A stretch of DNA of 64,000 nucleotides. Origin: Nitrosococcus halophilus Nc 4. Lineage in GTDB: Bacteria > Pseudomonadota > Gammaproteobacteria > Nitrosococcales > Nitrosococcaceae. Below the pieces are notes generated by a model. That model had not been told where the DNA came from. It did not search any database and saw nothing but the letters and a program-made list of their open reading frames with translations. A program made the translations under genes and the position numbers. This document shows, one piece after another, positions 1 to 64,000 of the stretch; the first letter of the stretch is position 1, and every line of letters begins with the position of its first letter. The stretch covers positions 3,272,001 to 3,336,000 of the forward strand of contig NC_013960.1 in NCBI RefSeq assembly GCF_000024725.1, given 5' to 3'.

Positions 1-1390
1 CATCGACCAGCCCCCATTGTCCCCCCAGTTGCCGGCGATATTCTCGACCATAATGGGTGCTGCCTCGATAATTCACATCAAGCACGGCAATCCCCCGGCT
101 GGTCCAATATTGAATCTTTAAATCTAAGGTATTATCGGTGGCCGCAGTGGGTCCGCCATGGCTCACCACCAACAAAGGAGGCCGCTCACCTGGCGGCCCC
201 ATAAAATCCTTATTCCTCGCTGGATAAAAGAAAGCATGGGAGAAGGCTCCCCCCTCTGTGGGAAACTGGATGGCCTCGGCAATGGAAAAGTAATCGGGAT
301 CCATCGTTATCTCGCTCGCGCGCCGCAGTACTTCTAGATCCCCAGTGCTCAGATCCAATTGAACGACAGCCGGGAATTCCGTGGGTGAGGCCGCAATAAA
401 TACGGCGCGCCCGGACTGAGCTTGTAAAAATCCTATCTCCGTGTAGGGAAGATCAAATTCTTCCAGGGCGCAGGTAGTCGTATCTATGCTAACCAGATGG
501 CTCACACCCTTGCTGCTATAGGTGCAGATAATGCGGTCTACCGACTCAAAAGCATAAGTGGATAAACCAAACACCCATTGGGGTAAACCAAATTCGGCCG
601 TCATCTGAGTGACTGCTTCCACTTGCTCTTCGCGCCACCGATAAAGATTCCACCATCCGGTCCGGTCAGAGATAAAATATAAAGTGCCTTCAGGCGACCA
701 CTCAGGCTGGAAAATGGACTCACTGCTCCCGCCTGCAATGGGCTTTGCCTCTCCTAAAGAGCCCGCTCCATCTACCTGAGCTACCCAGAGCTCAGTCCCG
801 TCCCAGGGCATGTGGGGATGATTCCAGGTCAACCAAGCCAAGCGATTTCCATCAGGACTGAGGCGAGGCGAGGAATAAAAATCCGCCCCGGAGGCAAGCA
901 CTGAAACCTGGCCACTGCCGTCAAAAGGAATACTCACTAGGGTATTGACCGCCTCCCGGGTCTTATCAGTGTGGTCTTCACGGACACAGATAAGACGATT
1001 CCGCACCCCATCAAAAATGGCGTCGGCGTAACGATAATCACCTTCCGGGGTAATCGGCTGGATGGCAGTTCCTCTCTGGTGACGGTATAGCCTTTGATCC
1101 TCAAAATTTGCGAAAAATACCGAGTCCCCGGCCACTAAATAGGCACCACCACCATATTCATGCACCCGCGTTCTAGCATTATAGGGGGGAGGATTAATCT
1201 CTTTAATTTCTCCATTCCGGGTTCGACGCAAGATCACACTCCGGCCCCCTTCGGTGGGACGCATCTCCATCCAATAAACTGCGTCTTTAGAAAGCGCTAC
1301 CTGACCTAAACCAATGGTTTCCGAAACAATAAGGTCAGGAGTAATGGGTGATTTCCACGAACCGTAGGGTTTTTCTATGGGTGCGAGCAC
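1..1390 (-). CDS. S9 family peptidase (prolyl oligopeptidase type), partial
   Basis: This is a serine peptidase of the dipeptidyl/acylaminoacyl peptidase kind, cut by the left window edge; about 463 N-terminal residues are visible. A GTG start at 1390 follows a strong GGGAGGAG ribosome site. The N-terminal part is the beta-propeller, with the family signature [16 protein letters not shown]. The last visible residues enter the alpha/beta hydrolase domain: VVSHGGP (oxyanion-hole region) followed by [12 protein letters not shown]. The catalytic Ser, Asp and His lie beyond the window, so activity cannot be judged. It lies 41 bases downstream of the DUF2267 gene on the same strand and may be co-transcribed with it. 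No signal peptide is seen, so it is probably cytoplasmic. Confidence 0.9.
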
Positions 1391-1431
1391 ATCTCCTCCC
1401 TAGCGTAAGCATAATATTCACGTCACCCCTA

Positions 1432-1857
1432 TTAGGGCCAAAGGGCGCGTACTTCTTCCGGTAATTGATTTCTTACCTCTTCAATTTCACCCCCCGTCAC
1501 ATGCTTAGATAAGACTTTAAAAACTGCGCTTACCGCCCGCTCTTGCTCAGTCCCCTCAAGACCTCGATACTTCTCCGTGACATAATTCAAGAACTCTTCT
1601 TTATGCCGATACTTAAGGGGCTTGCCGGCCGGCCGCCAGCCTTCATAGTAAAATCCTCTTACTAGCATGGGTAACTGAGCGCCTAGATCCACGGCTTCAT
1701 CCACCATGAGGCGATCCCGAAGCACATGCAACACCGCCCGCAGGGTTGAATAAGCCTTGTGCCGATCTTTCCACCCCATCTCCATCATGAGGTCATTCAA
1801 CCATAGAGATGTCTTTTGCAAAGTTGAGTCAAAAACTTCAAGCCCGGTAGCACTCAT
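1432..1857 (-). CDS. DUF2267 domain protein
   Basis: The protein is 141 residues, almost entirely a DUF2267 domain of unknown function, with the helical pattern around TSLWLNDLMMEMG and a middle RAVLHVLRDRL segment. I start it at the ATG at 1857 because AGGAGG sits seven bases upstream; an upstream in-frame ATG at 1875 has no ribosome site. It is soluble, without signal peptide or membrane segment. It is followed on the same strand by the S9 peptidase gene. DUF2267 proteins are often found near stress or membrane-maintenance genes, but nothing here assigns a role. Confidence 0.85.
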   Translation of the reverse strand: MSATGLEVFDSTLQKTSLWLNDLMMEMGWKDRHKAYSTLRAVLHVLRDRLMVDEAVDLGAQLPMLVRGFYYEGWRPAGKPLKYRHKEEFLNYVTEKYRGLEGTEQERAVSAVFKVLSKHVTGGEIEEVRNQLPEEVRALWP

Positions 1858-2040
1858 GGGACACCTCCTCTCCATTATGACTATATTAATTTATAGGACC
1901 CTATCCTGTTGCTCCCCCTTGGTATAAAATTGTAAGGTCCTAAAGTTCCTTGGCTACACTCCCCTTTGTACCACAAGTATAGGTAAACCCAACCAATATT
2001 CAATTGGGTATCATGGCCATTTCTCAAACCGCCTTTATGG

Positions 2041-2754
2041 CTATTTGATCAGGGTAATCCGGTTCTGCTGATCATCAATGGTCATCAGGTAACGGCCCAG
2101 CACATTCATCCCCAACAACCCATTGCGACCAAGGAGGCTGTCATCGATAAAGGCTGTTTCCACGTTATAGACGACTTCCGGGCCAATCTCGATAGCGCGT
2201 AGCTGCCCTACTTTCGCTTTCACAGGACCATTGGCCGTTTGCACCTCCCGATCCTCAAAATCGTCCGCATTAAAACCAAGATCGGGGATAATTGAAGAGG
2301 GAAGCACCACTAGTGAGGCTCCGGTATCCACCAATAGTGAAACTTCAATAGCCATTGAGCGGGAACCCATAACTGTCACCCGAACGACATGATGATTACC
2401 ACTTCGCTCCGTCGCCAAGACGATTTGTTCGGGAATATCGGGCGTAGCTTCTTTGGGGCGCAAAATGAGTACCCGCTCGATCTCCTTATCAGGCGTTTGA
2501 ATAATAACGTAATTAAAATCAGCAAGGAGCTTCTGAAGCTGCTGCCGCAATGGGCCTTGCACTGAGGGCGCTAGGGCGGTTTTGGTTTTTTCAAGGCCTT
2601 CAATCACAATACCATGCATCGCGGATAATCTTTTTAACTCCTCATTTAACGTCCGCTCTACTTTGGCTAAAGGCTCCTGAGCTGTTCCATAGGCAGGAGT
2701 GATAATAATTAGCGCGGCCATCAAATAAAGGGGAATGCGAATATCTCCTGCCAT
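2041..2754 (-). CDS. Secreted retropepsin-like aspartic protease
   Basis: The protein has 237 residues. It has an N-terminal signal peptide (about 1-25, ending near TAQEP), a helical or coiled stretch (28-80), then a single retropepsin-like domain (about 110-237). The active-site triad is D143-T144-G145 within LLVDTGASLVVLP, and a C-terminal LLGMNVLGRY resembles the conserved flap-to-core motif of clan AA bacterial proteases (TIGR02281-like). Such enzymes act as dimers because each chain gives one Asp. It is probably periplasmic. The substrate is unknown. The next gene on the strand (upstream) is the GDSL esterase, only 26 bases away, so the two may be co-transcribed. Confidence 0.85.
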   Translation of the reverse strand: MAGDIRIPLYLMAALIIITPAYGTAQEPLAKVERTLNEELKRLSAMHGIVIEGLEKTKTALAPSVQGPLRQQLQKLLADFNYVIIQTPDKEIERVLILRPKEATPDIPEQIVLATERSGNHHVVRVTVMGSRSMAIEVSLLVDTGASLVVLPSSIIPDLGFNADDFEDREVQTANGPVKAKVGQLRAIEIGPEVVYNVETAFIDDSLLGRNGLLGMNVLGRYLMTIDDQQNRITLIK

Positions 2755-2780
2755 AAACGGGGTCTCCTCAAACCCTAAAG

Positions 2781-3422
2781 CTAGATGGCATTAGAGATAT
2801 CCAATAAATTAACGACAGCGTCAGCCAACTGCCGATAACCTTCCTGGTTAAGGTGAACTTGATCCGACTTAAGGGCAGGATCCTTTTCCAAGCGCACAAG
2901 CGTTTCACTATCAATGGGGATTTGATATTCTCTAGCAATCGTAGCGTAAAAATCAGCCACATCCATAAAAAATACTGCAGGCCTCGGTACCGCCAATAGG
3001 ATGACCTCGATGCCCTGCTCTTGAATAAGTTCTATCATCCCCCGGAGATTAGCCGCAATCTGGGTATCATCCTGTTTGCGCAAAAGATCATTGCCTCCAT
3101 GGCATAACACCACAAGGTGAGGCTGATACCGCTCCAATACTTCGGGTAAGCGGGCTAGTCCCTGACGGCTTAACTCTCCAGGCACCCCGGCGTTAATGAC
3201 CTGGCGATTAACTCTCTCCTCAAGAATGCTAGGATAGCTGTATTGGGAGCCCCCTGCCCCCGTACCATAAGTAATGCTGTCCCCAAAAGCCAAAATGGTT
3301 CCATCGGGGGGCAGCTTCGATAATTGGGGAGAGTCGCTACAAGCAACGGCAACGATTATCGCTCCCCACAAAAGGACAAACCCTGCAAGCTTCCAGATTC
3401 GGTGTAGGTGTATAATGTTCAT
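2781..3422 (-). CDS. GDSL-type arylesterase/lysophospholipase (TesA-like)
   Basis: The protein has 213 residues. A hydrophobic N-terminus (11-27) ends at C28 in a weak lipobox-like context (AVAC), so it is exported and possibly lipid-anchored. SGNH-hydrolase blocks are all present: GDS with catalytic Ser49, GGND (109-112) and the C-terminal D187-x-x-H190 pair. The family hydrolyses short acyl esters and lysophospholipids in the periplasm. Length matches the TesA/arylesterase group. Substrate specificity cannot be read from the sequence. Confidence 0.88.
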   Translation of the reverse strand: MNIIHLHRIWKLAGFVLLWGAIIVAVACSDSPQLSKLPPDGTILAFGDSITYGTGAGGSQYSYPSILEERVNRQVINAGVPGELSRQGLARLPEVLERYQPHLVVLCHGGNDLLRKQDDTQIAANLRGMIELIQEQGIEVILLAVPRPAVFFMDVADFYATIAREYQIPIDSETLVRLEKDPALKSDQVHLNQEGYRQLADAVVNLLDISNAI

Positions 3423-3642
3423 CGTATCAGCCTGTTTCCCTATCTTAACCCTTCGTGTGAAGTTACTTCGTCACCTAACCAAGAAATTATAGAGATCTGA
3501 CGAGGTTTGCTGAGTTCCTTATAATTCTTATTCCTCTCTACCTCAAACCTAGGTTTCAGTGGAAAATCCTGCCGACCTCCGAGGATGCTAAAGATTAGGG
3601 AAAAAAGTGACTGAGAAGAGTGAGCTTGAGAAGGTTTGAAAT

Positions 3643-3716
3643 TGGAGCGGGTGATGGGAATCGAACCCACGTCATCAGCTTGGGAAGCTGAGGTTCTACC
3701 ATTGAACTACACCCGC
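3643..3716 (-). tRNA. tRNA-Gly (CCC)
   Basis: The 74-nt gene includes an encoded CCA. The acceptor GCGGGTG pairs with the 3' side, the T-arm has GGTTCGATTCC, and the anticodon stem TCAGC/GCTGA encloses loop TTCCCAA, giving anticodon CCC. It closely resembles the E. coli glyU pattern. Confidence 0.95.
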
Positions 3717-3726
3717 GGCTAGCATA

Positions 3727-3755
3727 ATTTTACGTATCCACCAGCCAGCTGGCAA
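3727..3755 (-). promoter_or_regulatory. Putative sigma-70 promoter for tRNA-Gly
   Basis: On the minus strand a TTGCCA -35 box (3755-3750) and a TAAAAT -10 box (3732-3727) are separated by 17 bases. The -10 ends ten bases before the tRNA 5' end, which fits a short tRNA leader. This is a motif match only. Confidence 0.5.
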
Positions 3756-3837
3756 GCATCTACCTATTTTCATTATCAAATCAAAATCTTATATTAATAA
3801 ACCCCAATAACAATGTTTCTCTTTCGGACTCCTAATA

Positions 3838-4740
3838 ATGACTAATCTCACCAGTCAACAATTTGTGCTCAAAGATGGCTACCGGCTTGGTTATGCGGAA
3901 TATGGCGATCTTCACGGCGACCCTCTCTTTTACTGCCATGGTTTCCCTGCTTCTCGGCTAGAAGCCCAAATCATTGATGCTGCGGCAAAGCGAAATCGGT
4001 GGCACCTTATCGCTGTAGATCGGCCAGGTTACGGGTTATCAGATTTCAAACCCGGACGATGTATGCTTGACTGGCCTGATAATGTGGCTGAGTTGGCCAA
4101 CGCCCTGGATCTTTCCCCTTTTTCCCTATTGGGAATTTCAGGGGGGGGACCCTATGTCCTTGCCTGTGCTTGGAAGATCCCCGCCTACCTCCGGGGGGTA
4201 GGCATCGTCAATGGCCTGGGACCCGTCTACGAATCATGGGCTGCCCATGACATGAAATGGCCCGCCCGCTTGGGCTTTGGCCTTGCCAAACGTGCTTCCT
4301 GGCTCCTGCCCCTTGTCTATGGAGGAATTGTGGCCCAGGCTTTATACTGGTTCCCCCGGGTAACCCAATCCTTATTAACTATTTCTGCCCCAAAGGCAGA
4401 TAGCCTGGTGCTAAAACGTCCCGATATTGAAGCATTCCTTCTGGCGTCTATGCGGGAGGCCCTTCACAAGGGTCCCCAGGGAGCGCTCTTAGATTTCAAA
4501 CTCTATGCCCATCCTTGGGGCTTCCGGTTAGAAGATATTCGTTTAAAAATTCACCTGTGGCAAGGGGAGGCCGATGCGACAGTTCCCGCTTCCCATGCCC
4601 GCTATCTGGAAAAAATATTACCTTCTGCCCAGGCCCAATACTTCCCGGATGAAGGTCATTTCTCTTTACCCATCAACTACATGGATAATATTCTTGGGGC
4701 TTTGAAAGAAATGCAAGCGAGTCCAGAACTCAGCTTGTAA
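3838..4740 (+). CDS. Alpha/beta hydrolase
   Basis: This 300-residue alpha/beta-fold hydrolase has HG at 34-35 (oxyanion hole), the nucleophile elbow GISGG with Ser101, a likely acid Asp in GEADATVP (about 246) and a catalytic His in DEGHFSLP (about 272). There is no signal peptide; a hydrophobic cap region (about 150-185) may contact lipid or a hydrophobic substrate. It is a stand-alone gene between tRNA-Gly and the sulfite oxidase pair. The substrate is unknown; the sequence gives only the fold and an intact triad. Confidence 0.85.
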   Translation: MTNLTSQQFVLKDGYRLGYAEYGDLHGDPLFYCHGFPASRLEAQIIDAAAKRNRWHLIAVDRPGYGLSDFKPGRCMLDWPDNVAELANALDLSPFSLLGISGGGPYVLACAWKIPAYLRGVGIVNGLGPVYESWAAHDMKWPARLGFGLAKRASWLLPLVYGGIVAQALYWFPRVTQSLLTISAPKADSLVLKRPDIEAFLLASMREALHKGPQGALLDFKLYAHPWGFRLEDIRLKIHLWQGEADATVPASHARYLEKILPSAQAQYFPDEGHFSLPINYMDNILGALKEMQASPELSL

Positions 4741-4863
4741 AGTTAAAAAATCACCAATTAAATCCATACAATGCTATCTTTTTTCTATTCGCCTCGAATT
4801 TATGGTATCAGAAACGCCGCTCCCCCTAACTAAGGCCAGCACTTTCCACCGCAAGGAGATGTT

Positions 4864-6186
4864 ATGGAACAGGGCAAAGGGATAAAAAAAGGTATCCACG
4901 AACTCTATGCAACAGACCCCTTAGAGGCAGACAAAATGCTCTGGGGCAGAGAGGTTGATCCCCTTACCCGGCGAGGTTTTTTAAAAAAAGGTGCCCTCTT
5001 CGCCATGAGTGCGGCATTGGGCGCCCACATTCCCTTTTGGCGAAACATGCCAGGAGGACTCATCCCTGTGGTACTTGCGGATTCTACAGAACCCTTCCAG
5101 TTACCGGGAAAACATCCAGAGCTCATTATTCTCAATGACCGTCCTGTCAATGCGGAAACACCGGCCCACCTCTTAGACGATCCCATTACTCCCGCAGATA
5201 AATTGTTTGTTCGTAATAACGGTATCCCACCCCAGGATATCGATATTCATCATTGGACCTTGACAATTACCGGTGAGTCCGCAAAAAAAACCGTGAGCTA
5301 TACCCTTGAGGAATTAAAAACAAAATTTAAAAACTATACTTACCAACTCACGATTGAATGCGGCGGGAATGGCCGAAGCGAGTTCCATCCCCCTGCCCCC
5401 GGTAATCAATGGACGGTAGGTGCTGTCGGAAGTCCTGAATGGACGGGAGTTCGCTTAGGAGAGGTACTAAAATCAGCAGGCATCCAAGAGGATGCGGTAT
5501 ATATCGGTTATTATGGTAAAGATACCCATCTCAGTGGTGCCCCCCATAAAGTCCCTATCTCTAGAGGCGTCCCCATATCAAAAGCCCTTGAACCCCATTC
5601 ATTAATTGCCTGGGCAATTAATGGTGAAGATCTTCCTCTCCTCAATGGTTATCCCCTAAGACTGGTATGCCCCGGTTGGCCAGCTTCAACTTCTGGGAAA
5701 TGGCTTGAAAAAATCGTGATTCGCAACCAAATTCATGACGGCACCAAAATGGGGGGTTACTCCTATCGAGTCCCTTGCCATCCAGTGGCGCCGGGGACAA
5801 AAGTGACAGAAGATGAAATGTGTATCATCGAATCGATGCCGGTGAAATCTATTATCACCTCTCCACGCAGCGGCGCCATGCTCAAACTAGGACAATCTCT
5901 AAAGCTAAGAGGGCATGCCTGGGCCGGTGATTTATCGGTTTCCGCCATGGAGGTTTCCATCGATTTTGGCGCTACTTGGCAGCCCTGCTCACTCAAAGCA
6001 CCCAAGAACCCATACGCCTGGCAACATTGGGAAACCACCGTCAATTTCCCAGAACGGGGTTATTACGAAGTCTGGGCTCGAGCTACTGATGAAAACGGAA
6101 AAATGCAGCCGATGCTGGTTCCAGGATGGAATCCAAAGGGGTACTTAAATAACGCTTGCCATCGCATCGCCGTCAAAATCCTGTAG
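4864..6186 (+). CDS. Molybdopterin sulfite dehydrogenase, SorA-like
   Basis: The protein has 440 residues. A twin-arginine signal (TRRGFLKKG, 35-43, followed by an Ala-rich hydrophobic stretch) marks Tat export of a folded molybdoenzyme. The oxidoreductase molybdopterin domain spans roughly 95-305 and carries the Mo-ligand Cys166 in TIECGGNGRSEF. The C-terminal Mo-co dimerisation domain follows (about 310-440). Known SorA proteins oxidise sulfite to sulfate in the periplasm and pass electrons to the cytochrome SorB. A c-type cytochrome gene starts one base after the stop codon, which supports this reading. An unusually long region precedes the Tat motif. It could also act on another small substrate such as a sulfoxide (MsrP-like), but the cytochrome partner argues for SorAB. 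Confidence 0.85.
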   Translation: MEQGKGIKKGIHELYATDPLEADKMLWGREVDPLTRRGFLKKGALFAMSAALGAHIPFWRNMPGGLIPVVLADSTEPFQLPGKHPELIILNDRPVNAETPAHLLDDPITPADKLFVRNNGIPPQDIDIHHWTLTITGESAKKTVSYTLEELKTKFKNYTYQLTIECGGNGRSEFHPPAPGNQWTVGAVGSPEWTGVRLGEVLKSAGIQEDAVYIGYYGKDTHLSGAPHKVPISRGVPISKALEPHSLIAWAINGEDLPLLNGYPLRLVCPGWPASTSGKWLEKIVIRNQIHDGTKMGGYSYRVPCHPVAPGTKVTEDEMCIIESMPVKSIITSPRSGAMLKLGQSLKLRGHAWAGDLSVSAMEVSIDFGATWQPCSLKAPKNPYAWQHWETTVNFPERGYYEVWARATDENGKMQPMLVPGWNPKGYLNNACHRIAVKIL

Positions 6187-6187
6187 C

Positions 6188-6553
6188 ATGAAAGCACCTT
6201 CGCTCATCGGTGGGTTTTTGATTGGAGCCCTGACCTTCTCCTCCTGGGCACAAAAGGAGGTTGATGAGAAGACAGGCTTGGTCATTGATGAAGGATTCAA
6301 AATCGTAAAAGCTAACTGTGCGGGTTGCCATTCAGCCAGACTTATTACTCAGAACCGAGCCACTCGGGAAGGATGGAAAAAGACCATTCGTTGGATGCAG
6401 CGGACCCAAAATCTCTGGCAATTTGACCCCCAGACAGAAGAAGCCATCTTAGATTACCTTGCTAAGCATTATGCCCCAGAAGCCCGGGGAAGGCGACCAA
6501 ATTTAAAAATCGAGAAATGGTACTTCTTGGAGAAAGAGGAGCCTCCTCAATAA
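6188..6553 (+). CDS. Monoheme cytochrome c, SorB-like
   Basis: The 121-residue protein has a short signal peptide (about 1-21) and one heme-binding motif CAGCH (44-48). A candidate axial Met70 lies in IRWMQRTQNLW. The gene starts one base after the SorA-like stop, so translation is likely coupled. By analogy with SorAB it takes electrons from sulfite oxidation and passes them to the terminal oxidase chain. The assignment as SorB rests on the gene pair; the cytochrome alone is generic. Confidence 0.82.
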   Translation: MKAPSLIGGFLIGALTFSSWAQKEVDEKTGLVIDEGFKIVKANCAGCHSARLITQNRATREGWKKTIRWMQRTQNLWQFDPQTEEAILDYLAKHYAPEARGRRPNLKIEKWYFLEKEEPPQ

Positions 6554-6571
6554 CTTATATATTTTAAAAAT

Positions 6572-6991
6572 CTATTCCCCAATGATTTTCACTAACACCC
6601 TTTTACGCCGGCGGCCATCGAATTCGCCATAGAAAATTTGCTCCCAAGGCCCAAAATCTAAGCGCCGGTCAGTAACCGCAACGACCACCTCTCGTCCCAT
6701 CACTTGGCGTTTCAGGTGGCCGTCGGCATTATCTTCTCCTGTATCATTATGGCGGTACTGACGAATAGGTTCATGGGGCGCAAGTTTCTCTAGCCATTCT
6801 TCATAATCATGGTGCAACCCCGGTTCGTCATCGTTAATAAAAACACTGGCGGTAATATGCATCGCATTGACAAGCACCAGTCCTTCGCTTACCCCGCTTT
6901 CATCCAAACACTCTTCAACCTGCGGCGTGATGTTGACGAATCCCCGACGACTAGGCACATTAAACCAGAGTTCTTTGCGATAGCTTTTCAT
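6572..6991 (-). CDS. YjbQ/UPF0047 family, secondary thiamine-phosphate synthase-like
   Basis: The 139-residue protein is a complete UPF0047 family member. Conserved stretches are [13 protein letters not shown] (a metal-site His region), the [19 protein letters not shown] segment and the C-terminal [20 protein letters not shown] start it at 6991, where AAGGAG lies about seven bases upstream, rather than at the longer 7039 form, which would run into the divergent rlmI. E. coli YjbQ has weak thiamine-phosphate synthase activity; the physiological role is unsettled. The gene converges on the sorB-like gene. Confidence 0.88.
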
Positions 6992-7027
6992 TTTTAGTCT
7001 CCTTATTAACTTAATTTTGCGACAACT

Positions 7028-8224
7028 ATGAAATTCCAACCACTCTATTTAAAAAAGGGAGAGGAGCGCCGCTTACGAGCTGGCCATTTATGGATATTTA
7101 GTAATGAGGTGGATATTAGGCGTAGCCCCCTCACTGAGTTCGAAGCGGGTGCCCCTGTTGCCATTACCGCTAGCAATGATAAAGTGCTTGGCACAGGTTA
7201 CGTCAATCCTCATTCCCTCATCTGCGGACGGCTAGTTAGCCGCGATCCCAACTACCCTTTTGGACCTTCTTTGCTGATACACCGACTCAAGGTGGCTCTC
7301 TCACTTCGAGATCGTCTGTTTGCTGATCCTTACTACCGTTTGGTCTTCGGGGAAAGTGACGGTCTGCCGGGACTGGTAGTGGATCGCTATGATAATATCT
7401 TGGTGGTTCAAATCACAACCGCCGGGATGGAGCAAGTCAAGGAAGCCATCATTGCTGCATTGAACAAAACGATACCCGGACAGGCCATCATACTGCGCAA
7501 TGACACCCCCATTCGCCTTCTGGAAGGATTACAATCCTACCTTGAAATTGTCCAGGGAGAAGTCCCCGAAGCCGCCCCATTACATGAAAACGGGGGGCAT
7601 TTTAAGGTGCCCTTGATGGGGGGGCAAAAAACCGGTTGGTTTTTCGACCATCGTTTGAACCGGGCTCGGATGCAACACTATGTTAAGGGCAAACGGGTAC
7701 TCGATGCCTTTAGTTATCTGGGGGCTTGGGGAATCCAGGCTCTGGTAGCAGGCGCCCACCAGGTTTTGTGTGTAGAGAGCTCAGAGACTGCTGTCAACTT
7801 TATCCACCATAATGCTAAACTTAACCCAAGAGCTAGCGCCGTCACAGCCCTCCATGGCGAGGCTTTTTCCCTTTTGAATGCCTTACAGGCAGATAAAGAA
7901 CGATTCGATGCGGTGATCCTGGATCCTCCTGCCCTCATTAAGCGCAAAAAAGATCTCAAGCAGGGGCTCACAGCCTATCGGCGCTTGAATGAACTAGCTA
8001 CCCGCTTGCTCACCCGCGATGGGATTTTGATCTCCTCCTCCTGTTCCAGCCACTTACAAGGGGGCGTTTTCCGGGATATCCTCCGCCGCACTGGACGGCA
8101 CCTAGATCGAACCATTCAGATACTTGAGCAGGGCCATCAGGGTCCAGACCATCCTATTCATCCTGCGATACCAGAGACTGAATACCTCAAAACCCTGCTC
8201 TGCCGAGTCCTCTATAGAGCTTGA
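7028..8224 (+). CDS. rlmI: 23S rRNA (cytosine-C5) methyltransferase RlmI-like
   Basis: The protein has 398 residues. An N-terminal PUA RNA-binding domain (about 1-80) is followed by a linker (EEI-like) domain and a class I SAM methyltransferase domain. Motif I is [14 protein letters not shown], the [15 protein letters not shown] motif matches the family DPPxFxxxK signature, and the catalytic Cys region SSSCSSHL is present. E. coli RlmI makes m5C1962 in 23S rRNA. Its stop codon abuts the stop codon of the convergent metZ gene. It is divergent from yjbQ, with about 36 bases between the chosen starts. Confidence 0.88.
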
Positions 8225-9424
8225 TCAGCGCTTAGAGATTCCATCAAAGCCTCGCTGCAAATCCCTTTTGATGTCTTCTAGGGATTCCAGGCCCACGGAG
8301 ATTCGCACCAAGCCATCACTGATTCCCGCTGCAGCCCGTTCCTCCACGGTTAAACGGCCATGGGTCGTTGTCGCGGGGTGAGTAATGGTGGTTTTAGCAT
8401 CGCCTAGATTGGCGGTAATCGAGATAAACTTTACCGAATCAATCAGAGTCCAGGCGGCGGCTTTTCCACCTTCCAACTCAAACGCCACCAGACCACCAAA
8501 CCCTGCTTGTTGCCTTGCAGCCAATGCATGTTGAGGGTGAGAAGGCAGGCCGGCATAATATACTTTTGAGACTTCTGGCTTTGCCTCCAGCCATTCCGCT
8601 AAAGCCTGGGCCCGCTGACTCATCGCTTCCATGCGCACCTGTAAGGTCTCCAAGCCTTTAAGAAATACCCAGGCATTGAAAGGACTCATGGTCGGGCCCG
8701 CAGTGCGCAGAAAACCGAAGACCTCTTCTCCGACTTGCTGCCCATCACCCACCACGGCCCCCCCCACACAGCGCCCTTGACCGTCCAGATATTTGGTAGC
8801 GGAATGGATGATAATATCCGCCCCGAGTTCGAGGGGACGTTGCAGGGCTGGAGTGCAAAAGCAGTTATCCACCACCAATAGACAATGATGTGCCTGGGCT
8901 AAACTTGACAGTTGAGCAATATCTGCTACTTCATTCAAAGGGTTGGAAGGAGTTTCTAGGAACAGCAGGCGAGTATTCGGACGCAAAGCATTTTGCCAAG
9001 CCTCTAAGTGGATGAGAGGAACGAAGGTGGTTTCTACCCCAAAGCGGGCCAGATATTTATTGAAAAGCACCCGCGTAGTTCCAAAAATATTCTCCGAGGA
9101 AACGATATGGTCTCCCGCCTTGAGCAGCGACAGACAAGTAGCCAGGATGGCCGCCATTCCTGACGAGGTAGCCACACAACACTCCCCGCCCTCTAAAGCG
9201 GCGAGACGTTGTTCGAAGGTCCGGACCGTGGGGTTAGTAAAACGTGAGTAAATATTACCCTTTTCCTCACCGGCAAAACGAGCGGCTGCCTGAGCAGCAT
9301 TCTCAAACACGAAGCTAGAAGTAGGAAATATGGGCTCAGACTGCTCGCCTTCACTGGTGCGTTGCTGCCCCGCCCGCACTGCCAAGGTGGCAAAACTGTA
9401 TTCGTCTTGATCATCAGTCAGCAT
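8225..9424 (-). CDS. metZ: O-succinylhomoserine sulfhydrylase
   Basis: The 399-residue Cys/Met-metabolism PLP enzyme has the cofactor Lys211 in HSATKYLDGQGR, the YSRFTNPT segment that binds PLP phosphate across the dimer, and the ATSSGMAAI turn. The KYLDGQGR form is typical of MetZ, which makes homocysteine directly from O-succinylhomoserine and sulfide, rather than of MetB. I place the start at 9424, where GGAGAG lies just upstream; an ATG four codons earlier has no ribosome site. Methionine synthesis may be linked to the sulfur metabolism suggested by the nearby SorAB pair, but this is only proximity. Confidence 0.9.
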   Translation of the reverse strand: MLTDDQDEYSFATLAVRAGQQRTSEGEQSEPIFPTSSFVFENAAQAAARFAGEEKGNIYSRFTNPTVRTFEQRLAALEGGECCVATSSGMAAILATCLSLLKAGDHIVSSENIFGTTRVLFNKYLARFGVETTFVPLIHLEAWQNALRPNTRLLFLETPSNPLNEVADIAQLSSLAQAHHCLLVVDNCFCTPALQRPLELGADIIIHSATKYLDGQGRCVGGAVVGDGQQVGEEVFGFLRTAGPTMSPFNAWVFLKGLETLQVRMEAMSQRAQALAEWLEAKPEVSKVYYAGLPSHPQHALAARQQAGFGGLVAFELEGGKAAAWTLIDSVKFISITANLGDAKTTITHPATTTHGRLTVEERAAAGISDGLVRISVGLESLEDIKRDLQRGFDGISKR

Positions 9425-9465
9425 CTTTCTCTCCATGATTTATTTTTAACACGTATGAGCAATAG

Positions 9466-9723
9466 GTGGCAATTATGCAGCATATCATTACCCTAATTGG
9501 CCGTATGCTCATCGCGTCGATTTTCTTCATGGCAGGAATGAATAAAATCCCCAGTCAAACCTCGGTGAGTCCCCTGGCAAAGCTGGGGGCTTACCTCAAT
9601 GAGTTACGCGGACATGGAAACCTGTGGAATACCGTGTGCCTTGCTGCCAAGGATCATCGGGTTGGAAATCGGAAGGACCTTGGCGCTTATCCTAGGCTGG
9701 TGTCTCTGCAAGGGGATTGCTGA
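9466..9723 (+). pseudogene. DoxX-family membrane protein, frameshifted remnant
   Basis: The first frame reads like the start of a DoxX protein (IGRMLIASIFFMAGMNKI, a membrane segment) and then loses similarity. The second frame, from about 9599, continues with CGIPCALLPRIIGLEIGRTLALILGW, which matches the second half of the DoxX core. The two halves are joined only by a frameshift near 9598. The expected third and fourth membrane segments are missing afterwards. The start (GTG 9466 or ATG 9475) still has a weak ribosome site. I read this as a decayed gene. Confidence 0.7.
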
Positions 9724-10016
9724 TTTTAGCCGCACAGGGGCCTGGCCGGTTCAGCCTGGATGCAAGGGCCGGGAGATAAAAATCGGCAGCACTTCCATGT
9801 GCTGCCTCAACCGTCGGATGGCTACCTTCCATTGAGGTACGCCTACGGAGAATAATCTATTTACCTGCTGTCAATATGGGGAGAATATTCATAAGCGCTG
9901 CTCGAAGTAGCACCCATAAACATTACTCACATAAAAGATTAGACGTAAAGATGAAAGTAGTAAATAAGGGTTTATACGTATGGAGCTGACTAGACAGGTT
10001 TAACCCAGAAAAGTCT
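9724..10016. other. Intergenic stretch after the DoxX remnant
   Basis: Frames here give no recognisable protein. The first 110 bases are probably the worn tail of the DoxX gene; the rest is AT-rich and lies downstream of the barrel-protein stop at 10017. No clear hairpin terminator was seen. Confidence 0.5.
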
Positions 10017-11231
10017 TTAAAAACGGAAGGAGACCAGAACAGAAAACATATTCCAGTCCTCTTCAAGGGCATTAAAGTCTGGATTATCTTCAAGGGTTAT
10101 CCAAGCAGTTCCCCTAATATGATGAAATTCAGCTCTCAGCATGACGGAAGGGGTCACATCCCAGCGTAACCCTACCATCCAATCATCTGCAAACCGCCGA
10201 TGGGCAAACCGCTGATGTCCCGATTGCAAAGATTGAGCAGCGAATTCCTCCCCATCACAATCATCAAGGTCAACGCAAAGGCTATCAAAGCGGACGACGG
10301 CCTCCCAATTGGGCAAAAAACGGTAGGCGGCTTGCACATACCAACTCAAGCCAGTGAAATCATTATCTACAGACCCGAACCCTGAATAATCAAAATGTCT
10401 TAAAGCAACCTCGCTTGTCAGACTCAGTTGCTCCCCATTATATTGTCCCGAAAATATCAGGGGCGAAAATTCAATTGAGCCCGAAGGAAGGCTAGCCGAA
10501 GGCAACTCAGCATCAAAATCAAAATTAGCCCAAAAGGAAGAAAAACCCAATCGTATAAGTCCTCCATCCTTCTCATAGAATAGACGTCCAAATAGAGAGG
10601 TATCTCCCTCAAGCTCACCAGGGAAATCGTGGCCAAGCAGGGCCCGCTCTTCCCGTGAACCGACCCTAGGTCTTGCGATGTTGAACTGGAGGAAAAAATC
10701 TCCGATATTCGTACGCCGTTCGCCATAAATCTGGCCACCATCCGCCGACAAGGCTACATCCCTAGTACGATCAAAATAAATGGATTGGGGCAAAAAGATG
10801 CTCGGCCGGGTAAAAGCCACGTCGCGAGTATCATTGTAAAAACCGATAGGATTAATAACGCGGCCAAGCCGTATGCCCCAGCTATTCTCGGGATCACTCA
10901 AGACAGTATAGTCAACTAAGCCATAGTCCAACCTTGGATCGCCTTCGTCATTTTCCCCGGCCCAGCGCGAAACCCCCTGTGCAGCGATCTGAAGCTTAGG
11001 CAAAATTCTCCAAGAAGCATTGATCCCCAACTCCCGAAAATCAAACGTACCATCATCCTTACTATTACCAAAGAAATTATTGTCCGTAGTCAGGATAAAG
11101 GCTTGCGAAGCAAAGCCGTGGACTTGAAAAGAATCGGGAAGCTTCCATTCAGCCTGTAAGGGATTGGCCAACAATAACATAGTACTGAGTGCTAACTCCC
11201 TGTGCCCTATTTTTATGGTTCCTCTAATCAT
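10017..11231 (-). CDS. Outer-membrane beta-barrel, porin-like, unknown function
   Basis: The protein has 404 residues. A signal peptide (about 1-27, ending LANPLQA) leads into alternating aromatic/polar strands typical of a barrel: VHGFASQAFILTTDNNFFG, WGIRLGRVINPIGFYND, FNMFSVLVSFRF. The protein ends in Phe, the usual signal recognised by the BAM machinery. Length and the GRVINPIGFYNDT segment resemble phosphate-selective or carboxylate porin-like barrels, but I cannot name a family with certainty. It starts four bases after the stop of the PstS-like gene, so it is very likely co-transcribed with that gene and with the acyltransferase upstream. Confidence 0.75.
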   Translation of the reverse strand: MIRGTIKIGHRELALSTMLLLANPLQAEWKLPDSFQVHGFASQAFILTTDNNFFGNSKDDGTFDFRELGINASWRILPKLQIAAQGVSRWAGENDEGDPRLDYGLVDYTVLSDPENSWGIRLGRVINPIGFYNDTRDVAFTRPSIFLPQSIYFDRTRDVALSADGGQIYGERRTNIGDFFLQFNIARPRVGSREERALLGHDFPGELEGDTSLFGRLFYEKDGGLIRLGFSSFWANFDFDAELPSASLPSGSIEFSPLIFSGQYNGEQLSLTSEVALRHFDYSGFGSVDNDFTGLSWYVQAAYRFLPNWEAVVRFDSLCVDLDDCDGEEFAAQSLQSGHQRFAHRRFADDWMVGLRWDVTPSVMLRAEFHHIRGTAWITLEDNPDFNALEEDWNMFSVLVSFRF

Positions 11232-11235
11232 GCCA

Positions 11236-11742
11236 TTACTCGACCCGTACTACTTTCACTTTACGCACCTGAGCATCAATATTTTCCTCCGCTAAGTACC
11301 CGATAGCGCCAGGCGTAGAGGCAACTTTATTGCACATCTCTTTGATAGAGTTCACTTCGTTAGGTGCTTGACCGGTACCTGAATAAACTAGCCGATCCCA
11401 TGTTCTACGAAGTTGATAGGGGAAAATATTGAGTATTTTTTTCGAGAATTGGACGTGTAATGGAGAGTTATCACTTAGCACAAATACCTTAATCAATGAT
11501 CCGTCAGGCCAAGTTCGAAGACGCATGCTAAAAATCGCCCGAAGCGCGCTCCGGGTCAACGTGGTCTCCGGAACACTGGGATTAACGACAACCTCCTGAG
11601 CATTTACTCCCTGTATCAAATGAGAAATAATGAGCACCACAAAGATGAAGCGAATAATAGCCCCGCACTTCCAAAAACGTACAATAGTCAAGCGCATAAT
11701 TGTCGGTGTTATAAGGCCGGGGGTCGTTCGCGGGCGAGGCAA
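11236..11742 (-). CDS. Small PstS-like periplasmic binding protein
   Basis: The 168-residue protein has an N-terminal hydrophobic export segment (about 30-48, ending VNAQE) and then a short phosphate-ABC-transporter-type substrate-binding fold: VVVNPSVPETTLTRSALRAIF, WPDGSLIKVFVLSD and the C-terminal TPGAIGYLAEENI, which matches the family phrase for the glycine-tyrosine loop. It is much shorter than PstS (about 340) and no permease or ATPase lies nearby, so it is probably not a transport component. The start is uncertain: 11742 or the ATG at 11697; neither has a strong ribosome site. It sits between the acyltransferase and the barrel gene on one strand. Confidence 0.72.
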   Translation of the reverse strand: MPRPRTTPGLITPTIMRLTIVRFWKCGAIIRFIFVVLIISHLIQGVNAQEVVVNPSVPETTLTRSALRAIFSMRLRTWPDGSLIKVFVLSDNSPLHVQFSKKILNIFPYQLRRTWDRLVYSGTGQAPNEVNSIKEMCNKVASTPGAIGYLAEENIDAQVRKVKVVRVE

Positions 11743-11766
11743 ACTTCTACCTTCTAGTCTACTTAA

Positions 11767-12546
11767 TTAGGAGTTAGTACTCAGTTGCTTAACTGCCCAC
11801 TGTCTCGGCGCCGGCCAGATCCTTCCGTGGTCAGTAACCAAATCCCAAATATCTTGATTTTTTTGGAACACCCGCGTCAGTACATTATCTATAGTATTTA
11901 AGTAGGGTTGCCGAATACCATAATAATCGACTGCTGGACCTATCGGCTTTAGGTCAAAACTAAACCGTCTTAGCAAACGATTGAGCACCGGTTCCATAAT
12001 TGCATACCAATGGGTGATACCATACTGTGAAGACATCTGCACCAATGCCACTAAAAGGCCTAGTACCGGATGGGGAAATTGCCGCCGGTTATCTGATTTA
12101 TCATCAAAGCTAGAGTAATCCATCCCGTGAGCATAAAGCACTTCTTTTCCGCGACAACGGAAATCCCTTGCCACCACTAAACGAGAAATTTCAGCGGTAG
12201 TGCGACGAGGCAATTGAGTCGAATCAACCAGCCGAGTATCAAAGTAATGTCCAACATGCTCCTCAATAGGAAAGGGTTGAAACGGATCATCAGGATCGCA
12301 TAATACGAGGCGTAGTCCTCCCACTATACTTTTGCTCTGCCGGTGGCGCAAAAGGGAATAGACAGACCGCTTGTCGTACTTATCAATTTCACGGCCATCC
12401 GGATAATGCCAAGACTCAAAACCTGGCAATTGAAGTTCTTGGGAATAAACCTGATAACGTAAATGAAAAAATTGGTTCTTGAGCTCAGTTGTATTTGCAG
12501 GGACAACTTCAAAATATTTATTGAATGCCGCGATTAAATCGCTCAT
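11767..12546 (-). CDS. PEP-CTERM/exosortase system-associated acyltransferase (TIGR03694-like)
   Basis: The protein is about 259 residues with a GNAT fold related to acyl-homoserine-lactone synthases. Visible signatures are the N-terminal FNKYFEVVPANT start, FHLRYQVYSQEL (24-38) and TAEISRLVVARDFRCRG (117-133), the region that binds the acyl donor in the fold family. TIGR03694 proteins are found only in genomes with PEP-CTERM/exosortase systems; their substrate is unknown. I prefer the ATG at 12546 because family members start near this point, though the ribosome site is weak; the frame is open to 12627. It lies 15 kb from the XrtA locus, at the head of a unit with a PstS-like and a barrel protein. 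Confidence 0.82.
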   Translation of the reverse strand: MSDLIAAFNKYFEVVPANTTELKNQFFHLRYQVYSQELQLPGFESWHYPDGREIDKYDKRSVYSLLRHRQSKSIVGGLRLVLCDPDDPFQPFPIEEHVGHYFDTRLVDSTQLPRRTTAEISRLVVARDFRCRGKEVLYAHGMDYSSFDDKSDNRRQFPHPVLGLLVALVQMSSQYGITHWYAIMEPVLNRLLRRFSFDLKPIGPAVDYYGIRQPYLNTIDNVLTRVFQKNQDIWDLVTDHGRIWPAPRQWAVKQLSTNS

Positions 12547-13576
12547 ATTCTTAAATGCCTCTAAACCATTTTTATCCACTTGTGCATGGCAGGTGGAATC
12601 GGTAGAAAAAAGCGAAGACCATAACAAAAGCTAAAGAGAAGTATTTTTCGGAGCGGTAACCCCATTCTTTTAACAATCCAACGTGAATGCCATTTTTGGC
12701 TGAACAGCACTGACCGAAAGAGCCTCTCTGCTCCTGTGCTGATTATAAGAAGGCCTCTTATGGGAACCTACCGCAAGTAGCTGTATGGTCGCTATCAGCG
12801 ACCATCGAAATGATTCTTTATAGGAGGAATTCGATGAAAAGTAAGTAAGGAGCGCAGCAATATAGTGGAAATCGGTAAATACCCGGGATAGGAAGGACAC
12901 AGTAAGGGGACAGATTTTCCAACCAAGCAGGAGATTAGCTAAATGATTCATGGTCTCAAGCCCCCTCCGTTGACCCATGCCGGCAGGCATCCCTATCCAT
13001 ATTTCGCTGCCCCCCCAACAGCCACTGACCCGGTTTCACACCACACAGACCTGTCCATCAGAGATTGCCCTGGACCCACACCCCCTATTAGCTAGGGTGC
13101 CTTGGAAATCTATTTGCGCAAATAGCTCAATAGATTTAACAAGTACTCCCTTTACCATATTTGGACGCCTCAACGCACCCCCCACTATCAAAGCGCAGAT
13201 AGATAGCCTTTGCTAAATACAGGCAAAGAGTCCTAACCCTAAGGAATATCAGAAGGAACGACTAATTATTTATTTTTATTTATTAAGCCTACAATCTAAC
13301 TATATACAAAATAACTCAAATAAGTGCTTTTTGGGTATATAGTTTCACACCGATCTCAATTTTTCAATAAAGAAATACTGAAATTAGATATTTTATACTG
13401 TGTCTCAAGCTCACGATAAACCGCAACAGGCACTTGCAAGGTGCTACAGTTACATCTAGGCAGGATTAATTAATTTCCAGAACTAAAGTGATGGGGAATT
13501 AAGGAAGGAGATATTTCAACAGCAACTAACCTAAGCATTAGGCTAGAGTTAGGATCAAAAATAATGATTTAAATAC
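12547..13576. other. Long non-coding stretch (about 1 kb)
   Basis: Open frames here (for example 12670-12990 minus and 12977-13216 plus) show no domain, no ribosome site and a random-looking composition. The region becomes strongly AT-rich from about 13260. It contains an 8-bp inverted repeat, CTATATAC (13300-13307) and GTATATAG (13335-13342). A compact hairpin-like GCAC-ttgcaag-GTGC lies near 13430. Promoters for the acyltransferase unit probably lie in its left half, but no clear -35/-10 pair was found. Confidence 0.5.
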
Positions 13577-13654
<78 letters not shown>

Positions 13655-13698
13655 CATATCTACATGATAACTCAAAATCATTTACAACTAAAGGCGCT

Positions 13699-14055
13699 TT
13701 AAGTTTTAAGCAAATCTCTGACCTCTTCAAGCTCTAAACGGAGCTGACGTATAATCTGCTTGCTTTGCGTGCTATCTTCCTTAGCTTCAGCACTGGAAAG
13801 CCTTTGCCTAGCACCTCCTATAGTAAAGCCCTGCTCATAGAGAAGGCTCCGAATTTGGCGAATCATAATCACATCCTGACGCTGATAGTAGCGTCGGTTG
13901 CCGCGCCGCTTCACCGGCTTGAGCTGAGGAAACTCTTGTTCCCAATAGCGCAGAACATGCGGCTTCACGTGACATAATTCACTTACCTCACCGATAGTAA
14001 AATAACGCTTTCCAGGAATCGGTGGTAATTCGTTATTGTTGCTTGCCTCCAGCAT
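13699..14055 (-). CDS. MerR-family regulator downstream of ihfA
   Basis: The 118-residue protein has an N-terminal MerR winged-helix domain (about 18-85: [23 protein letters not shown], then [13 protein letters not shown]) and a short C-terminal coiled coil (about 95-117). It lacks any large effector domain or metal-binding Cys, so what it senses is unknown. The gene overlaps the ihfA 3' end by 23 bases, and the N-terminal [11 protein letters not shown] form is the one seen in homologues, so the overlap looks real. It is part of the pheS-pheT-ihfA-merR unit. Confidence 0.9.
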
Positions 14056-14335
14056 AGGCTTCTACCCGCGCCTTGAGTTTTTGTCCAGGCCGAAAAGTCA
14101 CCACTCGTCGTGCAGTGATGGGAATCTCTTCGCCTGTCTTAGGGTTGCGCCCCGGCCGTTCTCCTTTATCACGAAGTTCAAAATTACCGAAGCCGGAGAG
14201 CTTAACTGTCTCTCCCCGTTCCAGAGCGCAACGAATATCTTCAAAGAACATTTCTACGATCTCCTTGGCCTCGCGCTTGTTAAGACCAAGTTCCTGGTAA
14301 AGGGTTTCAGTCATGTCGGCTTTTGTTAGCGCCAT
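14033..14335 (-). CDS. ihfA: Integration host factor alpha subunit
   Basis: The 100-residue DNA-bending histone-like protein has the IHF-alpha signature [21 protein letters not shown] and the beta-arm region [16 protein letters not shown]. With IhfB it forms the heterodimer that bends DNA in recombination, replication and sigma-54 transcription. It starts three bases after the pheT stop, in the usual pheST-ihfA operon. Confidence 0.97.
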
Positions 14336-14338
14336 AAG

Positions 14339-16717
14339 CTACTCCCTAATAATGGCACCGAGCTCAGTCGTTAGCCCCGTCACCACTCGTTCCATAAAGG
14401 CATTCACCTTATCATCTGTCAGCGTGTAGGACGGATGCTGTAGGATCAATCTTAAAGCAAGACTTTTTTTATCAGGATCAACACCTTTCCCAGTATAGAC
14501 GTCAAATAATTGGAATTCCTTAAGAATATCCGATTCTAATCCCTTAAGGCAATCAAAAACTGCCTGGGCGGGAATATTTTTACTCACCAAAAAGGCAATA
14601 TCCCGGCGAATAGCTGGAAATTTCGATAACGATTGAAAAGCAGGCAAACCGCCACACTCAACCGCTTCAACCTGAAGAGCGAACAAATAAACATGCCCCC
14701 CCAAGTCCAGCTTTCCCTCCAATGCAGGATGCAAGGCGCCTACCCACCCTACTGGTCGACCCTCCCGAACAATCCGCGCACTCTGCCCTGGATGCAAAGC
14801 GGGGTGCTGTTCCGCAACGAACTCAAAGCAGTCTCGCTGCCCTCCTAACCCCAATAGTGCTTCCACATCCCCTTTGAGATCAAAGAAGTCAACGGGCCGG
14901 GCCGCCACCCCCCACTGTTCCGGGTAGCAGGCTCCTGAAACAAGACCGGCAATCGTTCTTTCTTGTTTAAGATAAGTCAATTGGCCGTTAAATGTAAGAC
15001 CATACTCGAAAAGACGTATCCGCTCTTGCTGGCGATGCACATTATACCGCAGCGCCTGGATCAACCCGGACCACAGGGTAGTGCGCATGACCGCCATATC
15101 GGTAGAAATAGGATTGTTCAAGGCCACAGGGGTCCCCTCAGGGTCCAGCCATTGCTGAAGTTTTGGATCCACAAAGCTATAGGTAATCGCCTCCTGATAG
15201 CCCCGATCCACCAACACTTCACGGATGCGACTGACGGAAACCCCGGCTTCGGTTTTTAACATTGGCCGAATCTGCCCCACGGGGCGTGTACTGGGAAGAC
15301 CGTCGTAGCCGTGTAAGCGCCCTAGTTCCTCAATGAGGTCTATCTCTAAGGCAAGATCGAAGCGAAAACTCGGCACCTTTGCCCGCCAACCCTCTGCAAT
15401 TCTTTCCACCTCTAAACCCAGCCGAGTCAATTGCTCAGTAATTTGGCTCTCCGCAATCTCAACCCCAAGAACTCGGCGAATGCGGGCCTCCCGCAGAATA
15501 ATCGTCGGTCGAGGAGGAAGCTGGGAGGAATCCACCACTTCAATGATCGGTCCCGCTTGTCCCCCTGCAATCTCTATTAACAAAGCCGTGGCCCGCTCCA
15601 TGGCCCGTCGCGGCAATTCGGGGTCAACGCCACGTTCAAAGCGGTGAGAAGAATCCGTATGCAAACCATAAAGACGGGCGCGTCCCGCAATGACGGTAGG
15701 GTTGAAAAAGGCGCTCTCCAAAAACAAGTGCTGGGTCTGGTCACTAATTCCAGATTCTTCCCCCCCCATAATACCTGCCAAGGCGAGAGCCCGCTGCTGA
15801 TCCGCAATAACTAATGTTTCTGCAGCTAGCTGTAAATGGGTACCATCCAGCAGAGTAAGGGACTCGCCGGGACGCCCATAGCGCACCTGGATGCCACCCT
15901 CCAATTGCTCCAGGTCAAAGGCGTGCATCGGCTGCCCTAGCTCTAGCATGACATAATTAGTAATATCAACGACCAACCCCAAACTCCGGATACCACTGCG
16001 CCGCAGTCGTTCCCGAAGCCACCAAGGGGTCTGAGCTTGGGGATTAACCCCCCGTAAAACTCGGCCTAGATAACGAGGACAGGCCTCCGGCGCCATGACG
16101 GTTATCGGAAAGGTATCTTCGATTTTAGCCGGCACAGGCTCTAGGTCAGGTTTTGTTACCGCAGATTGGGTGAGTACGCCCACTTCCCGGGCAATACCCG
16201 CAACGCTTAAACAATCACTGCGGTTAGGGGTCAAGTCAATTTCAATACTGACATCATCAAGTTGCAAAAACTCATGGAGATCATCACCGGGGGAAGCCTC
16301 CTCAGATAGCTCCAACAACCCCACCGATTGTTCGGCAAGCTCCAATTCCGCAGCAGAACAAAGCATGCCAAAAGACTCCACCCCTTGTAACTTTGCCCGT
16401 TCAATCTTGGCGCCCGCCGGTAACCGGGCGCCAACCATAGCCAGGGGCGCCAAGAGTCCTTCCCGGACATTAGGGGCACCGCACACCACTGTCAGAGGGG
16501 AACCATCCCCTACGTCCACCTGACAAACCTGCAAACGATCCGCTTTGGGATGGGGCTCCACACTCAGTACCTTAGCCACCCTAACGCCATCAAAAGGAGG
16601 CGCAGCCGACTCGACACTATCTACTTCCAACCCAGCCAACGTGAGCCGCTCAACCAGAGCCTCCGTACTGAGATCTGGATTAACCCATTGGCGCAACCAG
16701 GCTTCACTAAATTTCAT
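14339..16717 (-). CDS. pheT: Phenylalanyl-tRNA synthetase beta chain
   Basis: The 792-residue protein has the usual domain order: an N-terminal EMAP-type tRNA-binding domain (about 40-150, GVRVAKVLSVEPHPKADRL), B3/B4 editing domain (about 210-385), B5 domain (about 400-475), catalytic-like core and a C-terminal ferredoxin-fold anticodon-binding domain (about 698-791, FPAIRRDIAFLV). Full length for the bacterial family. It pairs with PheS as a heterotetramer to charge tRNA-Phe. Confidence 0.97.
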   Translation of the reverse strand: MKFSEAWLRQWVNPDLSTEALVERLTLAGLEVDSVESAAPPFDGVRVAKVLSVEPHPKADRLQVCQVDVGDGSPLTVVCGAPNVREGLLAPLAMVGARLPAGAKIERAKLQGVESFGMLCSAAELELAEQSVGLLELSEEASPGDDLHEFLQLDDVSIEIDLTPNRSDCLSVAGIAREVGVLTQSAVTKPDLEPVPAKIEDTFPITVMAPEACPRYLGRVLRGVNPQAQTPWWLRERLRRSGIRSLGLVVDITNYVMLELGQPMHAFDLEQLEGGIQVRYGRPGESLTLLDGTHLQLAAETLVIADQQRALALAGIMGGEESGISDQTQHLFLESAFFNPTVIAGRARLYGLHTDSSHRFERGVDPELPRRAMERATALLIEIAGGQAGPIIEVVDSSQLPPRPTIILREARIRRVLGVEIAESQITEQLTRLGLEVERIAEGWRAKVPSFRFDLALEIDLIEELGRLHGYDGLPSTRPVGQIRPMLKTEAGVSVSRIREVLVDRGYQEAITYSFVDPKLQQWLDPEGTPVALNNPISTDMAVMRTTLWSGLIQALRYNVHRQQERIRLFEYGLTFNGQLTYLKQERTIAGLVSGACYPEQWGVAARPVDFFDLKGDVEALLGLGGQRDCFEFVAEQHPALHPGQSARIVREGRPVGWVGALHPALEGKLDLGGHVYLFALQVEAVECGGLPAFQSLSKFPAIRRDIAFLVSKNIPAQAVFDCLKGLESDILKEFQLFDVYTGKGVDPDKKSLALRLILQHPSYTLTDDKVNAFMERVVTGLTTELGAIIRE

Positions 16718-16740
16718 TGTTCAATTGCGGTCGCTTAAAT

Positions 16741-17895
<1,155 letters not shown>

Positions 17896-18255
17896 CTAGC
17901 TTGCCAACGCGGCTTTCGCCTGTTCCGCAATGGCCGCAAAAGCAGCCTTATCTCTAACGGCAAGGTCAGCAAGCACCTTACGATCGATATCAATAGCCGC
18001 TTTCTTTAAGCCATTGATAAGACGGCTATAGGAAAGGCCGCACTCGCGGGCCGCAGCATTAATGCGCACTATCCAAAGCGCACGAAACTGCCGCTTGCGT
18101 TGGCGCCGATCCCGGTAAGCATACTGGCTAGCACGAATGACCGCTTGGTTAGCAACGCGGTATACATTTTTGCGTCGACCGCGATAACCTTTGGCTTGGG
18201 AAATGACTTTCTTATGCCGGGCGCGTGCCGTTACACCTCGTTTTACTCTAGGCAT
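17896..18255 (-). CDS. rplT: 50S ribosomal protein L20
   Basis: The 119-residue protein is a complete L20: [17 protein letters not shown] at the N-terminus, the basic [15 protein letters not shown] helix and [16 protein letters not shown] near the C-terminus. It binds 23S rRNA early in assembly. In many bacteria L20 also represses its own operon through the mRNA leader upstream of rpmI. It is 12 bases downstream of rpmI. Confidence 0.98.
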
Positions 18256-18267
18256 ACCAATTTCCTC

Positions 18268-18465
18268 TTAAGCGTAGGGCAACAAACGGTTCAACCTTGG
18301 GCCATCCGATGCCTTCACCATGGCTAAAGGGCGCAAATTACGCTTACGCTTGCTGCTCTTTTTAGTGAGAATGTGGTTATGGTGACTCTGGGCACGCTTG
18401 AATTTCCCGGTAGCTGTGCGTTTAAAACGCTTAGCAGCACCGCGATTGGTTTTTAATTTAGGCAT
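18268..18465 (-). CDS. rpmI: 50S ribosomal protein L35
   Basis: The 65-residue basic protein has the L35 signature [22 protein letters not shown] and [17 protein letters not shown]. It sits between infC and rplT in the universal order. A 75-base gap to infC may hold the L20-responsive leader, but no fold was worked out. Confidence 0.97.
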
Positions 18466-18540
18466 TTTTTAAATACTCCGCATTTATGCTGAATGGAATG
18501 GTATCCAAGCAAACCAATCTCTGAGCTCAGGACACCATGA

Positions 18541-19056
18541 TTACTTCTTAGGAGCCAAAACCATGACCATTTGCCGACCCTCCCGCTTTGGGTTTTGCTC
18601 AACGGTACCGTATTCTGCTAAATCATCACGAACCCGTTCCAGCAACTTAAGCCCCAATTCTTGGTGGGCCAACTCCCGCCCGCGGAAACGCAGACTGACT
18701 TTGGCTTTGTCCCCTTCTTTGAGGAAACGTACCAGGTTGCGCAGTTTAACCTGGTAATCCCCTTCTTCAGTCCCTGGCCGAAACTTAACTTCCTTGATTT
18801 GTATCTGCTTTTGTTTTTTCCTGGCAGCCTGACGTTTTTTACTTTCCTCAAACAGATACTTGCCATAATCCATAATTCGGCACACGGGGGGTTGAGCCTG
18901 AGGGGCGATCTCCACTAAGTCCCTCCCCGCTTCCTCCGCCACACGCAGCGCCTCTTCAATGGAAACAATTCCAATTTGCTCGCCCTCAACCCCAATTAGG
19001 CGAACTTCTGGAGTAGTAATCTCTTCGTTCAGGCGCATGCTCTTTTTTGCAACGAT
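18541..19056 (-). CDS. infC: Translation initiation factor IF-3, probable ATC start
   Basis: The protein is 171 residues from the proposed start. The N-terminal domain has [20 protein letters not shown]; the C-terminal domain binds the 30S subunit ([17 protein letters not shown] end). Downstream of the in-frame thrS stop (19060-19062) the only ATG is at 19038, but it lies 26 bases from the only good ribosome site (AAGGAGG, 19071-19065). An ATC at 19056 lies eight bases from that site and opens with I-V-A-K-K-S. IF-3 of many bacteria starts at a rare codon (ATT in E. coli) that IF-3 itself rejects, giving autoregulation. I therefore choose ATC; the ATG at 19038 is the fallback. Confidence 0.85.
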
Positions 19057-19071
19057 ATTCTAATCCTCCTT
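19054..19071 (-). promoter_or_regulatory. infC ribosome binding site and ATC start, inside thrS end
   Basis: AAGGAGG (19071-19065) lies in the last thrS codons, followed by an eight-base spacer containing the thrS stop and then ATC (19056-19054). The spacing is ideal for ATC and far too long for the next ATG. This arrangement would couple infC to thrS translation and allow IF-3 autocontrol. Confidence 0.65.
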
Positions 19072-20994
19072 AGAAATGCTATGACCCAGGGGAGCGATAT
19101 CGGCGTCAAGGCGCTCGATAAAGGCATCAAGACTCATCGCTCCCAGATCCTTACTGTACCGGGTACGTACGGCCACAGTTTGGTTTTCCACTTCCCGGTC
19201 TCCAATGACTAATAGATACGGAACCCGGCGCAAGGTGTGCTCGCGGATTTTAAAACCGATCTTCTCGTTTCTCAAGTCCAGAAGCGAGCGAAAGCCCTTG
19301 TTTTTCAGCGTTTCTTCCACTTGGCAGGCATATTCCGCTTGCCGGTCGGTAATATTCATCACGGCGACTTGCACCGGCGCCAGCCAAGGTGGAAACTTCC
19401 CCTCATAATGCTCGATAAGTACGCCAAAAAAGCGTTCCAGAGACCCTAGCACCGCTCGATGGATCATGATTGGCTGGTGGCGGGCGCCATCCTCAGCCAC
19501 ATACTCCATTTCAAAGCGCTCAGGCAAATTAAAGTCTAGCTGAACCGTAGAACATTGCCACTTACGCCCAATCGCATCCTCGATTTTAATATCGATCTTG
19601 GGCCCATAGAAAGCGCCGCCTCCTTCATCCACGGCATAATCCAGGCCTTTCTTCTCCAGGGCTGAGCGCAGCGCTTGAGTGGCCCGTTCCCAAATAGCAT
19701 CCGACCCTACTGACTTTTCCGGCCGAGTAGAAAGGTCGACTTCATAACGTTCAAACCCAAAGGCCGACAACATCTCCAAAGTCAGATCGAGAATACCCAA
19801 AATTTCATCTTCTATCTGCTCCTCGCGGCAGAAAATATGGGCATCATCCTGAGTAAACCCCCGCACCCGCATCAACCCATGCAGAGCACCGGACATCTCA
19901 TGGCGGTAGACGGTACCTAGCTCCGCCCAGCGCAAGGGCAACTCCCGATAGGAGCGCAACCGCCCCTTATACACCAACACATGAAAAGGGCAATTCATGG
20001 GTTTAAGTTGGTAGAGTTGGTGGTCTTCTTCCATGGGCTGGTACATGGACTCACGGTAAAAATCCGTATGTCCAGAGGTCTGCCACAGCTGCTGGTGGGC
20101 GATATGGGGGGTATAGAGGGTTTCATAACCCGCCGCCCTATGGCGCTCCCGCCAGAAATCCTCAATGACCTGCCGGATACGGGCTCCCATGGGGTGCCAA
20201 AACACTAAACCGCCACCGGCCTCATCTTGAATGGAAAACAAGTCTAATTCAGTGCCAATCCGGCGGTGATCCCGTTTCTCCGCTTCCTCAAGGCGGTGCA
20301 GATAAGCCTTGAGGGCTTTCTTGTCAGGCCATGCAGTGCCATAAACACGCTGCAGCATCTCGTTATTGGCATCACCACGCCAATAGGCGCCGGATACCTT
20401 GGTCAACTTAAAGGCCTTGAGCCTTGAAGTCGAGGGGACATGGGGTCCACGGCAGAGATCCACGAAATCTCCTTGCCGATAAAGGGAAATCTCCTCGCCT
20501 TGGGGAATAGAGGCAATAATCTCCGCCTTATACTCTTCGCCCATCTGGCGAAACAAAGAAATTGCCTCCTCGCGGGACTTCACCTCACGATGGACCGAAA
20601 TGTCCTGCTCAACCAGCTCCTGCATTTTCGCTTCAATGGCTTCAAGATCCTCCGGGGAAAATCCCTTAGGATAAGCAAAATCGTAATAGAAACCATCTTC
20701 AATCACCGGCCCAATGGTGACTTGAGCTTCCGGATAAAGCGCTTTGACCGCCTGGGCTAACAGGTGCGCGCAAGAGTGGCGGATAATCTCCAAGCCTTCA
20801 GGATCGCGCCCCGTAATAACGGTAAGCTCCGTATCCTCCTTAAGAGGATAGGAAGTATCCACCAAATGGCCATCGATCTTGCCGGCAAGGGCTGCCTTTG
20901 CTAGGCCCGAGCCAATATCGGCGGCTACGTCATAAACGGTGACGGAATGTTCAAAATAACGTTGACTACCATCAGGAAGGGTAATGACAGGCAT
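19060..20994 (-). CDS. thrS: Threonyl-tRNA synthetase
   Basis: The 644-residue enzyme has an N-terminal TGS domain (1-61), the tRNA-SAD editing domain with [10 protein letters not shown] (about 73-82), a class II catalytic core with the zinc-ligand Cys in [10 protein letters not shown], and a C-terminal anticodon-binding domain (about 540-640). It charges tRNA-Thr and edits mischarged Ser-tRNA-Thr. It is the first gene of the thrS-infC-rpmI-rplT unit. The 42-base leader before the tRNA-Val terminator contains no clear operator. Confidence 0.98.
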
Positions 20995-21035
20995 GTGATA
21001 AAATCCAGTTCAGGGCCAATACGAGAGGCCTGTTG

Positions 21036-21066
21036 AACAAAAAAGCACCGTTGCTACGGTGCTTTT
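21036..21066 (-). terminator. Intrinsic terminator after tRNA-Val
   Basis: On the minus strand AAAAGCACCGT and ACGGTGCTTTT form an 11-bp perfect stem around AGCA, followed by T-rich sequence. It would end the tRNA-Val transcript just before thrS begins. Confidence 0.85.
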
Positions 21067-21074
21067 AAGCGTAA

Positions 21075-21151
21075 TGGTAGGCGCGATTGGACTCGAACCA
21101 ACGACCCCCACCATGTCAAGGTGGTGCTCTAACCAGCTGAGCTACGCGCCT
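21075..21151 (-). tRNA. tRNA-Val (GAC)
   Basis: The 77-nt gene encodes CCA. The acceptor AGGCGCG pairs with CGCGCCT, and the T-arm has GGTTCGAGTCC. The anticodon stem CCACC/GGTGG encloses TTGACAT, giving anticodon GAC. Confidence 0.95.
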
Positions 21152-21289
21152 GTAAAAACAGCATTAATTTATCATGCCCAAGTCGATTCCGCAACGTGTA
21201 AACCATCTTTAACTGATTCCGCTACTAAGAATCTATAACTTAATCGAGCAGTTAAGAACTCCGAAAGGGCCACAGGCTGAAAATCAACT

Positions 21290-23335
21290 TCAATTGACGG
21301 CCTCCCGGCTCTGGGCAACCAAAGGGTCAGCCTCCTTAAAAACCCTAGCCTTGATTTTTTGGATTTCATCCCGCAAGCGGGCGGCTTCTTCAAATTCCAG
21401 ATTCTGCGCATGCTTATACATCTGCTGCTCTAGCTGCTGCAAACGTTTGGCCAATTGCTGGGGCGGTAGGCGGGTGTACTCAGCAGCCTCCTCCGCGATC
21501 CGGGCGTATTGGCGGGCATTGCCCGTACCGGGTGTATAAACCCCATCAATAATCTCCCGCACCGATTTTTGCACACCACGGGGGGTAATCCCATGGAGTT
21601 GGTTAAAGGCAATCTGCTTTTTCCGCCGTCTTTCCGTTTCGGCAATGGCCCGACTCATGGAACCGGTGGTCTCATCCCCATAAAGAATAGCCTTTCCATG
21701 AAGATTGCGCGCCGCCCGCCCCATGGTCTGAATGAGCGACCGCTCAGAACGGAGAAAACCCTCCTTGTCCGCATCGAGGATGGCCACCAAAGAGACTTCC
21801 GGAATATCCAGCCCCTCCCGTAGCAGGTTAATGCCCACCAGCACATCGAATTCACCCAAACGCAGATCGCGGATAATTTCTACCCGCTCCACAGTATCAA
21901 TGTCCGAATGAAGGTAGCGTACCCGCACCTCGTGCTGTTCCAGATATTGGGTCAAATCCTCCGCCATGCGCTTGGTGAGCACCGTTACTAGTACGCGTTC
22001 CGCTGCCATTACCCGCTGGCGGATCTCCGAGAGCAGGTCATCCACCTGGGTACTGGCGGATCTTACTTCAACTTCCGGATCAATCAGTCCGGTAGGACGC
22101 ACCACTTGCTCGACGACAGCCCCCGAACGCTGTTGCTCATAGGGTCCCGGAGTCGCCGAAACAAAAATAATCTGAGGCGCCAAACGCTCCCATTCCTCGA
22201 ATTTTAGCGGCCGATTATCCAAAGCCGAGGGCAAGCGGAAGCCATACTCAACCAAGGTCTCTTTGCGCGCCCGGTCACCTCGGTACATGGCTCCCAATTG
22301 GGGCACCGTCACATGACTTTCGTCAATAATCAGCAAAGCATTCTCTGGCAGGTAATCAAATAAAGTCGGCGGCGCCTCCCCCGGCTGTCTCCTAGACAGG
22401 AAACGGGAATAATTTTCAATGCCCGTACAGTAACCTAGCTCCAATATCATCTCGATATCGAAACGGGTCCGTTGCTCTAAACGTTGGGCCTCAACCAGCT
22501 TGTTAGCCCGATAAAGCTGTTCCAGCCGCTCGGCAAGCTCGACCTTGATGTCCTCCACCGCCTGCAACAGGATCTCCCGGGGAGTCACATAGTGGGTCTT
22601 GGGATAGATCGTCAAGCGGGGCACCCGGTACAGTATTTCGCCCGTTAATGGGTCAAAATAAGACAGGCCCTCTATCTCATCATCGAAGAGCTCTACCCGG
22701 ATGGCCTCTTGCTCCGATTCAGCGGGATAGATATCAATGACATCTCCCCGCACCCGATAGGTGCCGCGGCCCAATTCCATATCGTTGCGCTGATATTGCA
22801 GCTCTGCCAGGCGACGTAATATCCCCCGCTGATCCACCGTGTCACCCACCATGAGATGCAGCACCATATTTAAGTAGCTGTCCTTATCACCCAGCCCATA
22901 AATAGAAGAAACACTGGCCACCACAATGGCATCGGGTCGTTCCAAAAACGCCTTGGTCGCGGAAAGCCGCATTTGTTCTATATAATCGTTGACTGACGCG
23001 TCTTTCCCGATATAAGTATCGGAGGCAGGCAGATAAGCCTCAGGCTGATAGTAGTCATAATAAGAAACAAAATACCCCACTGCGTTATGGGGAAAAAATT
23101 CCCGCATCTCGCTATAAAGCTGGGCCGCGAGGGTCTTATTAGGCGCCAAAATAATGGTCGGCCGCTGAACTTGTTGGATCACATTGGCTATGGTAAAGGT
23201 CTTGCCCGATCCTGTGACCCCTAGCAGAGTCTGATACATCTCTCCCGCCGTTAGACCTTCTACCAACTGCCCTATTGCTTCCGGCTGGTCTCCTGCCGGC
23301 TGGTAATCGCTCACCAGCTCAAGTACGCGCTTCAT
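21290..23335 (-). CDS. uvrB: UvrABC excinuclease subunit B
   Basis: The 681-residue protein has Walker A GVTGSGKT (39-46), the beta-hairpin damage wedge around [12 protein letters not shown] (about 95-106), helicase motifs including DESH (VTVPQLG follows) and MGRAARN, and a C-terminal UVR domain (about 640-675) for UvrC contact. It verifies DNA damage in nucleotide excision repair. I saw no clear LexA box in the 92-base gap to the divergent aminotransferase. Confidence 0.98.
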
Positions 23336-23427
23336 TGCTCAATTGAAACCTTTTTGAAAAAACGCAAATTCGCTATATTAAAGTTTGAAGGTTATCGTAA
23401 CATTTTCTCGATTAGGAATAGCTTCAA

Positions 23428-24615
23428 TTGGACATCACTCTCTCGACACGCGTTCAGCAAATTAAGCCATCTCCTACCCTGGCCATCACCGCCCGCGCCA
23501 AAGCCCTTCGGGCCGAGGGCAAAGATATCATCGGCCTTGGGGCCGGTGAGCCTGACTTCGATACCCCAGAGCATGTTAAAGAGGCGGCTATCCAAGCCAT
23601 TCGGGATGGATTCACTAAATACACTGCTGTTGATGGCATCCCCAGCCTGAAAGAGGCTATTATCGCCAAGTTTGCCCGGGATAATGGCCTCCAGTACGAG
23701 GCTAATCAGATTCTAGTCTCCGTAGGCGGTAAACAAAGCTTTTACAACTTGGCCCAGGCCCTCCTGAACCCAGGGGATGAAGTCATCATTCCAGCGCCCT
23801 ACTGGGTCTCCTATCCGGATATGGTCCTTCTGGCCGGGGGCATCCCTGTGGTCATCTCTGCCCCCCAGGAGCGTCAGTTCAAAATTACCCCAGAACAACT
23901 GGAGGACGCCATTACTCCCCTCACCCGGTTACTGGTGATCAATAGCCCCTCCAACCCTACTGGCGCCGCTTACACGGCTGATGAACTCGCTGCTCTAGGT
24001 GAAATCCTACGCCGCCACCCCCAGGTGCTTATCGCCACCGACGATATGTATGAGCACATTTATTGGGGTAAAGAACCCTTTTGCAATATCGTAAATGCCT
24101 GCCCCGATCTTTATGAGCGCACTCTGGTGCTCAACGGCGTCTCCAAAGCCTACTCCATGACGGGTTGGCGCATTGGTTATGTAGCGGGCCCGGCAGTGCT
24201 CATCAAAGCAATGAAGTCCATTCAATCCCAGAGCACCTCGAATCCCACCTCTATTTCCCAAGTAGCAGCCCAAGCGGCTATAGAGGGAGATCAAACTTGT
24301 GTCAAGACCATGTGCCAAGAATTCAAAAAGCGCCATGATTTTGTGGTCAGACAGCTCAGCGCCCTCCCTGGAGTCCAGTGTTTACCTGGAAGCGGAACTT
24401 TTTATACCTTCCCTAATATCCAAGCGGTGATCACCTCCCGAGGGGAGGTTAAAGATGACGTAGAGCTAGCTGAAAAGATGCTCAATGAGGCGGGTGTCGC
24501 TGTGGTACCCGGATCCGCCTTTGGCGCACCTGGGCATCTGCGCCTCTCTTTCGCTACTAGCATGGAAAACCTGGAGCAGGCTCTGAAGCGCATTGCCGCT
24601 TTTCTTAACCCCTAA
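23428..24615 (+). CDS. Aspartate aminotransferase-like, class I PLP enzyme
   Basis: This 395-residue fold-type I aminotransferase has GLGAGEPDFDTP near the N-terminus (substrate site), the INSPSNPTGA loop and cofactor Lys in GVSKAYSMTGWRIGY (about 240). The C-terminal RLSFATS contains the Arg that binds the substrate carboxylate. These features match the Ib subgroup (AspC/AatA-like, prephenate or aspartate aminotransferase). The start appears to be TTG at 23428 with AGGA upstream. Divergent from uvrB. Confidence 0.9.
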   Translation: MDITLSTRVQQIKPSPTLAITARAKALRAEGKDIIGLGAGEPDFDTPEHVKEAAIQAIRDGFTKYTAVDGIPSLKEAIIAKFARDNGLQYEANQILVSVGGKQSFYNLAQALLNPGDEVIIPAPYWVSYPDMVLLAGGIPVVISAPQERQFKITPEQLEDAITPLTRLLVINSPSNPTGAAYTADELAALGEILRRHPQVLIATDDMYEHIYWGKEPFCNIVNACPDLYERTLVLNGVSKAYSMTGWRIGYVAGPAVLIKAMKSIQSQSTSNPTSISQVAAQAAIEGDQTCVKTMCQEFKKRHDFVVRQLSALPGVQCLPGSGTFYTFPNIQAVITSRGEVKDDVELAEKMLNEAGVAVVPGSAFGAPGHLRLSFATSMENLEQALKRIAAFLNP

Positions 24616-24641
24616 ATTGCCATCGCAATCACTTAAATAAG

Positions 24642-24670
24642 TTGACGAAAGCGGCAAGGATTATTAGGAT
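24642..24670 (+). promoter_or_regulatory. Putative sigma-70 promoter for tRNA-Asn
   Basis: TTGACG (24642-24647) and TAGGAT (24665-24670) are 17 bases apart. The -10 ends eleven bases before the tRNA, and the GCCC discriminator after it is typical of stable-RNA promoters under stringent control. Confidence 0.7.
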
Positions 24671-24681
24671 ATGCCCTTTCT

Positions 24682-24757
24682 TCCCCGGTAGCTCAGTTGG
24701 TAGAGCGGGTGACTGTTAATCACTAGGTCGGCGGTTCGAGCCCGTCCCGGGGAGCCA
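24682..24757 (+). tRNA. tRNA-Asn (GTT)
   Basis: The 76-nt gene encodes CCA. The acceptor TCCCCGG pairs with CCGGGGA, the D-arm is GCTCAGTTGGTAGAGC, and the anticodon loop CTGTTAA gives GTT. It stands at the left edge of the region with mobile and accessory genes. Confidence 0.96.
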
Positions 24758-24765
24758 ATTAAAAT

Positions 24766-24804
24766 CAGCGGCTTATGCAACCATGCAAGGCCGCTGTTTT
24801 TGTT
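24766..24804 (+). terminator. Intrinsic terminator after tRNA-Asn
   Basis: CAGCGGC (24766-24772) pairs with GCCGCTG (24790-24796), with a further TGCA/TGCA pairing inside, followed by TTTTTGTTT. It lies nine bases after the tRNA. Confidence 0.75.
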
Positions 24805-25159
24805 TATGTAAGCCAGAAGTAAGCGCCATAAGAAAAAATTAGCAGGGGCTCTTAACTGTTTGATTAAATCTATTATTTTCTCTGAAAATATCAGTTTTTG
24901 CCACGCCCTTGACACGCCTAAATCCTCGTGTTTATCATGGCTTCGTGCTCTTGAGCACCGTCCCGACAGGCTGCGGCGAGACGTTAAATGCGCGCAAGAG
25001 CCATATAAGACCACGGTTTTAAAGCCTGGCAATGGCAGAGACGGCGCGAACGAACCTATGAGATTTTCATAGATTCTGAGTAGCGGTAAGTATCAATTTA
25101 TGGCGCATAAACCTTTCCTCTCCAGGCCTAGGGACTAACTTCAAGAAACTCTCGTGAAA
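24805..25159. other. Non-coding stretch between tRNA-Asn and the DUF29 gene
   Basis: No convincing gene is seen. A minus-strand open frame across the tRNA and this stretch is a product of the tRNA sequence. I looked for a second copy of the tRNA 3' end as an attachment site and found none by eye within this stretch. Confidence 0.5.
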
Positions 25160-25597
25160 CTACTCCGGCAAGAACTCCATATCCAAAACCTGCTCCCAGG
25201 TCCATCCGGTGCCCTCGAAAGTGGCGGGGAAAGTGTTTTCGTCTTTATCCGTTTCCCGTGCCGCCACGATAACTGCACCGGGATAAGCCTCGGCAATGGT
25301 GGCGGCCAGCTCGGGCTTGAGGCTAGGATTTTTCCGCAACAGCTTGGCGATCTGGTGGCGCTGCTCCTTAATAGTAAGCTGCCAACTTCGACCCTGCCGC
25401 TCCGGTTGATACTGCCACTTGAGTAGATGGGCCAGCAAAATAGTTAAACGGCTATCGAGTGCACGCCAAACACTGGCCCCCATATCTTCGACCTCCTCGA
25501 TCAAGTCCTCCATATTCACCTCGTTAAACTTGCCTTGGCGTAATTTCTCAGCGGTTTCTCGGGTCCAACCGTAAAAGTCTTTATTGGGGTCTATCAT
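25160..25597 (-). CDS. DUF29 domain protein
   Basis: The 145-residue protein carries a complete DUF29 domain: YGWTRETAEKLRQGKF near the start, DLIEEVEDMGASVWRALDSRL, then a basic helix LLKWQYQPERQGRSWQ. DUF29 proteins are small, soluble, of unknown function, often in multiple copies and near mobile or toxin-antitoxin genes in cyanobacteria and proteobacteria. Nothing adjacent assigns a role. It lies in the plastic stretch between tRNA-Asn and the insertion sequence. Confidence 0.85.
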   Translation of the reverse strand: MIDPNKDFYGWTRETAEKLRQGKFNEVNMEDLIEEVEDMGASVWRALDSRLTILLAHLLKWQYQPERQGRSWQLTIKEQRHQIAKLLRKNPSLKPELAATIAEAYPGAVIVAARETDKDENTFPATFEGTGWTWEQVLDMEFLPE

Positions 25598-25662
25598 GAT
25601 CTGCCCTCCAAGGGGAAACCCCGCCAGGGTGAGCCATAGCGGAGTATGATAAGGATTTAGGG

Positions 25663-25863
25663 TTAGTAACCTTTATGTTTGGCATACTCCAAAAGTTCGC
25701 CCTTTAATCTTTCTACGGCCCCCAATACTGTCAAGGGGTTACTTTCTGCCTCCCCGGCCCAGCCGTAGTAATTGCGATTTTGTTCTCCTATACTAATAAA
25801 GAGAACTCCCTCCAGCTCACCAGATTTTGCCAGCTCTAGAAGCTTCTCCGCCGCCTTGACCAC
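25663..25863 (-). CDS. Small hypothetical protein
   Basis: The 66-residue protein starts with GTG and has one compact domain with AAEKLLELAKSGELEGVLFI and a hydrophilic C-terminal helix. There is no signal, membrane segment or known motif. The start codon has a poor ribosome site, so the true N-terminus may be shorter or the gene may be truncated. It lies 65 bases from the DUF29 gene on the same strand. I do not recognise it. Confidence 0.5.
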   Translation of the reverse strand: MVKAAEKLLELAKSGELEGVLFISIGEQNRNYYGWAGEAESNPLTVLGAVERLKGELLEYAKHKGY

Positions 25864-26043
25864 AGTAGAAGCCTACAACACTTATCCCTTAATTAACAAT
25901 AACTTACAAGATATTTATCACCCCCTAAAACGATTGGGGTAGCATTTCAAGGGGCAATTCGGTTTTTGGCTCTTTTATAGCCTCCGCTATCTCCGTTTTT
26001 TATTGGTACCGCAAAACTCCCCTTTTAGGGGACGCAAAAATTC

Positions 26044-26285
26044 ATGCTCTCCCTTTTTATGGCCTCACGTTGGTCGCAGTTTGTCTCCATGGCACTAGCA
26101 CAGCTGTCGGGACGCACTAGCCTCCGTGATGTGGTCAGTAATCTGTCGGCTCAGGCCAGAAAACTCTACCCTTTAGGTGCCGTGCCGGTGAGCCGCTCCT
26201 CTCTGGCCCGGGTTAATGAGAAACAACCCTATGCCCTGTACGAAGCATTATTCGCCAAGCTGTTTTCCCGCTGTCAAGCTGTAGG
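26044..26285 (+). pseudogene. IS4-type transposase remnant (DUF4372 N-terminal part)
   Basis: The 80 or so residues match the middle of the DUF4372 N-terminal domain of a large IS4-group transposase: SRWSQFVSMALAQLSGRTSLRDVV and SRSSLARVNEKQPYALYEALF, ending FSRCQ. The usual first 25 residues are missing (a stop codon lies just upstream) and the catalytic domain is absent. The reading frame is ended by a TAG made by the first bases of the adjoining insertion sequence, so this copy was cut at 26285. Confidence 0.8.
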
Positions 26286-26298
26286 ATAGACGCATAAA
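26286..26298 (+). repeat. Left terminal inverted repeat of the IS4-family element
   Basis: ATAGACGCATAAA, matching the right end with one mismatch. Immediately outside lies the broken DUF4372 transposase. Confidence 0.7.
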
Positions 26299-26308
26299 TT
26301 GCCCTGTT

Positions 26309-27454
26309 TCATGGGGGGCATCCTTCATTTTCGATAGCATCGAAAACCTCACGGATACTTTGTTCACTTACGATTACCCTTACTTTTCGTCGAATCACTT
26401 GGCAGCCTAGATAGAATAGAGAGAGCACGCGCCGATGTTTTATCGAATTGGCCTGAAACTGATAATGTAATTGTTGCCGCTCTGTCAGCCAACCCACGGC
26501 CCAGGCCACCATGCCTGCCAAAGCCGCAATCAACAGCAACACCTCAATGCGGTGCGGGTCACGACTATAGGCCAGATTAAAACTGAAGCCATAGGCTGGA
26601 CTTTTCAAATCCCGGAACCCTTCTTCAATCTGCATCCGCGTACGATAGAGTTTCACCACGCGCTTGGCCGATTGACGACCGCACAAGGAGCTGGCCAACA
26701 ACCACGGCTCCTTCGCCGCCAGACGGTATTCGGCTATCGACTTGCCATGCCGACCCCGGGCTTTTCCTTTGAACAAATAGAACCTACTCTTTAACGGGTT
26801 CTTACGACACATCTCTACCGCTCCGAGTGCCTTCGCTCGGCCACTGGCTTGCGCCCATAATTCTCGGCAGGGCCGCCATTCCCGCTCCCCCACCGGTCGG
26901 TAGGATTTTCGCCCCCGGATCCGGCCTACGTAATCCCAGCCATAACTCACAATTTGCTTAAACCAGGGATTATGAAATCCGGCGTCCGTGATAATCACGG
27001 GCCGACTCGCCGCCGGTAACAACGCCTTGAGCGTCTTTAAAAAAGCTCGCTGCACGCGCTCATTCCCCTGCTGCGATTGCGCATGGACCGTCTCATACAG
27101 GGTCAACGCCCGTCCCGGCGCCACTAATGCTGCCCGCAATACATACAAGTCTGTGTTCGGTAGATGACTCCAATCTACCAGTATCCACGGCCGCCGTTTG
27201 TTTCCCACCAGCTGCTTGACTAACGCCTCATACACCGCTTTGCTTTGGGCTTGGACGTACTTATTCCCCATAAATCGGTCCGACCGCCGTATCCCACTGC
27301 GCTCTTGAATCGGTAACTTCAATGACCGACCCAGCTGGGTTACCGATAACCGCTTCGTCTCCAAGACCGTCTCCACCAACAACACCAACGTCCACAAGCG
27401 TTTTAAATGCATGATCTCCGACAACATCCGGTGTAAAATCTTCTTCACAGGCAC
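26309..27454 (-). CDS. IS4-family transposase
   Basis: This 381-residue DDE transposase has catalytic Asp94 in LVDWSHL, Asp157 in IITDAGF and Glu277 within the IS4 signature Y270-(2)-R273-(3)-E277-(6)-K284. The length and the intact motif suggest that it is functional. The start appears to be GTG at 27454; ATG codons at 27427 or 27412 are alternatives. It sits wholly inside the inverted repeats. Confidence 0.9.
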   Translation of the reverse strand: MPVKKILHRMLSEIMHLKRLWTLVLLVETVLETKRLSVTQLGRSLKLPIQERSGIRRSDRFMGNKYVQAQSKAVYEALVKQLVGNKRRPWILVDWSHLPNTDLYVLRAALVAPGRALTLYETVHAQSQQGNERVQRAFLKTLKALLPAASRPVIITDAGFHNPWFKQIVSYGWDYVGRIRGRKSYRPVGEREWRPCRELWAQASGRAKALGAVEMCRKNPLKSRFYLFKGKARGRHGKSIAEYRLAAKEPWLLASSLCGRQSAKRVVKLYRTRMQIEEGFRDLKSPAYGFSFNLAYSRDPHRIEVLLLIAALAGMVAWAVGWLTERQQLHYQFQANSIKHRRVLSLFYLGCQVIRRKVRVIVSEQSIREVFDAIENEGCPP

Positions 27455-27567
27455 GGGAACAACCTCTCTTCGGTTTTTAATCGTGACCCGTATGAGATCA
27501 GATGTCTCCGTGCCTGTCTACTCCTTCTATTCTTGCAACCGCTTGTTTCTTAATTAAACAATTCCCT

Positions 27568-27580
27568 TTTATCCGTCTAT
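27568..27580 (-). repeat. Right terminal inverted repeat of the IS4-family element
   Basis: Read on the minus strand it is ATAGACGGATAAA. Three bases separate it from the stop codon of the neighbouring exosortase-associated hydrolase gene. Confidence 0.7.
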
Positions 27581-27583
27581 ACC

Positions 27584-28420
27584 TCAGGCAGCCAACCGTC
27601 CAGTGGTTTCATCCAAAAGCCTTGGTGCCAAAGCAATCTCCTGGGTCGTCCAGAACGCTTCCCCCACAACCGCCGCAGCCGCCACGCTAACGCCCCTTCC
27701 GCGCCATGTTTCCACCATACGCTGACTCGCCGGAGAAAGGTTTCGTCCCGCACTGGGTACAACATCTAGCCAATCCACAGCCATAGACACTGGAGGGTCA
27801 AGGCTTGCAAAACTCCGCCGTTCCAATGCCGTTGCAAGCTCTGGCGTCAACTCGTAACCCGCCACCTCCACCGTTTCCCCCCCCGCAAGGCGTTGGCACA
27901 GGGTTGCCATGCGCTCCCCTTTACTGCCAGCCATCATATCCGCTGCAAGGCGTAACCGAAGAAACTGCGTCAACATTGAGCGACCATCCACAACCGGCTG
28001 CCATAACATCAAATGACGAATCTCATCCCGGTACTGGAGCGCAAGCTCCAATGCAAGCAACCCTCCTAACCGAACACCCCAAAGTTTGATAGTTTCTGCA
28101 CCATGGCTCCGTAACCAACCCAAAGCAACATCAAGATCCGCCTTCCACACCTCCCACCGAGCATCTCTAAACTCTCCGCCGCTATCTCCGGTCCCATAGA
28201 GATCCACAACCAGCACCCCATAGCCAGTACTGGCAAGCTTCTCAGCCTGCAAAACCACCATGCGCCGGCACTTGTTCATCTCCTCGGCAAAAGCAGGAAC
28301 ATGGAGGACGGCACTCTTGGGAAAATGACTGGTTACGGCTGGCGGATAATAAACAGCGCAAATCGGCCCCAATAGACCAGGCAGAAAGAAAATATGGCGC
28401 TGTGGTGGTAAATCGGTCAC
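27584..28420 (-). CDS. Exosortase A system-associated hydrolase 2 (TIGR03101-like)
   Basis: The 278-residue alpha/beta-hydrolase-fold protein opens with HIFFLPGLLGPICAVYYPP and has LVVDLYGTGDSGGEF (about 70-84), features of TIGR03101. The usual nucleophile elbow GxSxG reads GVRLGG (115-120), with Arg117 in place of Ser, so a classic Ser-His-Asp mechanism is not supported. The family occurs with exosortase A and an acyl carrier protein, an acyl-CoA ligase-like protein and hydrolase 1. Here only the ACP is adjacent, with a four-base overlap; the expected downstream genes are replaced by an insertion sequence. Confidence 0.85.
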   Translation of the reverse strand: MTDLPPQRHIFFLPGLLGPICAVYYPPAVTSHFPKSAVLHVPAFAEEMNKCRRMVVLQAEKLASTGYGVLVVDLYGTGDSGGEFRDARWEVWKADLDVALGWLRSHGAETIKLWGVRLGGLLALELALQYRDEIRHLMLWQPVVDGRSMLTQFLRLRLAADMMAGSKGERMATLCQRLAGGETVEVAGYELTPELATALERRSFASLDPPVSMAVDWLDVVPSAGRNLSPASQRMVETWRGRGVSVAAAAVVGEAFWTTQEIALAPRLLDETTGRLAA

Positions 28421-28689
28421 AAAAGTTTTCCGTTCACAAAATCCACCAGGCTTCCCACCGTCTCAAAAGTGGATGCCTCTACTTCATCGTCATCAATCAC
28501 AAACCCGTAGTGCTCTTCTAGGGCGGTAATGACAGATACCACCGCCATGGAGTCGAACTCTGGCACGGCACCTAGCAACTGTGTCTCAGCCGTCATGCGC
28601 TGACGGACTCGGTCACTAAGCTGCAGCACCTCACTAATAATGAGAATGATCTCATCGATAGTATGAGTCCCGACAGTATTTTCATTCAT
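28417..28689 (-). CDS. Acyl carrier protein, exosortase A cluster type
   Basis: The 90-residue acidic helical protein has Ser47 in EFDSMAVVSVI as the expected phosphopantetheine site. It is a carrier for an activated acyl or similar group, made by a partner ligase or loader. Its stop overlaps the hydrolase 2 start (ATGA-type), showing tight coupling. Candidate partners in the locus are the FkbH-like protein and the CapK-like ligase, both some distance upstream. Confidence 0.88.
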   Translation of the reverse strand: MNENTVGTHTIDEIILIISEVLQLSDRVRQRMTAETQLLGAVPEFDSMAVVSVITALEEHYGFVIDDDEVEASTFETVGSLVDFVNGKLL

Positions 28690-28713
28690 TGGATCTTCTT
28701 CCTGACTTTTTAC

Positions 28714-29406
28714 TCAATATGAAACGGTAAGGGGGGTAACACGCACCACAGGGATGCTCGCTGACCCACTTGATATATGGAGATACGGTCGACAGGTCGA
28801 AAACATGAGTTGCCGCCCCCCCATCACCAGAAACAGGGCGCTACCCACGTCTACCGCACCAAGTCTACGATGGGACTCCCGTGACATTCGGTTGAATGCT
28901 GAAACCCGACTCAAGGTCCAACGGATACCACGCTCTCGAAGATACCCGTTCGCCTCATCCCAAAGTCGAGCAAAAACAAGGCTGGAGCGATAATCAGGCC
29001 GTACGTAGACATCAAAATCCCAGGCCACCTCCCCCAAGGGTTCTAAGACAAACCGACAACGAACTTCATCCTCATCGTAAGAATCTAAAATAAGCCATAA
29101 GTACCCCACCAAGGTATCATCATTAAAAGCGCCAAGACATACTGCACCCTGCTGGTAGCGATCCCGGATCGCTGCTTGGGGCCTTGGAAACGCTTTAACA
29201 ACCCCATCCTCTTCCGGCACCAAACGTACCTGAATTGAGCGACCACGATGGGGTGGAAGATTTGGTTTTTTACCTACCGGCTGCGCTACCAAGTAGTACT
29301 TGAAAAGGTCAGCCCCACGAAAATAGCGGGATAGAACTAGGTGGATGCCGTAAAGTAATGCGTTCCACCACCCTATCTCAGCCCCCAGTGCTATTAGCTT
29401 CCTCAT
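28714..29406 (-). CDS. GNAT-like acyltransferase
   Basis: The 230-residue protein resembles the GNAT fold: GAFNDDTLVGYLWLILDS (beta 4), WDFDVYVRPDYRSSLVFARLWDEA (acyl-CoA binding region) and FNRMSRESHRRLGAVDVGSALFL. It is probably cytoplasmic, with a hydrophobic N-terminal helix (about 12-28). In this locus it may acylate a sugar or a carrier-bound group. The match is to the fold; the substrate is unknown. It lies 24 bases upstream of the ACP gene. Confidence 0.7.
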   Translation of the reverse strand: MRKLIALGAEIGWWNALLYGIHLVLSRYFRGADLFKYYLVAQPVGKKPNLPPHRGRSIQVRLVPEEDGVVKAFPRPQAAIRDRYQQGAVCLGAFNDDTLVGYLWLILDSYDEDEVRCRFVLEPLGEVAWDFDVYVRPDYRSSLVFARLWDEANGYLRERGIRWTLSRVSAFNRMSRESHRRLGAVDVGSALFLVMGGRQLMFSTCRPYLHISSGSASIPVVRVTPLTVSY

Positions 29407-29474
29407 ACCAACGACCTGGTGACTCTCTCAGTTTTCTTCAAGTTAGGAAAAATCCTTAACAGAGCAACCCCCTT

Positions 29475-29876
29475 CTAGGTTAGGGCGCAAAGTGCGCATA
29501 GACGCGCCTCGGTAGCAGAAAGCAGCCAGCCATCCACCTGGATGATCCGCTCCTCAACAAAGTCCTGCTGATGGCAATGTTTCACCACCTCCGGCTTATC
29601 GCGCAATACTGCTGCCAATGAAGTGGAAGTCTCTTGTGCCTCCGGCATTGCAGCGAGAATACGCTCCACCAAAATGGCAATACTTTGTTCCTCAGGAACA
29701 GTCTGGAGATACTTCTTACCGATAAAAGCCGCACTATCCATGTCATCAAAAAAGCTTTGGAGGGCTATCGGCAGACCCTCGGTGGTGTCTACTTCCCTAG
29801 TGATTCCAAATATAGACAGACGCCATGTGCCCATGAGGGCAAGCGCGGCAACAAGAAAGCTTCGCCTTTTGATCAT
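29475..29876 (-). CDS. Small exported partner of the GMC oxidoreductase
   Basis: The 133-residue protein has a twin-arginine-like start (KRRSFLVAALAL) and a helical body. It overlaps the GMC oxidoreductase gene by four bases, the arrangement seen for the small gamma-type subunit of membrane-bound gluconate or sorbitol dehydrogenases. Similarity to gluconate 2-dehydrogenase subunit 3 is weak. If the analogy holds, it would carry the FAD subunit out through the Tat pathway. Confidence 0.55.
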   Translation of the reverse strand: MIKRRSFLVAALALMGTWRLSIFGITREVDTTEGLPIALQSFFDDMDSAAFIGKKYLQTVPEEQSIAILVERILAAMPEAQETSTSLAAVLRDKPEVVKHCHQQDFVEERIIQVDGWLLSATEARLCALCALT

Positions 29877-31447
29877 CCGACTTCTCCCCGTCTCATTAGG
29901 CCCTTGAGATGGTCAGCAAGTCGCACGGCCAACGCCACAATGGTCAGTGTTGGGTTTGAACAACCGCTAGTCGGGAACACCGAGCTACCCGCCACGTATA
30001 GATTAGCAATGCCATGCACACGACAATCTGGATCGACCACCCCCAGCTTGGGGTTCCGGTGCATGCGCGTGGTTCCCATATGATGGTTACCGCCCCCCAG
30101 TTCAGCAGGCCATGAAGCCACTTCTCCATCAAGCTCCACTCGCATGCGCCCTAAACCAGCCGCGCCAAAATCAAGGGCCACCAGTTCATGGGAACGTTGC
30201 AAGCTATGCTTGTCGATGGCACTCAGTTTCCAATCGAGCGCAACCCGGTTCTGGCCAAGGGCATCACGTTCATTGGAAAGCCTCACTCGGCTATCTGGGT
30301 TGGGAACCTGCTCAGAGCGATTATGGAGCACCAAGACCTGAGGGACAGCATTTTCCTGGCCCCTCAACCGACGATAGGCGTAGCCAGCAATCTCGTCAAA
30401 ATTTACCATCACCCGCTTTAGATTCCATAGGAAATGCTCAGGCATTTCCCCCCGTCCAAGGGACTCGACGATATGTTCAAATGCATCCAGACCTGGGATA
30501 GAGTAGGGTCTGAGAAAGGCCGAAAAATTGACCAAATTCTCCTGCCGAGCCACCTTCTCCGAAATAGTCACAGCTCCCCGTGCTCGCACTCCGTGCAGTT
30601 TCTGTGTTTCATAGAAATCAGTGACCACCCCATCGCGCACTGGCATCAACATTCCAGAGTAAAGGTGGGGGTGCTCCATAAAAAAACGGCCTACGAGATC
30701 ATACTCATTCCCCAACCCGGCTTTCCGCGTCCGATTTGAAAGCAGCAAAATGCGTGCATTCTCAATACCTCCGACAGCCAGCACAAACTGCTTGGCTGCT
30801 ACTTGAAAACGCTTCCCATCCAAACAAGCAACGCGAGCCCGAGCAACCCGATTTAGAGGATCCAAGGTCTCAAACTCCACCACATTGGCATGCAGGTATG
30901 TCGCTATATTGGGGGCCCCCTCGATCTCCTCTCGATATACCTGACCAAAGCGGGTGGGGGGACTGAATTGAAAAAGCGTGCTAACGGCCCGAGGTCCCTT
31001 AAAAGTCGGTGGGGGTGCGCCCGGAACTAGCCAGTCCCCCGGTTCGTAGGTATAGGGACCAAGCTGGCAAATGCGATGGGCGCGTTGGTAATAGGAATCC
31101 AGTTCCTCCCGTCCAAAGGGCCAACCGCTATAGGGAACCCAACTCCGTTTCTCAAAATCCATTGGATCCAACGGCCGGCAGGCCCCGACCCAATGGTTGG
31201 TACTGCCTCCGAAGTACCTCAAACGGGTGGAAGCCAGGGGATAGTAGCTTTGACCGATATTTTCCCCCTCATACAAGGCTTGAGTTTGGGCATCAAATTC
31301 CAACCCGCCACTCTCCAGCAGACACACGCGAAAGGGCTGGGAACGTAACTCCCGGGCTAGAGTAATGCCAGCCGCTCCTGCACCGACGATACAGATATCC
31401 GTCTCTACCAGATGATCCCTCGGAACGCTACGGGCATCGATGAGCAT
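29873..31447 (-). CDS. GMC-family FAD oxidoreductase
   Basis: The 524-residue protein has the FAD-binding GAGAAG (22-27) followed by ESGG, STRLRYFGGSTNHWVGACRPLD, and a C-terminal NHHMGTTRMHRNPKLGVVDPDC and NPTLTIVALAVRLADHLK. The C-terminal His/Asn pattern of the GMC active site is partly visible (NHHMGTTRM). It oxidises an alcohol or sugar hydroxyl, probably on a sugar of the exopolysaccharide or its lipid precursor. The small gene downstream could be its export partner. Confidence 0.88.
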   Translation of the reverse strand: MLIDARSVPRDHLVETDICIVGAGAAGITLARELRSQPFRVCLLESGGLEFDAQTQALYEGENIGQSYYPLASTRLRYFGGSTNHWVGACRPLDPMDFEKRSWVPYSGWPFGREELDSYYQRAHRICQLGPYTYEPGDWLVPGAPPPTFKGPRAVSTLFQFSPPTRFGQVYREEIEGAPNIATYLHANVVEFETLDPLNRVARARVACLDGKRFQVAAKQFVLAVGGIENARILLLSNRTRKAGLGNEYDLVGRFFMEHPHLYSGMLMPVRDGVVTDFYETQKLHGVRARGAVTISEKVARQENLVNFSAFLRPYSIPGLDAFEHIVESLGRGEMPEHFLWNLKRVMVNFDEIAGYAYRRLRGQENAVPQVLVLHNRSEQVPNPDSRVRLSNERDALGQNRVALDWKLSAIDKHSLQRSHELVALDFGAAGLGRMRVELDGEVASWPAELGGGNHHMGTTRMHRNPKLGVVDPDCRVHGIANLYVAGSSVFPTSGCSNPTLTIVALAVRLADHLKGLMRRGEVG

Positions 31448-31478
31448 ATATTTACAATTCCCTATTCTAATTTATGTC

Positions 31479-32432
31479 CTACGCCGCCCCTCCACCGAAG
31501 CGGAAGAGAGCCCGAACCCGACGCCCAAGCCCGACCTTGTCCAGCAATGCGGCTCCTCGGGCCGTTATCCTGTCAAAGCCCATGTGAACGAGAATGAGCG
31601 CCACCATTCCTGGTGTCCGGCGCAAGAAGAACACATTGGCGCAAAGCTGGCTGCCAGTGGCGAAGAATTTTTTATGTTCACCGTATCCCTCGCTAAAGTC
31701 AAAAAGCCGATGTTGGCCCTCGCCGAAGAGGTGCTGAAAGACAAACCAGTGGAGGACGGTACCAGGGGAATAAGCAGAAAACGCTGGATCATAGCCTAGA
31801 TACTGGTAGAGCACTGTACCTTCCCGCACTGGACAATAGAGATACGAGATCGGCTGTTCGCCACAAAATAAAATAAAACCCCGAGCCTGATCCTGCTCCG
31901 CAAGCGTTAGCATCCCTGCTCTGAATATCTCTGTATCCGGCAAGCCCTGCCCCAAAAGCCGCTCTTGATAGGTTTTCTCAGAGACCTGACGCGCCAGGGC
32001 GTAGAACTCGGTAAGCTCATGGGGTGTTGTATACACGCGCCATTGCACTTCCCCACCCGACATCTTAGCGAATTTTCGCACTTTCCGGCGAATAGTAGAG
32101 CGGGATTTTGATGAAAATTTGGCGCAATATTCCTCAAATTTCTGTCCAAGATCCACATAATAGCGCGGATATTGTGCCGGAATGTAACGAAGCCAACCGT
32201 CCACAAAACGTAATTGTGGTTGCCGACTATTGACGGGTAACGATCGCATTAGATAACCGTCGATCTCGGGCGGCAAACTCTCCCGAGGCGGCGCCGGAGA
32301 ATCAACCGGGCCACCAACTCTTCCAACCCCCCCCTCACTGACCTCAAGCCGCAAAGCCGGGGCCCATAAAACCCTTGCACTGACTTCGAACTTGAGGGGG
32401 ACCTGCAAGACCCGCGGGGAAGAAGCTATCAT
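31479..32432 (-). CDS. FemAB-like GNAT acyltransferase (Acetyltransf_6)
   Basis: The 317-residue protein has the double-GNAT fold of FemAB relatives: KFEEYCAKFSSKSRSTIRRK, TEFYALARQVSEKTYQERL, GYDPAFSAYSPGTVLHWFVFQ and FDFSEGYGEHKKFFA. Such proteins transfer acyl or aminoacyl groups to cell-envelope sugars. The stop of the deacetylase upstream overlaps its start by four bases, so they may modify the same residue in sequence (deacetylate, then re-acylate). Confidence 0.8.
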   Translation of the reverse strand: MIASSPRVLQVPLKFEVSARVLWAPALRLEVSEGGVGRVGGPVDSPAPPRESLPPEIDGYLMRSLPVNSRQPQLRFVDGWLRYIPAQYPRYYVDLGQKFEEYCAKFSSKSRSTIRRKVRKFAKMSGGEVQWRVYTTPHELTEFYALARQVSEKTYQERLLGQGLPDTEIFRAGMLTLAEQDQARGFILFCGEQPISYLYCPVREGTVLYQYLGYDPAFSAYSPGTVLHWFVFQHLFGEGQHRLFDFSEGYGEHKKFFATGSQLCANVFFLRRTPGMVALILVHMGFDRITARGAALLDKVGLGRRVRALFRFGGGAA

Positions 32433-33388
32433 GCCAAAACTCTTCGTGATGCCTGTTCTAGGACACGGAAAACCGTATAGGCAACATTCGACTGGATTGG
32501 TTGGGGTTCACCTGGAAATATTCTCGGCGCGAGTTCTAAAAAGCCTTGAGTCGGATACAAGTCGCGATGCCGTTCCAAAAATCGGCATAAGCGGCGGAAC
32601 CTTTGCACCACTATCGGATCAGGCCTCGTGCGGGTCCGATCCAAAAGCTCAAAGCCATGGGAAACCATGACGAATGACTCCCACCCAGACTGCTCCGCGG
32701 CAACCAGCGCCTTTGTCAGCTCGCCGTAGGATGCCGCCGCAAGTTGCGCGGGACGGAAATGCCCCGGCCAATCTTCAAAGGCGCTTACGGGATACTCATA
32801 TACCCCCTCAACCTGGACCGCTTGCCACAATTTACCCCCCTTTTCGATCCCGCTGGTCTCTCCCCGCACGCAAGGATTGTAACTCGTATCCATGGCAACA
32901 CCGTTAGCGGCAAGCGCCTGTAGCGTCTCGGCATTGAAACCGTAGCCGCCGGCACGAAAAGCCTTGACCTGAGGTGCGCCCGCCGCACGCAAATGACTGA
33001 GTCCCCACTGGATTAACCTGCTCTGCTCGTCCAGGGAGAAACTACGCATCAAATGACCCCGACGCTTCGGAAACAATGGCTGCTCGAGCTTATCGACCCA
33101 CTCGGGATGAAGGTGAAGGTGTACCTCATGACCTGCTCCCTGAATAAGCCCGACAATCTCCGTGAGCGGTTGTATACCAAACCGGAGCGCAAATAACGCC
33201 TCGATAAAAAATGCACCTCGAAGTCCATGATCGTTGAGGATTTGAAGGGTCATGGGGAGACCATAATCGCCCCGCCCCGTCGGACCATAGATATAGCGGC
33301 GGAAAGCTCCGGGGAAACGCTCATCCAGCCGATCCCACCCCTCTGGCCAAATTTCAACATCGACGGTGAAAAAAACGTTCAACGGCAT
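32429..33388 (-). CDS. Polysaccharide deacetylase
   Basis: The 319-residue protein has a NodB-like domain: FFTVDVEIW (metal Asp region), GAFFIEALFALRFG, and HEVHLHLHPEW with metal His residues; a later FRAGGYGFNAETLQAL matches motif 3. It is probably cytoplasmic and acts on an N-acetylated sugar. It lies directly upstream of the FemAB-like gene with coupled translation. It is one of three deacetylase genes in the locus. Confidence 0.85.
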   Translation of the reverse strand: MPLNVFFTVDVEIWPEGWDRLDERFPGAFRRYIYGPTGRGDYGLPMTLQILNDHGLRGAFFIEALFALRFGIQPLTEIVGLIQGAGHEVHLHLHPEWVDKLEQPLFPKRRGHLMRSFSLDEQSRLIQWGLSHLRAAGAPQVKAFRAGGYGFNAETLQALAANGVAMDTSYNPCVRGETSGIEKGGKLWQAVQVEGVYEYPVSAFEDWPGHFRPAQLAAASYGELTKALVAAEQSGWESFVMVSHGFELLDRTRTRPDPIVVQRFRRLCRFLERHRDLYPTQGFLELAPRIFPGEPQPIQSNVAYTVFRVLEQASRRVLA

Positions 33389-33427
33389 TTCCTAGAACGC
33401 TCAACTCTTCTAAGATTACGGGATAAC

Positions 33428-35248
33428 TCAATGTCCATGGGCTTGGAGCCAAAGCTCCAGCATCATCAGTATCCATACTAATTCCCCATAATAGGCAGCA
33501 TGCCCGGTTCGGTGAAGATCGATAGCCCGCTCAAGAAACCCGGGGCGGAAATAGGGTCGCTTTTTGAGGCAGAGCAGACTTTCATAGGCAAGCTCCCGGA
33601 GCGGGGCGTGTTCCGCCATCCACACGCCAAATGGTAATCCAAAACCATGCTTATGTTTCATGATGGTCTCCTGGGGAAGGAAATCGCGCATGGCTTCCTT
33701 ATAGAAGTGGCGAAGACGCCGCCCCTTGAGTTTGAGCGCCGACGGTACCCGGCAGGAAAATTCAAGAAGTGGATCATCGAGCAGCGGATACACAACATCC
33801 ACCCCTGCAAGCGCACACATTCGTCCAACCTTGCGCAGATCATTGTCCGCAAGGGTCTGCTGCCAATCAAGATACATCATCCGATTGAGCGCCGAAGCAT
33901 TTTGGGGCCTCGTATATCGCTCCCGTTGCAGGAGCAAGGGCTCTTCCGGCGCTAAGGCGGCTAAAAAATCTGCCTGAAACATTTCTTGGGCACCTTCCCG
34001 CTGAAGGAAGTTGTAAGCCTCCAAGCGATCCGGCAGTGGCGTCATCGCCTGGCGCACATAGCTTTGCGCTTTCCGGACGACACCGACGGTCTCTGGCAGA
34101 CGGAACAAAAGAGGCTCCAATAATCCCCTCCGCAGAAGGAGGGGCATTACACCGTAATACTCGAAAACCTGCTGTTTGGCGTAGCGGGCGTTGCCCGCAA
34201 AGATTTCATCGCCCCCATCCCCTGCAAGCAGACGCTCCACACCATCATTAGCGGCAAGCTTGGCACAGTAGTAAACGCCCACCGCCGAGGAATTGCCAAA
34301 AGGCTCGTCATAAACCCGGGCAATCTCGGGCACTATGGCACAGACATCTTCAGGTGTGACATAGTATTCATGTTGCTTGGTGCCGAAATGTCGGGATACG
34401 GTGCGAGCATAACCCATCTCGTCATACCCGGTCGCCGTAAAGCCAATGGAGTAGGTATTGGCGTTGCCCGGCTGCAATCTGGCAAGCATGCCTGCCAGGG
34501 TCGAGCTATCCAGGCCACCACTCAAAAAGGCGCCGGCTATCCGCCCCTTGCTAAGGCGTTCAACCGATTCCAGAATAAGGGTGCGCATCTGTTCGCCTAA
34601 TACATCGAGATTGGCACTATTGGTTTCATCAAAAGGGGGTTCCCAATAGCTTCCCATGTGGATTTGATTGCCGTCATATTCTACATAATGGCCCCCCGGC
34701 AGCTTGTGCAGACTTGAGTAAATAGTGCCGGGACTCGGAACCATATGGGCGTAGACATAATTGTAAATGGCCTGGGACGAGAGCGAGCAATCAATGCCCG
34801 GATGAGCCCGTACGCAATCGGCGCTTGAGCCCAAAACAAATCCACCACCAGCCGCCGCATAGTAGAGGGGTTCCTGCCCGACGCGGTCCACCGCCGCAAA
34901 TACTCGGCCCGAACGGCCCTCCAGTACGGCCATGGCAAAGGCACCATGAAGGTATTGCAAAAGCCCCGTACCGTGGCGCCGATAGGCTTCACCAAGCGCA
35001 TCACCTTCTCCTTGCTCCCGGGCAATGCGTTCAAGCTCGGAATCCGACCACCAAGGCTGCCCCGTGATTGCAACCACTAGCCCTTCGGGAAGCAGGGCTA
35101 ACCTTTGTTCGGACGCCGCACAGGCAGCCCGCTCAATCAAGGCTGTGCATAATTTCCCCGAATGCCGAAAGCCCTTGCTCATCTCGCGGAGCAACTTCTC
35201 ATCACTTAGCTCTTTAGGGAAATTGGATAACCCACAAAGGCCCATCAT
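33428..35248 (-). CDS. Asparagine-synthase-like amidotransferase, degenerate glutaminase domain
   Basis: The 606-residue protein has a C-terminal AsnB synthetase domain with the ATP-binding AGAFLSGGLDSSTLAG and DGGDEIFAGNARY. The N-terminal class II amidotransferase domain is altered: the start reads MMGLCG, so Cys is residue 5 and not the usual residue 2, and the NGE glutamine site reads TGQ in AITGQPWW. This suggests it does not use glutamine and that it may form an amide or similar bond using ATP. Contrast with the intact XrtA amidotransferase at 52923-54890. Confidence 0.82.
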   Translation of the reverse strand: MMGLCGLSNFPKELSDEKLLREMSKGFRHSGKLCTALIERAACAASEQRLALLPEGLVVAITGQPWWSDSELERIAREQGEGDALGEAYRRHGTGLLQYLHGAFAMAVLEGRSGRVFAAVDRVGQEPLYYAAAGGGFVLGSSADCVRAHPGIDCSLSSQAIYNYVYAHMVPSPGTIYSSLHKLPGGHYVEYDGNQIHMGSYWEPPFDETNSANLDVLGEQMRTLILESVERLSKGRIAGAFLSGGLDSSTLAGMLARLQPGNANTYSIGFTATGYDEMGYARTVSRHFGTKQHEYYVTPEDVCAIVPEIARVYDEPFGNSSAVGVYYCAKLAANDGVERLLAGDGGDEIFAGNARYAKQQVFEYYGVMPLLLRRGLLEPLLFRLPETVGVVRKAQSYVRQAMTPLPDRLEAYNFLQREGAQEMFQADFLAALAPEEPLLLQRERYTRPQNASALNRMMYLDWQQTLADNDLRKVGRMCALAGVDVVYPLLDDPLLEFSCRVPSALKLKGRRLRHFYKEAMRDFLPQETIMKHKHGFGLPFGVWMAEHAPLRELAYESLLCLKKRPYFRPGFLERAIDLHRTGHAAYYGELVWILMMLELWLQAHGH

Positions 35249-35459
35249 ATTTAAACACTATCCCATTATTTTAATCAGCTTACTTTCGTCCCGAAGAGCT
35301 TATCAGCAGAATAGGGCAAAACTCATAGGCCAATAATATGGCCTAGCGCGCCCTTGCTCTGAAAAACGATAAATTCAACAAAATTAAAGAAATGCTGGAA
35401 AAGATCTTGATGCAAAAAATACGATATTCTTATAGTTGATGCTTATCCCTACCGGCCTG

Positions 35460-36116
35460 CTAAGGCCAATGCCCCACTTTTTCCAATAGCTTTTTCAGAC
35501 CTGGCAAGGGATACCCCAGCTCATAGGCGGTGGTAGCGTATTTTTTAGCGAGTTCATATTTTTTAAGATCATAATAGAGCAACCCCAAATTATAATTCAG
35601 CTCCGAAGAACGAGGGATTAACTCCAATCCGGTCTTATATTGCTCTAGAGCCTGCTCCAGCTTACCGCCCTTATGGAGGTGGATGCCATACAACATTCTC
35701 ACAACGCCATCTTCAGGGCGAAAACGGATAGCGCGAACAAAATAGCACTCTGCCGACCGGCGCCACCGCCATCCTGCCTTCTGGGGCAACCTCCCCCCGT
35801 TCCGGCGCTCGAACTGGGACACCGCATACAGCGCCTCATGGTAATTGGGAAAATGCAGAAGCGTGTAGTCCAAGTTCTCCATGATGTACATGGGATGTCC
35901 ATCAAACCGGCGAATCTGAGGACGAAAATGATGATCGGCCACAAGTTTCAAATGACGCCGCGCGGCAGGATGGGGATCCAGGTAATCGTCCTGGCGATCC
36001 TGGTGCCGCGCCGTCTCGGGTAACAAGCTACCACATCGATCCTGAGCCTGTACCGCCATGGGAACCATTGCAGCTAATACCAGGGAAAAAAAACCGTACT
36101 CCAGCCAGCATCGCAT
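35460..36116 (-). CDS. Secreted TPR protein
   Basis: The 218-residue protein begins at ATG 36116, which has GGAGG upstream (an earlier in-frame start at 36209 lacks one). It has a signal peptide (about 1-24, ending VQAQ), a Cys-containing mature N-terminus, and tetratricopeptide repeats in the C-terminal half (ALEQYKTGLELIPRSSELNYNLG and AKKYATTAYELGYP). It is probably periplasmic, as a protein scaffold, perhaps for assembly or export of the polysaccharide. No specific partner can be named. Confidence 0.75.
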   Translation of the reverse strand: MRCWLEYGFFSLVLAAMVPMAVQAQDRCGSLLPETARHQDRQDDYLDPHPAARRHLKLVADHHFRPQIRRFDGHPMYIMENLDYTLLHFPNYHEALYAVSQFERRNGGRLPQKAGWRWRRSAECYFVRAIRFRPEDGVVRMLYGIHLHKGGKLEQALEQYKTGLELIPRSSELNYNLGLLYYDLKKYELAKKYATTAYELGYPLPGLKKLLEKVGHWP

Positions 36117-36307
36117 ACCAACCTCCGCCTCACCATCAGACTCCAAATTATTATCCCGCTCTTCTGGTAGCCTCAGCAAACGCTTATTTAACCTTAGCCT
36201 AGCAACCACTCCCTCAGAAGATTCTTTTGACTTTCGCGGATATTTTGCTCGCTATCCCAACAAGCACCAAACCGCCTTAATCCACTATGGATTCTCGGCT
36301 CGCTTTC

Positions 36308-38170
36308 TCAATGCGGTAATACCGACCCCCTCACTTCAATAAAATTGCAAGCAAAAGAATCCCCCTTAACCTCTCGTCCTAATCCCCCCTTCTCATCCGG
36401 CTTGAACTTTAGTTCATCAAGAACCTGTTTAGCTGGAGCGTTGCGGTCTGTTTGGCAAAAATTAACCCACAAACGCTGCACATCACCCTTAGAATACTGC
36501 TTGGCCAAGAAGTCAAAAAGTGCTTGCTCAATAAACTTCCCCTGGACCCGACAAGACAGCATAAAATCTTCAATCTCGATAGTTTCAGCGTCTTGCCGTA
36601 CGATACAAAAACCTACCGTACCATAGGAACCAAATTTATCCTGGCATTTAAGCACCCATTTGTCGCGTTCAGCATCACCGAGGATGAGCTGAATTTGATT
36701 CCGGTCGTATTTGCGGCCAGAAAAATTGAGTTGATTCGTGCGCTGAACGAGTTCGGTGATACGCTCAAAGCTCTCTGATGCATAGGGTTGAATATCGAGT
36801 GAAATTCCACAGGAGCGCAAAAAATCAATGTAATCACCACTAAACCCTTCTGCAGCCTGATGACGCATGATATTTTCTTGGTAAAGTTTCCGGCGCCTCC
36901 CTGCCTCCCCACTGGAGCTACCCTGAAACCGAGGCTCCTTGACAAGTTCAGTCACTTGACTCACATGGTGGCATGCCACCTGGGGCAGTGCTTGGCCTAC
37001 TTCTTTTAACTCAAATTCGCTGTCATCAATAAAAACACAAGCATCCAGGCCAATATTTAAATCTTTGGCAATTTGGGCTATGTTTTGCGATTTGGGAAGC
37101 CAGTTGATTTTGGGATAGAGAAAGAACTCTGTCAAACCTAATTCCTGAAGCTTTGACCAAGCGTGATCATGGGCATTTTTACTGGCAATAGACAATAAAA
37201 TACCCCGCTTATCCAACATCTCAATTAGATCTTTCATTCCCGGACGTAGAACAACTTCCTCCCTCTCCAAGAGCACACCATCCCACAAAGTATTATCGAG
37301 ATCGAAAATCATGCATTTCGCATTCGGCTTAATAGCCTTAGGGTTCTCTTTGACCTCCCCCACCCCTGCCCTAGACTTAGACGATAAGGTTACGAAATCC
37401 AAAGAAAGAAAGACCAGCCGTGCACCTTTATCCGCCTCCGGGAGCAAAGCAATATTAAAAGCAAGCCCACTCTCAATAATGCTCTTAAAAGCAGTGGCCG
37501 GAATAAGCTTGTGGAAAAATCCAGAATCAATTGTCAGCTTGTCGACAAAGGGATGCGGCAATTGCTCTAAAGGAACCCCCATCGGCACCCTGCTTCGATC
37601 AATCGACATCACAAGCTGGAGCGACAAGGGTTCGGGGGTAGGATTGTAAATCTCCACCAGGAAACCATCCGGCTGCACCTTCATCTGTCCTTTTCGAAGT
37701 TGCTGCACAAAACGCTCCATTAATGCATAGGTGGCATAATTCCAGCGAATGTTACCTGTCATCTTGCCCAGTAGCCGGCCTACTGTATTTGTGATCAGCG
37801 AAAACGCGGTGGTGGCCTGCTCAAGGATCCGTACCTGCCAAACGGGCATCATCCGCACGTTACCTCGGGTTTCAATCTTACCCCACCTTTTAAAAACCAC
37901 CTCTGCGCCAAAGCCATGCAAAGACGGGAAATTACGGTTGCGGTAAAGCCCATATTCAAAGCGACGGCAGCGTTTATCAGGACGGGCCTCATAGAGATCA
38001 CAGCTGGAAAAGCAGGCTGGAGCAGCGCATTCAATGCAATGCTCCCCCCACATCAGAAAAGAAATTTTCTGAATCCCAGTCGCTGACATATGCGCTGTCT
38101 CAGGCCTAGCAGGCGGTTTTGAGTGCCGATGGGCTTCATACTTGTCGAACTCAAACATCCTCGTCTCCAA
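36308..38170 (-). CDS. FkbH-like HAD-IIIC protein with unusual Cys-rich N-terminal domain
   Basis: The 620-residue protein has three parts. The N-terminus (about 36-70) holds Cys45, Cys48, Cys53, Cys57 and Cys68 in the spacing C-x2-C-x4-C-x3-C, followed by a domain of unknown kind (to about 270). The HAD-IIIC domain (about 284-430) has FDLDNTLWDG, with Asp290 and Asp292. A C-terminal GNAT-like part follows (about 480-610). FkbH proteins load a glyceryl unit on an acyl carrier protein; an ACP is present downstream. The start could be 38170 or the ATG at 38158. Confidence 0.8.
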   Translation of the reverse strand: METRMFEFDKYEAHRHSKPPARPETAHMSATGIQKISFLMWGEHCIECAAPACFSSCDLYEARPDKRCRRFEYGLYRNRNFPSLHGFGAEVVFKRWGKIETRGNVRMMPVWQVRILEQATTAFSLITNTVGRLLGKMTGNIRWNYATYALMERFVQQLRKGQMKVQPDGFLVEIYNPTPEPLSLQLVMSIDRSRVPMGVPLEQLPHPFVDKLTIDSGFFHKLIPATAFKSIIESGLAFNIALLPEADKGARLVFLSLDFVTLSSKSRAGVGEVKENPKAIKPNAKCMIFDLDNTLWDGVLLEREEVVLRPGMKDLIEMLDKRGILLSIASKNAHDHAWSKLQELGLTEFFLYPKINWLPKSQNIAQIAKDLNIGLDACVFIDDSEFELKEVGQALPQVACHHVSQVTELVKEPRFQGSSSGEAGRRRKLYQENIMRHQAAEGFSGDYIDFLRSCGISLDIQPYASESFERITELVQRTNQLNFSGRKYDRNQIQLILGDAERDKWVLKCQDKFGSYGTVGFCIVRQDAETIEIEDFMLSCRVQGKFIEQALFDFLAKQYSKGDVQRLWVNFCQTDRNAPAKQVLDELKFKPDEKGGLGREVKGDSFACNFIEVRGSVLPH

Positions 38171-38283
38171 TACCCAAGATTTTACCTAACCGCTTTACAG
38201 GTAAACGTTTTCCGATGTTTTAGCGATGGCACTGAAGCTCCTCTTATGATTCCCAGCATCTTATGCACCTAACTGCCAATTCC

Positions 38284-39000
38284 TTAATCGAGCCGAACAA
38301 TAAAGGATTTTCCCAAGGGAGAATAATCGAAATAGGAGATAAAGCGAATATCTGGGTTAGCCTCGATAAATTCCTGCAATGCCCGCGCTTCCCCTTGGTC
38401 GGTGGCGCCTCTATTATTGTAATAATCATCGAAACAGACAATCGAACCATTCACCAAATATTTCTTAACCCACTGCAGTACAGTGCATGTTGACTCATAT
38501 AAGTCACAGTCAATATAAACGATTGCTGCCTTAACCCCTTGCAAACGCCTATCCAACTCCTCATTCAAGCTTTGATTGTAAAATCCTTTCACCAGCTCGA
38601 ACTCTCCTTCCCGCACGCCCTTGGACTTAAGTGTTTTGCGCAATTCCGCTTCAGAAAAGGCGAATTGCCCTTCATGCCAAATGTTATCAGCGGTATTCCG
38701 GTGGGGGGGCAACCCTTTAAACGAATCAAAGCCGCGAAGGAAAGTATCCTTCAATCCGTACCGCCTTTTCATTGTATGAGCGTAAAGGAATGTCTTGCCC
38801 CGCCATAACCCAAACTCAAAGTAGTCTCCTTCAACTTTGTTGATTTTTTTGAATTCAAATGCCTGGGCAATCATCCCGAACTCAGTCATACGGTTTTCTG
38901 TGCGCCGATCAACAACTTCCAACACGCGCAATACCGGCCATGAGGAGAGCAACCGTCTTAAAAGTTCTCTCAATATCCCTCTCCTGGAATAACCACTCAC
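38284..39000 (-). CDS. TylF/macrocin O-methyltransferase-like
   Basis: The 238-residue class I SAM methyltransferase matches the TylF/MycF family: DYFEFGLWRGKTFLYA (SAM site), DTFLRGFDSFKGLP, VYIDCDLYESTCTVLQW and the FDDYYN metal-binding segment. In macrolide pathways these enzymes O-methylate a deoxysugar; here a sugar of the polysaccharide is a likely target. Its start lies only 15 bases past the stop of the NodB deacetylase gene upstream, which suggests co-transcription. Confidence 0.8.
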   Translation of the reverse strand: MSGYSRRGILRELLRRLLSSWPVLRVLEVVDRRTENRMTEFGMIAQAFEFKKINKVEGDYFEFGLWRGKTFLYAHTMKRRYGLKDTFLRGFDSFKGLPPHRNTADNIWHEGQFAFSEAELRKTLKSKGVREGEFELVKGFYNQSLNEELDRRLQGVKAAIVYIDCDLYESTCTVLQWVKKYLVNGSIVCFDDYYNNRGATDQGEARALQEFIEANPDIRFISYFDYSPLGKSFIVRLD

Positions 39001-39015
39001 ATTACTTTGATACTA

Positions 39016-40038
39016 TCAGTCTTCCCGCAACGGTACACCGACGCTGCGGTAATTCCACAAGAGACGCATCATAAATCGGCTCGGGGTGCGATCCCAAGGC
39101 GTAAAACGGGGTAATTGCCACGGATCGCTTCGAGACGAGGCAACCCCCCAAGCAGTAGAAACCGCCGCCTCAAACCCCAACCCCCGGACAATATCTACAT
39201 GCTCCTGAAGATAGTCTTTTCCAGGCTTACCGTTAGGATAGGCAAATAAACGCACCGATTCGCCCAGCAAGTCTTCCAGCCATGCCTTGCTGGCGGCTAT
39301 TTCTTGTTCTGCCGATACCCGTGCCAACGATGCCAGGATAGGATGGTTGCGGGTGTGGGCTCCAATCTCCATCCCTGCCTGGTGAAGCTCACGCACCTGG
39401 CTTGAGGTCATCATCAAACTATTGGAAAGTGGCACCCGGCAACGTTGGGCTAACACTTGAGCCTGCGCCTCCCGCTCCTCCCAGGAAAGGTACTTCAGTC
39501 TTGCAAGGATTTGCTCAACCGCTGTCAAGCGATCCGCGGTGTTTGATAAAGAGCAGACTTCCAACCCCTCCTCGGTTAGATCCAACTCCCCATCGGGCAT
39601 GCGGCGCAGCGCCTCAATGACCTTATCGTTCCACATCCACCCGCCGTCCAGATAGCCGGTAGCGATAAAAAATGTCGCCGGCACCCCTACCTGTTGCAAA
39701 ATGGGTAATGCCACCTCCACGTTATCTGCGTAGCCGTCATCAAAAGTAACGCTGACTGCCCGTGGAGGTAGTGTTCCCTCCCACAAACGCCTTGCTGCTT
39801 CTGCCAGAGGGAGGGGGTTAAAATAACGTGCTAGGAGCTCCATCTGCCAACGAAACTGTGCGGCATCAGGCTCACCCGGCATGAGGGGATCCGATGATGG
39901 TAGCACGCGATGATAAATCAGCACTGAAAGACGCGCCCGCCGACCACCCGGCCAAAACAATGAGGCCAGGGGCTCTAACATACTCAATGCCGCTTTCTCA
40001 AAACCCTGCAGGGTTTCTCCTGCTCCTTTCTGCTCCAA
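39016..40038 (-). CDS. Polysaccharide deacetylase (NodB domain)
   Basis: The 340-residue protein has the NodB motifs: VTFDDGYADN (TFDDG, metal Asp) and GAHTRNHPILA (metal His pair). Late motifs follow: VRLFAYPNGKPGKDY. A hydrophobic N-terminus (LEPLASLFWPGG) may be membrane-associated. It would remove acetyl groups from a polysaccharide. It is the second of three deacetylases here, each with different flanking sequence, so they probably act on different sugars or at different stages. Confidence 0.85.
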   Translation of the reverse strand: MEQKGAGETLQGFEKAALSMLEPLASLFWPGGRRARLSVLIYHRVLPSSDPLMPGEPDAAQFRWQMELLARYFNPLPLAEAARRLWEGTLPPRAVSVTFDDGYADNVEVALPILQQVGVPATFFIATGYLDGGWMWNDKVIEALRRMPDGELDLTEEGLEVCSLSNTADRLTAVEQILARLKYLSWEEREAQAQVLAQRCRVPLSNSLMMTSSQVRELHQAGMEIGAHTRNHPILASLARVSAEQEIAASKAWLEDLLGESVRLFAYPNGKPGKDYLQEHVDIVRGLGFEAAVSTAWGVASSRSDPWQLPRFTPWDRTPSRFMMRLLWNYRSVGVPLRED

Positions 40039-40097
40039 AGCTCTTCACCGCCCCTATACCGTTGCCTACCGCCGAACCTACAGTCCCAACACACCCC

Positions 40098-42194
40098 CTA
40101 CGACCCTGACTGGGAATGAGACTGCAATAATCCCTTAAGCACCCCCCTTACCCGTTCTCCGAGCGCTGGCGCATCATACACAAGTCCTTCGTCAAGCTGC
40201 TGCGCCACATGTCGAAGCCAATAAAGGGAGACAAAAGCGGCATGGTGACTGGGATCGAGACCACAACAATAATAACTTCCCTCAAGAAATTGTTGCTCTT
40301 TCTCAGTGAGGTGGTCCCAATGGGAGAGCAGCGGTATTGTCTGCGCAAGGCTGATCCCCGGATTTAGATAGCGATAGGTACTCTCCAGATAGTTAAGGGC
40401 ATCCAACACCGGTATCCCTAAAAGATCGGCATTATCCCAATCGATCACCCCCGTTATCCGGGCATCACGCATAAAGATGTTGCGTGTACTGAAATCCCCA
40501 TGAACGAGCCCACGGCGCACTTTCAGGCCATATAACCGCTCCCGAAAATAGGCCTGTGCCTCTTCCATAAACACCGAAATGTCTGAGACACGGGCTAACT
40601 GCTCCAGAGGTATGAGCACTTGGCGCTGGTAGAACTCGCCCGAAAGGGCCTCCGGTACTCGCGCCTGAAGGCCGGAGTTTAGTGCTTGCAGAAAACTCGA
40701 CACCGCTTGGAGACAATCCGAATGGCTGCTCCTCCCCAACGCAGTCCTCAACGGACAACCTTCCACCCTGGTCTCGGCATAATAGGACACTCCCTGGACT
40801 TCACCTGCCGCCAGCGCCTGCGGCGTTAACTCCCGGAGTGTCCCCATCTGCTCTGCCTGTTTGAGAAACCGGTGATTACGCTCGGCACCCGCTGCGGCAG
40901 AAGCATTAAAAGGCAGCTTCACAACCATGGGCCGATGCCCGGCACAGCCGCTGATGACCCCCTTGCCCTTGCCTGTCGTGTAAAAATGGGTAAAGGAGAC
41001 GGATTTCTCCTCAAGGTCGAGTTGGGACTCAATCGCGGCCGCTACTTGCTCCGCCAATGACAAACCGGTAGAGCCTTGCGGAGAGGCAATAATTCCATAA
41101 GCGGGGACAAAATGTGAATGACGTCGGAACTGTTGATGGCCCTGGAGCTTAGGAGGCTGCCAGAGCCTCTTATCGATCTGGAGAGGAATCAATTCAGCCA
41201 GGTGGGTATATCCAGGGGTAAGCCCGTAAATTTCATGATTTGAGAAGCCTACGGCACTAAGAAGCCGACGGTAGCCACTGATAGAATAGGTATAAGTCCG
41301 GTAAGGGCGGCGAGCCACCGCAATGGAGTAAAGATTGGCCAGAAAACGTGGCAGCAACGAGGCAAACCATAGGCCTGAGTGGTGATCCCGCCGCCCACCG
41401 AAATAACGATAGCTCAAACGGTTTTCAATGGCGATGAAAAGCTGCCCGCTCGGTTTCAATACTCGACGGATTTCGCTCAGGAAGCGAAGCTGCGTTTTAC
41501 GGGGATTGGCCGCGCCAAAAAAGCTTAAAAACGCCCCCATTGCCTTTCCCAGTCGGGATCCGCCCCGATCCCAGACGCCCTGGTCGTCGGCCACCCACTC
41601 CAATACACCCGAAAGGGCCACGCAATCAAAGCTGCCATCCGGAAATGGCAAAAAGGGGCCATCGCCACCCGCCAGCAGCCGGATATCATCATCCGGATTA
41701 AAATGCTCGAAGCGTACCCGGGCGAATTTAAGTCGCTCGAAAGTCAAATCCAAAGCATAGACACGGCCTGCGCTCGGGGCAATGTTCTTGGTCAGGTTTC
41801 CCAACCCGCAACCCAAGTCAAGTACTCGAGCATTTGGCGGCAGCCGCAATAACAGTTTCCAAGCGTAACGCCCGTCAGCGATCAAGTTGTCAAGCCAATC
41901 AGGATTTTGGCCCACCCCCCTGAGGAAACGCCGTACCGTATCCGCCCACGGCAAATGGCGTGCCTCGCGGGTGAGTTCATCCATGGCCTCCCGAGGAATG
42001 GGATTAAAATAATAGTCCCGGCGGTGGCAACGAAAATCCACGATGCCATCACGAATGGGATAGGTCGCCCCGCAAGCGTCGCACTCAAGCGCCGTATCGT
42101 CCGCCACAATGGCACCTGCGCAACGGGGACACGCAAGATCGTTTTGCGGCACGCGATTCCGGCGGCTTATGGTCAAGGCATTTGCCGAATTCAC
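40098..42194 (-). CDS. Zinc ribbon/SAM methyltransferase/phosphotransferase fusion
   Basis: The 698-residue protein joins three modules. A Trm112-like zinc ribbon (Cys22, Cys25, Cys38, Cys41) is followed by a SAM methyltransferase (VLDLGCGLGNLTKNI, about 124-138) and a C-terminal aminoglycoside phosphotransferase-type kinase with VHGDFSTRNIFM (catalytic Asp) and GVIDWDNADLLG (metal site). Such kinases phosphorylate small hydroxylated compounds. A methyl-phosphate cap at the non-reducing chain end, which controls chain length in some O-antigens, is one possible function, by analogy with WbdD-type enzymes that also couple methyltransferase and kinase domains; the families differ. Confidence 0.8.
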   Translation of the reverse strand: MNSANALTISRRNRVPQNDLACPRCAGAIVADDTALECDACGATYPIRDGIVDFRCHRRDYYFNPIPREAMDELTREARHLPWADTVRRFLRGVGQNPDWLDNLIADGRYAWKLLLRLPPNARVLDLGCGLGNLTKNIAPSAGRVYALDLTFERLKFARVRFEHFNPDDDIRLLAGGDGPFLPFPDGSFDCVALSGVLEWVADDQGVWDRGGSRLGKAMGAFLSFFGAANPRKTQLRFLSEIRRVLKPSGQLFIAIENRLSYRYFGGRRDHHSGLWFASLLPRFLANLYSIAVARRPYRTYTYSISGYRRLLSAVGFSNHEIYGLTPGYTHLAELIPLQIDKRLWQPPKLQGHQQFRRHSHFVPAYGIIASPQGSTGLSLAEQVAAAIESQLDLEEKSVSFTHFYTTGKGKGVISGCAGHRPMVVKLPFNASAAAGAERNHRFLKQAEQMGTLRELTPQALAAGEVQGVSYYAETRVEGCPLRTALGRSSHSDCLQAVSSFLQALNSGLQARVPEALSGEFYQRQVLIPLEQLARVSDISVFMEEAQAYFRERLYGLKVRRGLVHGDFSTRNIFMRDARITGVIDWDNADLLGIPVLDALNYLESTYRYLNPGISLAQTIPLLSHWDHLTEKEQQFLEGSYYCCGLDPSHHAAFVSLYWLRHVAQQLDEGLVYDAPALGERVRGVLKGLLQSHSQSGS

Positions 42195-42486
42195 TCCAAC
42201 CCCCGAATAATTAGCAGCATTCTACTCTCCCAGTCTATCCTCTTTGGTGCCATCCGCTCATAAAACCCTAGGATAATCTATGAGAGCCTAGGGTTATTCA
42301 CACCCTCAACACCGATTTCTTGAATCGCGGGAACCCTGGCTTTTTACCGATTTTGACATTGGCAAAAAATTTTCTAAATGCCTTGTCTAGGTCGTCAATT
42401 ATGTTGCGCGTCATTCGGCTTGAGACTTCCTCATACCAAAAGAGTATCGGCAACTTAGGATCGTCCAAGAGTCCTTTAGAAGCGGC
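42195..42486. other. Intergenic stretch between heparinase-like and fusion genes
   Basis: No gene is seen in 292 bases. It holds a hairpin (listed separately) about 190 bases after the heparinase-like stop. A promoter for the downstream fusion gene may lie between the hairpin and 42194, but no clear boxes were found. Confidence 0.5.
42264..42295 (-). terminator. Terminator-like hairpin
   Basis: AACCCTAGG (42264-42272) and CCTAGGGTT (42287-42295) form a perfect 9-bp stem with a 14-base loop; on the minus strand TTTTA follows. A CTCATA/TATGAG pair interleaves with it. It may end the transcript from the heparinase-like gene and split the locus into two units. Confidence 0.5.
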
Positions 42487-44817
42487 CTACCCGGACAACC
42501 CACTGCTCGGCCAGGATATGGAGAATCCATCCAAGGAACCAAAGGGATTCTCCAGCCCCCCATTTGAGTGCCGAAGCTCAAGCGCTTGGGTTTTCTCCGC
42601 TGCCTCCAGGAATAAGCCCATTGCCTCACACTTCACCACCTGCCCCTCAAGCCAACGTAACATTACCGGTACTCCTGCGATGGTTCGGAGCCACAGCCAG
42701 GCCCCCTCGAAGTGAATGCCCCAAATATCGACCCCAGGCAGCGCCTCCTTTGGTCCCAACAATAAGTAGTCCACCTGTTCGCCACAGATAATCCGGAAAG
42801 CCAGTCCCCCCTTTTGGCACTGAACAACCTGGAGCGAGCAATTCTCCATCCCACCCTTACCCCCCTCCAAGAGGAAGGCCGTCAATCTGCGGTCCCCCTC
42901 GGTCCTGACCTGGGGCGCAGCTTCTAACTCGCCGTAGCAGCGTGACACCCACCCGCCCAGAGGAGCCAAACTGCCGTCGAGAATTCGGGATACCTGTAAA
43001 CCTTCGCTGAAGGTGATCCCCAGTGCCTCTCCATCGGCAGTCACCCGAAGCCTGCGAGCCGCCTCCATCTCGACCCTTGCTCCCGGCACCAATTGCAATC
43101 CGAAACTCGCCGCTTCCACAGAAACCTCCTCTGGCAGGTGGTCATAAATGAGCCAGTATTCACCGGGCACGTGAATAACCCCTCGGCAATAACCTCCATA
43201 AGCATTTTGGCTTTCAATCCGGCCTTCAACCCATGCCCCTACAACACCCGCGACCCGGCGCGTGGTGGCCACCCGTGCCGCTACCTCTTGATCTCGAAAA
43301 TCCCGTTCAAGAAGACCCAGCGGATCTACGCCCCTAATAGCGCAACCGTTGTGGGCCTCAGGTCCGGCGAAATAGGCACGCCAGGGAGGAGACTCAGACG
43401 GCCAGCAATTTGGCCGCGTCCGATAGGTATAAGTCCCCGCATCCATCACCATGGGATTTCCTGCCACATTGACGTAGATACCCAGCAGATCCGCATGCAT
43501 ATGCCCCCCCATAAGAGGTTTGTCCGGTGCCGGCCCCGTACGAAAAATGAGCCGGGCGCCGGCATCAGGCTCGGAAAAAATGAAAAATCCACCAGTGGGG
43601 TAAGGCTTAAAGCATTGAGCTCTCTTAGGGTCTGTTGGCAAAGGGGCAAGCTTGCCACCCAGAAGCCAAAATGCACGCTCAACCGCAGGATCCTCCTGAG
43701 GGGATGGAGAAAGACTAGGGTCAAAAAGTGCTCGATACAGCTCTCGAAGGGCCGCACATCCCCATCCTTCCCCTATATCCAAGGGAAAAAGAGGATCCTC
43801 CGTCCCATTACCAATCGCCAGGGGCACCGCCTTCGATTCGCTCAGATCTATCTGGAATGCCAGCATCCGCTCCAATCGGTTTACCACCCAACCGGGTACT
43901 GGCCGACCATTCCGCCGGCTCAAAATCACATAGGCGGCGGTCATTTCACAGGCATATTCTTGGTAGTGGGTTGAATGCTCAAAGCCTGTCCCATCTTCAT
44001 AAGTCTGCCGGGCCAGCTCGCATAACCATAACGCCTCATAGCGCTCTAGCCATCCTGCTTCTTGGACAAACTCTGGAAATAACAGCCCTATATACCAGCC
44101 CGCGAAGGCATCCAGGAGAAGGTGGTTATTGGGGTAAGACTTACCAAGGCGCGTCGCCAGAAAACGGGCATCAGCCTCTAGAATCCTTAGCATGGTATGC
44201 TCCGCCGCAGAACCGTGGGCTTCATCGCCTCGCTTCGCAGTAAGGAAGGCCCACGCCCAGGAAAGGGCAATGAATCGCTGGATAACCACGAGATTGCTAA
44301 GGTAAGGAAGTTTCGAGTCTCCAGCGCTGGCTACCTGCATCCAGCCCTCAAGAGTGGCAACCAACGTATGCTCCAGCGGCGCACCATAAAGAATGGCTAA
44401 AGCCAAGCGCGGCGCAAAGGCAAAGCGATGGGGCCGCACGGCATACAGTACATCTTCCCCCGGCCCTTGAGCAAGGGAGTCCCAAGGAAAGCTCTCTCCA
44501 AGACACTCCTCCCGTCGTCCATAGGTCACAAGCCCGACCCTACAGTCCGAATGCACGCGCTCAAGGAGCCGCAACCGCCACTGGGGCCAATTAGCTGCTA
44601 CGTGCTCCGCGGTCGTCCTAAGTGAAGTCGGGTAGGCGAAGAATAGAACTCGGGTCCAGGGCGGGAAATCCTCTTGAGAACCAGGGGCAGAAAGATCAAT
44701 TTCCCGGCCCCACCCTATCCGCCGCTCAATGGACGTAGAGCTGCTAAAGTCTGGGCAATAAGAAGCAGCACTCCCCCTTCCAAACCAGCCGCGCAAACGC
44801 GCCGACAGGGATTTCAT
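42487..44817 (-). CDS. Heparinase II/III-like polysaccharide lyase
   Basis: The 776-residue protein has an alpha-toroid N-terminal part (about 120-400, with EDGTGFEHSTHYQEY and SYPNNHLLLDAFAGW) and a beta-sandwich C-terminal part starting at GGHMHADLLGIYVNVAGNPM, DAGTYTYRT, the heparinase II/III signature. The family cuts uronate-containing polysaccharides by beta-elimination. Inside a synthesis locus it may trim or release the polymer. No standard signal peptide is visible at the N-terminus, which is odd for a secreted lyase. Confidence 0.83.
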   Translation of the reverse strand: MKSLSARLRGWFGRGSAASYCPDFSSSTSIERRIGWGREIDLSAPGSQEDFPPWTRVLFFAYPTSLRTTAEHVAANWPQWRLRLLERVHSDCRVGLVTYGRREECLGESFPWDSLAQGPGEDVLYAVRPHRFAFAPRLALAILYGAPLEHTLVATLEGWMQVASAGDSKLPYLSNLVVIQRFIALSWAWAFLTAKRGDEAHGSAAEHTMLRILEADARFLATRLGKSYPNNHLLLDAFAGWYIGLLFPEFVQEAGWLERYEALWLCELARQTYEDGTGFEHSTHYQEYACEMTAAYVILSRRNGRPVPGWVVNRLERMLAFQIDLSESKAVPLAIGNGTEDPLFPLDIGEGWGCAALRELYRALFDPSLSPSPQEDPAVERAFWLLGGKLAPLPTDPKRAQCFKPYPTGGFFIFSEPDAGARLIFRTGPAPDKPLMGGHMHADLLGIYVNVAGNPMVMDAGTYTYRTRPNCWPSESPPWRAYFAGPEAHNGCAIRGVDPLGLLERDFRDQEVAARVATTRRVAGVVGAWVEGRIESQNAYGGYCRGVIHVPGEYWLIYDHLPEEVSVEAASFGLQLVPGARVEMEAARRLRVTADGEALGITFSEGLQVSRILDGSLAPLGGWVSRCYGELEAAPQVRTEGDRRLTAFLLEGGKGGMENCSLQVVQCQKGGLAFRIICGEQVDYLLLGPKEALPGVDIWGIHFEGAWLWLRTIAGVPVMLRWLEGQVVKCEAMGLFLEAAEKTQALELRHSNGGLENPFGSLDGFSISWPSSGLSG

Positions 44818-44838
44818 CCCACCGATATCATCAAATCG

Positions 44839-46077
44839 TCAACGGGAACTATTGAAAGGAAATATCATTTCTCCTGACCGGAGAAACCGATCACGAAAAT
44901 TCCTGGATTTACTGGGACGAGGATCTTCGAGTTCTTGCTCCTCATCGGAAAGCGGCAAGGGATCAGGCCGATAAAGCCAGACATTGCGATCAACGCTGTT
45001 GATAGCAATGAAGACATCGCTTTTCGGAGAGTAACGCCAGCGGCCGAAAGTCCCTGCGGAGCCATTATTGCGGCTCGGCCCGTCGCCAGCAGGCATATCT
45101 ACTGTCCAGGTAAGAGTGACAGGATCGAGGATATAAACTTCGTTTGCCTGAGTACTGCCACACAGAGAAGACGCGCCACACCATGCCACAATCTTGTCCC
45201 GTAGGGGATCATAAGCTACGCCGGGAGAACCAGCATTGATAATGGCATCGCCACCCATAGTAGCGATACTCTCCAAGGTAAAAGGAGGGTGAAGAAGGAG
45301 CGTATTAACGGCACCATCCCCCACAAACCAGATCTGGTGGCGCCTAGTGTCTAAGGTGCCGGTCCTATAGAGCATATCTAAATCGATCCCTGAGACCTCT
45401 TTTATCCACATGTTCATGGAAAAATCGAAGCTATAGAGGGCCTTCTCAGCCCCCGAGTTTTTCTTAGCATAGATCTTTTGACTTGCCGGCTCATAAATAA
45501 CCTGTACAAAGTTATCTCCAACCGGGCTCGTCCGTTTTCTCCGATCCCAGCGCCCACTATTGGGATCAAAAGTCCAGCTATCCTGAAGGTTCCCCCCATT
45601 CCGGCACGACGTCACCCCCCCAAATAAGAAAAGTTCATTGAGATGATTAACCCAAGCCAAATGGTTATAAGTATGCCGGGCAGTCGGTGTAAGTCCTCCA
45701 TCCCAAGTGCTGTAGCAAACGGTATCGGCATCGGCTGCGGGTGTGGTTGAGTCCGTCAAGCGGGCCCACTCCTCGGTGTCAAGGTCGAACTCATAAACCT
45801 CGTTACCATAATAACCATTATGCCCTCCCCCCATGAGAAACATCCGGTTCCCGGCCGAATCAAAGGCTCCCCCCGACCAACTCTCGATAACTGCGGCGCA
45901 ATCTCTCGTCGAGGGACTGACAGATTCACTTGGACAGACCTCCCGCATATGAGTCCCGGGAATCTCTATCCAAGTTCCTGCCTGTACGGCAAAACTGATG
46001 AACACCCAGATAATACAAGCAAAAAAAGGGTACACACTTCCTTCCTGGCTCTGGCAATAGGTATACCTTCGCTTCAT
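44839..46077 (-). CDS. Secreted kelch-like beta-propeller protein
   Basis: The protein is about 412 residues from the preferred start at 46077 (AAGAG eight bases upstream; the frame is open to 46260). An export segment (about 16-32, VFISFAVQAG) is followed by kelch-type repeats: MFLMGGGHNGYYGNEVYEFDLDTEEW, ELFLFGGVTSC and NEVYILDPVTLTW. Cys residues may form disulfides in the periplasm. Propellers of this kind bind carbohydrates or act like galactose oxidase relatives, but no catalytic copper site was recognised. It lies directly upstream of the heparinase-like gene. Confidence 0.7.
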   Translation of the reverse strand: MKRRYTYCQSQEGSVYPFFACIIWVFISFAVQAGTWIEIPGTHMREVCPSESVSPSTRDCAAVIESWSGGAFDSAGNRMFLMGGGHNGYYGNEVYEFDLDTEEWARLTDSTTPAADADTVCYSTWDGGLTPTARHTYNHLAWVNHLNELFLFGGVTSCRNGGNLQDSWTFDPNSGRWDRRKRTSPVGDNFVQVIYEPASQKIYAKKNSGAEKALYSFDFSMNMWIKEVSGIDLDMLYRTGTLDTRRHQIWFVGDGAVNTLLLHPPFTLESIATMGGDAIINAGSPGVAYDPLRDKIVAWCGASSLCGSTQANEVYILDPVTLTWTVDMPAGDGPSRNNGSAGTFGRWRYSPKSDVFIAINSVDRNVWLYRPDPLPLSDEEQELEDPRPSKSRNFRDRFLRSGEMIFPFNSSR

Positions 46078-46402
46078 AATTATTCTCTTCATAATTAATA
46101 GGCAAGAGTTTCTAGTACAATAGACGATCACTGGCAAAAATTTGCTGTTTTCCTGGTGCAAAATACCTGCAGAGCAAAAACGGACACCTCCACAGGTAAC
46201 GGATATAGCTAATAGCAGTATAGCCCAACACAACCAATTAAACAGTTTTACAATGAGCACGAGCGGGGCGCCTAGGATAGCGATGATCTACAGCCCCGAA
46301 ACCCTGGGAAGTGCTAGACAATCCCTTTATATTCAATATTTCGCGCCATTATTGGCCTTTTAAAGGTCGTAATAAACACGATTTCCAGAGCCAATCGCGA
46401 AA

Positions 46403-47761
46403 TCACGAATCCAGGGCCATATGACTGACTACATAACGAAATTTTCCTGAGCGCTCAGGCAGTATCTCTGTAACCTCTTCAACGTTCACGCAGACCCCTT
46501 CACCAAGGCGCGCTCGAAAACCTCGTCGAATTGCCTCTTCAATGGCACGATTATATCCGCTGACAGGCACCACCAATACCCGCACTTCGGTCTTATTCTC
46601 TTGGATAATCTTGAACGATTCGATTCCTGGGAGATCGCGCAAGACATAAATCAGCGCGAGCCCATGCATCACCGTACCATCCGAGGCGACGACAAAGTCC
46701 GTAGTCCGCCCTTGAACTTCCTTAAGCACCGGCAGAGACCGGCCACAACCGCACGGCTGATTATCAAAAACCGCCACATCACCGGTACGATAGCGGATAA
46801 AGGGGAACTCGCGGGTGGCAAGGTGAGTCACCACCACCTCACCGGGCTCCCCTGCACCTACAGGTTTTCCTTCCCGGTCGATTAATTCCACCACCATATC
46901 CTCGGCCGTAACATGCATACTGCCCGCCGGGCACTGATGGGCAACGAACCCCGCGTCGCGCCCGCCATAACCATTGGCGACTTGACACCCAAATTCGGCC
47001 TCGATACAGCGGCGCTGGTCATCGTAGAGGCGCTCTGCAGTAACAAAGGCAACCTGTATCCCAAGATCGTTCATCGGTACGCCCCGCTTCTGGGCATGGC
47101 GGGCAATGTGCGCAAGCGCACTCGGATAGCCAAACAGCATCTTCGGTCGCAAGCGCCGGATCTCGGCGACAAAGTAGTTCAAGTTGTCCTCAGACATTTC
47201 AAATGCCGACAATAAACGCGTCCGCAAAAGCCGATCCCGCCACGCCCGCAGACGGTTCTGAGCCCCAAGCTCTACCGGTGATCCCCACACCACTACTTCG
47301 GGATCGCCTATATCTACTCCCCACCAGCGGGTCGCCCGCCACTTGGCAGCCACATCGTGACTTACTCGCTCCTTACCTAGATAAAAAATCAGGGGTTCGC
47401 CCGTGGAACCACCGGTATTAAAACGGATGAGGCGCTTTGCGCCGTTCGCCTTAAGAGACTCAAGGTTTGCCCGTATCCGATCCTTCGTAAGAAACGGTAA
47501 CTTCGACAGGTCCTCGGGAGAATGGATGTCCTGGGGCCCACACCCCGCTTCTGCAAATAACTGGCGGTAGTAAGGCACTTGCAATGAAGCGGACTCAATT
47601 AGGCTTCGCAGGCGCGCTGCTTGGAACTCCGCCAGGCGTTCCGCCGGCCACCACTGGGTGGTTTCAAGTTGGCGCAGAATGCGAGTCGTCCCATGCCCTT
47701 TAAGGCGTTCGTGAAGCGGGAAAATGGCTCTAGAAATAAAACGGGTGGCAAAAGTCGTCAT
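46403..47761 (-). CDS. Phenylacetate-CoA ligase-like / CapK-like adenylate-forming protein
   Basis: The 452-residue protein resembles the CapK/PaaK group: NTGGSTGEPLIFYLGKERV (nucleotide-binding P-loop-like), VNGYGGRDAGFVAHQ (ATP site) and FIRYRTGDVAVFDNQPCGCGRSLPVL with a Cys-rich loop. These enzymes activate a carboxylate through AMP. CapK-like proteins are common in capsule loci and may load acyl groups onto a carrier. It overlaps the glycosyltransferase gene by four bases. Confidence 0.82.
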   Translation of the reverse strand: MTTFATRFISRAIFPLHERLKGHGTTRILRQLETTQWWPAERLAEFQAARLRSLIESASLQVPYYRQLFAEAGCGPQDIHSPEDLSKLPFLTKDRIRANLESLKANGAKRLIRFNTGGSTGEPLIFYLGKERVSHDVAAKWRATRWWGVDIGDPEVVVWGSPVELGAQNRLRAWRDRLLRTRLLSAFEMSEDNLNYFVAEIRRLRPKMLFGYPSALAHIARHAQKRGVPMNDLGIQVAFVTAERLYDDQRRCIEAEFGCQVANGYGGRDAGFVAHQCPAGSMHVTAEDMVVELIDREGKPVGAGEPGEVVVTHLATREFPFIRYRTGDVAVFDNQPCGCGRSLPVLKEVQGRTTDFVVASDGTVMHGLALIYVLRDLPGIESFKIIQENKTEVRVLVVPVSGYNRAIEEAIRRGFRARLGEGVCVNVEEVTEILPERSGKFRYVVSHMALDS

Positions 47762-49008
47762 GAACGAAACTCCTCGGACACGGGACTTACGCTTTTTCCC
47801 GTCTTCTTCTGATCGGAAAGCGCCCTAAATTCCTGGACCAACACTTCAACCCGGCGATCCCAGTGGTTCTCACAGGCATGTCTCCGTATCGCCGCCCGAT
47901 CCCAAGAACGGGTAAGCGCATCACGCAATGCGGACTCCAGGGCTTTGGAATCACCAAAGGGGACCACGGTGCCCAAGCGGGTGTCGGAAACGACTTCGCG
48001 GTTTCCCCCCACCTCGGTGGTAACCACCGGAAGCCCGCAAGCCATCGCTTCTAGAAACACATTCGCCCAACCTTCGTTGCGTGTCGCCAATACGAAGGCA
48101 TCCGCAGCAGAAAGGGGCCACTTGAGCTGCTCGGAAGACAAGGCGCCGAGGAAATGCACGGCTTCCCCCAACCCGAGCGCCAGGACCTGGCGCCGAAGCT
48201 GCTCACTCATGTCCCCCTCCGGTCCAGGCCCGCCCGCAATAAGATAGCGCAACCCTGGAAATTCCTCTCTCAGCGCCGGCAATAGCGCGATGACTCGGTG
48301 GAATCCCTTGCGCTCCACAAGCCCGCCCACAGAGATGAGAACCGGCCCCTCAGGAGATAATTCAAAGCGGCGCCGGGCCTCCGCTCTTGGAACAGGATGG
48401 AATTTTTCCGTGTCGACTCCATTGCCTACAACCCGGATTTTTTGGGGGTCGGCTCCCAGACCCACCACATGGCGTTCCAAAGAAGCCGCAACGGAAAATA
48501 CGCGCGCCGCGCTTGCAAGCCCCGAGAGCATCAGGCGGCGGCGAAGAGGAAACCGAGAAATGGGCACCTCGGTGCCACGAAGGGTGATGCTCACCGGCAC
48601 CCGAAACCACTTTCCTAGAAGGGTGGCCGCATACCCCTCGGGATAAGCAAAATGGGCATCGATGAGATCGAAGCGATGGCGTAACCGCCGTAACGTAGGG
48701 GCTAGGGCAAGTGCCAGGAACCACCCGTCGAGTCCTTTAAAAAAACCAGGAACCGACAGAAATCGGGGCCGATAAATTTCGATCCCATTCTGGACTTCTC
48801 GCCGCGGTGCCCACGGACGAAAATGAGGCCGTAGGCGACGCAACAGACTCTGACCGGGAAACCAAGGAGTAGGCGCTACCACCACCAAGGGCAAATGTTT
48901 TCCGACCCGAAACATCCGCTCCCGGATAAAGAGTCCGACACCCGGCTGTCCCGGATGGGGAAAGAGGGTACTAATAACGAGTAACTGGGGCCGAGTTCTT
49001 TCGGTCAT
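47758..49008 (-). CDS. GT4-family glycosyltransferase
   Basis: The protein is about 416 residues from the start at 49008 (MTERTRPQLLVIST); a longer frame reaches 49053. The GT-B fold shows LISVGGLVERKGFHRVIALLPAL (donor domain start) and the EX7E region with AFVLATRNEGWANVFLEAMACGLPVV. It transfers a sugar from a nucleotide donor to the lipid-linked precursor. It overlaps the next glycosyltransferase gene by about 38 bases. Confidence 0.85.
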   Translation of the reverse strand: MTERTRPQLLVISTLFPHPGQPGVGLFIRERMFRVGKHLPLVVVAPTPWFPGQSLLRRLRPHFRPWAPRREVQNGIEIYRPRFLSVPGFFKGLDGWFLALALAPTLRRLRHRFDLIDAHFAYPEGYAATLLGKWFRVPVSITLRGTEVPISRFPLRRRLMLSGLASAARVFSVAASLERHVVGLGADPQKIRVVGNGVDTEKFHPVPRAEARRRFELSPEGPVLISVGGLVERKGFHRVIALLPALREEFPGLRYLIAGGPGPEGDMSEQLRRQVLALGLGEAVHFLGALSSEQLKWPLSAADAFVLATRNEGWANVFLEAMACGLPVVTTEVGGNREVVSDTRLGTVVPFGDSKALESALRDALTRSWDRAAIRRHACENHWDRRVEVLVQEFRALSDQKKTGKSVSPVSEEFRS

Positions 49009-50221
49009 CCTGACGCCCCCGGGTGACAGTATCATAGACTTGGCGGTAGCCACTTACGCTCCGGGCCCATGTTCGCTCCCGTTCGACAAATTGGCGGGCG
49101 GCCATGCGCATCTCCGACCAGTCACGGCGATGTCGGATGATGTTGAGAAGGGCCTCGGCCAAGGTTTCCGGGCTTTCTGGCGAGAACAGAAAACCCGTCT
49201 CCCCTTCCCGGATAAGTTCGCGATGGCCACCCACGTTGGAGGCCGCCACTATCCGCCCCCGCGCCATAGCTTCCAGAGGCTTAAGGGGGGTTACCAGCTC
49301 CGTGAGCCGCATCGGTAATCGGGGATAGACGAATACGTCCACCAAATCATAATAACGTTCCACTTCTCCATGGGAAACTCGGCCCGTAAACAACACCTGA
49401 CGGTTGATCCCCAGTTCCTGGGCTAATGCTTGCAACCGTTCTTCCTCCGGCCCCCCGCCCACCAAGAGCAAACGGACTTCGGGCTCGGCACGCAGCAGCG
49501 CCGGCATCCCTCGGAGTAAGAGGCTCAGCCCCTCATAGGCATAGAAGGAGCCAATAAAGCCCAACACCGGCCCCTCCCCCAATCCCAAGGAATGGGCAAA
49601 CGCTGGCTCGGGATGCGCAGTTCCCGCCGAGAAACGATCAACATCGACGCCATTCGGAATTACGGTGACCTTGCCAGGCGGAATGCCGCGAGCAAGAATG
49701 TCCCGGCGCAACCCCTCACACAATACCGTGATGGCATCGGCCCGACGGAAGACGTATGTCTCTAGTCCACGACTGAGGCGGTAACGCAGCCCCCACTGAG
49801 AACTGGTGCCGTGATCCACGGCGGCATCCTCCCAAAAGGCCCGGCACTCATAAACCACGGGCAAACCGGCGCGCCGGCCGGCGCGCAGCGCGGCCACACC
49901 ATTCAGAGCGGGGGAATGGGCGTGCAAAAGCTCTGGCCGCTCATGCTGAATTACCTCTGCAAGCCGGCGCTCAAGACTACGAATCACCGCCAGTTGGTTT
50001 AGCACCGAAAGCCGTCCCGCAAGTTCCCCCCCAGGCAAGGTCCGATAGAAGCGAAAGCCCTCTAGGGTCTCTTCCTCCGCAGGCGCTTTGCCGTGTTTTG
50101 CACTGGTCACCTGGATCGTTTCCCAGCCGAGGGCTTGCTGCTGCTTGAAAATCGCCCAAGTACGGAAAGTGTAGCCGCTCTGAAGCGGTAGCGAGTGATC
50201 GAGGACGTGAAGGATTTTCAC
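48971..50221 (-). CDS. PEP-CTERM/exosortase A-associated glycosyltransferase (TIGR04063-like)
   Basis: The 416-residue GT4 protein opens with MKILHVLDHSLPLQSGYTFR, the hallmark of TIGR04063. The later segments AITVLCEGLRRDILARG, VIPNGVDVDRFS and a GRIVAASNVGGHRELI region belong to the GT-B donor domain. The family occurs with exosortase A, so it supports the locus identity. The donor sugar is unknown. Confidence 0.9.
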   Translation of the reverse strand: MKILHVLDHSLPLQSGYTFRTWAIFKQQQALGWETIQVTSAKHGKAPAEEETLEGFRFYRTLPGGELAGRLSVLNQLAVIRSLERRLAEVIQHERPELLHAHSPALNGVAALRAGRRAGLPVVYECRAFWEDAAVDHGTSSQWGLRYRLSRGLETYVFRRADAITVLCEGLRRDILARGIPPGKVTVIPNGVDVDRFSAGTAHPEPAFAHSLGLGEGPVLGFIGSFYAYEGLSLLLRGMPALLRAEPEVRLLLVGGGPEEERLQALAQELGINRQVLFTGRVSHGEVERYYDLVDVFVYPRLPMRLTELVTPLKPLEAMARGRIVAASNVGGHRELIREGETGFLFSPESPETLAEALLNIIRHRRDWSEMRMAARQFVERERTWARSVSGYRQVYDTVTRGRQDDRKNSAPVTRY

Positions 50222-52785
50222 TCCGCGTACACCCCGCTTTCAATCCACTCGGCTAAAATCTTCAAATCGGACTCATTAAGGGTCCAGGGATGATCGGGGC
50301 CGAAATTGATATCATTGGAACGATCAATATCAGCGCGGCCATCCAACCGTTGACCGGCGGCCTTCCAATAAAGCAAGCTCTCCCGAGCGAAGAGCATGTG
50401 GATGTACTTGCTGAGCCAGGGCCGGTCCATTCGGCCCGGCGGCGAGGCGCCGTGGATATCCACCGGCGGTGGCTCAGGTAACAGGTGCGTATCGATATTC
50501 TCGGCAAGCTGCCAGTAAGTGCTGCCCTCCCCTGTACCTGGGCGATCCAGGGTCAAGCCGTCGGGTGCCTGCTCCCCGCTATGGCAGGTGGCGCAATTTT
50601 TCTGGAGTATGGGGAATACATCCCGGCTCCATTCCCATTCGGGCACGGATGGCTGCGCTAAAACCACCGGCTGGAGCTGGGCAGCGCGACTTTCTTCGAA
50701 CTTTGGCGCCTGAGAAGTGCTATGGAGATGACACCCACCGCAGGTATGGAGTTCTCCTGGTCGTAGCGATTGCACCACTTGGTCCCGCGCAATGGCACGG
50801 CCTTCACTGTCCACTCCCGCCATTACGTAGGGGGTATCGCAGGGAAGAGAAACGAGAAAAGAACCGTCTTCCGCTAGCGGCACATCACCTAAAATTTGGG
50901 TCCGGATACCTTGGGAACCGTGAAAATCCGACTCCCGCATCCTACGTTTGAAAGGAAGCACTTGCCAGAACCGGATTTTCACGATTTCGGACAGATCTAT
51001 CCCGTGGGTGGAACAACCCTGTAAGGCGCAGGGAGTCCGGTCCGGGAATGCTCCTTCACCACCATGGTTTCTCACCTCCGCCTCCATGGAGGCGCCACCG
51101 AGCAGACACTGTCCAGAAGCCACCGTCTTAAAGGACGGAGTTGCCACCTGACGGGAACGGACCAGTCGGGGCATGAATTCTTGCCAGTCAGGACTGTCCA
51201 CCACAACCGACGAACCCGTAGAGGGACTTGCCGGGATTCGAGTGGTGCGATAGATGCCTGCGTCGCAACCTAACTCCCGCTTTTGCACATCATCTCGGAA
51301 ATGGCTAAAGTTGGTGACAAAACAGTATCCCTGCAGCCAGGTGAACAACAAATTGCCGTCCGGCAGTCCTTCAGGGTCCCGTACCCGTCCGGCTTCGTCC
51401 GCCGGCTTGTCGTTACTCCCGCCAGCGACAGCTAAATATAGGCCCCGGGGCTCGAAGGTCGCTCTCTGGGAGGGGGCGGTTGCAGGTCCCTCGCCCTCCA
51501 CATTCCCCGGCTCCACGGGCCAGCAAAGGATATCACCACCGCCCAAGTTGTTACCTCGATAATAGTTGGTGGTACACATATCACCGTTTGCCCGCTCACC
51601 AAGAAAATGGAGCGCCTTGAGGGTATGCTGACCGGAATCGATGGACGCTTGCTTTGTATGGGCACCCAATTCCGCCTCTAGACTACCTCCTCGCTGGTCA
51701 ACAGACATTACCCACCAAAAGTTGTCCTTGGTGCCAAATAAAACCTGCAGCCCACCTAAGCCGCGATAAGGCAGCATATTCACCACCTGCCAGGAACTGT
51801 ACATAACCCGGCCCGTTTTGCTGTGAAGCCAGGGGTGCATGGCGCTGTCCCGCTCATGGGGACCGACTCGAACCGCCCCACTCCCATCCGCCTCCGCGAT
51901 CCAAAGCTGAAGCGCCGGATGATGTCCTGCCGAGCCAAGCACACTCAGCCAATCCTTTGCCCGGGTCGAAGTGAACATGAGGCGACCATCGGGAAGCCAC
52001 ACGGGCCCCGTATCCCAGGTTCCAGAGGTATGCGGCCAAGCGGTCAACTTGCCCGTGGCAAGATCCACCGTAAAAATTTGCGCCTCCGCCCCTTCCCGGG
52101 CCAGGGCTTTATTTGGGATTTCTACCGGAAAACCCCGAGGCCGCCGGTTATCCAATCGGGCAGCGCGGTAAACGCTAAAGGCCACCCGAGTGCCATCCGG
52201 GCTGACAGCGGCATCCATGGGAACGCACGGACGGGGTTCGGGAGAGAGGCAATCGTAGAGGATTTCCGACACACCATCGGCTCTCTGGTACACCAGTTGA
52301 CCCGGACCTGAAAAACCCCAAAGCCTGAGGGTCACATCGGGTAGCCTATCGTAGATGCCAAGATTCCCAAGAATTTCCCCATTGATTTCAATGTTGGTGG
52401 TGGTACGGGGAATACGGCTGTAAACAATCCCATCTGCCATGCTCCAATCACCATCGGGTTGGGGACTCTCTTCCTGACTCGTATCGGTCTGCTCCTTACT
52501 GGTATCGATCTGCCCTTCCCATTTTTGATACCGATCTTCGGTATCATTGGTATCTTCGCTTTCTGGCAACCTGCGAAAAGTTCCACTCCCCTTGGACCCG
52601 AAAAGTTGCTGGTAAGCCCCTGGAAGCCACTCGCCGCTGCCTTGAAGAGAACTGCTGCCGGCGGCAATTTTGAAGGGGGGAACCTCTTGGCCACTCATCT
52701 CTGCGCTGACGGCAACCAGGCTACTTCCTGGTAGCAGTGTCCCGAGCAAAGCGCAGACTATAACCCGACAATTAAACCTCAACAT
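50218..52785 (-). CDS. Secreted di-CxxCH beta-propeller protein, HzsA-like in part
   Basis: The 855-residue protein has a signal peptide (about 1-28), a TolB/PD40-like propeller region (about 160-560; YSRIPRTTTN, SPDGTRVAFSVYRA, LPDGRLMFTSTRA) and two heme-type motifs near the C-terminus, CGGCH (682-686) and CATCH (731-735). The combination resembles the hydrazine synthase alpha subunit middle domain and planctomycete-type surface proteins. It may bind one or two hemes c outside the cytoplasm. It overlaps the glycosyltransferase start by four bases. Its role in a polysaccharide locus is unknown. Confidence 0.75.
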   Translation of the reverse strand: MLRFNCRVIVCALLGTLLPGSSLVAVSAEMSGQEVPPFKIAAGSSSLQGSGEWLPGAYQQLFGSKGSGTFRRLPESEDTNDTEDRYQKWEGQIDTSKEQTDTSQEESPQPDGDWSMADGIVYSRIPRTTTNIEINGEILGNLGIYDRLPDVTLRLWGFSGPGQLVYQRADGVSEILYDCLSPEPRPCVPMDAAVSPDGTRVAFSVYRAARLDNRRPRGFPVEIPNKALAREGAEAQIFTVDLATGKLTAWPHTSGTWDTGPVWLPDGRLMFTSTRAKDWLSVLGSAGHHPALQLWIAEADGSGAVRVGPHERDSAMHPWLHSKTGRVMYSSWQVVNMLPYRGLGGLQVLFGTKDNFWWVMSVDQRGGSLEAELGAHTKQASIDSGQHTLKALHFLGERANGDMCTTNYYRGNNLGGGDILCWPVEPGNVEGEGPATAPSQRATFEPRGLYLAVAGGSNDKPADEAGRVRDPEGLPDGNLLFTWLQGYCFVTNFSHFRDDVQKRELGCDAGIYRTTRIPASPSTGSSVVVDSPDWQEFMPRLVRSRQVATPSFKTVASGQCLLGGASMEAEVRNHGGEGAFPDRTPCALQGCSTHGIDLSEIVKIRFWQVLPFKRRMRESDFHGSQGIRTQILGDVPLAEDGSFLVSLPCDTPYVMAGVDSEGRAIARDQVVQSLRPGELHTCGGCHLHSTSQAPKFEESRAAQLQPVVLAQPSVPEWEWSRDVFPILQKNCATCHSGEQAPDGLTLDRPGTGEGSTYWQLAENIDTHLLPEPPPVDIHGASPPGRMDRPWLSKYIHMLFARESLLYWKAAGQRLDGRADIDRSNDINFGPDHPWTLNESDLKILAEWIESGVYAE

Positions 52786-52922
52786 ATCACCCCAATTTTC
52801 TTAAATGTTTTTATAAGTAAACGTTCTTAAACGTCTTCTATACCCTCCCAATCGGCCTAGATGACACCCCTAGAAGGTGCTCGTTGTCAAGTACCTATCC
52901 CCCTAACCCTCTCCGAAAGAGC

Positions 52923-54890
52923 TTACGAAAGCTTTGCCACGGACCGTGCCTCCCCATCCAAGGCATCGTCAATCAGTGAAGAAGTTCCAGCAGAAGGTTC
53001 CCCTTCAATAGCCCGTCGCAAAAATGCGTCGAACATCAGCAGGGACCAGATAGGCGCACTGTAGTCCCGGACCCCCGACAAGTGCTGGTCGACAAGCCGC
53101 CGTAAGGTGCGCGTCTCGAAAAGCCCGGTTTCCGCCAGTGTTTGCCCAGTCACTACAGCGCGCACACGTTCACGCAGTGGCCCACGGAACCAAGCGGCGA
53201 GTGGCACCGCAAAACCCATTTTCGAGCGATACAAAATCTCTTCCGAGAGGTAGGGGCGCAGGCCCTGTTTAAATAGGTATTTACCTTCGCCGGCTTGGTA
53301 CTTGAAGTTGGGGGGCAAACCACCCGCCCATTCGACGAAGGGATGATCAAGTAACGGCACCCGCACTTCAAGACCATGTGCCATGCTGGCGCGATCTACT
53401 TTAGTGAGAATATCTCCGGGTAAATAGGTTTTCATGTCTAAATACTGCACCTGCAGTAAGGGGTGCTCAGGTCCATGTCGGGCATGGCTTCGCAATACCT
53501 CCAGGGCTTCATAGCCCTGAAGTTCCCGGTGCATCACTTCACTGAAAAGGCTATGGCGTAATTCATTCGGAATCACCGCTACACTGTGGAAGTAGCCTTC
53601 CAAGGCGTCGCGGGCTAATGCCTGAAAGGTTGTCTTCGCACGGAAGATGCGAGGAGCCCAATCAAGCTTAGGGTAGAGGCGCCCGAGCGTCCCAAATAGA
53701 GGCTGCCGTAAACTCGAAGGGAGAAGTCCCCGGACCCGCTGCTCATGTAAGTGCCAACGGTAACGTCGATAGCCAGCGAAAAGCTCATCGCCACCATCGC
53801 CGGATAGAGCAACCTTTACCCGCTGACGCGCCAGCTCACACACCCGATAGGTAGGCATTGCGGATGAATCGGCGTAGGGTTCATCATAGACATCAGCCAG
53901 CCGATCAACGAGACCGAAATCATCCTGATCGACTTGGACAGAGTAATGATCGGTGCCATAGCGGCGGGCGACCTGCTCGGCATAACGGGCCTCGTCAAAT
54001 GCCGGATCGGAAAAACCAATGGAGCAGGTGCGTACCGGATCATTGGACAGCTGGGCCATTGTCGCCACCACAGCGCTGGAATCTACGCCGCCGGAGAGGA
54101 AAGCTCCAAGCGGAACATCCGCAACCAACCTAATATCAACCGCTTCACGGAGTTTTTCCATAAGGGTCTCTGCTGCGGCCAACTCCGAATCTAGCGTTCG
54201 GGGCTCCAAAGCGACATCCCAGTATTGTCGCGGTTCCGGGGTCGAGACACCACGGCACAACGTCAAGGTGTGCCCCGGTGCGAGCTTCTCAGCACAGCGG
54301 AGAATAGTGCGGGGATCAGGGACATAGCCAAAAGCAAAGTAATCTTCTACCGCCAGGGGATCCAATTGGCGTGGTAAATGGGGGTGGGCGAATAGAGCCT
54401 TGAGTTCAGAGCCAAAAATGAGGTGTCCATCAGGCAGCAATGCATAATACAGCGGTTTGATGCCCAGCCTATCGCGAGCCAGAAAAAGCGTTGCCCGATT
54501 GCGGTCCCACACCGCGAAAGCAAACATACCCCGAAAATGGTGAACGCACTTCTCCCCCCATTCCTCCCAAGCATGGACAATGACTTCCGTATCGCACCGC
54601 GTGCGGAAAACATGGCCGCGGCGACTAAGCTCATTCATCAGTTCCTTGAAGTTATAAATCTCACCGTTATAGCTCACCCACACTGTGCCATCTTCGTTGC
54701 TGAGCGGTTGATGGCCCGCTGATAAATCAATGATAGAAAGGCGGCGATGCGCAAGACCGATACCCGGCTCGATGTGGACGCCGCCATCATCCGGACCACG
54801 ATGGCGCTGGATATCGTTCATGCGGGAGAGAATATCCCGGTCGATGGGGCGGCGATCGTAGAGATCGAAGATACCTGCTATACCGCACAT
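52923..54890 (-). CDS. XrtA/PEP-CTERM system amidotransferase (TIGR03108-like)
   Basis: The 655-residue AsnB-type protein has an intact glutaminase domain: MCGIAGIFD (Cys2 nucleophile), RHRGPDDGG and SYNGEIYNF. The synthetase domain has GAFLSGGVDSSAVVA, and the family signature continues through GLEVRVPLLDHPFVEWAGGLPP. It makes an amide on a carboxylated sugar of the XrtA exopolysaccharide, using glutamine. It is adjacent to the epimerase and the XrtA gene set. Confidence 0.92.
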   Translation of the reverse strand: MCGIAGIFDLYDRRPIDRDILSRMNDIQRHRGPDDGGVHIEPGIGLAHRRLSIIDLSAGHQPLSNEDGTVWVSYNGEIYNFKELMNELSRRGHVFRTRCDTEVIVHAWEEWGEKCVHHFRGMFAFAVWDRNRATLFLARDRLGIKPLYYALLPDGHLIFGSELKALFAHPHLPRQLDPLAVEDYFAFGYVPDPRTILRCAEKLAPGHTLTLCRGVSTPEPRQYWDVALEPRTLDSELAAAETLMEKLREAVDIRLVADVPLGAFLSGGVDSSAVVATMAQLSNDPVRTCSIGFSDPAFDEARYAEQVARRYGTDHYSVQVDQDDFGLVDRLADVYDEPYADSSAMPTYRVCELARQRVKVALSGDGGDELFAGYRRYRWHLHEQRVRGLLPSSLRQPLFGTLGRLYPKLDWAPRIFRAKTTFQALARDALEGYFHSVAVIPNELRHSLFSEVMHRELQGYEALEVLRSHARHGPEHPLLQVQYLDMKTYLPGDILTKVDRASMAHGLEVRVPLLDHPFVEWAGGLPPNFKYQAGEGKYLFKQGLRPYLSEEILYRSKMGFAVPLAAWFRGPLRERVRAVVTGQTLAETGLFETRTLRRLVDQHLSGVRDYSAPIWSLLMFDAFLRRAIEGEPSAGTSSLIDDALDGEARSVAKLS

Positions 54891-54954
54891 AAAGAAATCC
54901 CATTCTCAATAAAAGAGCGTAATTTCATTTTTCTTGGAAACAACCCCATCAAAT

Positions 54955-56115
54955 TTACCCGGCCCCCGATCTATCTCCCCCGTTCCCCAGGGACTTAAGC
55001 CAGCCTATCATGACATCCCTAATCCTAAGGGCGGCCTTCCCATCCCAGAGTTCCGGTGTACAACCAGACTTCCCACCCGTAACTAAAATGTCATCCACAA
55101 CCGCAAGCACCCGCTCCGGCGCAATCCCCGTCACCGTATTTGTGCCTTCTGTTACTGTAATGGGGCGTTCCGTGTTATTTCGTAAAGTCACGCAAGGAAT
55201 CCCCAAAGCCGTAGTCTCTTCCTGCATTCCCCCAGAATCCGTGAGCACCAACCGAGACTCACTCATCAACCCAAGCATCTCCAGGTAACCCACCGGAGAT
55301 AGGCAGAATATTCCTGAAATTTGCTCTAACGTTTGATCTAACCCGCTTCGTTCAAGCGCCGCCTTCGTTCGGGGATGCACCGGGAAAACGATGGGGATAC
55401 GTTCGCTAATCCGCTGAAGCAACGAGATTATCCCTCGCAGGATAGAGGCATCATCGACATTAGCCGGGCGGTGCAGCGTCAACACCGCATAGCCGCTCCC
55501 ACAGGCCTCCACCGCGGCTTCTCCTTTGCTTTGCAACAATGTCTCCCTTGCGGCAACCGCTTTCGAACGGTGATCGAGAAGACTATCGATCATCACATTA
55601 CCCACAAAGTGGATACGGTTCTCCTCCACCCCCTCACGCAATAAATTCTCCCCTGCAGCGCGCTCGGTCGTGAATAGTAACTGGGCGAGTTGATCCGTCA
55701 ATACCCGGTTTATTTCTTCGGGCATGCTGCGGTCAAAACTACGCAGACCCGCTTCTACGTGAATCACCGGAATCTGCTTTTTGGCAGCCACTAGGGCACA
55801 AGCAATCGTTGAATTGACATCCCCGACCACCAACACTGCAATCGGCGCTGCTGCATCCACCACCGGCTCGAAACGCTGCATGATCTCAGCAGTTTGCCAA
55901 CCATGGCTACCACTGCCGACCTCAAGGTTAATATCAGGCTCGGGAATGCCCAGTTGCTGGAAGAACAATGCCTGCATGTGGATATCGTAGTGTTGCCCGG
56001 TATGGACCAAACTCAGTGGCGTCGAGTCTTCAAGTGCCGCCATGATTGGCGCGATCTTCATGAAATTAGGCCGCGCACCGACAACACACATCACCGTTCT
56101 TTTTGGCAAATTCAT
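54955..56115 (-). CDS. wecB: UDP-N-acetylglucosamine 2-epimerase
   Basis: The 386-residue protein has the WecB features VVGARPNFMKIAPIM, THTGQHYD-like VHTGQHYDIHMQALFF, HVEAGLRSFDRSMPEE and LTDSGGMQEET. It makes UDP-ManNAc from UDP-GlcNAc, a precursor for the repeat unit. It lies in the XrtA cluster between the amidotransferase and the TIGR03088-type glycosyltransferase. Confidence 0.93.
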   Translation of the reverse strand: MNLPKRTVMCVVGARPNFMKIAPIMAALEDSTPLSLVHTGQHYDIHMQALFFQQLGIPEPDINLEVGSGSHGWQTAEIMQRFEPVVDAAAPIAVLVVGDVNSTIACALVAAKKQIPVIHVEAGLRSFDRSMPEEINRVLTDQLAQLLFTTERAAGENLLREGVEENRIHFVGNVMIDSLLDHRSKAVAARETLLQSKGEAAVEACGSGYAVLTLHRPANVDDASILRGIISLLQRISERIPIVFPVHPRTKAALERSGLDQTLEQISGIFCLSPVGYLEMLGLMSESRLVLTDSGGMQEETTALGIPCVTLRNNTERPITVTEGTNTVTGIAPERVLAVVDDILVTGGKSGCTPELWDGKAALRIRDVMIGWLKSLGNGGDRSGAG

Positions 56116-56135
56116 CGCCTTCCTAATTTTCTATT

Positions 56136-57365
56136 TTAACCGTCGATATCTTCTGACTGGAATGGATAAGCCTTTTTTCCCAGTCGGGCCGCTAACAGGG
56201 TATCGTATAGAGTGGTATATTGAGCCACCATAGACTTAATCCCAAACTTTTCTTCAACACGCCGTCGAGCCGCCTGCCCTTGCTCTTCAATCAAATTTTG
56301 GTTTTGAACATAACTAGCCAATGAGTCAGCCATAGCGCCAGGATCAGCAGCAGGTATCAGATACCCGGTCAAGGTATCCGCCACCAGCTCTGGGTTGCCG
56401 CCAACACGGGTCGCGACTACTGGCAAACCCGTTGCCATGGCCTCCAATATCGTATTGGAAATTCCCTCTGCTAACGACGGCAAGACGAATATATCCATAC
56501 TTTGTAACAATGCTGACACATCCGCCCGTTCACCGGCAAACCAAACAAGTTGTGTCATATCCGCTTCAGTAATGAGAGACTCAAGCTGAGGCCGCAGAGA
56601 TCCTTCTCCGATAACAACCAGTCGTAAATAATTTTCACTACCGGGTATTCGCCGCACCAGATTCACAAAAGCCTGAACTAGCGTGAGCTGGTCCTTAATC
56701 GGCTCGAGGCGGCCCACGGTGCCGATGATTAAACTGTCCTCGGCGGCAAACCCGGTTGGCAATAGTGAACGATCCCGTTTAGGGTGGAAACGCTTTGTAT
56801 CAACGCCATTGTAGATATGCTTGATACGCAAAGGCGGAATGCCCACGTTCTCGCAGAGATAATTCACAATAGGCCGCGATAAAGCAATGTACTGGTGTAT
56901 CAACGGCTGGTGCAGACGACGAAGCCAACGATAACGCCAATTTTTTCCCTCCGGATCGTGGATGTCCCAACCGTGTTCACCGTGAATACGTATCGGCACC
57001 CCTGCTAGGGCGGCAGGCCCCTGCATTTCCAGAGCAGCAAGATTGCGAGTATGCACAATGCTAGGCTTGATGCCCTGCAATAAACGCCAAAGCCGGAAAT
57101 AAATTATCGGATCCTTGCCTTCCCGTTTATGCAACGCATAAATAGCCAGATCCGACTGCTGAATACGTTGCGCAAAATCTGTCGAGTCTCGCAAGCAAAT
57201 GATGATATGCCGATACCGCTCGGCGGTATGGTTGATTAGATTGACTAGTCCATTTTCTAAGCCGCCTGTCTGCAGCCGAAAAATCACATGGGCAATTACG
57301 GGCCGATTCCTCTTATCACGAACTCTAGGCGGTACGCCGTTTTCATTTAGGGAAAATAAAGCCAT
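56136..57365 (-). CDS. XrtA system glycosyltransferase (TIGR03088-like)
   Basis: The 409-residue GT4 protein has IAHVIFRLQTGGLENGLVNLIN (acceptor domain start, typical of TIGR03088), NGVDTKRFHPKRDRS and the donor-domain LPSLAEGISNTILEAMATGLPVVA. Its start overlaps the xrtA stop by 23 bases. It is one of two family-defining glycosyltransferases flanking exosortase A. Confidence 0.92.
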   Translation of the reverse strand: MALFSLNENGVPPRVRDKRNRPVIAHVIFRLQTGGLENGLVNLINHTAERYRHIIICLRDSTDFAQRIQQSDLAIYALHKREGKDPIIYFRLWRLLQGIKPSIVHTRNLAALEMQGPAALAGVPIRIHGEHGWDIHDPEGKNWRYRWLRRLHQPLIHQYIALSRPIVNYLCENVGIPPLRIKHIYNGVDTKRFHPKRDRSLLPTGFAAEDSLIIGTVGRLEPIKDQLTLVQAFVNLVRRIPGSENYLRLVVIGEGSLRPQLESLITEADMTQLVWFAGERADVSALLQSMDIFVLPSLAEGISNTILEAMATGLPVVATRVGGNPELVADTLTGYLIPAADPGAMADSLASYVQNQNLIEEQGQAARRRVEEKFGIKSMVAQYTTLYDTLLAARLGKKAYPFQSEDIDG

Positions 57366-58986
57366 CGGCTTTATGCCTCCTCTGACAAGTCAGCATTGAG
57401 CCCGATGAAAAGACAGTCGGCATCTCATCTAAAAATTTCAACAGGAGGGTGCGGGCTTCTTCCGGCTCACGACTATCAGCAGCCACGGCGATGAGGGTGG
57501 AACCTCCTCCCTGATTTACAAGATGGGCCCATGCCTCAAGTAATTTGGCTTTTATCGGACTGACCGTCAGCTGGCCAGCGATATCATACCAATGCCAAAC
57601 GACGCGCAGGGTATCAGTGGAACGCATTACTGTTTCATGCACTTGGAAGCGATTATCACCTAGCGGAAACACTCGATGATTCTCTTCCACCCGAAGCCAA
57701 GTGCGATCATCATAAAGACGATTCTGGGAGCTGATGAGTTCAGCGCCCTGACGTTCCTGTTGATAATGGATGACCAAAAGCTGTACTGTACTATTGTGGC
57801 GATTGGGTAATGAATAAAGACGGCGTACAATATGGTCTGCCTGCTGGTAATCTGGTTCCCAAATATCAGTAGGAGTGGACGGCCCGACCCAGGCTGATTG
57901 CCCGCCAGGCATAGACACCCGACATTCGGCACCCAATTCCTGACCCTTCAACAAAATTCCACTTACCGGACCTGCCCCTGCTGCTGCCGTCAGCATGATA
58001 ATGGTGATCCCCAACCTTTTCGGTAAAGGGGACGAAAAAGTTGGGGTTGACGTCAACTGCCTAGGCCATGAAAATTCACGGCTGGGTCGCTCACTTTCAC
58101 GCCAAAAGGATCCCAACCAAAAGAGCAACAATATTACGACGCCAAAGAAAATCCACCCATAAATGATATGGTCCACTCCAGTAGCCAGCTTCATATCGCT
58201 TAAGTGAGCCAGCATTATAATGGCATACGCCCGGATGCCATTGGCAATCACAGGCACGATAACAGAGGCGGCGATAAATGCCACCCGGCGCCAATAACTA
58301 TGATAATTAAGATAAGCGTAAAGGGTGCCAAGAGCGACTGAAGCGATAAGATAGCGTAGCCCGCTACAAGCTTCCGCTACTAAAAAATTCCCTGAGGGAA
58401 TAGTGATATAACGTCCTTCCCAATAAACAGGGATCCCGCTAAGCTGTAGGCTTTTAACGGCAAAAGCGGCGGTAAAGTCTTGCAGTGGTGGAATTAACGC
58501 TTCCCCAAAGGGCACTGCAAAAAACAAGTAAAGCAAGGGGAAAAGCAGTACTCGGAATACCCTATCCCCACATACCCCCCATACCACCACCGGGATCATT
58601 GCTATCAATAGCAGTTGCTCGACAACGAGGACATCCGCAATCCTAGCCAGTAGCCATCCCGCGGATAATAGCAAAGCAATCAATATAGCGATGGGCCGCG
58701 GCTTTGGCAGAAGTTGCTGGAGTTTCCGTCGTCGCGTCCAAACCATATAACCACTAATAGGGAGAATTAACATACCATGGGTAAAGGTTTCGGAACGCCA
58801 CCAAATAGCCGCAATGGATGCCGCAGTATCAAGATAGAGCAGCAATAAGGCAACACATACCGTAGCTATCGCCCCTGTTGTCATGAGCCAATGTGACGTC
58901 CACACCTTCCGCATCTTATCTAGATCCGGTTGCCCAGCAGAACCTATCTGCGCTTTTTCCTCCACAAAAGAACTCTCTTTTCCCAC
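57343..58986 (-). CDS. xrtA: Exosortase A with C-terminal EpsI domain
   Basis: The 547-residue polytopic membrane protein has the exosortase core (about 40-300) with catalytic Cys207 in AEACSGLRYLIASV, Arg252 in ANGIRAYAIIML and His273 in VDHIIYGW. These are the residues of the transpeptidase-like active site. The C-terminal half after the last membrane segment (about 330-547) is an EpsI/DUF3485 domain. The enzyme cleaves PEP-CTERM proteins at the inner membrane and probably attaches them to a carrier. It abuts the TIGR03087-type gene (one-base overlap). Confidence 0.95.
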   Translation of the reverse strand: MGKESSFVEEKAQIGSAGQPDLDKMRKVWTSHWLMTTGAIATVCVALLLLYLDTAASIAAIWWRSETFTHGMLILPISGYMVWTRRRKLQQLLPKPRPIAILIALLLSAGWLLARIADVLVVEQLLLIAMIPVVVWGVCGDRVFRVLLFPLLYLFFAVPFGEALIPPLQDFTAAFAVKSLQLSGIPVYWEGRYITIPSGNFLVAEACSGLRYLIASVALGTLYAYLNYHSYWRRVAFIAASVIVPVIANGIRAYAIIMLAHLSDMKLATGVDHIIYGWIFFGVVILLLFWLGSFWRESERPSREFSWPRQLTSTPTFSSPLPKRLGITIIMLTAAAGAGPVSGILLKGQELGAECRVSMPGGQSAWVGPSTPTDIWEPDYQQADHIVRRLYSLPNRHNSTVQLLVIHYQQERQGAELISSQNRLYDDRTWLRVEENHRVFPLGDNRFQVHETVMRSTDTLRVVWHWYDIAGQLTVSPIKAKLLEAWAHLVNQGGGSTLIAVAADSREPEEARTLLLKFLDEMPTVFSSGSMLTCQRRHKADGFIFPK

Positions 58987-60206
58987 TAAACCATAGGAAC
59001 AAGCGAAGGGGGGTTAAGTAATTTCAAAAAATTTTTAAGGTGATTATCCCAATGGTAGTTTCGTAAAACATATTCCCGACCACTCCTACCTGAATCCGCC
59101 CCCTCCCCATGCAACAGCAAAGCAATAGCTTTTTCCATAAATTCCTGAGAAGTGGCACTCACTAAATTACGGCATGCTTGCGGCAACTCAATGCCTTCAG
59201 CGGCTTCTGGAGTGGCGAGCACAGGCCGGGCCATTGCCATCGCCTCCAGTACTTTATTTTGGACTCCACGGGCAATACGCAGCGGCGCCACCGCCGCGCA
59301 GGCATTTTCCAAATAAGGGCGGATATCCGCTACAGTACCCGTTACATAGACCTGGGGGCAAACCGAGAGCTGGCGAACGACCCCAATTGGTTGAGCACCA
59401 ACGATATAGAAACAAGCAGCAGGGACCACTGCTAAAATTTTTGGAAAAACATGTTTGGCAAACCAAACTACGGCATCCACATTGGGGCGGTAATTCATCG
59501 CACCGGTAAACACCAGCACCTGCTGTTCTGGACGATAAGGAGAGGGGTAATGCCGATCCGGTGAGAAAAAGTCCGCATCCACTCCATTAGATATCGCAAA
59601 AACTTGCTTTGTTACTTCAGGGGCTAAACGGCGAAATAATTCAGCCTCGGCTGAGGAGACGAATATCGAGGCCTTCGCCTGGGCGGCTATTTCCCGCTCA
59701 AAAGCCAGTAAGGTGTGGGCTTCACGTTGGTAAATCCACGAGAAGGGAGGGCGTGATGATTTACTATAAGCGCGCCATTTCTCTGAATCCACATCGACGA
59801 AATCTACTATAGCGGGCACTTTCCTAGGGAACATAGACAAATACTGGGCCATAACAGAGGAGAAAATCACGCTTCCCTCTAGGGTGTATCGAGCTACGAT
59901 GTCTTGCACCCACCGGCCCATGGGACGATCTTTATAATAAGCCAAACCTAATGGCTTCCCGGTAGCAAATGCCGTCAAAGATCGAGCCAATGCCAGGGTC
60001 CGCGGTAGCGGCCGTAGATACACTTCGCCTTTACATAACTGCTGGAGTTCCGAAGCATACTTCCAGTCCAATCGGTCATCAACAAAAGCCCCCATATGCA
60101 CCCGATAGTTTCGGGCAAGAAAGCGCAATATATGATAAGAGCGTATCTTATCCCCTTTATTGGGGGGAAAAGGTATCCGATGAGCAAGAAACAGGAGATC
60201 ACCCAT
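58986..60206 (-). CDS. XrtA system glycosyltransferase (TIGR03087-like)
   Basis: The protein is about 406 residues from the ATG at 60206 (MGDLLFLAHRIPFPPNKGDK), the start typical of TIGR03087; a longer frame to 60245 would overlap the FemAB gene. The GT-B fold shows SNGVDADFFSPD, FTGAMNYRPNVDAVVWFA and EAMAMARPVLATPEAAEG. It forms a unit with xrtA. Confidence 0.92.
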   Translation of the reverse strand: MGDLLFLAHRIPFPPNKGDKIRSYHILRFLARNYRVHMGAFVDDRLDWKYASELQQLCKGEVYLRPLPRTLALARSLTAFATGKPLGLAYYKDRPMGRWVQDIVARYTLEGSVIFSSVMAQYLSMFPRKVPAIVDFVDVDSEKWRAYSKSSRPPFSWIYQREAHTLLAFEREIAAQAKASIFVSSAEAELFRRLAPEVTKQVFAISNGVDADFFSPDRHYPSPYRPEQQVLVFTGAMNYRPNVDAVVWFAKHVFPKILAVVPAACFYIVGAQPIGVVRQLSVCPQVYVTGTVADIRPYLENACAAVAPLRIARGVQNKVLEAMAMARPVLATPEAAEGIELPQACRNLVSATSQEFMEKAIALLLHGEGADSGRSGREYVLRNYHWDNHLKNFLKLLNPPSLVPMV

Positions 60207-60213
60207 TCCCCGC

Positions 60214-61272
60214 TTATCCAAGGTCGCGCGCAATCCAGGGCCCAATCCACCGAGTGAGAGGCACCGGCAACCGCCTCCATCCTTCTACAAAAAGACGGTA
60301 ACGGGGATTAAGAGGATTTTTTTCGGGAACTTTGTTTGCCTTGATGAGTTTATATTCATAATGCAGGGGTTGAGGTTCAAATCCCCAGTGCGTCTTAAAA
60401 CGATAAGAACCGGTATTCAGTTTACTCCGACCATAATCAAAAACATGTAGGCCACGCTCACAGGCACGACGCATTAATTCCCAATACATGAAATCATTCG
60501 CTTTAAAGTCCCGGGCTGTTGCAGAGCCCCCACCATAGTAGGGAAGCACTTCATCGCGAAAATAAAAACTCATCACGCTACTCACCGGGCATCCTTGATA
60601 AAGGATTGTCAATATCTCGCAGCGATCTCCAAACACTGCTTTAAGTGTTTTAAAGTAGTGTTTCGGGAAAACTGGCGTCCCTAAGTTACGGACACTCTCA
60701 GAATAAATCAGAAAAAAACGTTCTATATCCGCCTCTATTATGCCGGCCAATCCGGCTTTGATGCCTTTGCGTACCATTGCACGCTGCTTGCGAGGAATTG
60801 CAGCAAAATTCCTTTCTGGATCGGGATCAATACTTTTGCGGAATGTCACGTAAAGCTCGGAACGGGGCCAATCGAAATGACGAGGCTGAAGATTACGCAG
60901 CTCCAAATAATCCACGCCTAGATCCCAAGCGAGTCTACAAGCGGCACTTTCCAGTGCTTCACAGGCCTCCCTTGATCCCACTGCGCCACCATAGACGCAA
61001 AAAGGTGTCGAAATAAGCGCATCACCAAACATTCGGCTGCGAATACGGCCCAAGGGGAGGACACCCACGACTTTGCCATCTTGCTCAGCGTAGGAATAAT
61101 AGGTCGCGTGCCCATAAGCCCGCTCAAGCACCTCTCGCCAACCAGACAAATGGAAAAAGGTTGCTTCCGGATGGGCTTCGACAAACTCATCCCAACCACG
61201 CTCTTCCTCTTTGGTTAAAGAACAAACTCTCAAAGAAGACGCCTCGCTTGTTAGCCATGCTTCATTTCTCAT
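60214..61272 (-). CDS. FemAB-family XrtA/PEP-CTERM-associated protein (TIGR03019-like)
   Basis: The 352-residue protein has two GNAT-like lobes; family segments are FVEAHPEATFFHLSGWREVL, the PRKQRAMVRKGIKAGL region and FDYGRSKLNTGSYRFKTHWGF near the end. The FemAB fold transfers aminoacyl or acyl groups to envelope sugars. The family occurs in XrtA loci next to the DUF3473 deacetylase, as here (11-base overlap). Confidence 0.92.
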   Translation of the reverse strand: MRNEAWLTSEASSLRVCSLTKEEERGWDEFVEAHPEATFFHLSGWREVLERAYGHATYYSYAEQDGKVVGVLPLGRIRSRMFGDALISTPFCVYGGAVGSREACEALESAACRLAWDLGVDYLELRNLQPRHFDWPRSELYVTFRKSIDPDPERNFAAIPRKQRAMVRKGIKAGLAGIIEADIERFFLIYSESVRNLGTPVFPKHYFKTLKAVFGDRCEILTILYQGCPVSSVMSFYFRDEVLPYYGGGSATARDFKANDFMYWELMRRACERGLHVFDYGRSKLNTGSYRFKTHWGFEPQPLHYEYKLIKANKVPEKNPLNPRYRLFVEGWRRLPVPLTRWIGPWIARDLG

Positions 61273-62131
61273 TATTTGCCAAATTTTGATTCAAAAAAAT
61301 TCGATCCACGCGATCCCAATGAAAATCGCTTAACAACCGTAATAACCGTTGCTCCATACGTTGGAGGTTAAGATAGTGGCGAAAGCGAGTTTTCATGCCA
61401 ACCCCCCGTTGACGCGGCTGATCAGGATCGATTTCCCAAGGATGGAAATAAAAAATACAGGGTTGGCCATCAAGATAGTTAACCCGACGCAATGCCCAGC
61501 GGAACAAGCCATAAGGAAACAAGCGGAAATATCCTCCTCCTCCACAGGGAAACTTGTGCCTCCCTATCGCTACGGTGCTTACTGGAATTTCAAGGAAAAT
61601 AGGGAGCTCTGGTGGATGAAACGCAAAACGAGGCGCTTCCGGCATACCATAAAGATCATGGTGAATGGGGTAAATGCTCGAGCTGTAGCGGTAACCCGTT
61701 TCAGCTAATACCCGATGGGCCCAAAGGTTCTCCCTGCCAATCGAATAACTAGCCGCTCGATAACCCAATACCGCAGTGCCCGATAGATCTTCTAATAACT
61801 TACGAGTGCGCGATACATCCTCTCGGAAGCTATCCATATCTTGCTGCGTTACTCGTATATGGGAAAAACCGTGGGAGGCAAGTTCATGGCCTGCGTTCAC
61901 AATACGCCGAAGAAGATTCGGGTAGCGCTCAGCCACCCAGCCAAGCATAAAAAACGTACCGCATATTCCATGGTCGGCGAAAAGCTGCAAGATCCGATCA
62001 GTATTTTGCTCAACACGGCAGGGCAGAGTATCCCAGCGGTCACGGGAAATATTTTTTTCAAAGGCAGAGACGTGGAAATAGTCTTCCACATCCACCGTCA
62101 TTGCATTACGTATTGGGTTTAACTGTTCCAA
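61262..62131 (-). CDS. XrtA system polysaccharide deacetylase (DUF3473, TIGR03006-like)
   Basis: The 289-residue protein begins MEQLNPIRNAMTVDVEDYFHVSAFE; the NodB metal site uses Asp in TVDVEDYF and His in ELASHGFSHIRV, and the C-terminal DUF3473 part follows (CGGGGYFRLFPYG, FYFHPWEIDPDQPR). Translation appears to start at TTG (62131) with AAAGGGG upstream; an ATG at 62101 (MTVDVEDY) lacks a ribosome site. It deacetylates a sugar in the XrtA exopolysaccharide. Confidence 0.93.
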   Translation of the reverse strand: MEQLNPIRNAMTVDVEDYFHVSAFEKNISRDRWDTLPCRVEQNTDRILQLFADHGICGTFFMLGWVAERYPNLLRRIVNAGHELASHGFSHIRVTQQDMDSFREDVSRTRKLLEDLSGTAVLGYRAASYSIGRENLWAHRVLAETGYRYSSSIYPIHHDLYGMPEAPRFAFHPPELPIFLEIPVSTVAIGRHKFPCGGGGYFRLFPYGLFRWALRRVNYLDGQPCIFYFHPWEIDPDQPRQRGVGMKTRFRHYLNLQRMEQRLLRLLSDFHWDRVDRIFLNQNLANNEK

Positions 62132-62340
62132 GGAAAGCCCCTTTGAAGCACGCTACCGCCCTCCCCTTTGAAAGAAGCTACAAATCATAGATTCTTGATT
62201 TTCACTGATACCTTAACGTAATCAGCAATAACAGTCTTCTTTAACGTTGAAGTATGTTGATCTACTTTAGCTTTAATTTGTGCTACTGGTTCAACAGATT
62301 GAATTGACTACATTAAGTTAACAATAAGCGCAGCTTACTG

Positions 62341-64000
62341 TTAAAAGAATACCGTTACATTGGCGGTAACCAGATTCACATTGTAATCGACGTCATCATC
62401 CGTGGAATCTCGAAGACCATAAGCATATCGCACTGCCAAATTCCAATCTTCAGCAAAATTATGCACTAAAGCTAAAGAGGTGTACCAGATATCATCCGAA
62501 CGGGGTGAGTCTTGAAAAGTACGATTTTGCCACTGGCCGCCGAGAAAAGCACTCGTGTGGGGAGCGATACGCCAACCCCAGAAGGCGTTGACGCCCTTCA
62601 CCTTTTCATCTTCACCCGCTTCTTGAAACTCACGCTTTACCTGAAAAGTATTCAGTTGAACCTGACTCTTTCCCATCTGATAGGCCCAAGAGAGAGTAAT
62701 ACGCGTACTCAAAAAGGTTTCCGAGGTAAAAGCAGGCTGATCAAGTTGCACGAGTACCGCATCGCCCGTAGGATCGGTAACTGGATTACCAAAAGCATCG
62801 GTTAATACAAAAACCGGCTGTTCAAGCAGCAACTGATCGGAGGTAAAAAACGACTGGCTATAGGTGGCGCTCAAACGACTACGCCGAGTTCCGTAGCTAG
62901 CACGTAAAAAGCCAGTCGTCCCAAAGAAACGTTCTCCAACTCCTCCCTCAATATAGGTTCGCCGAGAAGGATTAAAGGATAATCCTACATTCCAGAAACT
63001 ACCACTTGTATCCCCCCCCTCCTCTTGTCTTCTGAACGTATTGTCTTCATAACCCAATAACCCAAAAGCTGCTATCTTGTGGAAGAGACGTAACCGAAAC
63101 CCTAAAAGATAATTGGCAAATCGGGTTCTTGGTGCCCCTTCCTGATGACGGTAGCGTTGATTAGCACTCAGCCTCCAACTCAAGCGATTGAAACGCGGAC
63201 CGCTTTGCACCCATGCTGATATCTGATCCGTACTCGTATTGGAGAGTTCTTCTTCACCTAGGAAAACTTCTTGACGCTGGTAGCGCACCGCCGCCAAAGC
63301 ACTCCTACCCCACTGCCATCGATAGCAAGGGGATAGCTGTAAAGTGATGACATCGGTAGTATTGCCTGTTGCAAAAACATTCCCTGTCCCGCCACCACTA
63401 CCGAAGCCACTACTACCCATGCCGCCGCCACCCATGCCGCCGCCACCCAAGCCGCCGCCACCCAAGCCGCCGCCACCCAAGCCGCCGCCACCCAAGCCGC
63501 CGCCACCCAAGCCGCCGCCACCCAAGCCACCGCCACCCAAGCCGCCGCCACCCAAGCCACCGCCGCCGAAGCCGCCGCCACAGCCGCCGCCGCCGAAGCC
63601 GCCGCCACCGAAGCCACCGCCGCCGCCACCGCCTATCAGGCCCGCTGTCCCTAATGTGCTGCTTGGCGGTACAGCCCCAGAGGGGGAAACTAATGCTTGA
63701 AAAACCGTACTTCGGATGTCGAAAAAGAAGTGGCGTTCGATCAATTCGGCTGTGGCGGCGGCTTGGAGTTGGTGGAAGGTCGTATTTCGACTACTCTGTT
63801 CTGCATACAGAAGATTCTGCATGCGATAATTCGCTCTTAGCTTGAGATGGCTACCAATACCTTGTAAAGAGAAACCCGGAATAATCTGGGTAATAAATTC
63901 GTCCTGCTCCTCTCCAGAAGGCGCTAAAGTAACATTGTCTGTATAAACTTCCCCTACGCCGAATATAGGTATAAAGTTCCATTCCGCCGCATCAACGGGG
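62341..64000 (-). CDS. XrtA-associated outer-membrane protein (TIGR03016-like), partial
   Basis: The C-terminal 550 or so residues are visible; the frame continues past the right window edge. The family phrase GEVYTDNVTLAPSGEEQDEF lies at the visible left end of the protein, followed by FSLQGIGSHLKLRANYRMQN. The C-terminal half is a beta-barrel that ends in VTVFF, with the terminal Phe of outer-membrane barrels. A Gly-rich insert (63386-63640) interrupts the region between strands; see the repeat entry. The family is thought to sit in the outer membrane as part of exopolysaccharide secretion. Confidence 0.9.
   Translation of the reverse strand, partial: PVDAAEWNFIPIFGVGEVYTDNVTLAPSGEEQDEFITQIIPGFSLQGIGSHLKLRANYRMQNLLYAEQSSRNTTFHQLQAAATAELIERHFFFDIRSTVFQALVSPSGAVPPSSTLGTAGLIGGGGGGGFGGGGFGGGGCGGGFGGGGLGGGGLGGGGLGGGGLGGGGLGGGGLGGGGLGGGGLGGGGMGGGGMGSSGFGSGGGTGNVFATGNTTDVITLQLSPCYRWQWGRSALAAVRYQRQEVFLGEEELSNTSTDQISAWVQSGPRFNRLSWRLSANQRYRHQEGAPRTRFANYLLGFRLRLFHKIAAFGLLGYEDNTFRRQEEGGDTSGSFWNVGLSFNPSRRTYIEGGVGERFFGTTGFLRASYGTRRSRLSATYSQSFFTSDQLLLEQPVFVLTDAFGNPVTDPTGDAVLVQLDQPAFTSETFLSTRITLSWAYQMGKSQVQLNTFQVKREFQEAGEDEKVKGVNAFWGWRIAPHTSAFLGGQWQNRTFQDSPRSDDIWYTSLALVHNFAEDWNLAVRYAYGLRDSTDDDVDYNVNLVTANVTVFF
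63416..63565 (+). repeat. Ten 15-bp tandem repeats encoding GGGG(L/M) units
   Basis: Ten near-identical 15-bp units of the form CCCAAGCCGCCGCCA (two with ATG in place of AAG). They encode, on the minus strand, eight GGGGL and two GGGGM pentapeptides inside the outer-membrane protein. A degenerate Gly-rich stretch (63566-63640) with F and C continues it. Unit length keeps the frame, so copy-number changes would only lengthen or shorten the insert. Confidence 0.9.

Follow-up and report, generated by a model that had tools for sequence, protein, structure and literature searches.

A displaced part of the exosortase A gene set and a putative optional sugar-decoration cassette in Nitrosococcus halophilus

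Antibiotic assembly lines are the familiar setting of FkbH enzymes. With the tetronate genes of Vibrio cholerae O1 (3-deoxy-L-glycero-tetronic acid), an amino sugar of the O-antigen receives its acyl group by means of an acyl carrier protein (ACP) and a ligase; we know of no FkbH or TylF in that system. For exosortase A (XrtA) a set of associated genes has been catalogued, made up of a ligase (TIGR03098), a decarboxylase (TIGR03099), an ACP and two hydrolases (TIGR03101 and TIGR03100); these models take their names from the association and are classed as hypothetical equivalogs. A CapK protein was among the top profile hits for the exosortase system already in 2006 (PMC1569441). Terms relating to hydrolases, ligases, amidotransferases and acyl carriers had no match in that paper. 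In Campylobacter jejuni, the pseudaminic acid of flagellin bears di-O-methylglyceric acid, which requires Cj1295; the available part of the report (PMC3068675) has no matches for acyl carrier, methyltransferase, Cj1300 or Cj1302. Among the matches listed for the open-licence literature, no title or abstract opening described the cassette reported here, and the same literature yielded nothing on FkbH together with exosortase and ACP and no paper on an N. europaea ACP structure.

The window analysed here is a stretch of 64,000 nt from the genome of N. halophilus Nc 4, which carries exosortase A at 57343–58986 on the minus strand (Exosortase_EpsH and DUF3485; PF09721, 1.3e-79). An earlier note on this DNA had proposed that an ACP, an FkbH, a CapK-like ligase, a GNAT protein, a FemAB-like transferase and a TylF-type methyltransferase form a single module for the acyl or glyceryl decoration of the polysaccharide. 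Open reading frame and Pfam/NCBIfam profile scans confirmed all six genes, every one of them on the minus strand within 28417–47761. We propose, with a confidence a little short of even, that the region combines a displaced half of the XrtA set (ACP and hydrolase 2) with an optional sugar-decoration cassette (pdaw, FemAB-like, TylF and FkbH) that would work by the mechanism set out below. Several genes which the earlier note did not mention also bear on the interpretation, namely hydrolase 2, a GMC oxidoreductase with its small partner ORF, pdaw, asnB2 and a DDE transposase.

The ACP (28417–28689, minus strand; PF00550, 1.6e-5, 25.5 bits, cut-off 20.8) has its serine in an EFDSM motif, and the closest PDB chain is 2lki_A (2.1e-20). 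It overlaps by 4 bases with the exosortase A system-associated hydrolase 2 (27584–28420, minus strand; TIGR03101, 326.2 bits, cut-off 202.75), and beyond this gene a DDE transposase (26309–27454, minus strand; PF01609) stands where hydrolase 1, the ligase and the decarboxylase follow hydrolase 2 in the two Nitrosococcus sister species, G059 and G061. The XrtA set is split in N. halophilus, with the ligase (TIGR03098, 826.8 bits) and the decarboxylase (TIGR03099, 655.1 bits) located outside the window at G000:C2:2240418-2243230 and, together with a weak hydrolase match, about 1 Mb away. Of 80 loci with such an ACP, 68 have hydrolase 2 within 1 kb of it and 51 hold lig98 somewhere. In the XrtA-locus stretches examined the ACP is accompanied by TIGR03101 and TIGR03100, often by TIGR03098 and TIGR03099, and mostly occurs without FkbH. 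The GNAT gene directly upstream of the ACP (28714–29406, minus strand; PF00583, 25.5 bits, cut-off 20.7) is found in this position and on the same strand in three nitrifier loci (L129, L150 and L172); it is kept in G061 and has no match in G059. Judged from these neighbourhoods, the ACP appears to be mainly part of the catalogued XrtA set and not of the decoration cassette. The CapK/PaaK-like adenylate-forming ligase (46403–47761, minus strand; PF00501, 34.2 bits, cut-off 29.9), for which all PaaK-type NCBIfam models remained under their cut-offs, is retained at 81–82% identity in both sisters and likewise appears to be a core gene of the XrtA locus rather than a cassette member.

If all six genes did form one module, FkbH would load the ACP at 28417–28689, the CapK-like ligase would activate, and the GNAT and FemAB-like proteins would transfer. 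The genes lie in one run here, and every one of the 11 genomes with an intact orthologous FkbH also has an XrtA-type ACP, in nine of them on the same contig at a distance of 70–106 kb; furthermore, such an ACP is found 14–20 kb from a divergent form of FkbH in G921 and G939, and about 8 kb from a different FkbH in L109/L190. However, of 50 genomes with an XrtA-type ACP only 4 gave a full-length FkbH match, and many XrtA loci provide the ACP with a ligase and a decarboxylase of its own close by. Because the ACP and the CapK-like ligase persist at 77–82% identity in both sisters, which have lost FkbH and TylF or keep them as relics, and because six genomes with the full-length FkbH form hold no strong XrtA-type ACP, we reject a single module including ACP and CapK as the best reading and consider it unlikely. 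What stands of the earlier proposal is the connection between FkbH, TylF and the FemAB-like gene, which are linked and lost together, whereas membership of the same module is not supported for the ACP, which sits with XrtA-set hydrolases, or for CapK.

The cassette itself is present in two halves. FkbH (36308–38170, minus strand; TIGR01686, 240.5 bits, cut-off 146.65), whose homologues begin at residue 5 of the annotated ORF so that the true start is probably at 38158, adjoins the TylF-type O-methyltransferase (38284–39000, minus strand; PF05711, 1.4e-18, 67.5 bits, cut-off 23). The other half consists of the FemAB-like/Acetyltransf_6 acyltransferase (31479–32432, minus strand; PF13480, 8.5e-25) and pdaw, a divergent polysaccharide-deacetylase-like gene (32429–33388, minus strand; PF01522, 17.4 bits, below the gathering score of 23.1). 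Between the halves stand asnB2, a second asparagine-synthase-like amidotransferase (33428–35248, minus strand; PF00733), and a TPR protein (35460–36209, minus strand). In G059 we found relics of FkbH with five stops, of TylF with one stop and of pdaw with two stops, and no FemAB-like orthologue; G061 carries a pdaw relic with one stop and has no match to the FemAB-like gene, FkbH or TylF. Both physically separate halves are therefore decayed or gone in the two sisters, while the intervening asnB2 (82% identity) and TPR gene (67–75% identity) are intact and free of stops in both. The GMC oxidoreductase (29873–31447, minus strand; PF05199, 1.9e-25) decays like the cassette, with a 41-aa relic in G061 and no match in G059. 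It overlaps by 4 bases with a 133-aa ORF (29475–29876, minus strand) that has no match in Pfam or NCBIfam and is present as a relic in G061; its start, MIKRRSFL, looks Tat-like, and the protein is perhaps the GMC small subunit. The G+C content of FkbH (47%) and TylF (45%), against 49–59% for 16 other genes, hints at a recent capture of this pair by N. halophilus alone, which we reject as the whole story because the relics occupy the same place in G059.

Full-length FkbH orthologues with 46–50% identity are found in genomes of the Nitrosospira family, and in all 11 of these with an intact orthologue the gene order is XrtA-GT-asnB1-pdaw-FemABl-TylF-FkbH. The pdaw orthologue is located between asnB1 and the FemAB-like gene, the latter between pdaw and TylF, and the four cassette genes are contiguous behind XrtA in every one of the 11. 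The joint presence of FkbH, TylF and the FemAB-like gene in these XrtA loci rules out that the cassette is found only in this genome, the outcome which the earlier note had set against its proposal; as all 11 genomes belong to one family, they do not count as 11 independent cases. The full-length form of FkbH was also identified in six genomes outside the class of the source organism, among which we know of no ammonia oxidiser, and a restriction to ammonia oxidisers is thereby ruled out. Loss was observed elsewhere as well: in G886 FkbH is broken and TylF is absent, while its sisters G809 and G873 both keep the two genes. Against a fixed link, homologues of pdaw and the FemAB-like gene also occur together in G886, whose FkbH is broken, and they were found together without FkbH in the stretch examined in G692 and, on opposite strands, in L158. 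From this distribution FkbH, TylF, the FemAB-like gene and pdaw appear to be an optional, removable cassette of the XrtA exopolysaccharide locus.

Several profile results weigh against the roles proposed for the FemAB-like protein and pdaw. In the Pfam scan the FemAB-like protein showed no match to FemAB (PF02388) and Mig-14 scored under its cut-off, and hhalign gave a probability of 15% against the FemAB-hit protein of the locus at 60214–61272. Two pdaw orthologues of the Nitrosospira family were not significant with PF01522 (E 0.22 and 0.083) and that of G435 is without a Pfam match, yet pdaw shows distant homology to the XrtA deacetylase (hhalign 91.6%, 8e-7). PDB profile searches gave no matches for either protein.

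FkbH comprises an HAD-IIIC/FkbH domain (residues 283–590) fused to an N-terminal domain of about 275 aa, in which C45, C48, C53, C57 and C68 are invariant in the five sequences aligned; this Cys-rich domain appears to be undescribed. A single-sequence structure prediction reached pLDDT 34, too low to be used. Within the FkbH domain D290, D292, N332, K360, D382, D383, S539, C540 and R541 are invariant in all 64 aligned domains (L023 and L025 were excluded as too short), and the protein is sister to methoxymalonyl-ACP-type FkbH (UFBoot 98), its closest kin among the relatives sampled. The steadiest neighbour of full-length FkbH is a deacetylase-type gene, located within about 3 kb in 18 of 20 intact cases, and not this ACP. 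This agrees with the proposed cassette, but might also be expected if FkbH were no acyl loader at all and used its HAD site on a different phosphate, with recruitment to the deacetylase through the N-terminal Cys domain; given the family-wide retention of S539-C540-R541 and the HAD residues, and the sister position to enzymes of methoxymalonyl-ACP-type cassettes, we regard this as very unlikely. A bolder reading, which we hold to be quite unlikely, takes the fused FkbH as an undescribed family that would pass glyceryl groups from 1,3-bisphosphoglycerate to surface polysaccharides, the Cys-rich domain replacing the ACP in an ACP-free hand-over, and that would, together with the deacetylase and the FemAB-like protein, swap N-acetyl for (O-methyl)glyceroyl groups.

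Within the draw of 120 Nitrosospira-family genomes TylF at orthologue score occurs in the same 11 as intact FkbH and only alongside FkbH, while FkbH also occurs without TylF, which fits an action of TylF after FkbH. Among solved structures TylF comes closest to CalS11, NovP and mycinamicin III 3''-O-methyltransferase, all of which methylate sugars, so TylF might instead act on a sugar hydroxyl while FkbH supplies an acyl group at another position of that sugar; the shared sugar, and not one acyl chain, would then connect the two enzymes. The one-way dependence is more simply explained if the product of FkbH is the substrate of TylF, but shared inheritance within one clade would account for it too, and we rate methylation of the sugar as possible though somewhat unlikely.

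Taken together, the co-occurrence, the joint loss and the grouping with methoxymalonyl-ACP-type FkbH make a glyceryl-type decoration a sensible reading. It is reasonable to suggest from gene content that the cassette probably adds a glyceryl, perhaps an O-methylglyceryl, group to the exopolysaccharide. In the XrtA set, the TIGR03098 adenylating ligase would load an amino or acyl acid onto the ACP, and the TIGR03099 PLP decarboxylase would probably act on the loaded form, presumably as in butirosin-type systems. In the cassette, FkbH would draw glycerate from the sugar-breakdown intermediate 1,3-bisphosphoglycerate, strip the phosphate at its HAD site and keep the glyceryl moiety bound in a thioester, plausibly with Cys540 and next with a carrier. 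The deacetylase-like pdaw may produce a free amino sugar within the lipid-linked repeat unit, which the FemAB-like transferase would acylate with the glyceryl group, and TylF may O-methylate this group. Our observations cover the genes present and their conserved order, their shared distribution and joint loss, the invariant residues and the phylogenetic placement; the chemical steps with their order, the carrier and the acceptor are what we infer from them.

A separate branch of FkbH is here connected with the exopolysaccharide loci of ammonia-oxidising bacteria. If correct, the proposal would specifically predict glyceryl or O-methylglyceryl groups on the XrtA-linked polymer, with FkbH, TylF, the FemAB-like and the deacetylase-like protein as a testable partner set; the analysis also tells the catalogued XrtA ACP set, which has no assigned function, apart from neighbouring decoration genes. 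Of that set (TIGR03098, TIGR03099, ACP, TIGR03101 and TIGR03100), the ACP and hydrolase 2 of the window fit the known arrangement, from which this genome departs by the split. With the methoxymalonyl- and hydroxymalonyl-ACP cassettes, such as those for FK520 and tetromadurin (Mad14 with the ACP Mad12), the N. halophilus FkbH shares the HAD-IIIC/FkbH domain as a sister clade, but it differs in its additional N-terminal domain of about 275 aa and in its deacetylase-like and FemAB-like neighbours within an XrtA polysaccharide locus. FkbI-type acyl-CoA dehydrogenases and FkbK-type 3-hydroxyacyl-CoA dehydrogenases, which lie beside FkbH in L279, L280, L281 and L080, are not among the 30 Pfam-scanned window ORFs (23428–63822), nor is a PKS. 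The flagellin of C. jejuni (PMC3068675) offers a precedent in which a sugar at the surface of a bacterium bears methylated glyceric acid, with another sugar and in another setting than in the nitrifier loci.

The genome of Nitrosococcus halophilus Nc 4 comprises 4.145 Mb in two contigs. In the second contig (65.8 kb), 31% and 25% of the first 12 kb align with plasmids of Nitrosococcus watsonii and N. oceani, at 84-86% identity. In the window the minus strand from 63822 down to 27584 was identified as an exosortase A (XrtA) exopolysaccharide locus. From 63822 its order is outer-membrane protein, XrtA-type deacetylase, FemAB-type protein, glycosyltransferases, XrtA and epimerase, then the amidotransferase TIGR03108 (1110 bits), the TIGR04063 glycosyltransferase (633 bits) and the stretch studied here. 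Two further proteins with 74-76% identity in both Nitrosococcus sister species were noted, an 855-aa protein (50218-52785) that carries PD40 repeats and matches the middle domain of hydrazine synthase alpha (5.4e-12) and a 698-aa fusion of a Trm112-like/methyltransferase half and an APH-type phosphotransferase half (40098-42194, 74-75%). The earlier note had joined six genes into one module that could activate, carry and transfer a glyceryl or acyl group, and position and minus-strand location were confirmed for all of them: CapK-like ligase (46403-47761), TylF (38284-39000), FkbH (36308-38170), FemAB-like (31479-32432), GNAT (28714-29406) and ACP (28417-28689). The grouping itself is real in part: it is supported for FkbH, TylF and FemAB-like, together with a deacetylase-like gene (32429-33388), and not supported for the ACP and the CapK-like ligase, both of which fit known XrtA-locus components of another kind. 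A CapK protein stands among the profile hits in a table of 2006 (PMC1569441).

The order of the XrtA locus is kept in both sister species (G059, G061), with proteins 61-86% identical (outer-membrane protein 48%), and the exceptions are found among the genes considered here. In G059 we found relics of FkbH (97 aa with five stops, plus 27 aa), TylF (20 aa, one stop) and the deacetylase-like gene (156 aa with two stops, plus smaller pieces), nothing of FemAB-like at the locus (sole match 21% identity, elsewhere), and no match for GNAT, the GMC gene or the small ORF preceding it. In G061 FkbH, TylF and FemAB-like gave no match, a 72-aa relic with one stop remains of the deacetylase-like gene, and GNAT is intact. 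In the window an amidotransferase gene (asnB2, 33428-35248) and a TPR gene (35460-36209) separate FkbH-TylF from deacetylase-like/FemAB-like; in both sisters these two, PDA, ACP and hydrolase 2 contain no stops and have their full length or close to it. FkbH-TylF and deacetylase-like/FemAB-like were thus lost together, though non-contiguous in the window, and both sisters may derive from a single initial loss. The GMC oxidoreductase (29873-31447) and the 133-aa ORF before it (29475-29876), which has a Tat-like start, both left relics in G061 (41 aa, and 64+14 aa); the pair may encode a GMC dehydrogenase of the periplasm and its small subunit.

Among 120 genomes drawn from the Nitrosospira family, an FkbH domain was matched in 30: 11 have full-length orthologues (≥1170 bits), with the ~275-aa N-terminal domain fused to FkbH as in the window, two have full-length but divergent forms (G939, G921), G886 has a broken gene and 16 have domain-only proteins. 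The 11 include all four full-length cases (Nitrosospira multiformis Nl7, Nitrosospira sp. NpAV, Nitrosospira sp. MGR_bin421 and Nitrosovibrio sp. Nv4) among 50 of the 80 ACP-locus genomes described below; ten of these 50 had an FkbH-domain match. The co-occurrence in other XrtA loci that the earlier note proposed to look for was found for three of its genes: FkbH, TylF and FemAB-like stand together behind XrtA in all 11 orthologue genomes, always in the order GT-XrtA-GT-asnB1-deacetylase-like-FemAB-like-TylF-FkbH. Among the matches listed for a draw of 120 made in the same way, TylF orthologues (≥456 bits) occur in the same 11 genomes, and G874 has a weak relative (92 bits). Deacetylase-like and FemAB-like are kept in G886, no TylF was found there, and FkbH is reduced to residues 359-616 in two frames; an additional Acetyltransf_6 protein and one GNAT protein are encoded between FemAB-like and this remnant. 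With a 409-aa ORF these occupy the place (L230:9260-13514) where TylF and the FkbH N-terminus would stand, and from this genome the contents of the decoration slot seem to be exchangeable. In a tree built from four intact neighbour genes G886 is sister to G809 and G873 (91-92% identity), which retain FkbH and TylF; this suggests a separate loss. Because of their kinship the 11 genomes do not count as independent cases; independent evidence comes from the two loss lineages and from the split arrangement in Nitrosococcus. N. multiformis Nl7 also has a second FkbH of a distant type (592 aa; L190:9316-11094, the same gene as L109:678-2456), some 8 kb from the XrtA ACP. Its neighbours encode a methyltransferase, a protein with a glyoxalase fold, a hexapeptide transferase and a WbqC-like protein; XrtA regions seem to have acquired FkbH-type enzymes on more than one occasion.

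No Pfam family matched the FkbH N-terminal domain at E ≤ 1e-2, and five cysteines in it are invariant across five aligned sequences. In an alignment of 64 FkbH domains (of 66, L023 and L025 were omitted as too short; L016 equals L218 in sequence) D290, D292, G298, G323, N332, K360, D382, D383, R470, Q480, S539, C540 and R541 are invariant. In a midpoint-rooted tree of limited sampling (68 rows, 66 distinct sequences) the 13 included full-length forms are monophyletic (UFBoot 100; FastTree 0.88), and their sister group (UFBoot 98) consists of seven stand-alone FkbH proteins. Of these seven, three belong to annotated gene runs with ACP, acyl-CoA dehydrogenase and 3-hydroxyacyl-CoA dehydrogenase, L080 has the same arrangement by Pfam, L081 places FkbH beside an acyl-CoA dehydrogenase, and two are on short contigs. 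A search with the N-terminal domain found seven of 398 genomes including the window's, the other six all outside its class. Around FkbH in these six, tblastn gave no XrtA, TylF or ACP; genome-wide, none has a strong XrtA-type ACP (two weak at 28-35 bits, four none). Deacetylase-like and FemAB-like genes lie beside FkbH in G456 and G435, and neither was found by tblastn with the window proteins around FkbH in G444 and G485, the latter near a contig end. A Pfam-level polysaccharide deacetylase adjoins FkbH in G639, G732, G939 and G921. Over 20 intact cases (window, 11 family orthologues, G939, G921 and the six out-of-class genomes) a deacetylase-type gene is the steadiest companion of full-length FkbH (18/20).

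The window ACP, whose nearest solved structure is 2lki_A, an N. europaea ACP, fits the catalogued XrtA-associated set. It overlaps the TIGR03101 hydrolase 2 gene by four bases. In a phylum sample of 397 genomes TIGR03101 matched in nine including the window's (E ≤ 1e-45; G672 below the curated cut-off). An ACP homologue adjoins the TIGR03101 gene in seven of the other eight and lies a few kb off in the eighth; in the 40 kb around each (tblastn, queries from the window and G059, E ≤ 1e-8) the TIGR03099 decarboxylase was found in seven, the TIGR03098 ligase in six, and FkbH, TylF or GMC in none. A scan of a genome collection with the ACP profile confirmed at least 525 places. Among the best 80, many ending at contig ends (46 have 9 kb or more to either side), hydrolase 2 occurs in 70 (within 1 kb in 68), hydrolase 1 in 66, ligase in 51, decarboxylase in 48, GNAT in 14, CapK in five, deacetylase-like in three, FemAB-like in two and FkbH in one; TylF and GMC occur in none of these 80, many shortened in this way. 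The window's genome has ligase and decarboxylase about 1 Mb away (C2:2240418-2243230), with a transposase (26309-27454) beyond hydrolase 2; in both sisters no more than about 7 kb separates them from hydrolase 2. In another Nitrosococcus, G060, none of TIGR03101, TIGR03098 and TIGR03099 matched above the cut-offs and an XrtA-type ACP was absent at E ≤ 1e-5; this species may be without the set. All 11 family orthologue genomes have an XrtA-type ACP, in nine on the same contig 70-106 kb from FkbH. The distance is 14-20 kb in G921 and G939, which speaks for an ACP-FkbH link in those two.

The proposal of a glyceryl group still stands and is strengthened for the FkbH, TylF, FemAB-like and deacetylase-like proteins. 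At orthologue score TylF was never seen without FkbH among the matches listed for the 120 genomes. FkbH occurs without TylF in G939 and G921 (not among the TylF matches listed, none nearby) and in six others within the stretch examined. This asymmetry favours TylF acting on the FkbH product. The TylF profile matches CalS11, NovP and mycinamicin III 3''-O-methyltransferase. TylF may methylate the sugar or the glyceryl group; a surface sugar carrying di-O-methylglyceric acid is described on Campylobacter flagellin (PMC3068675).
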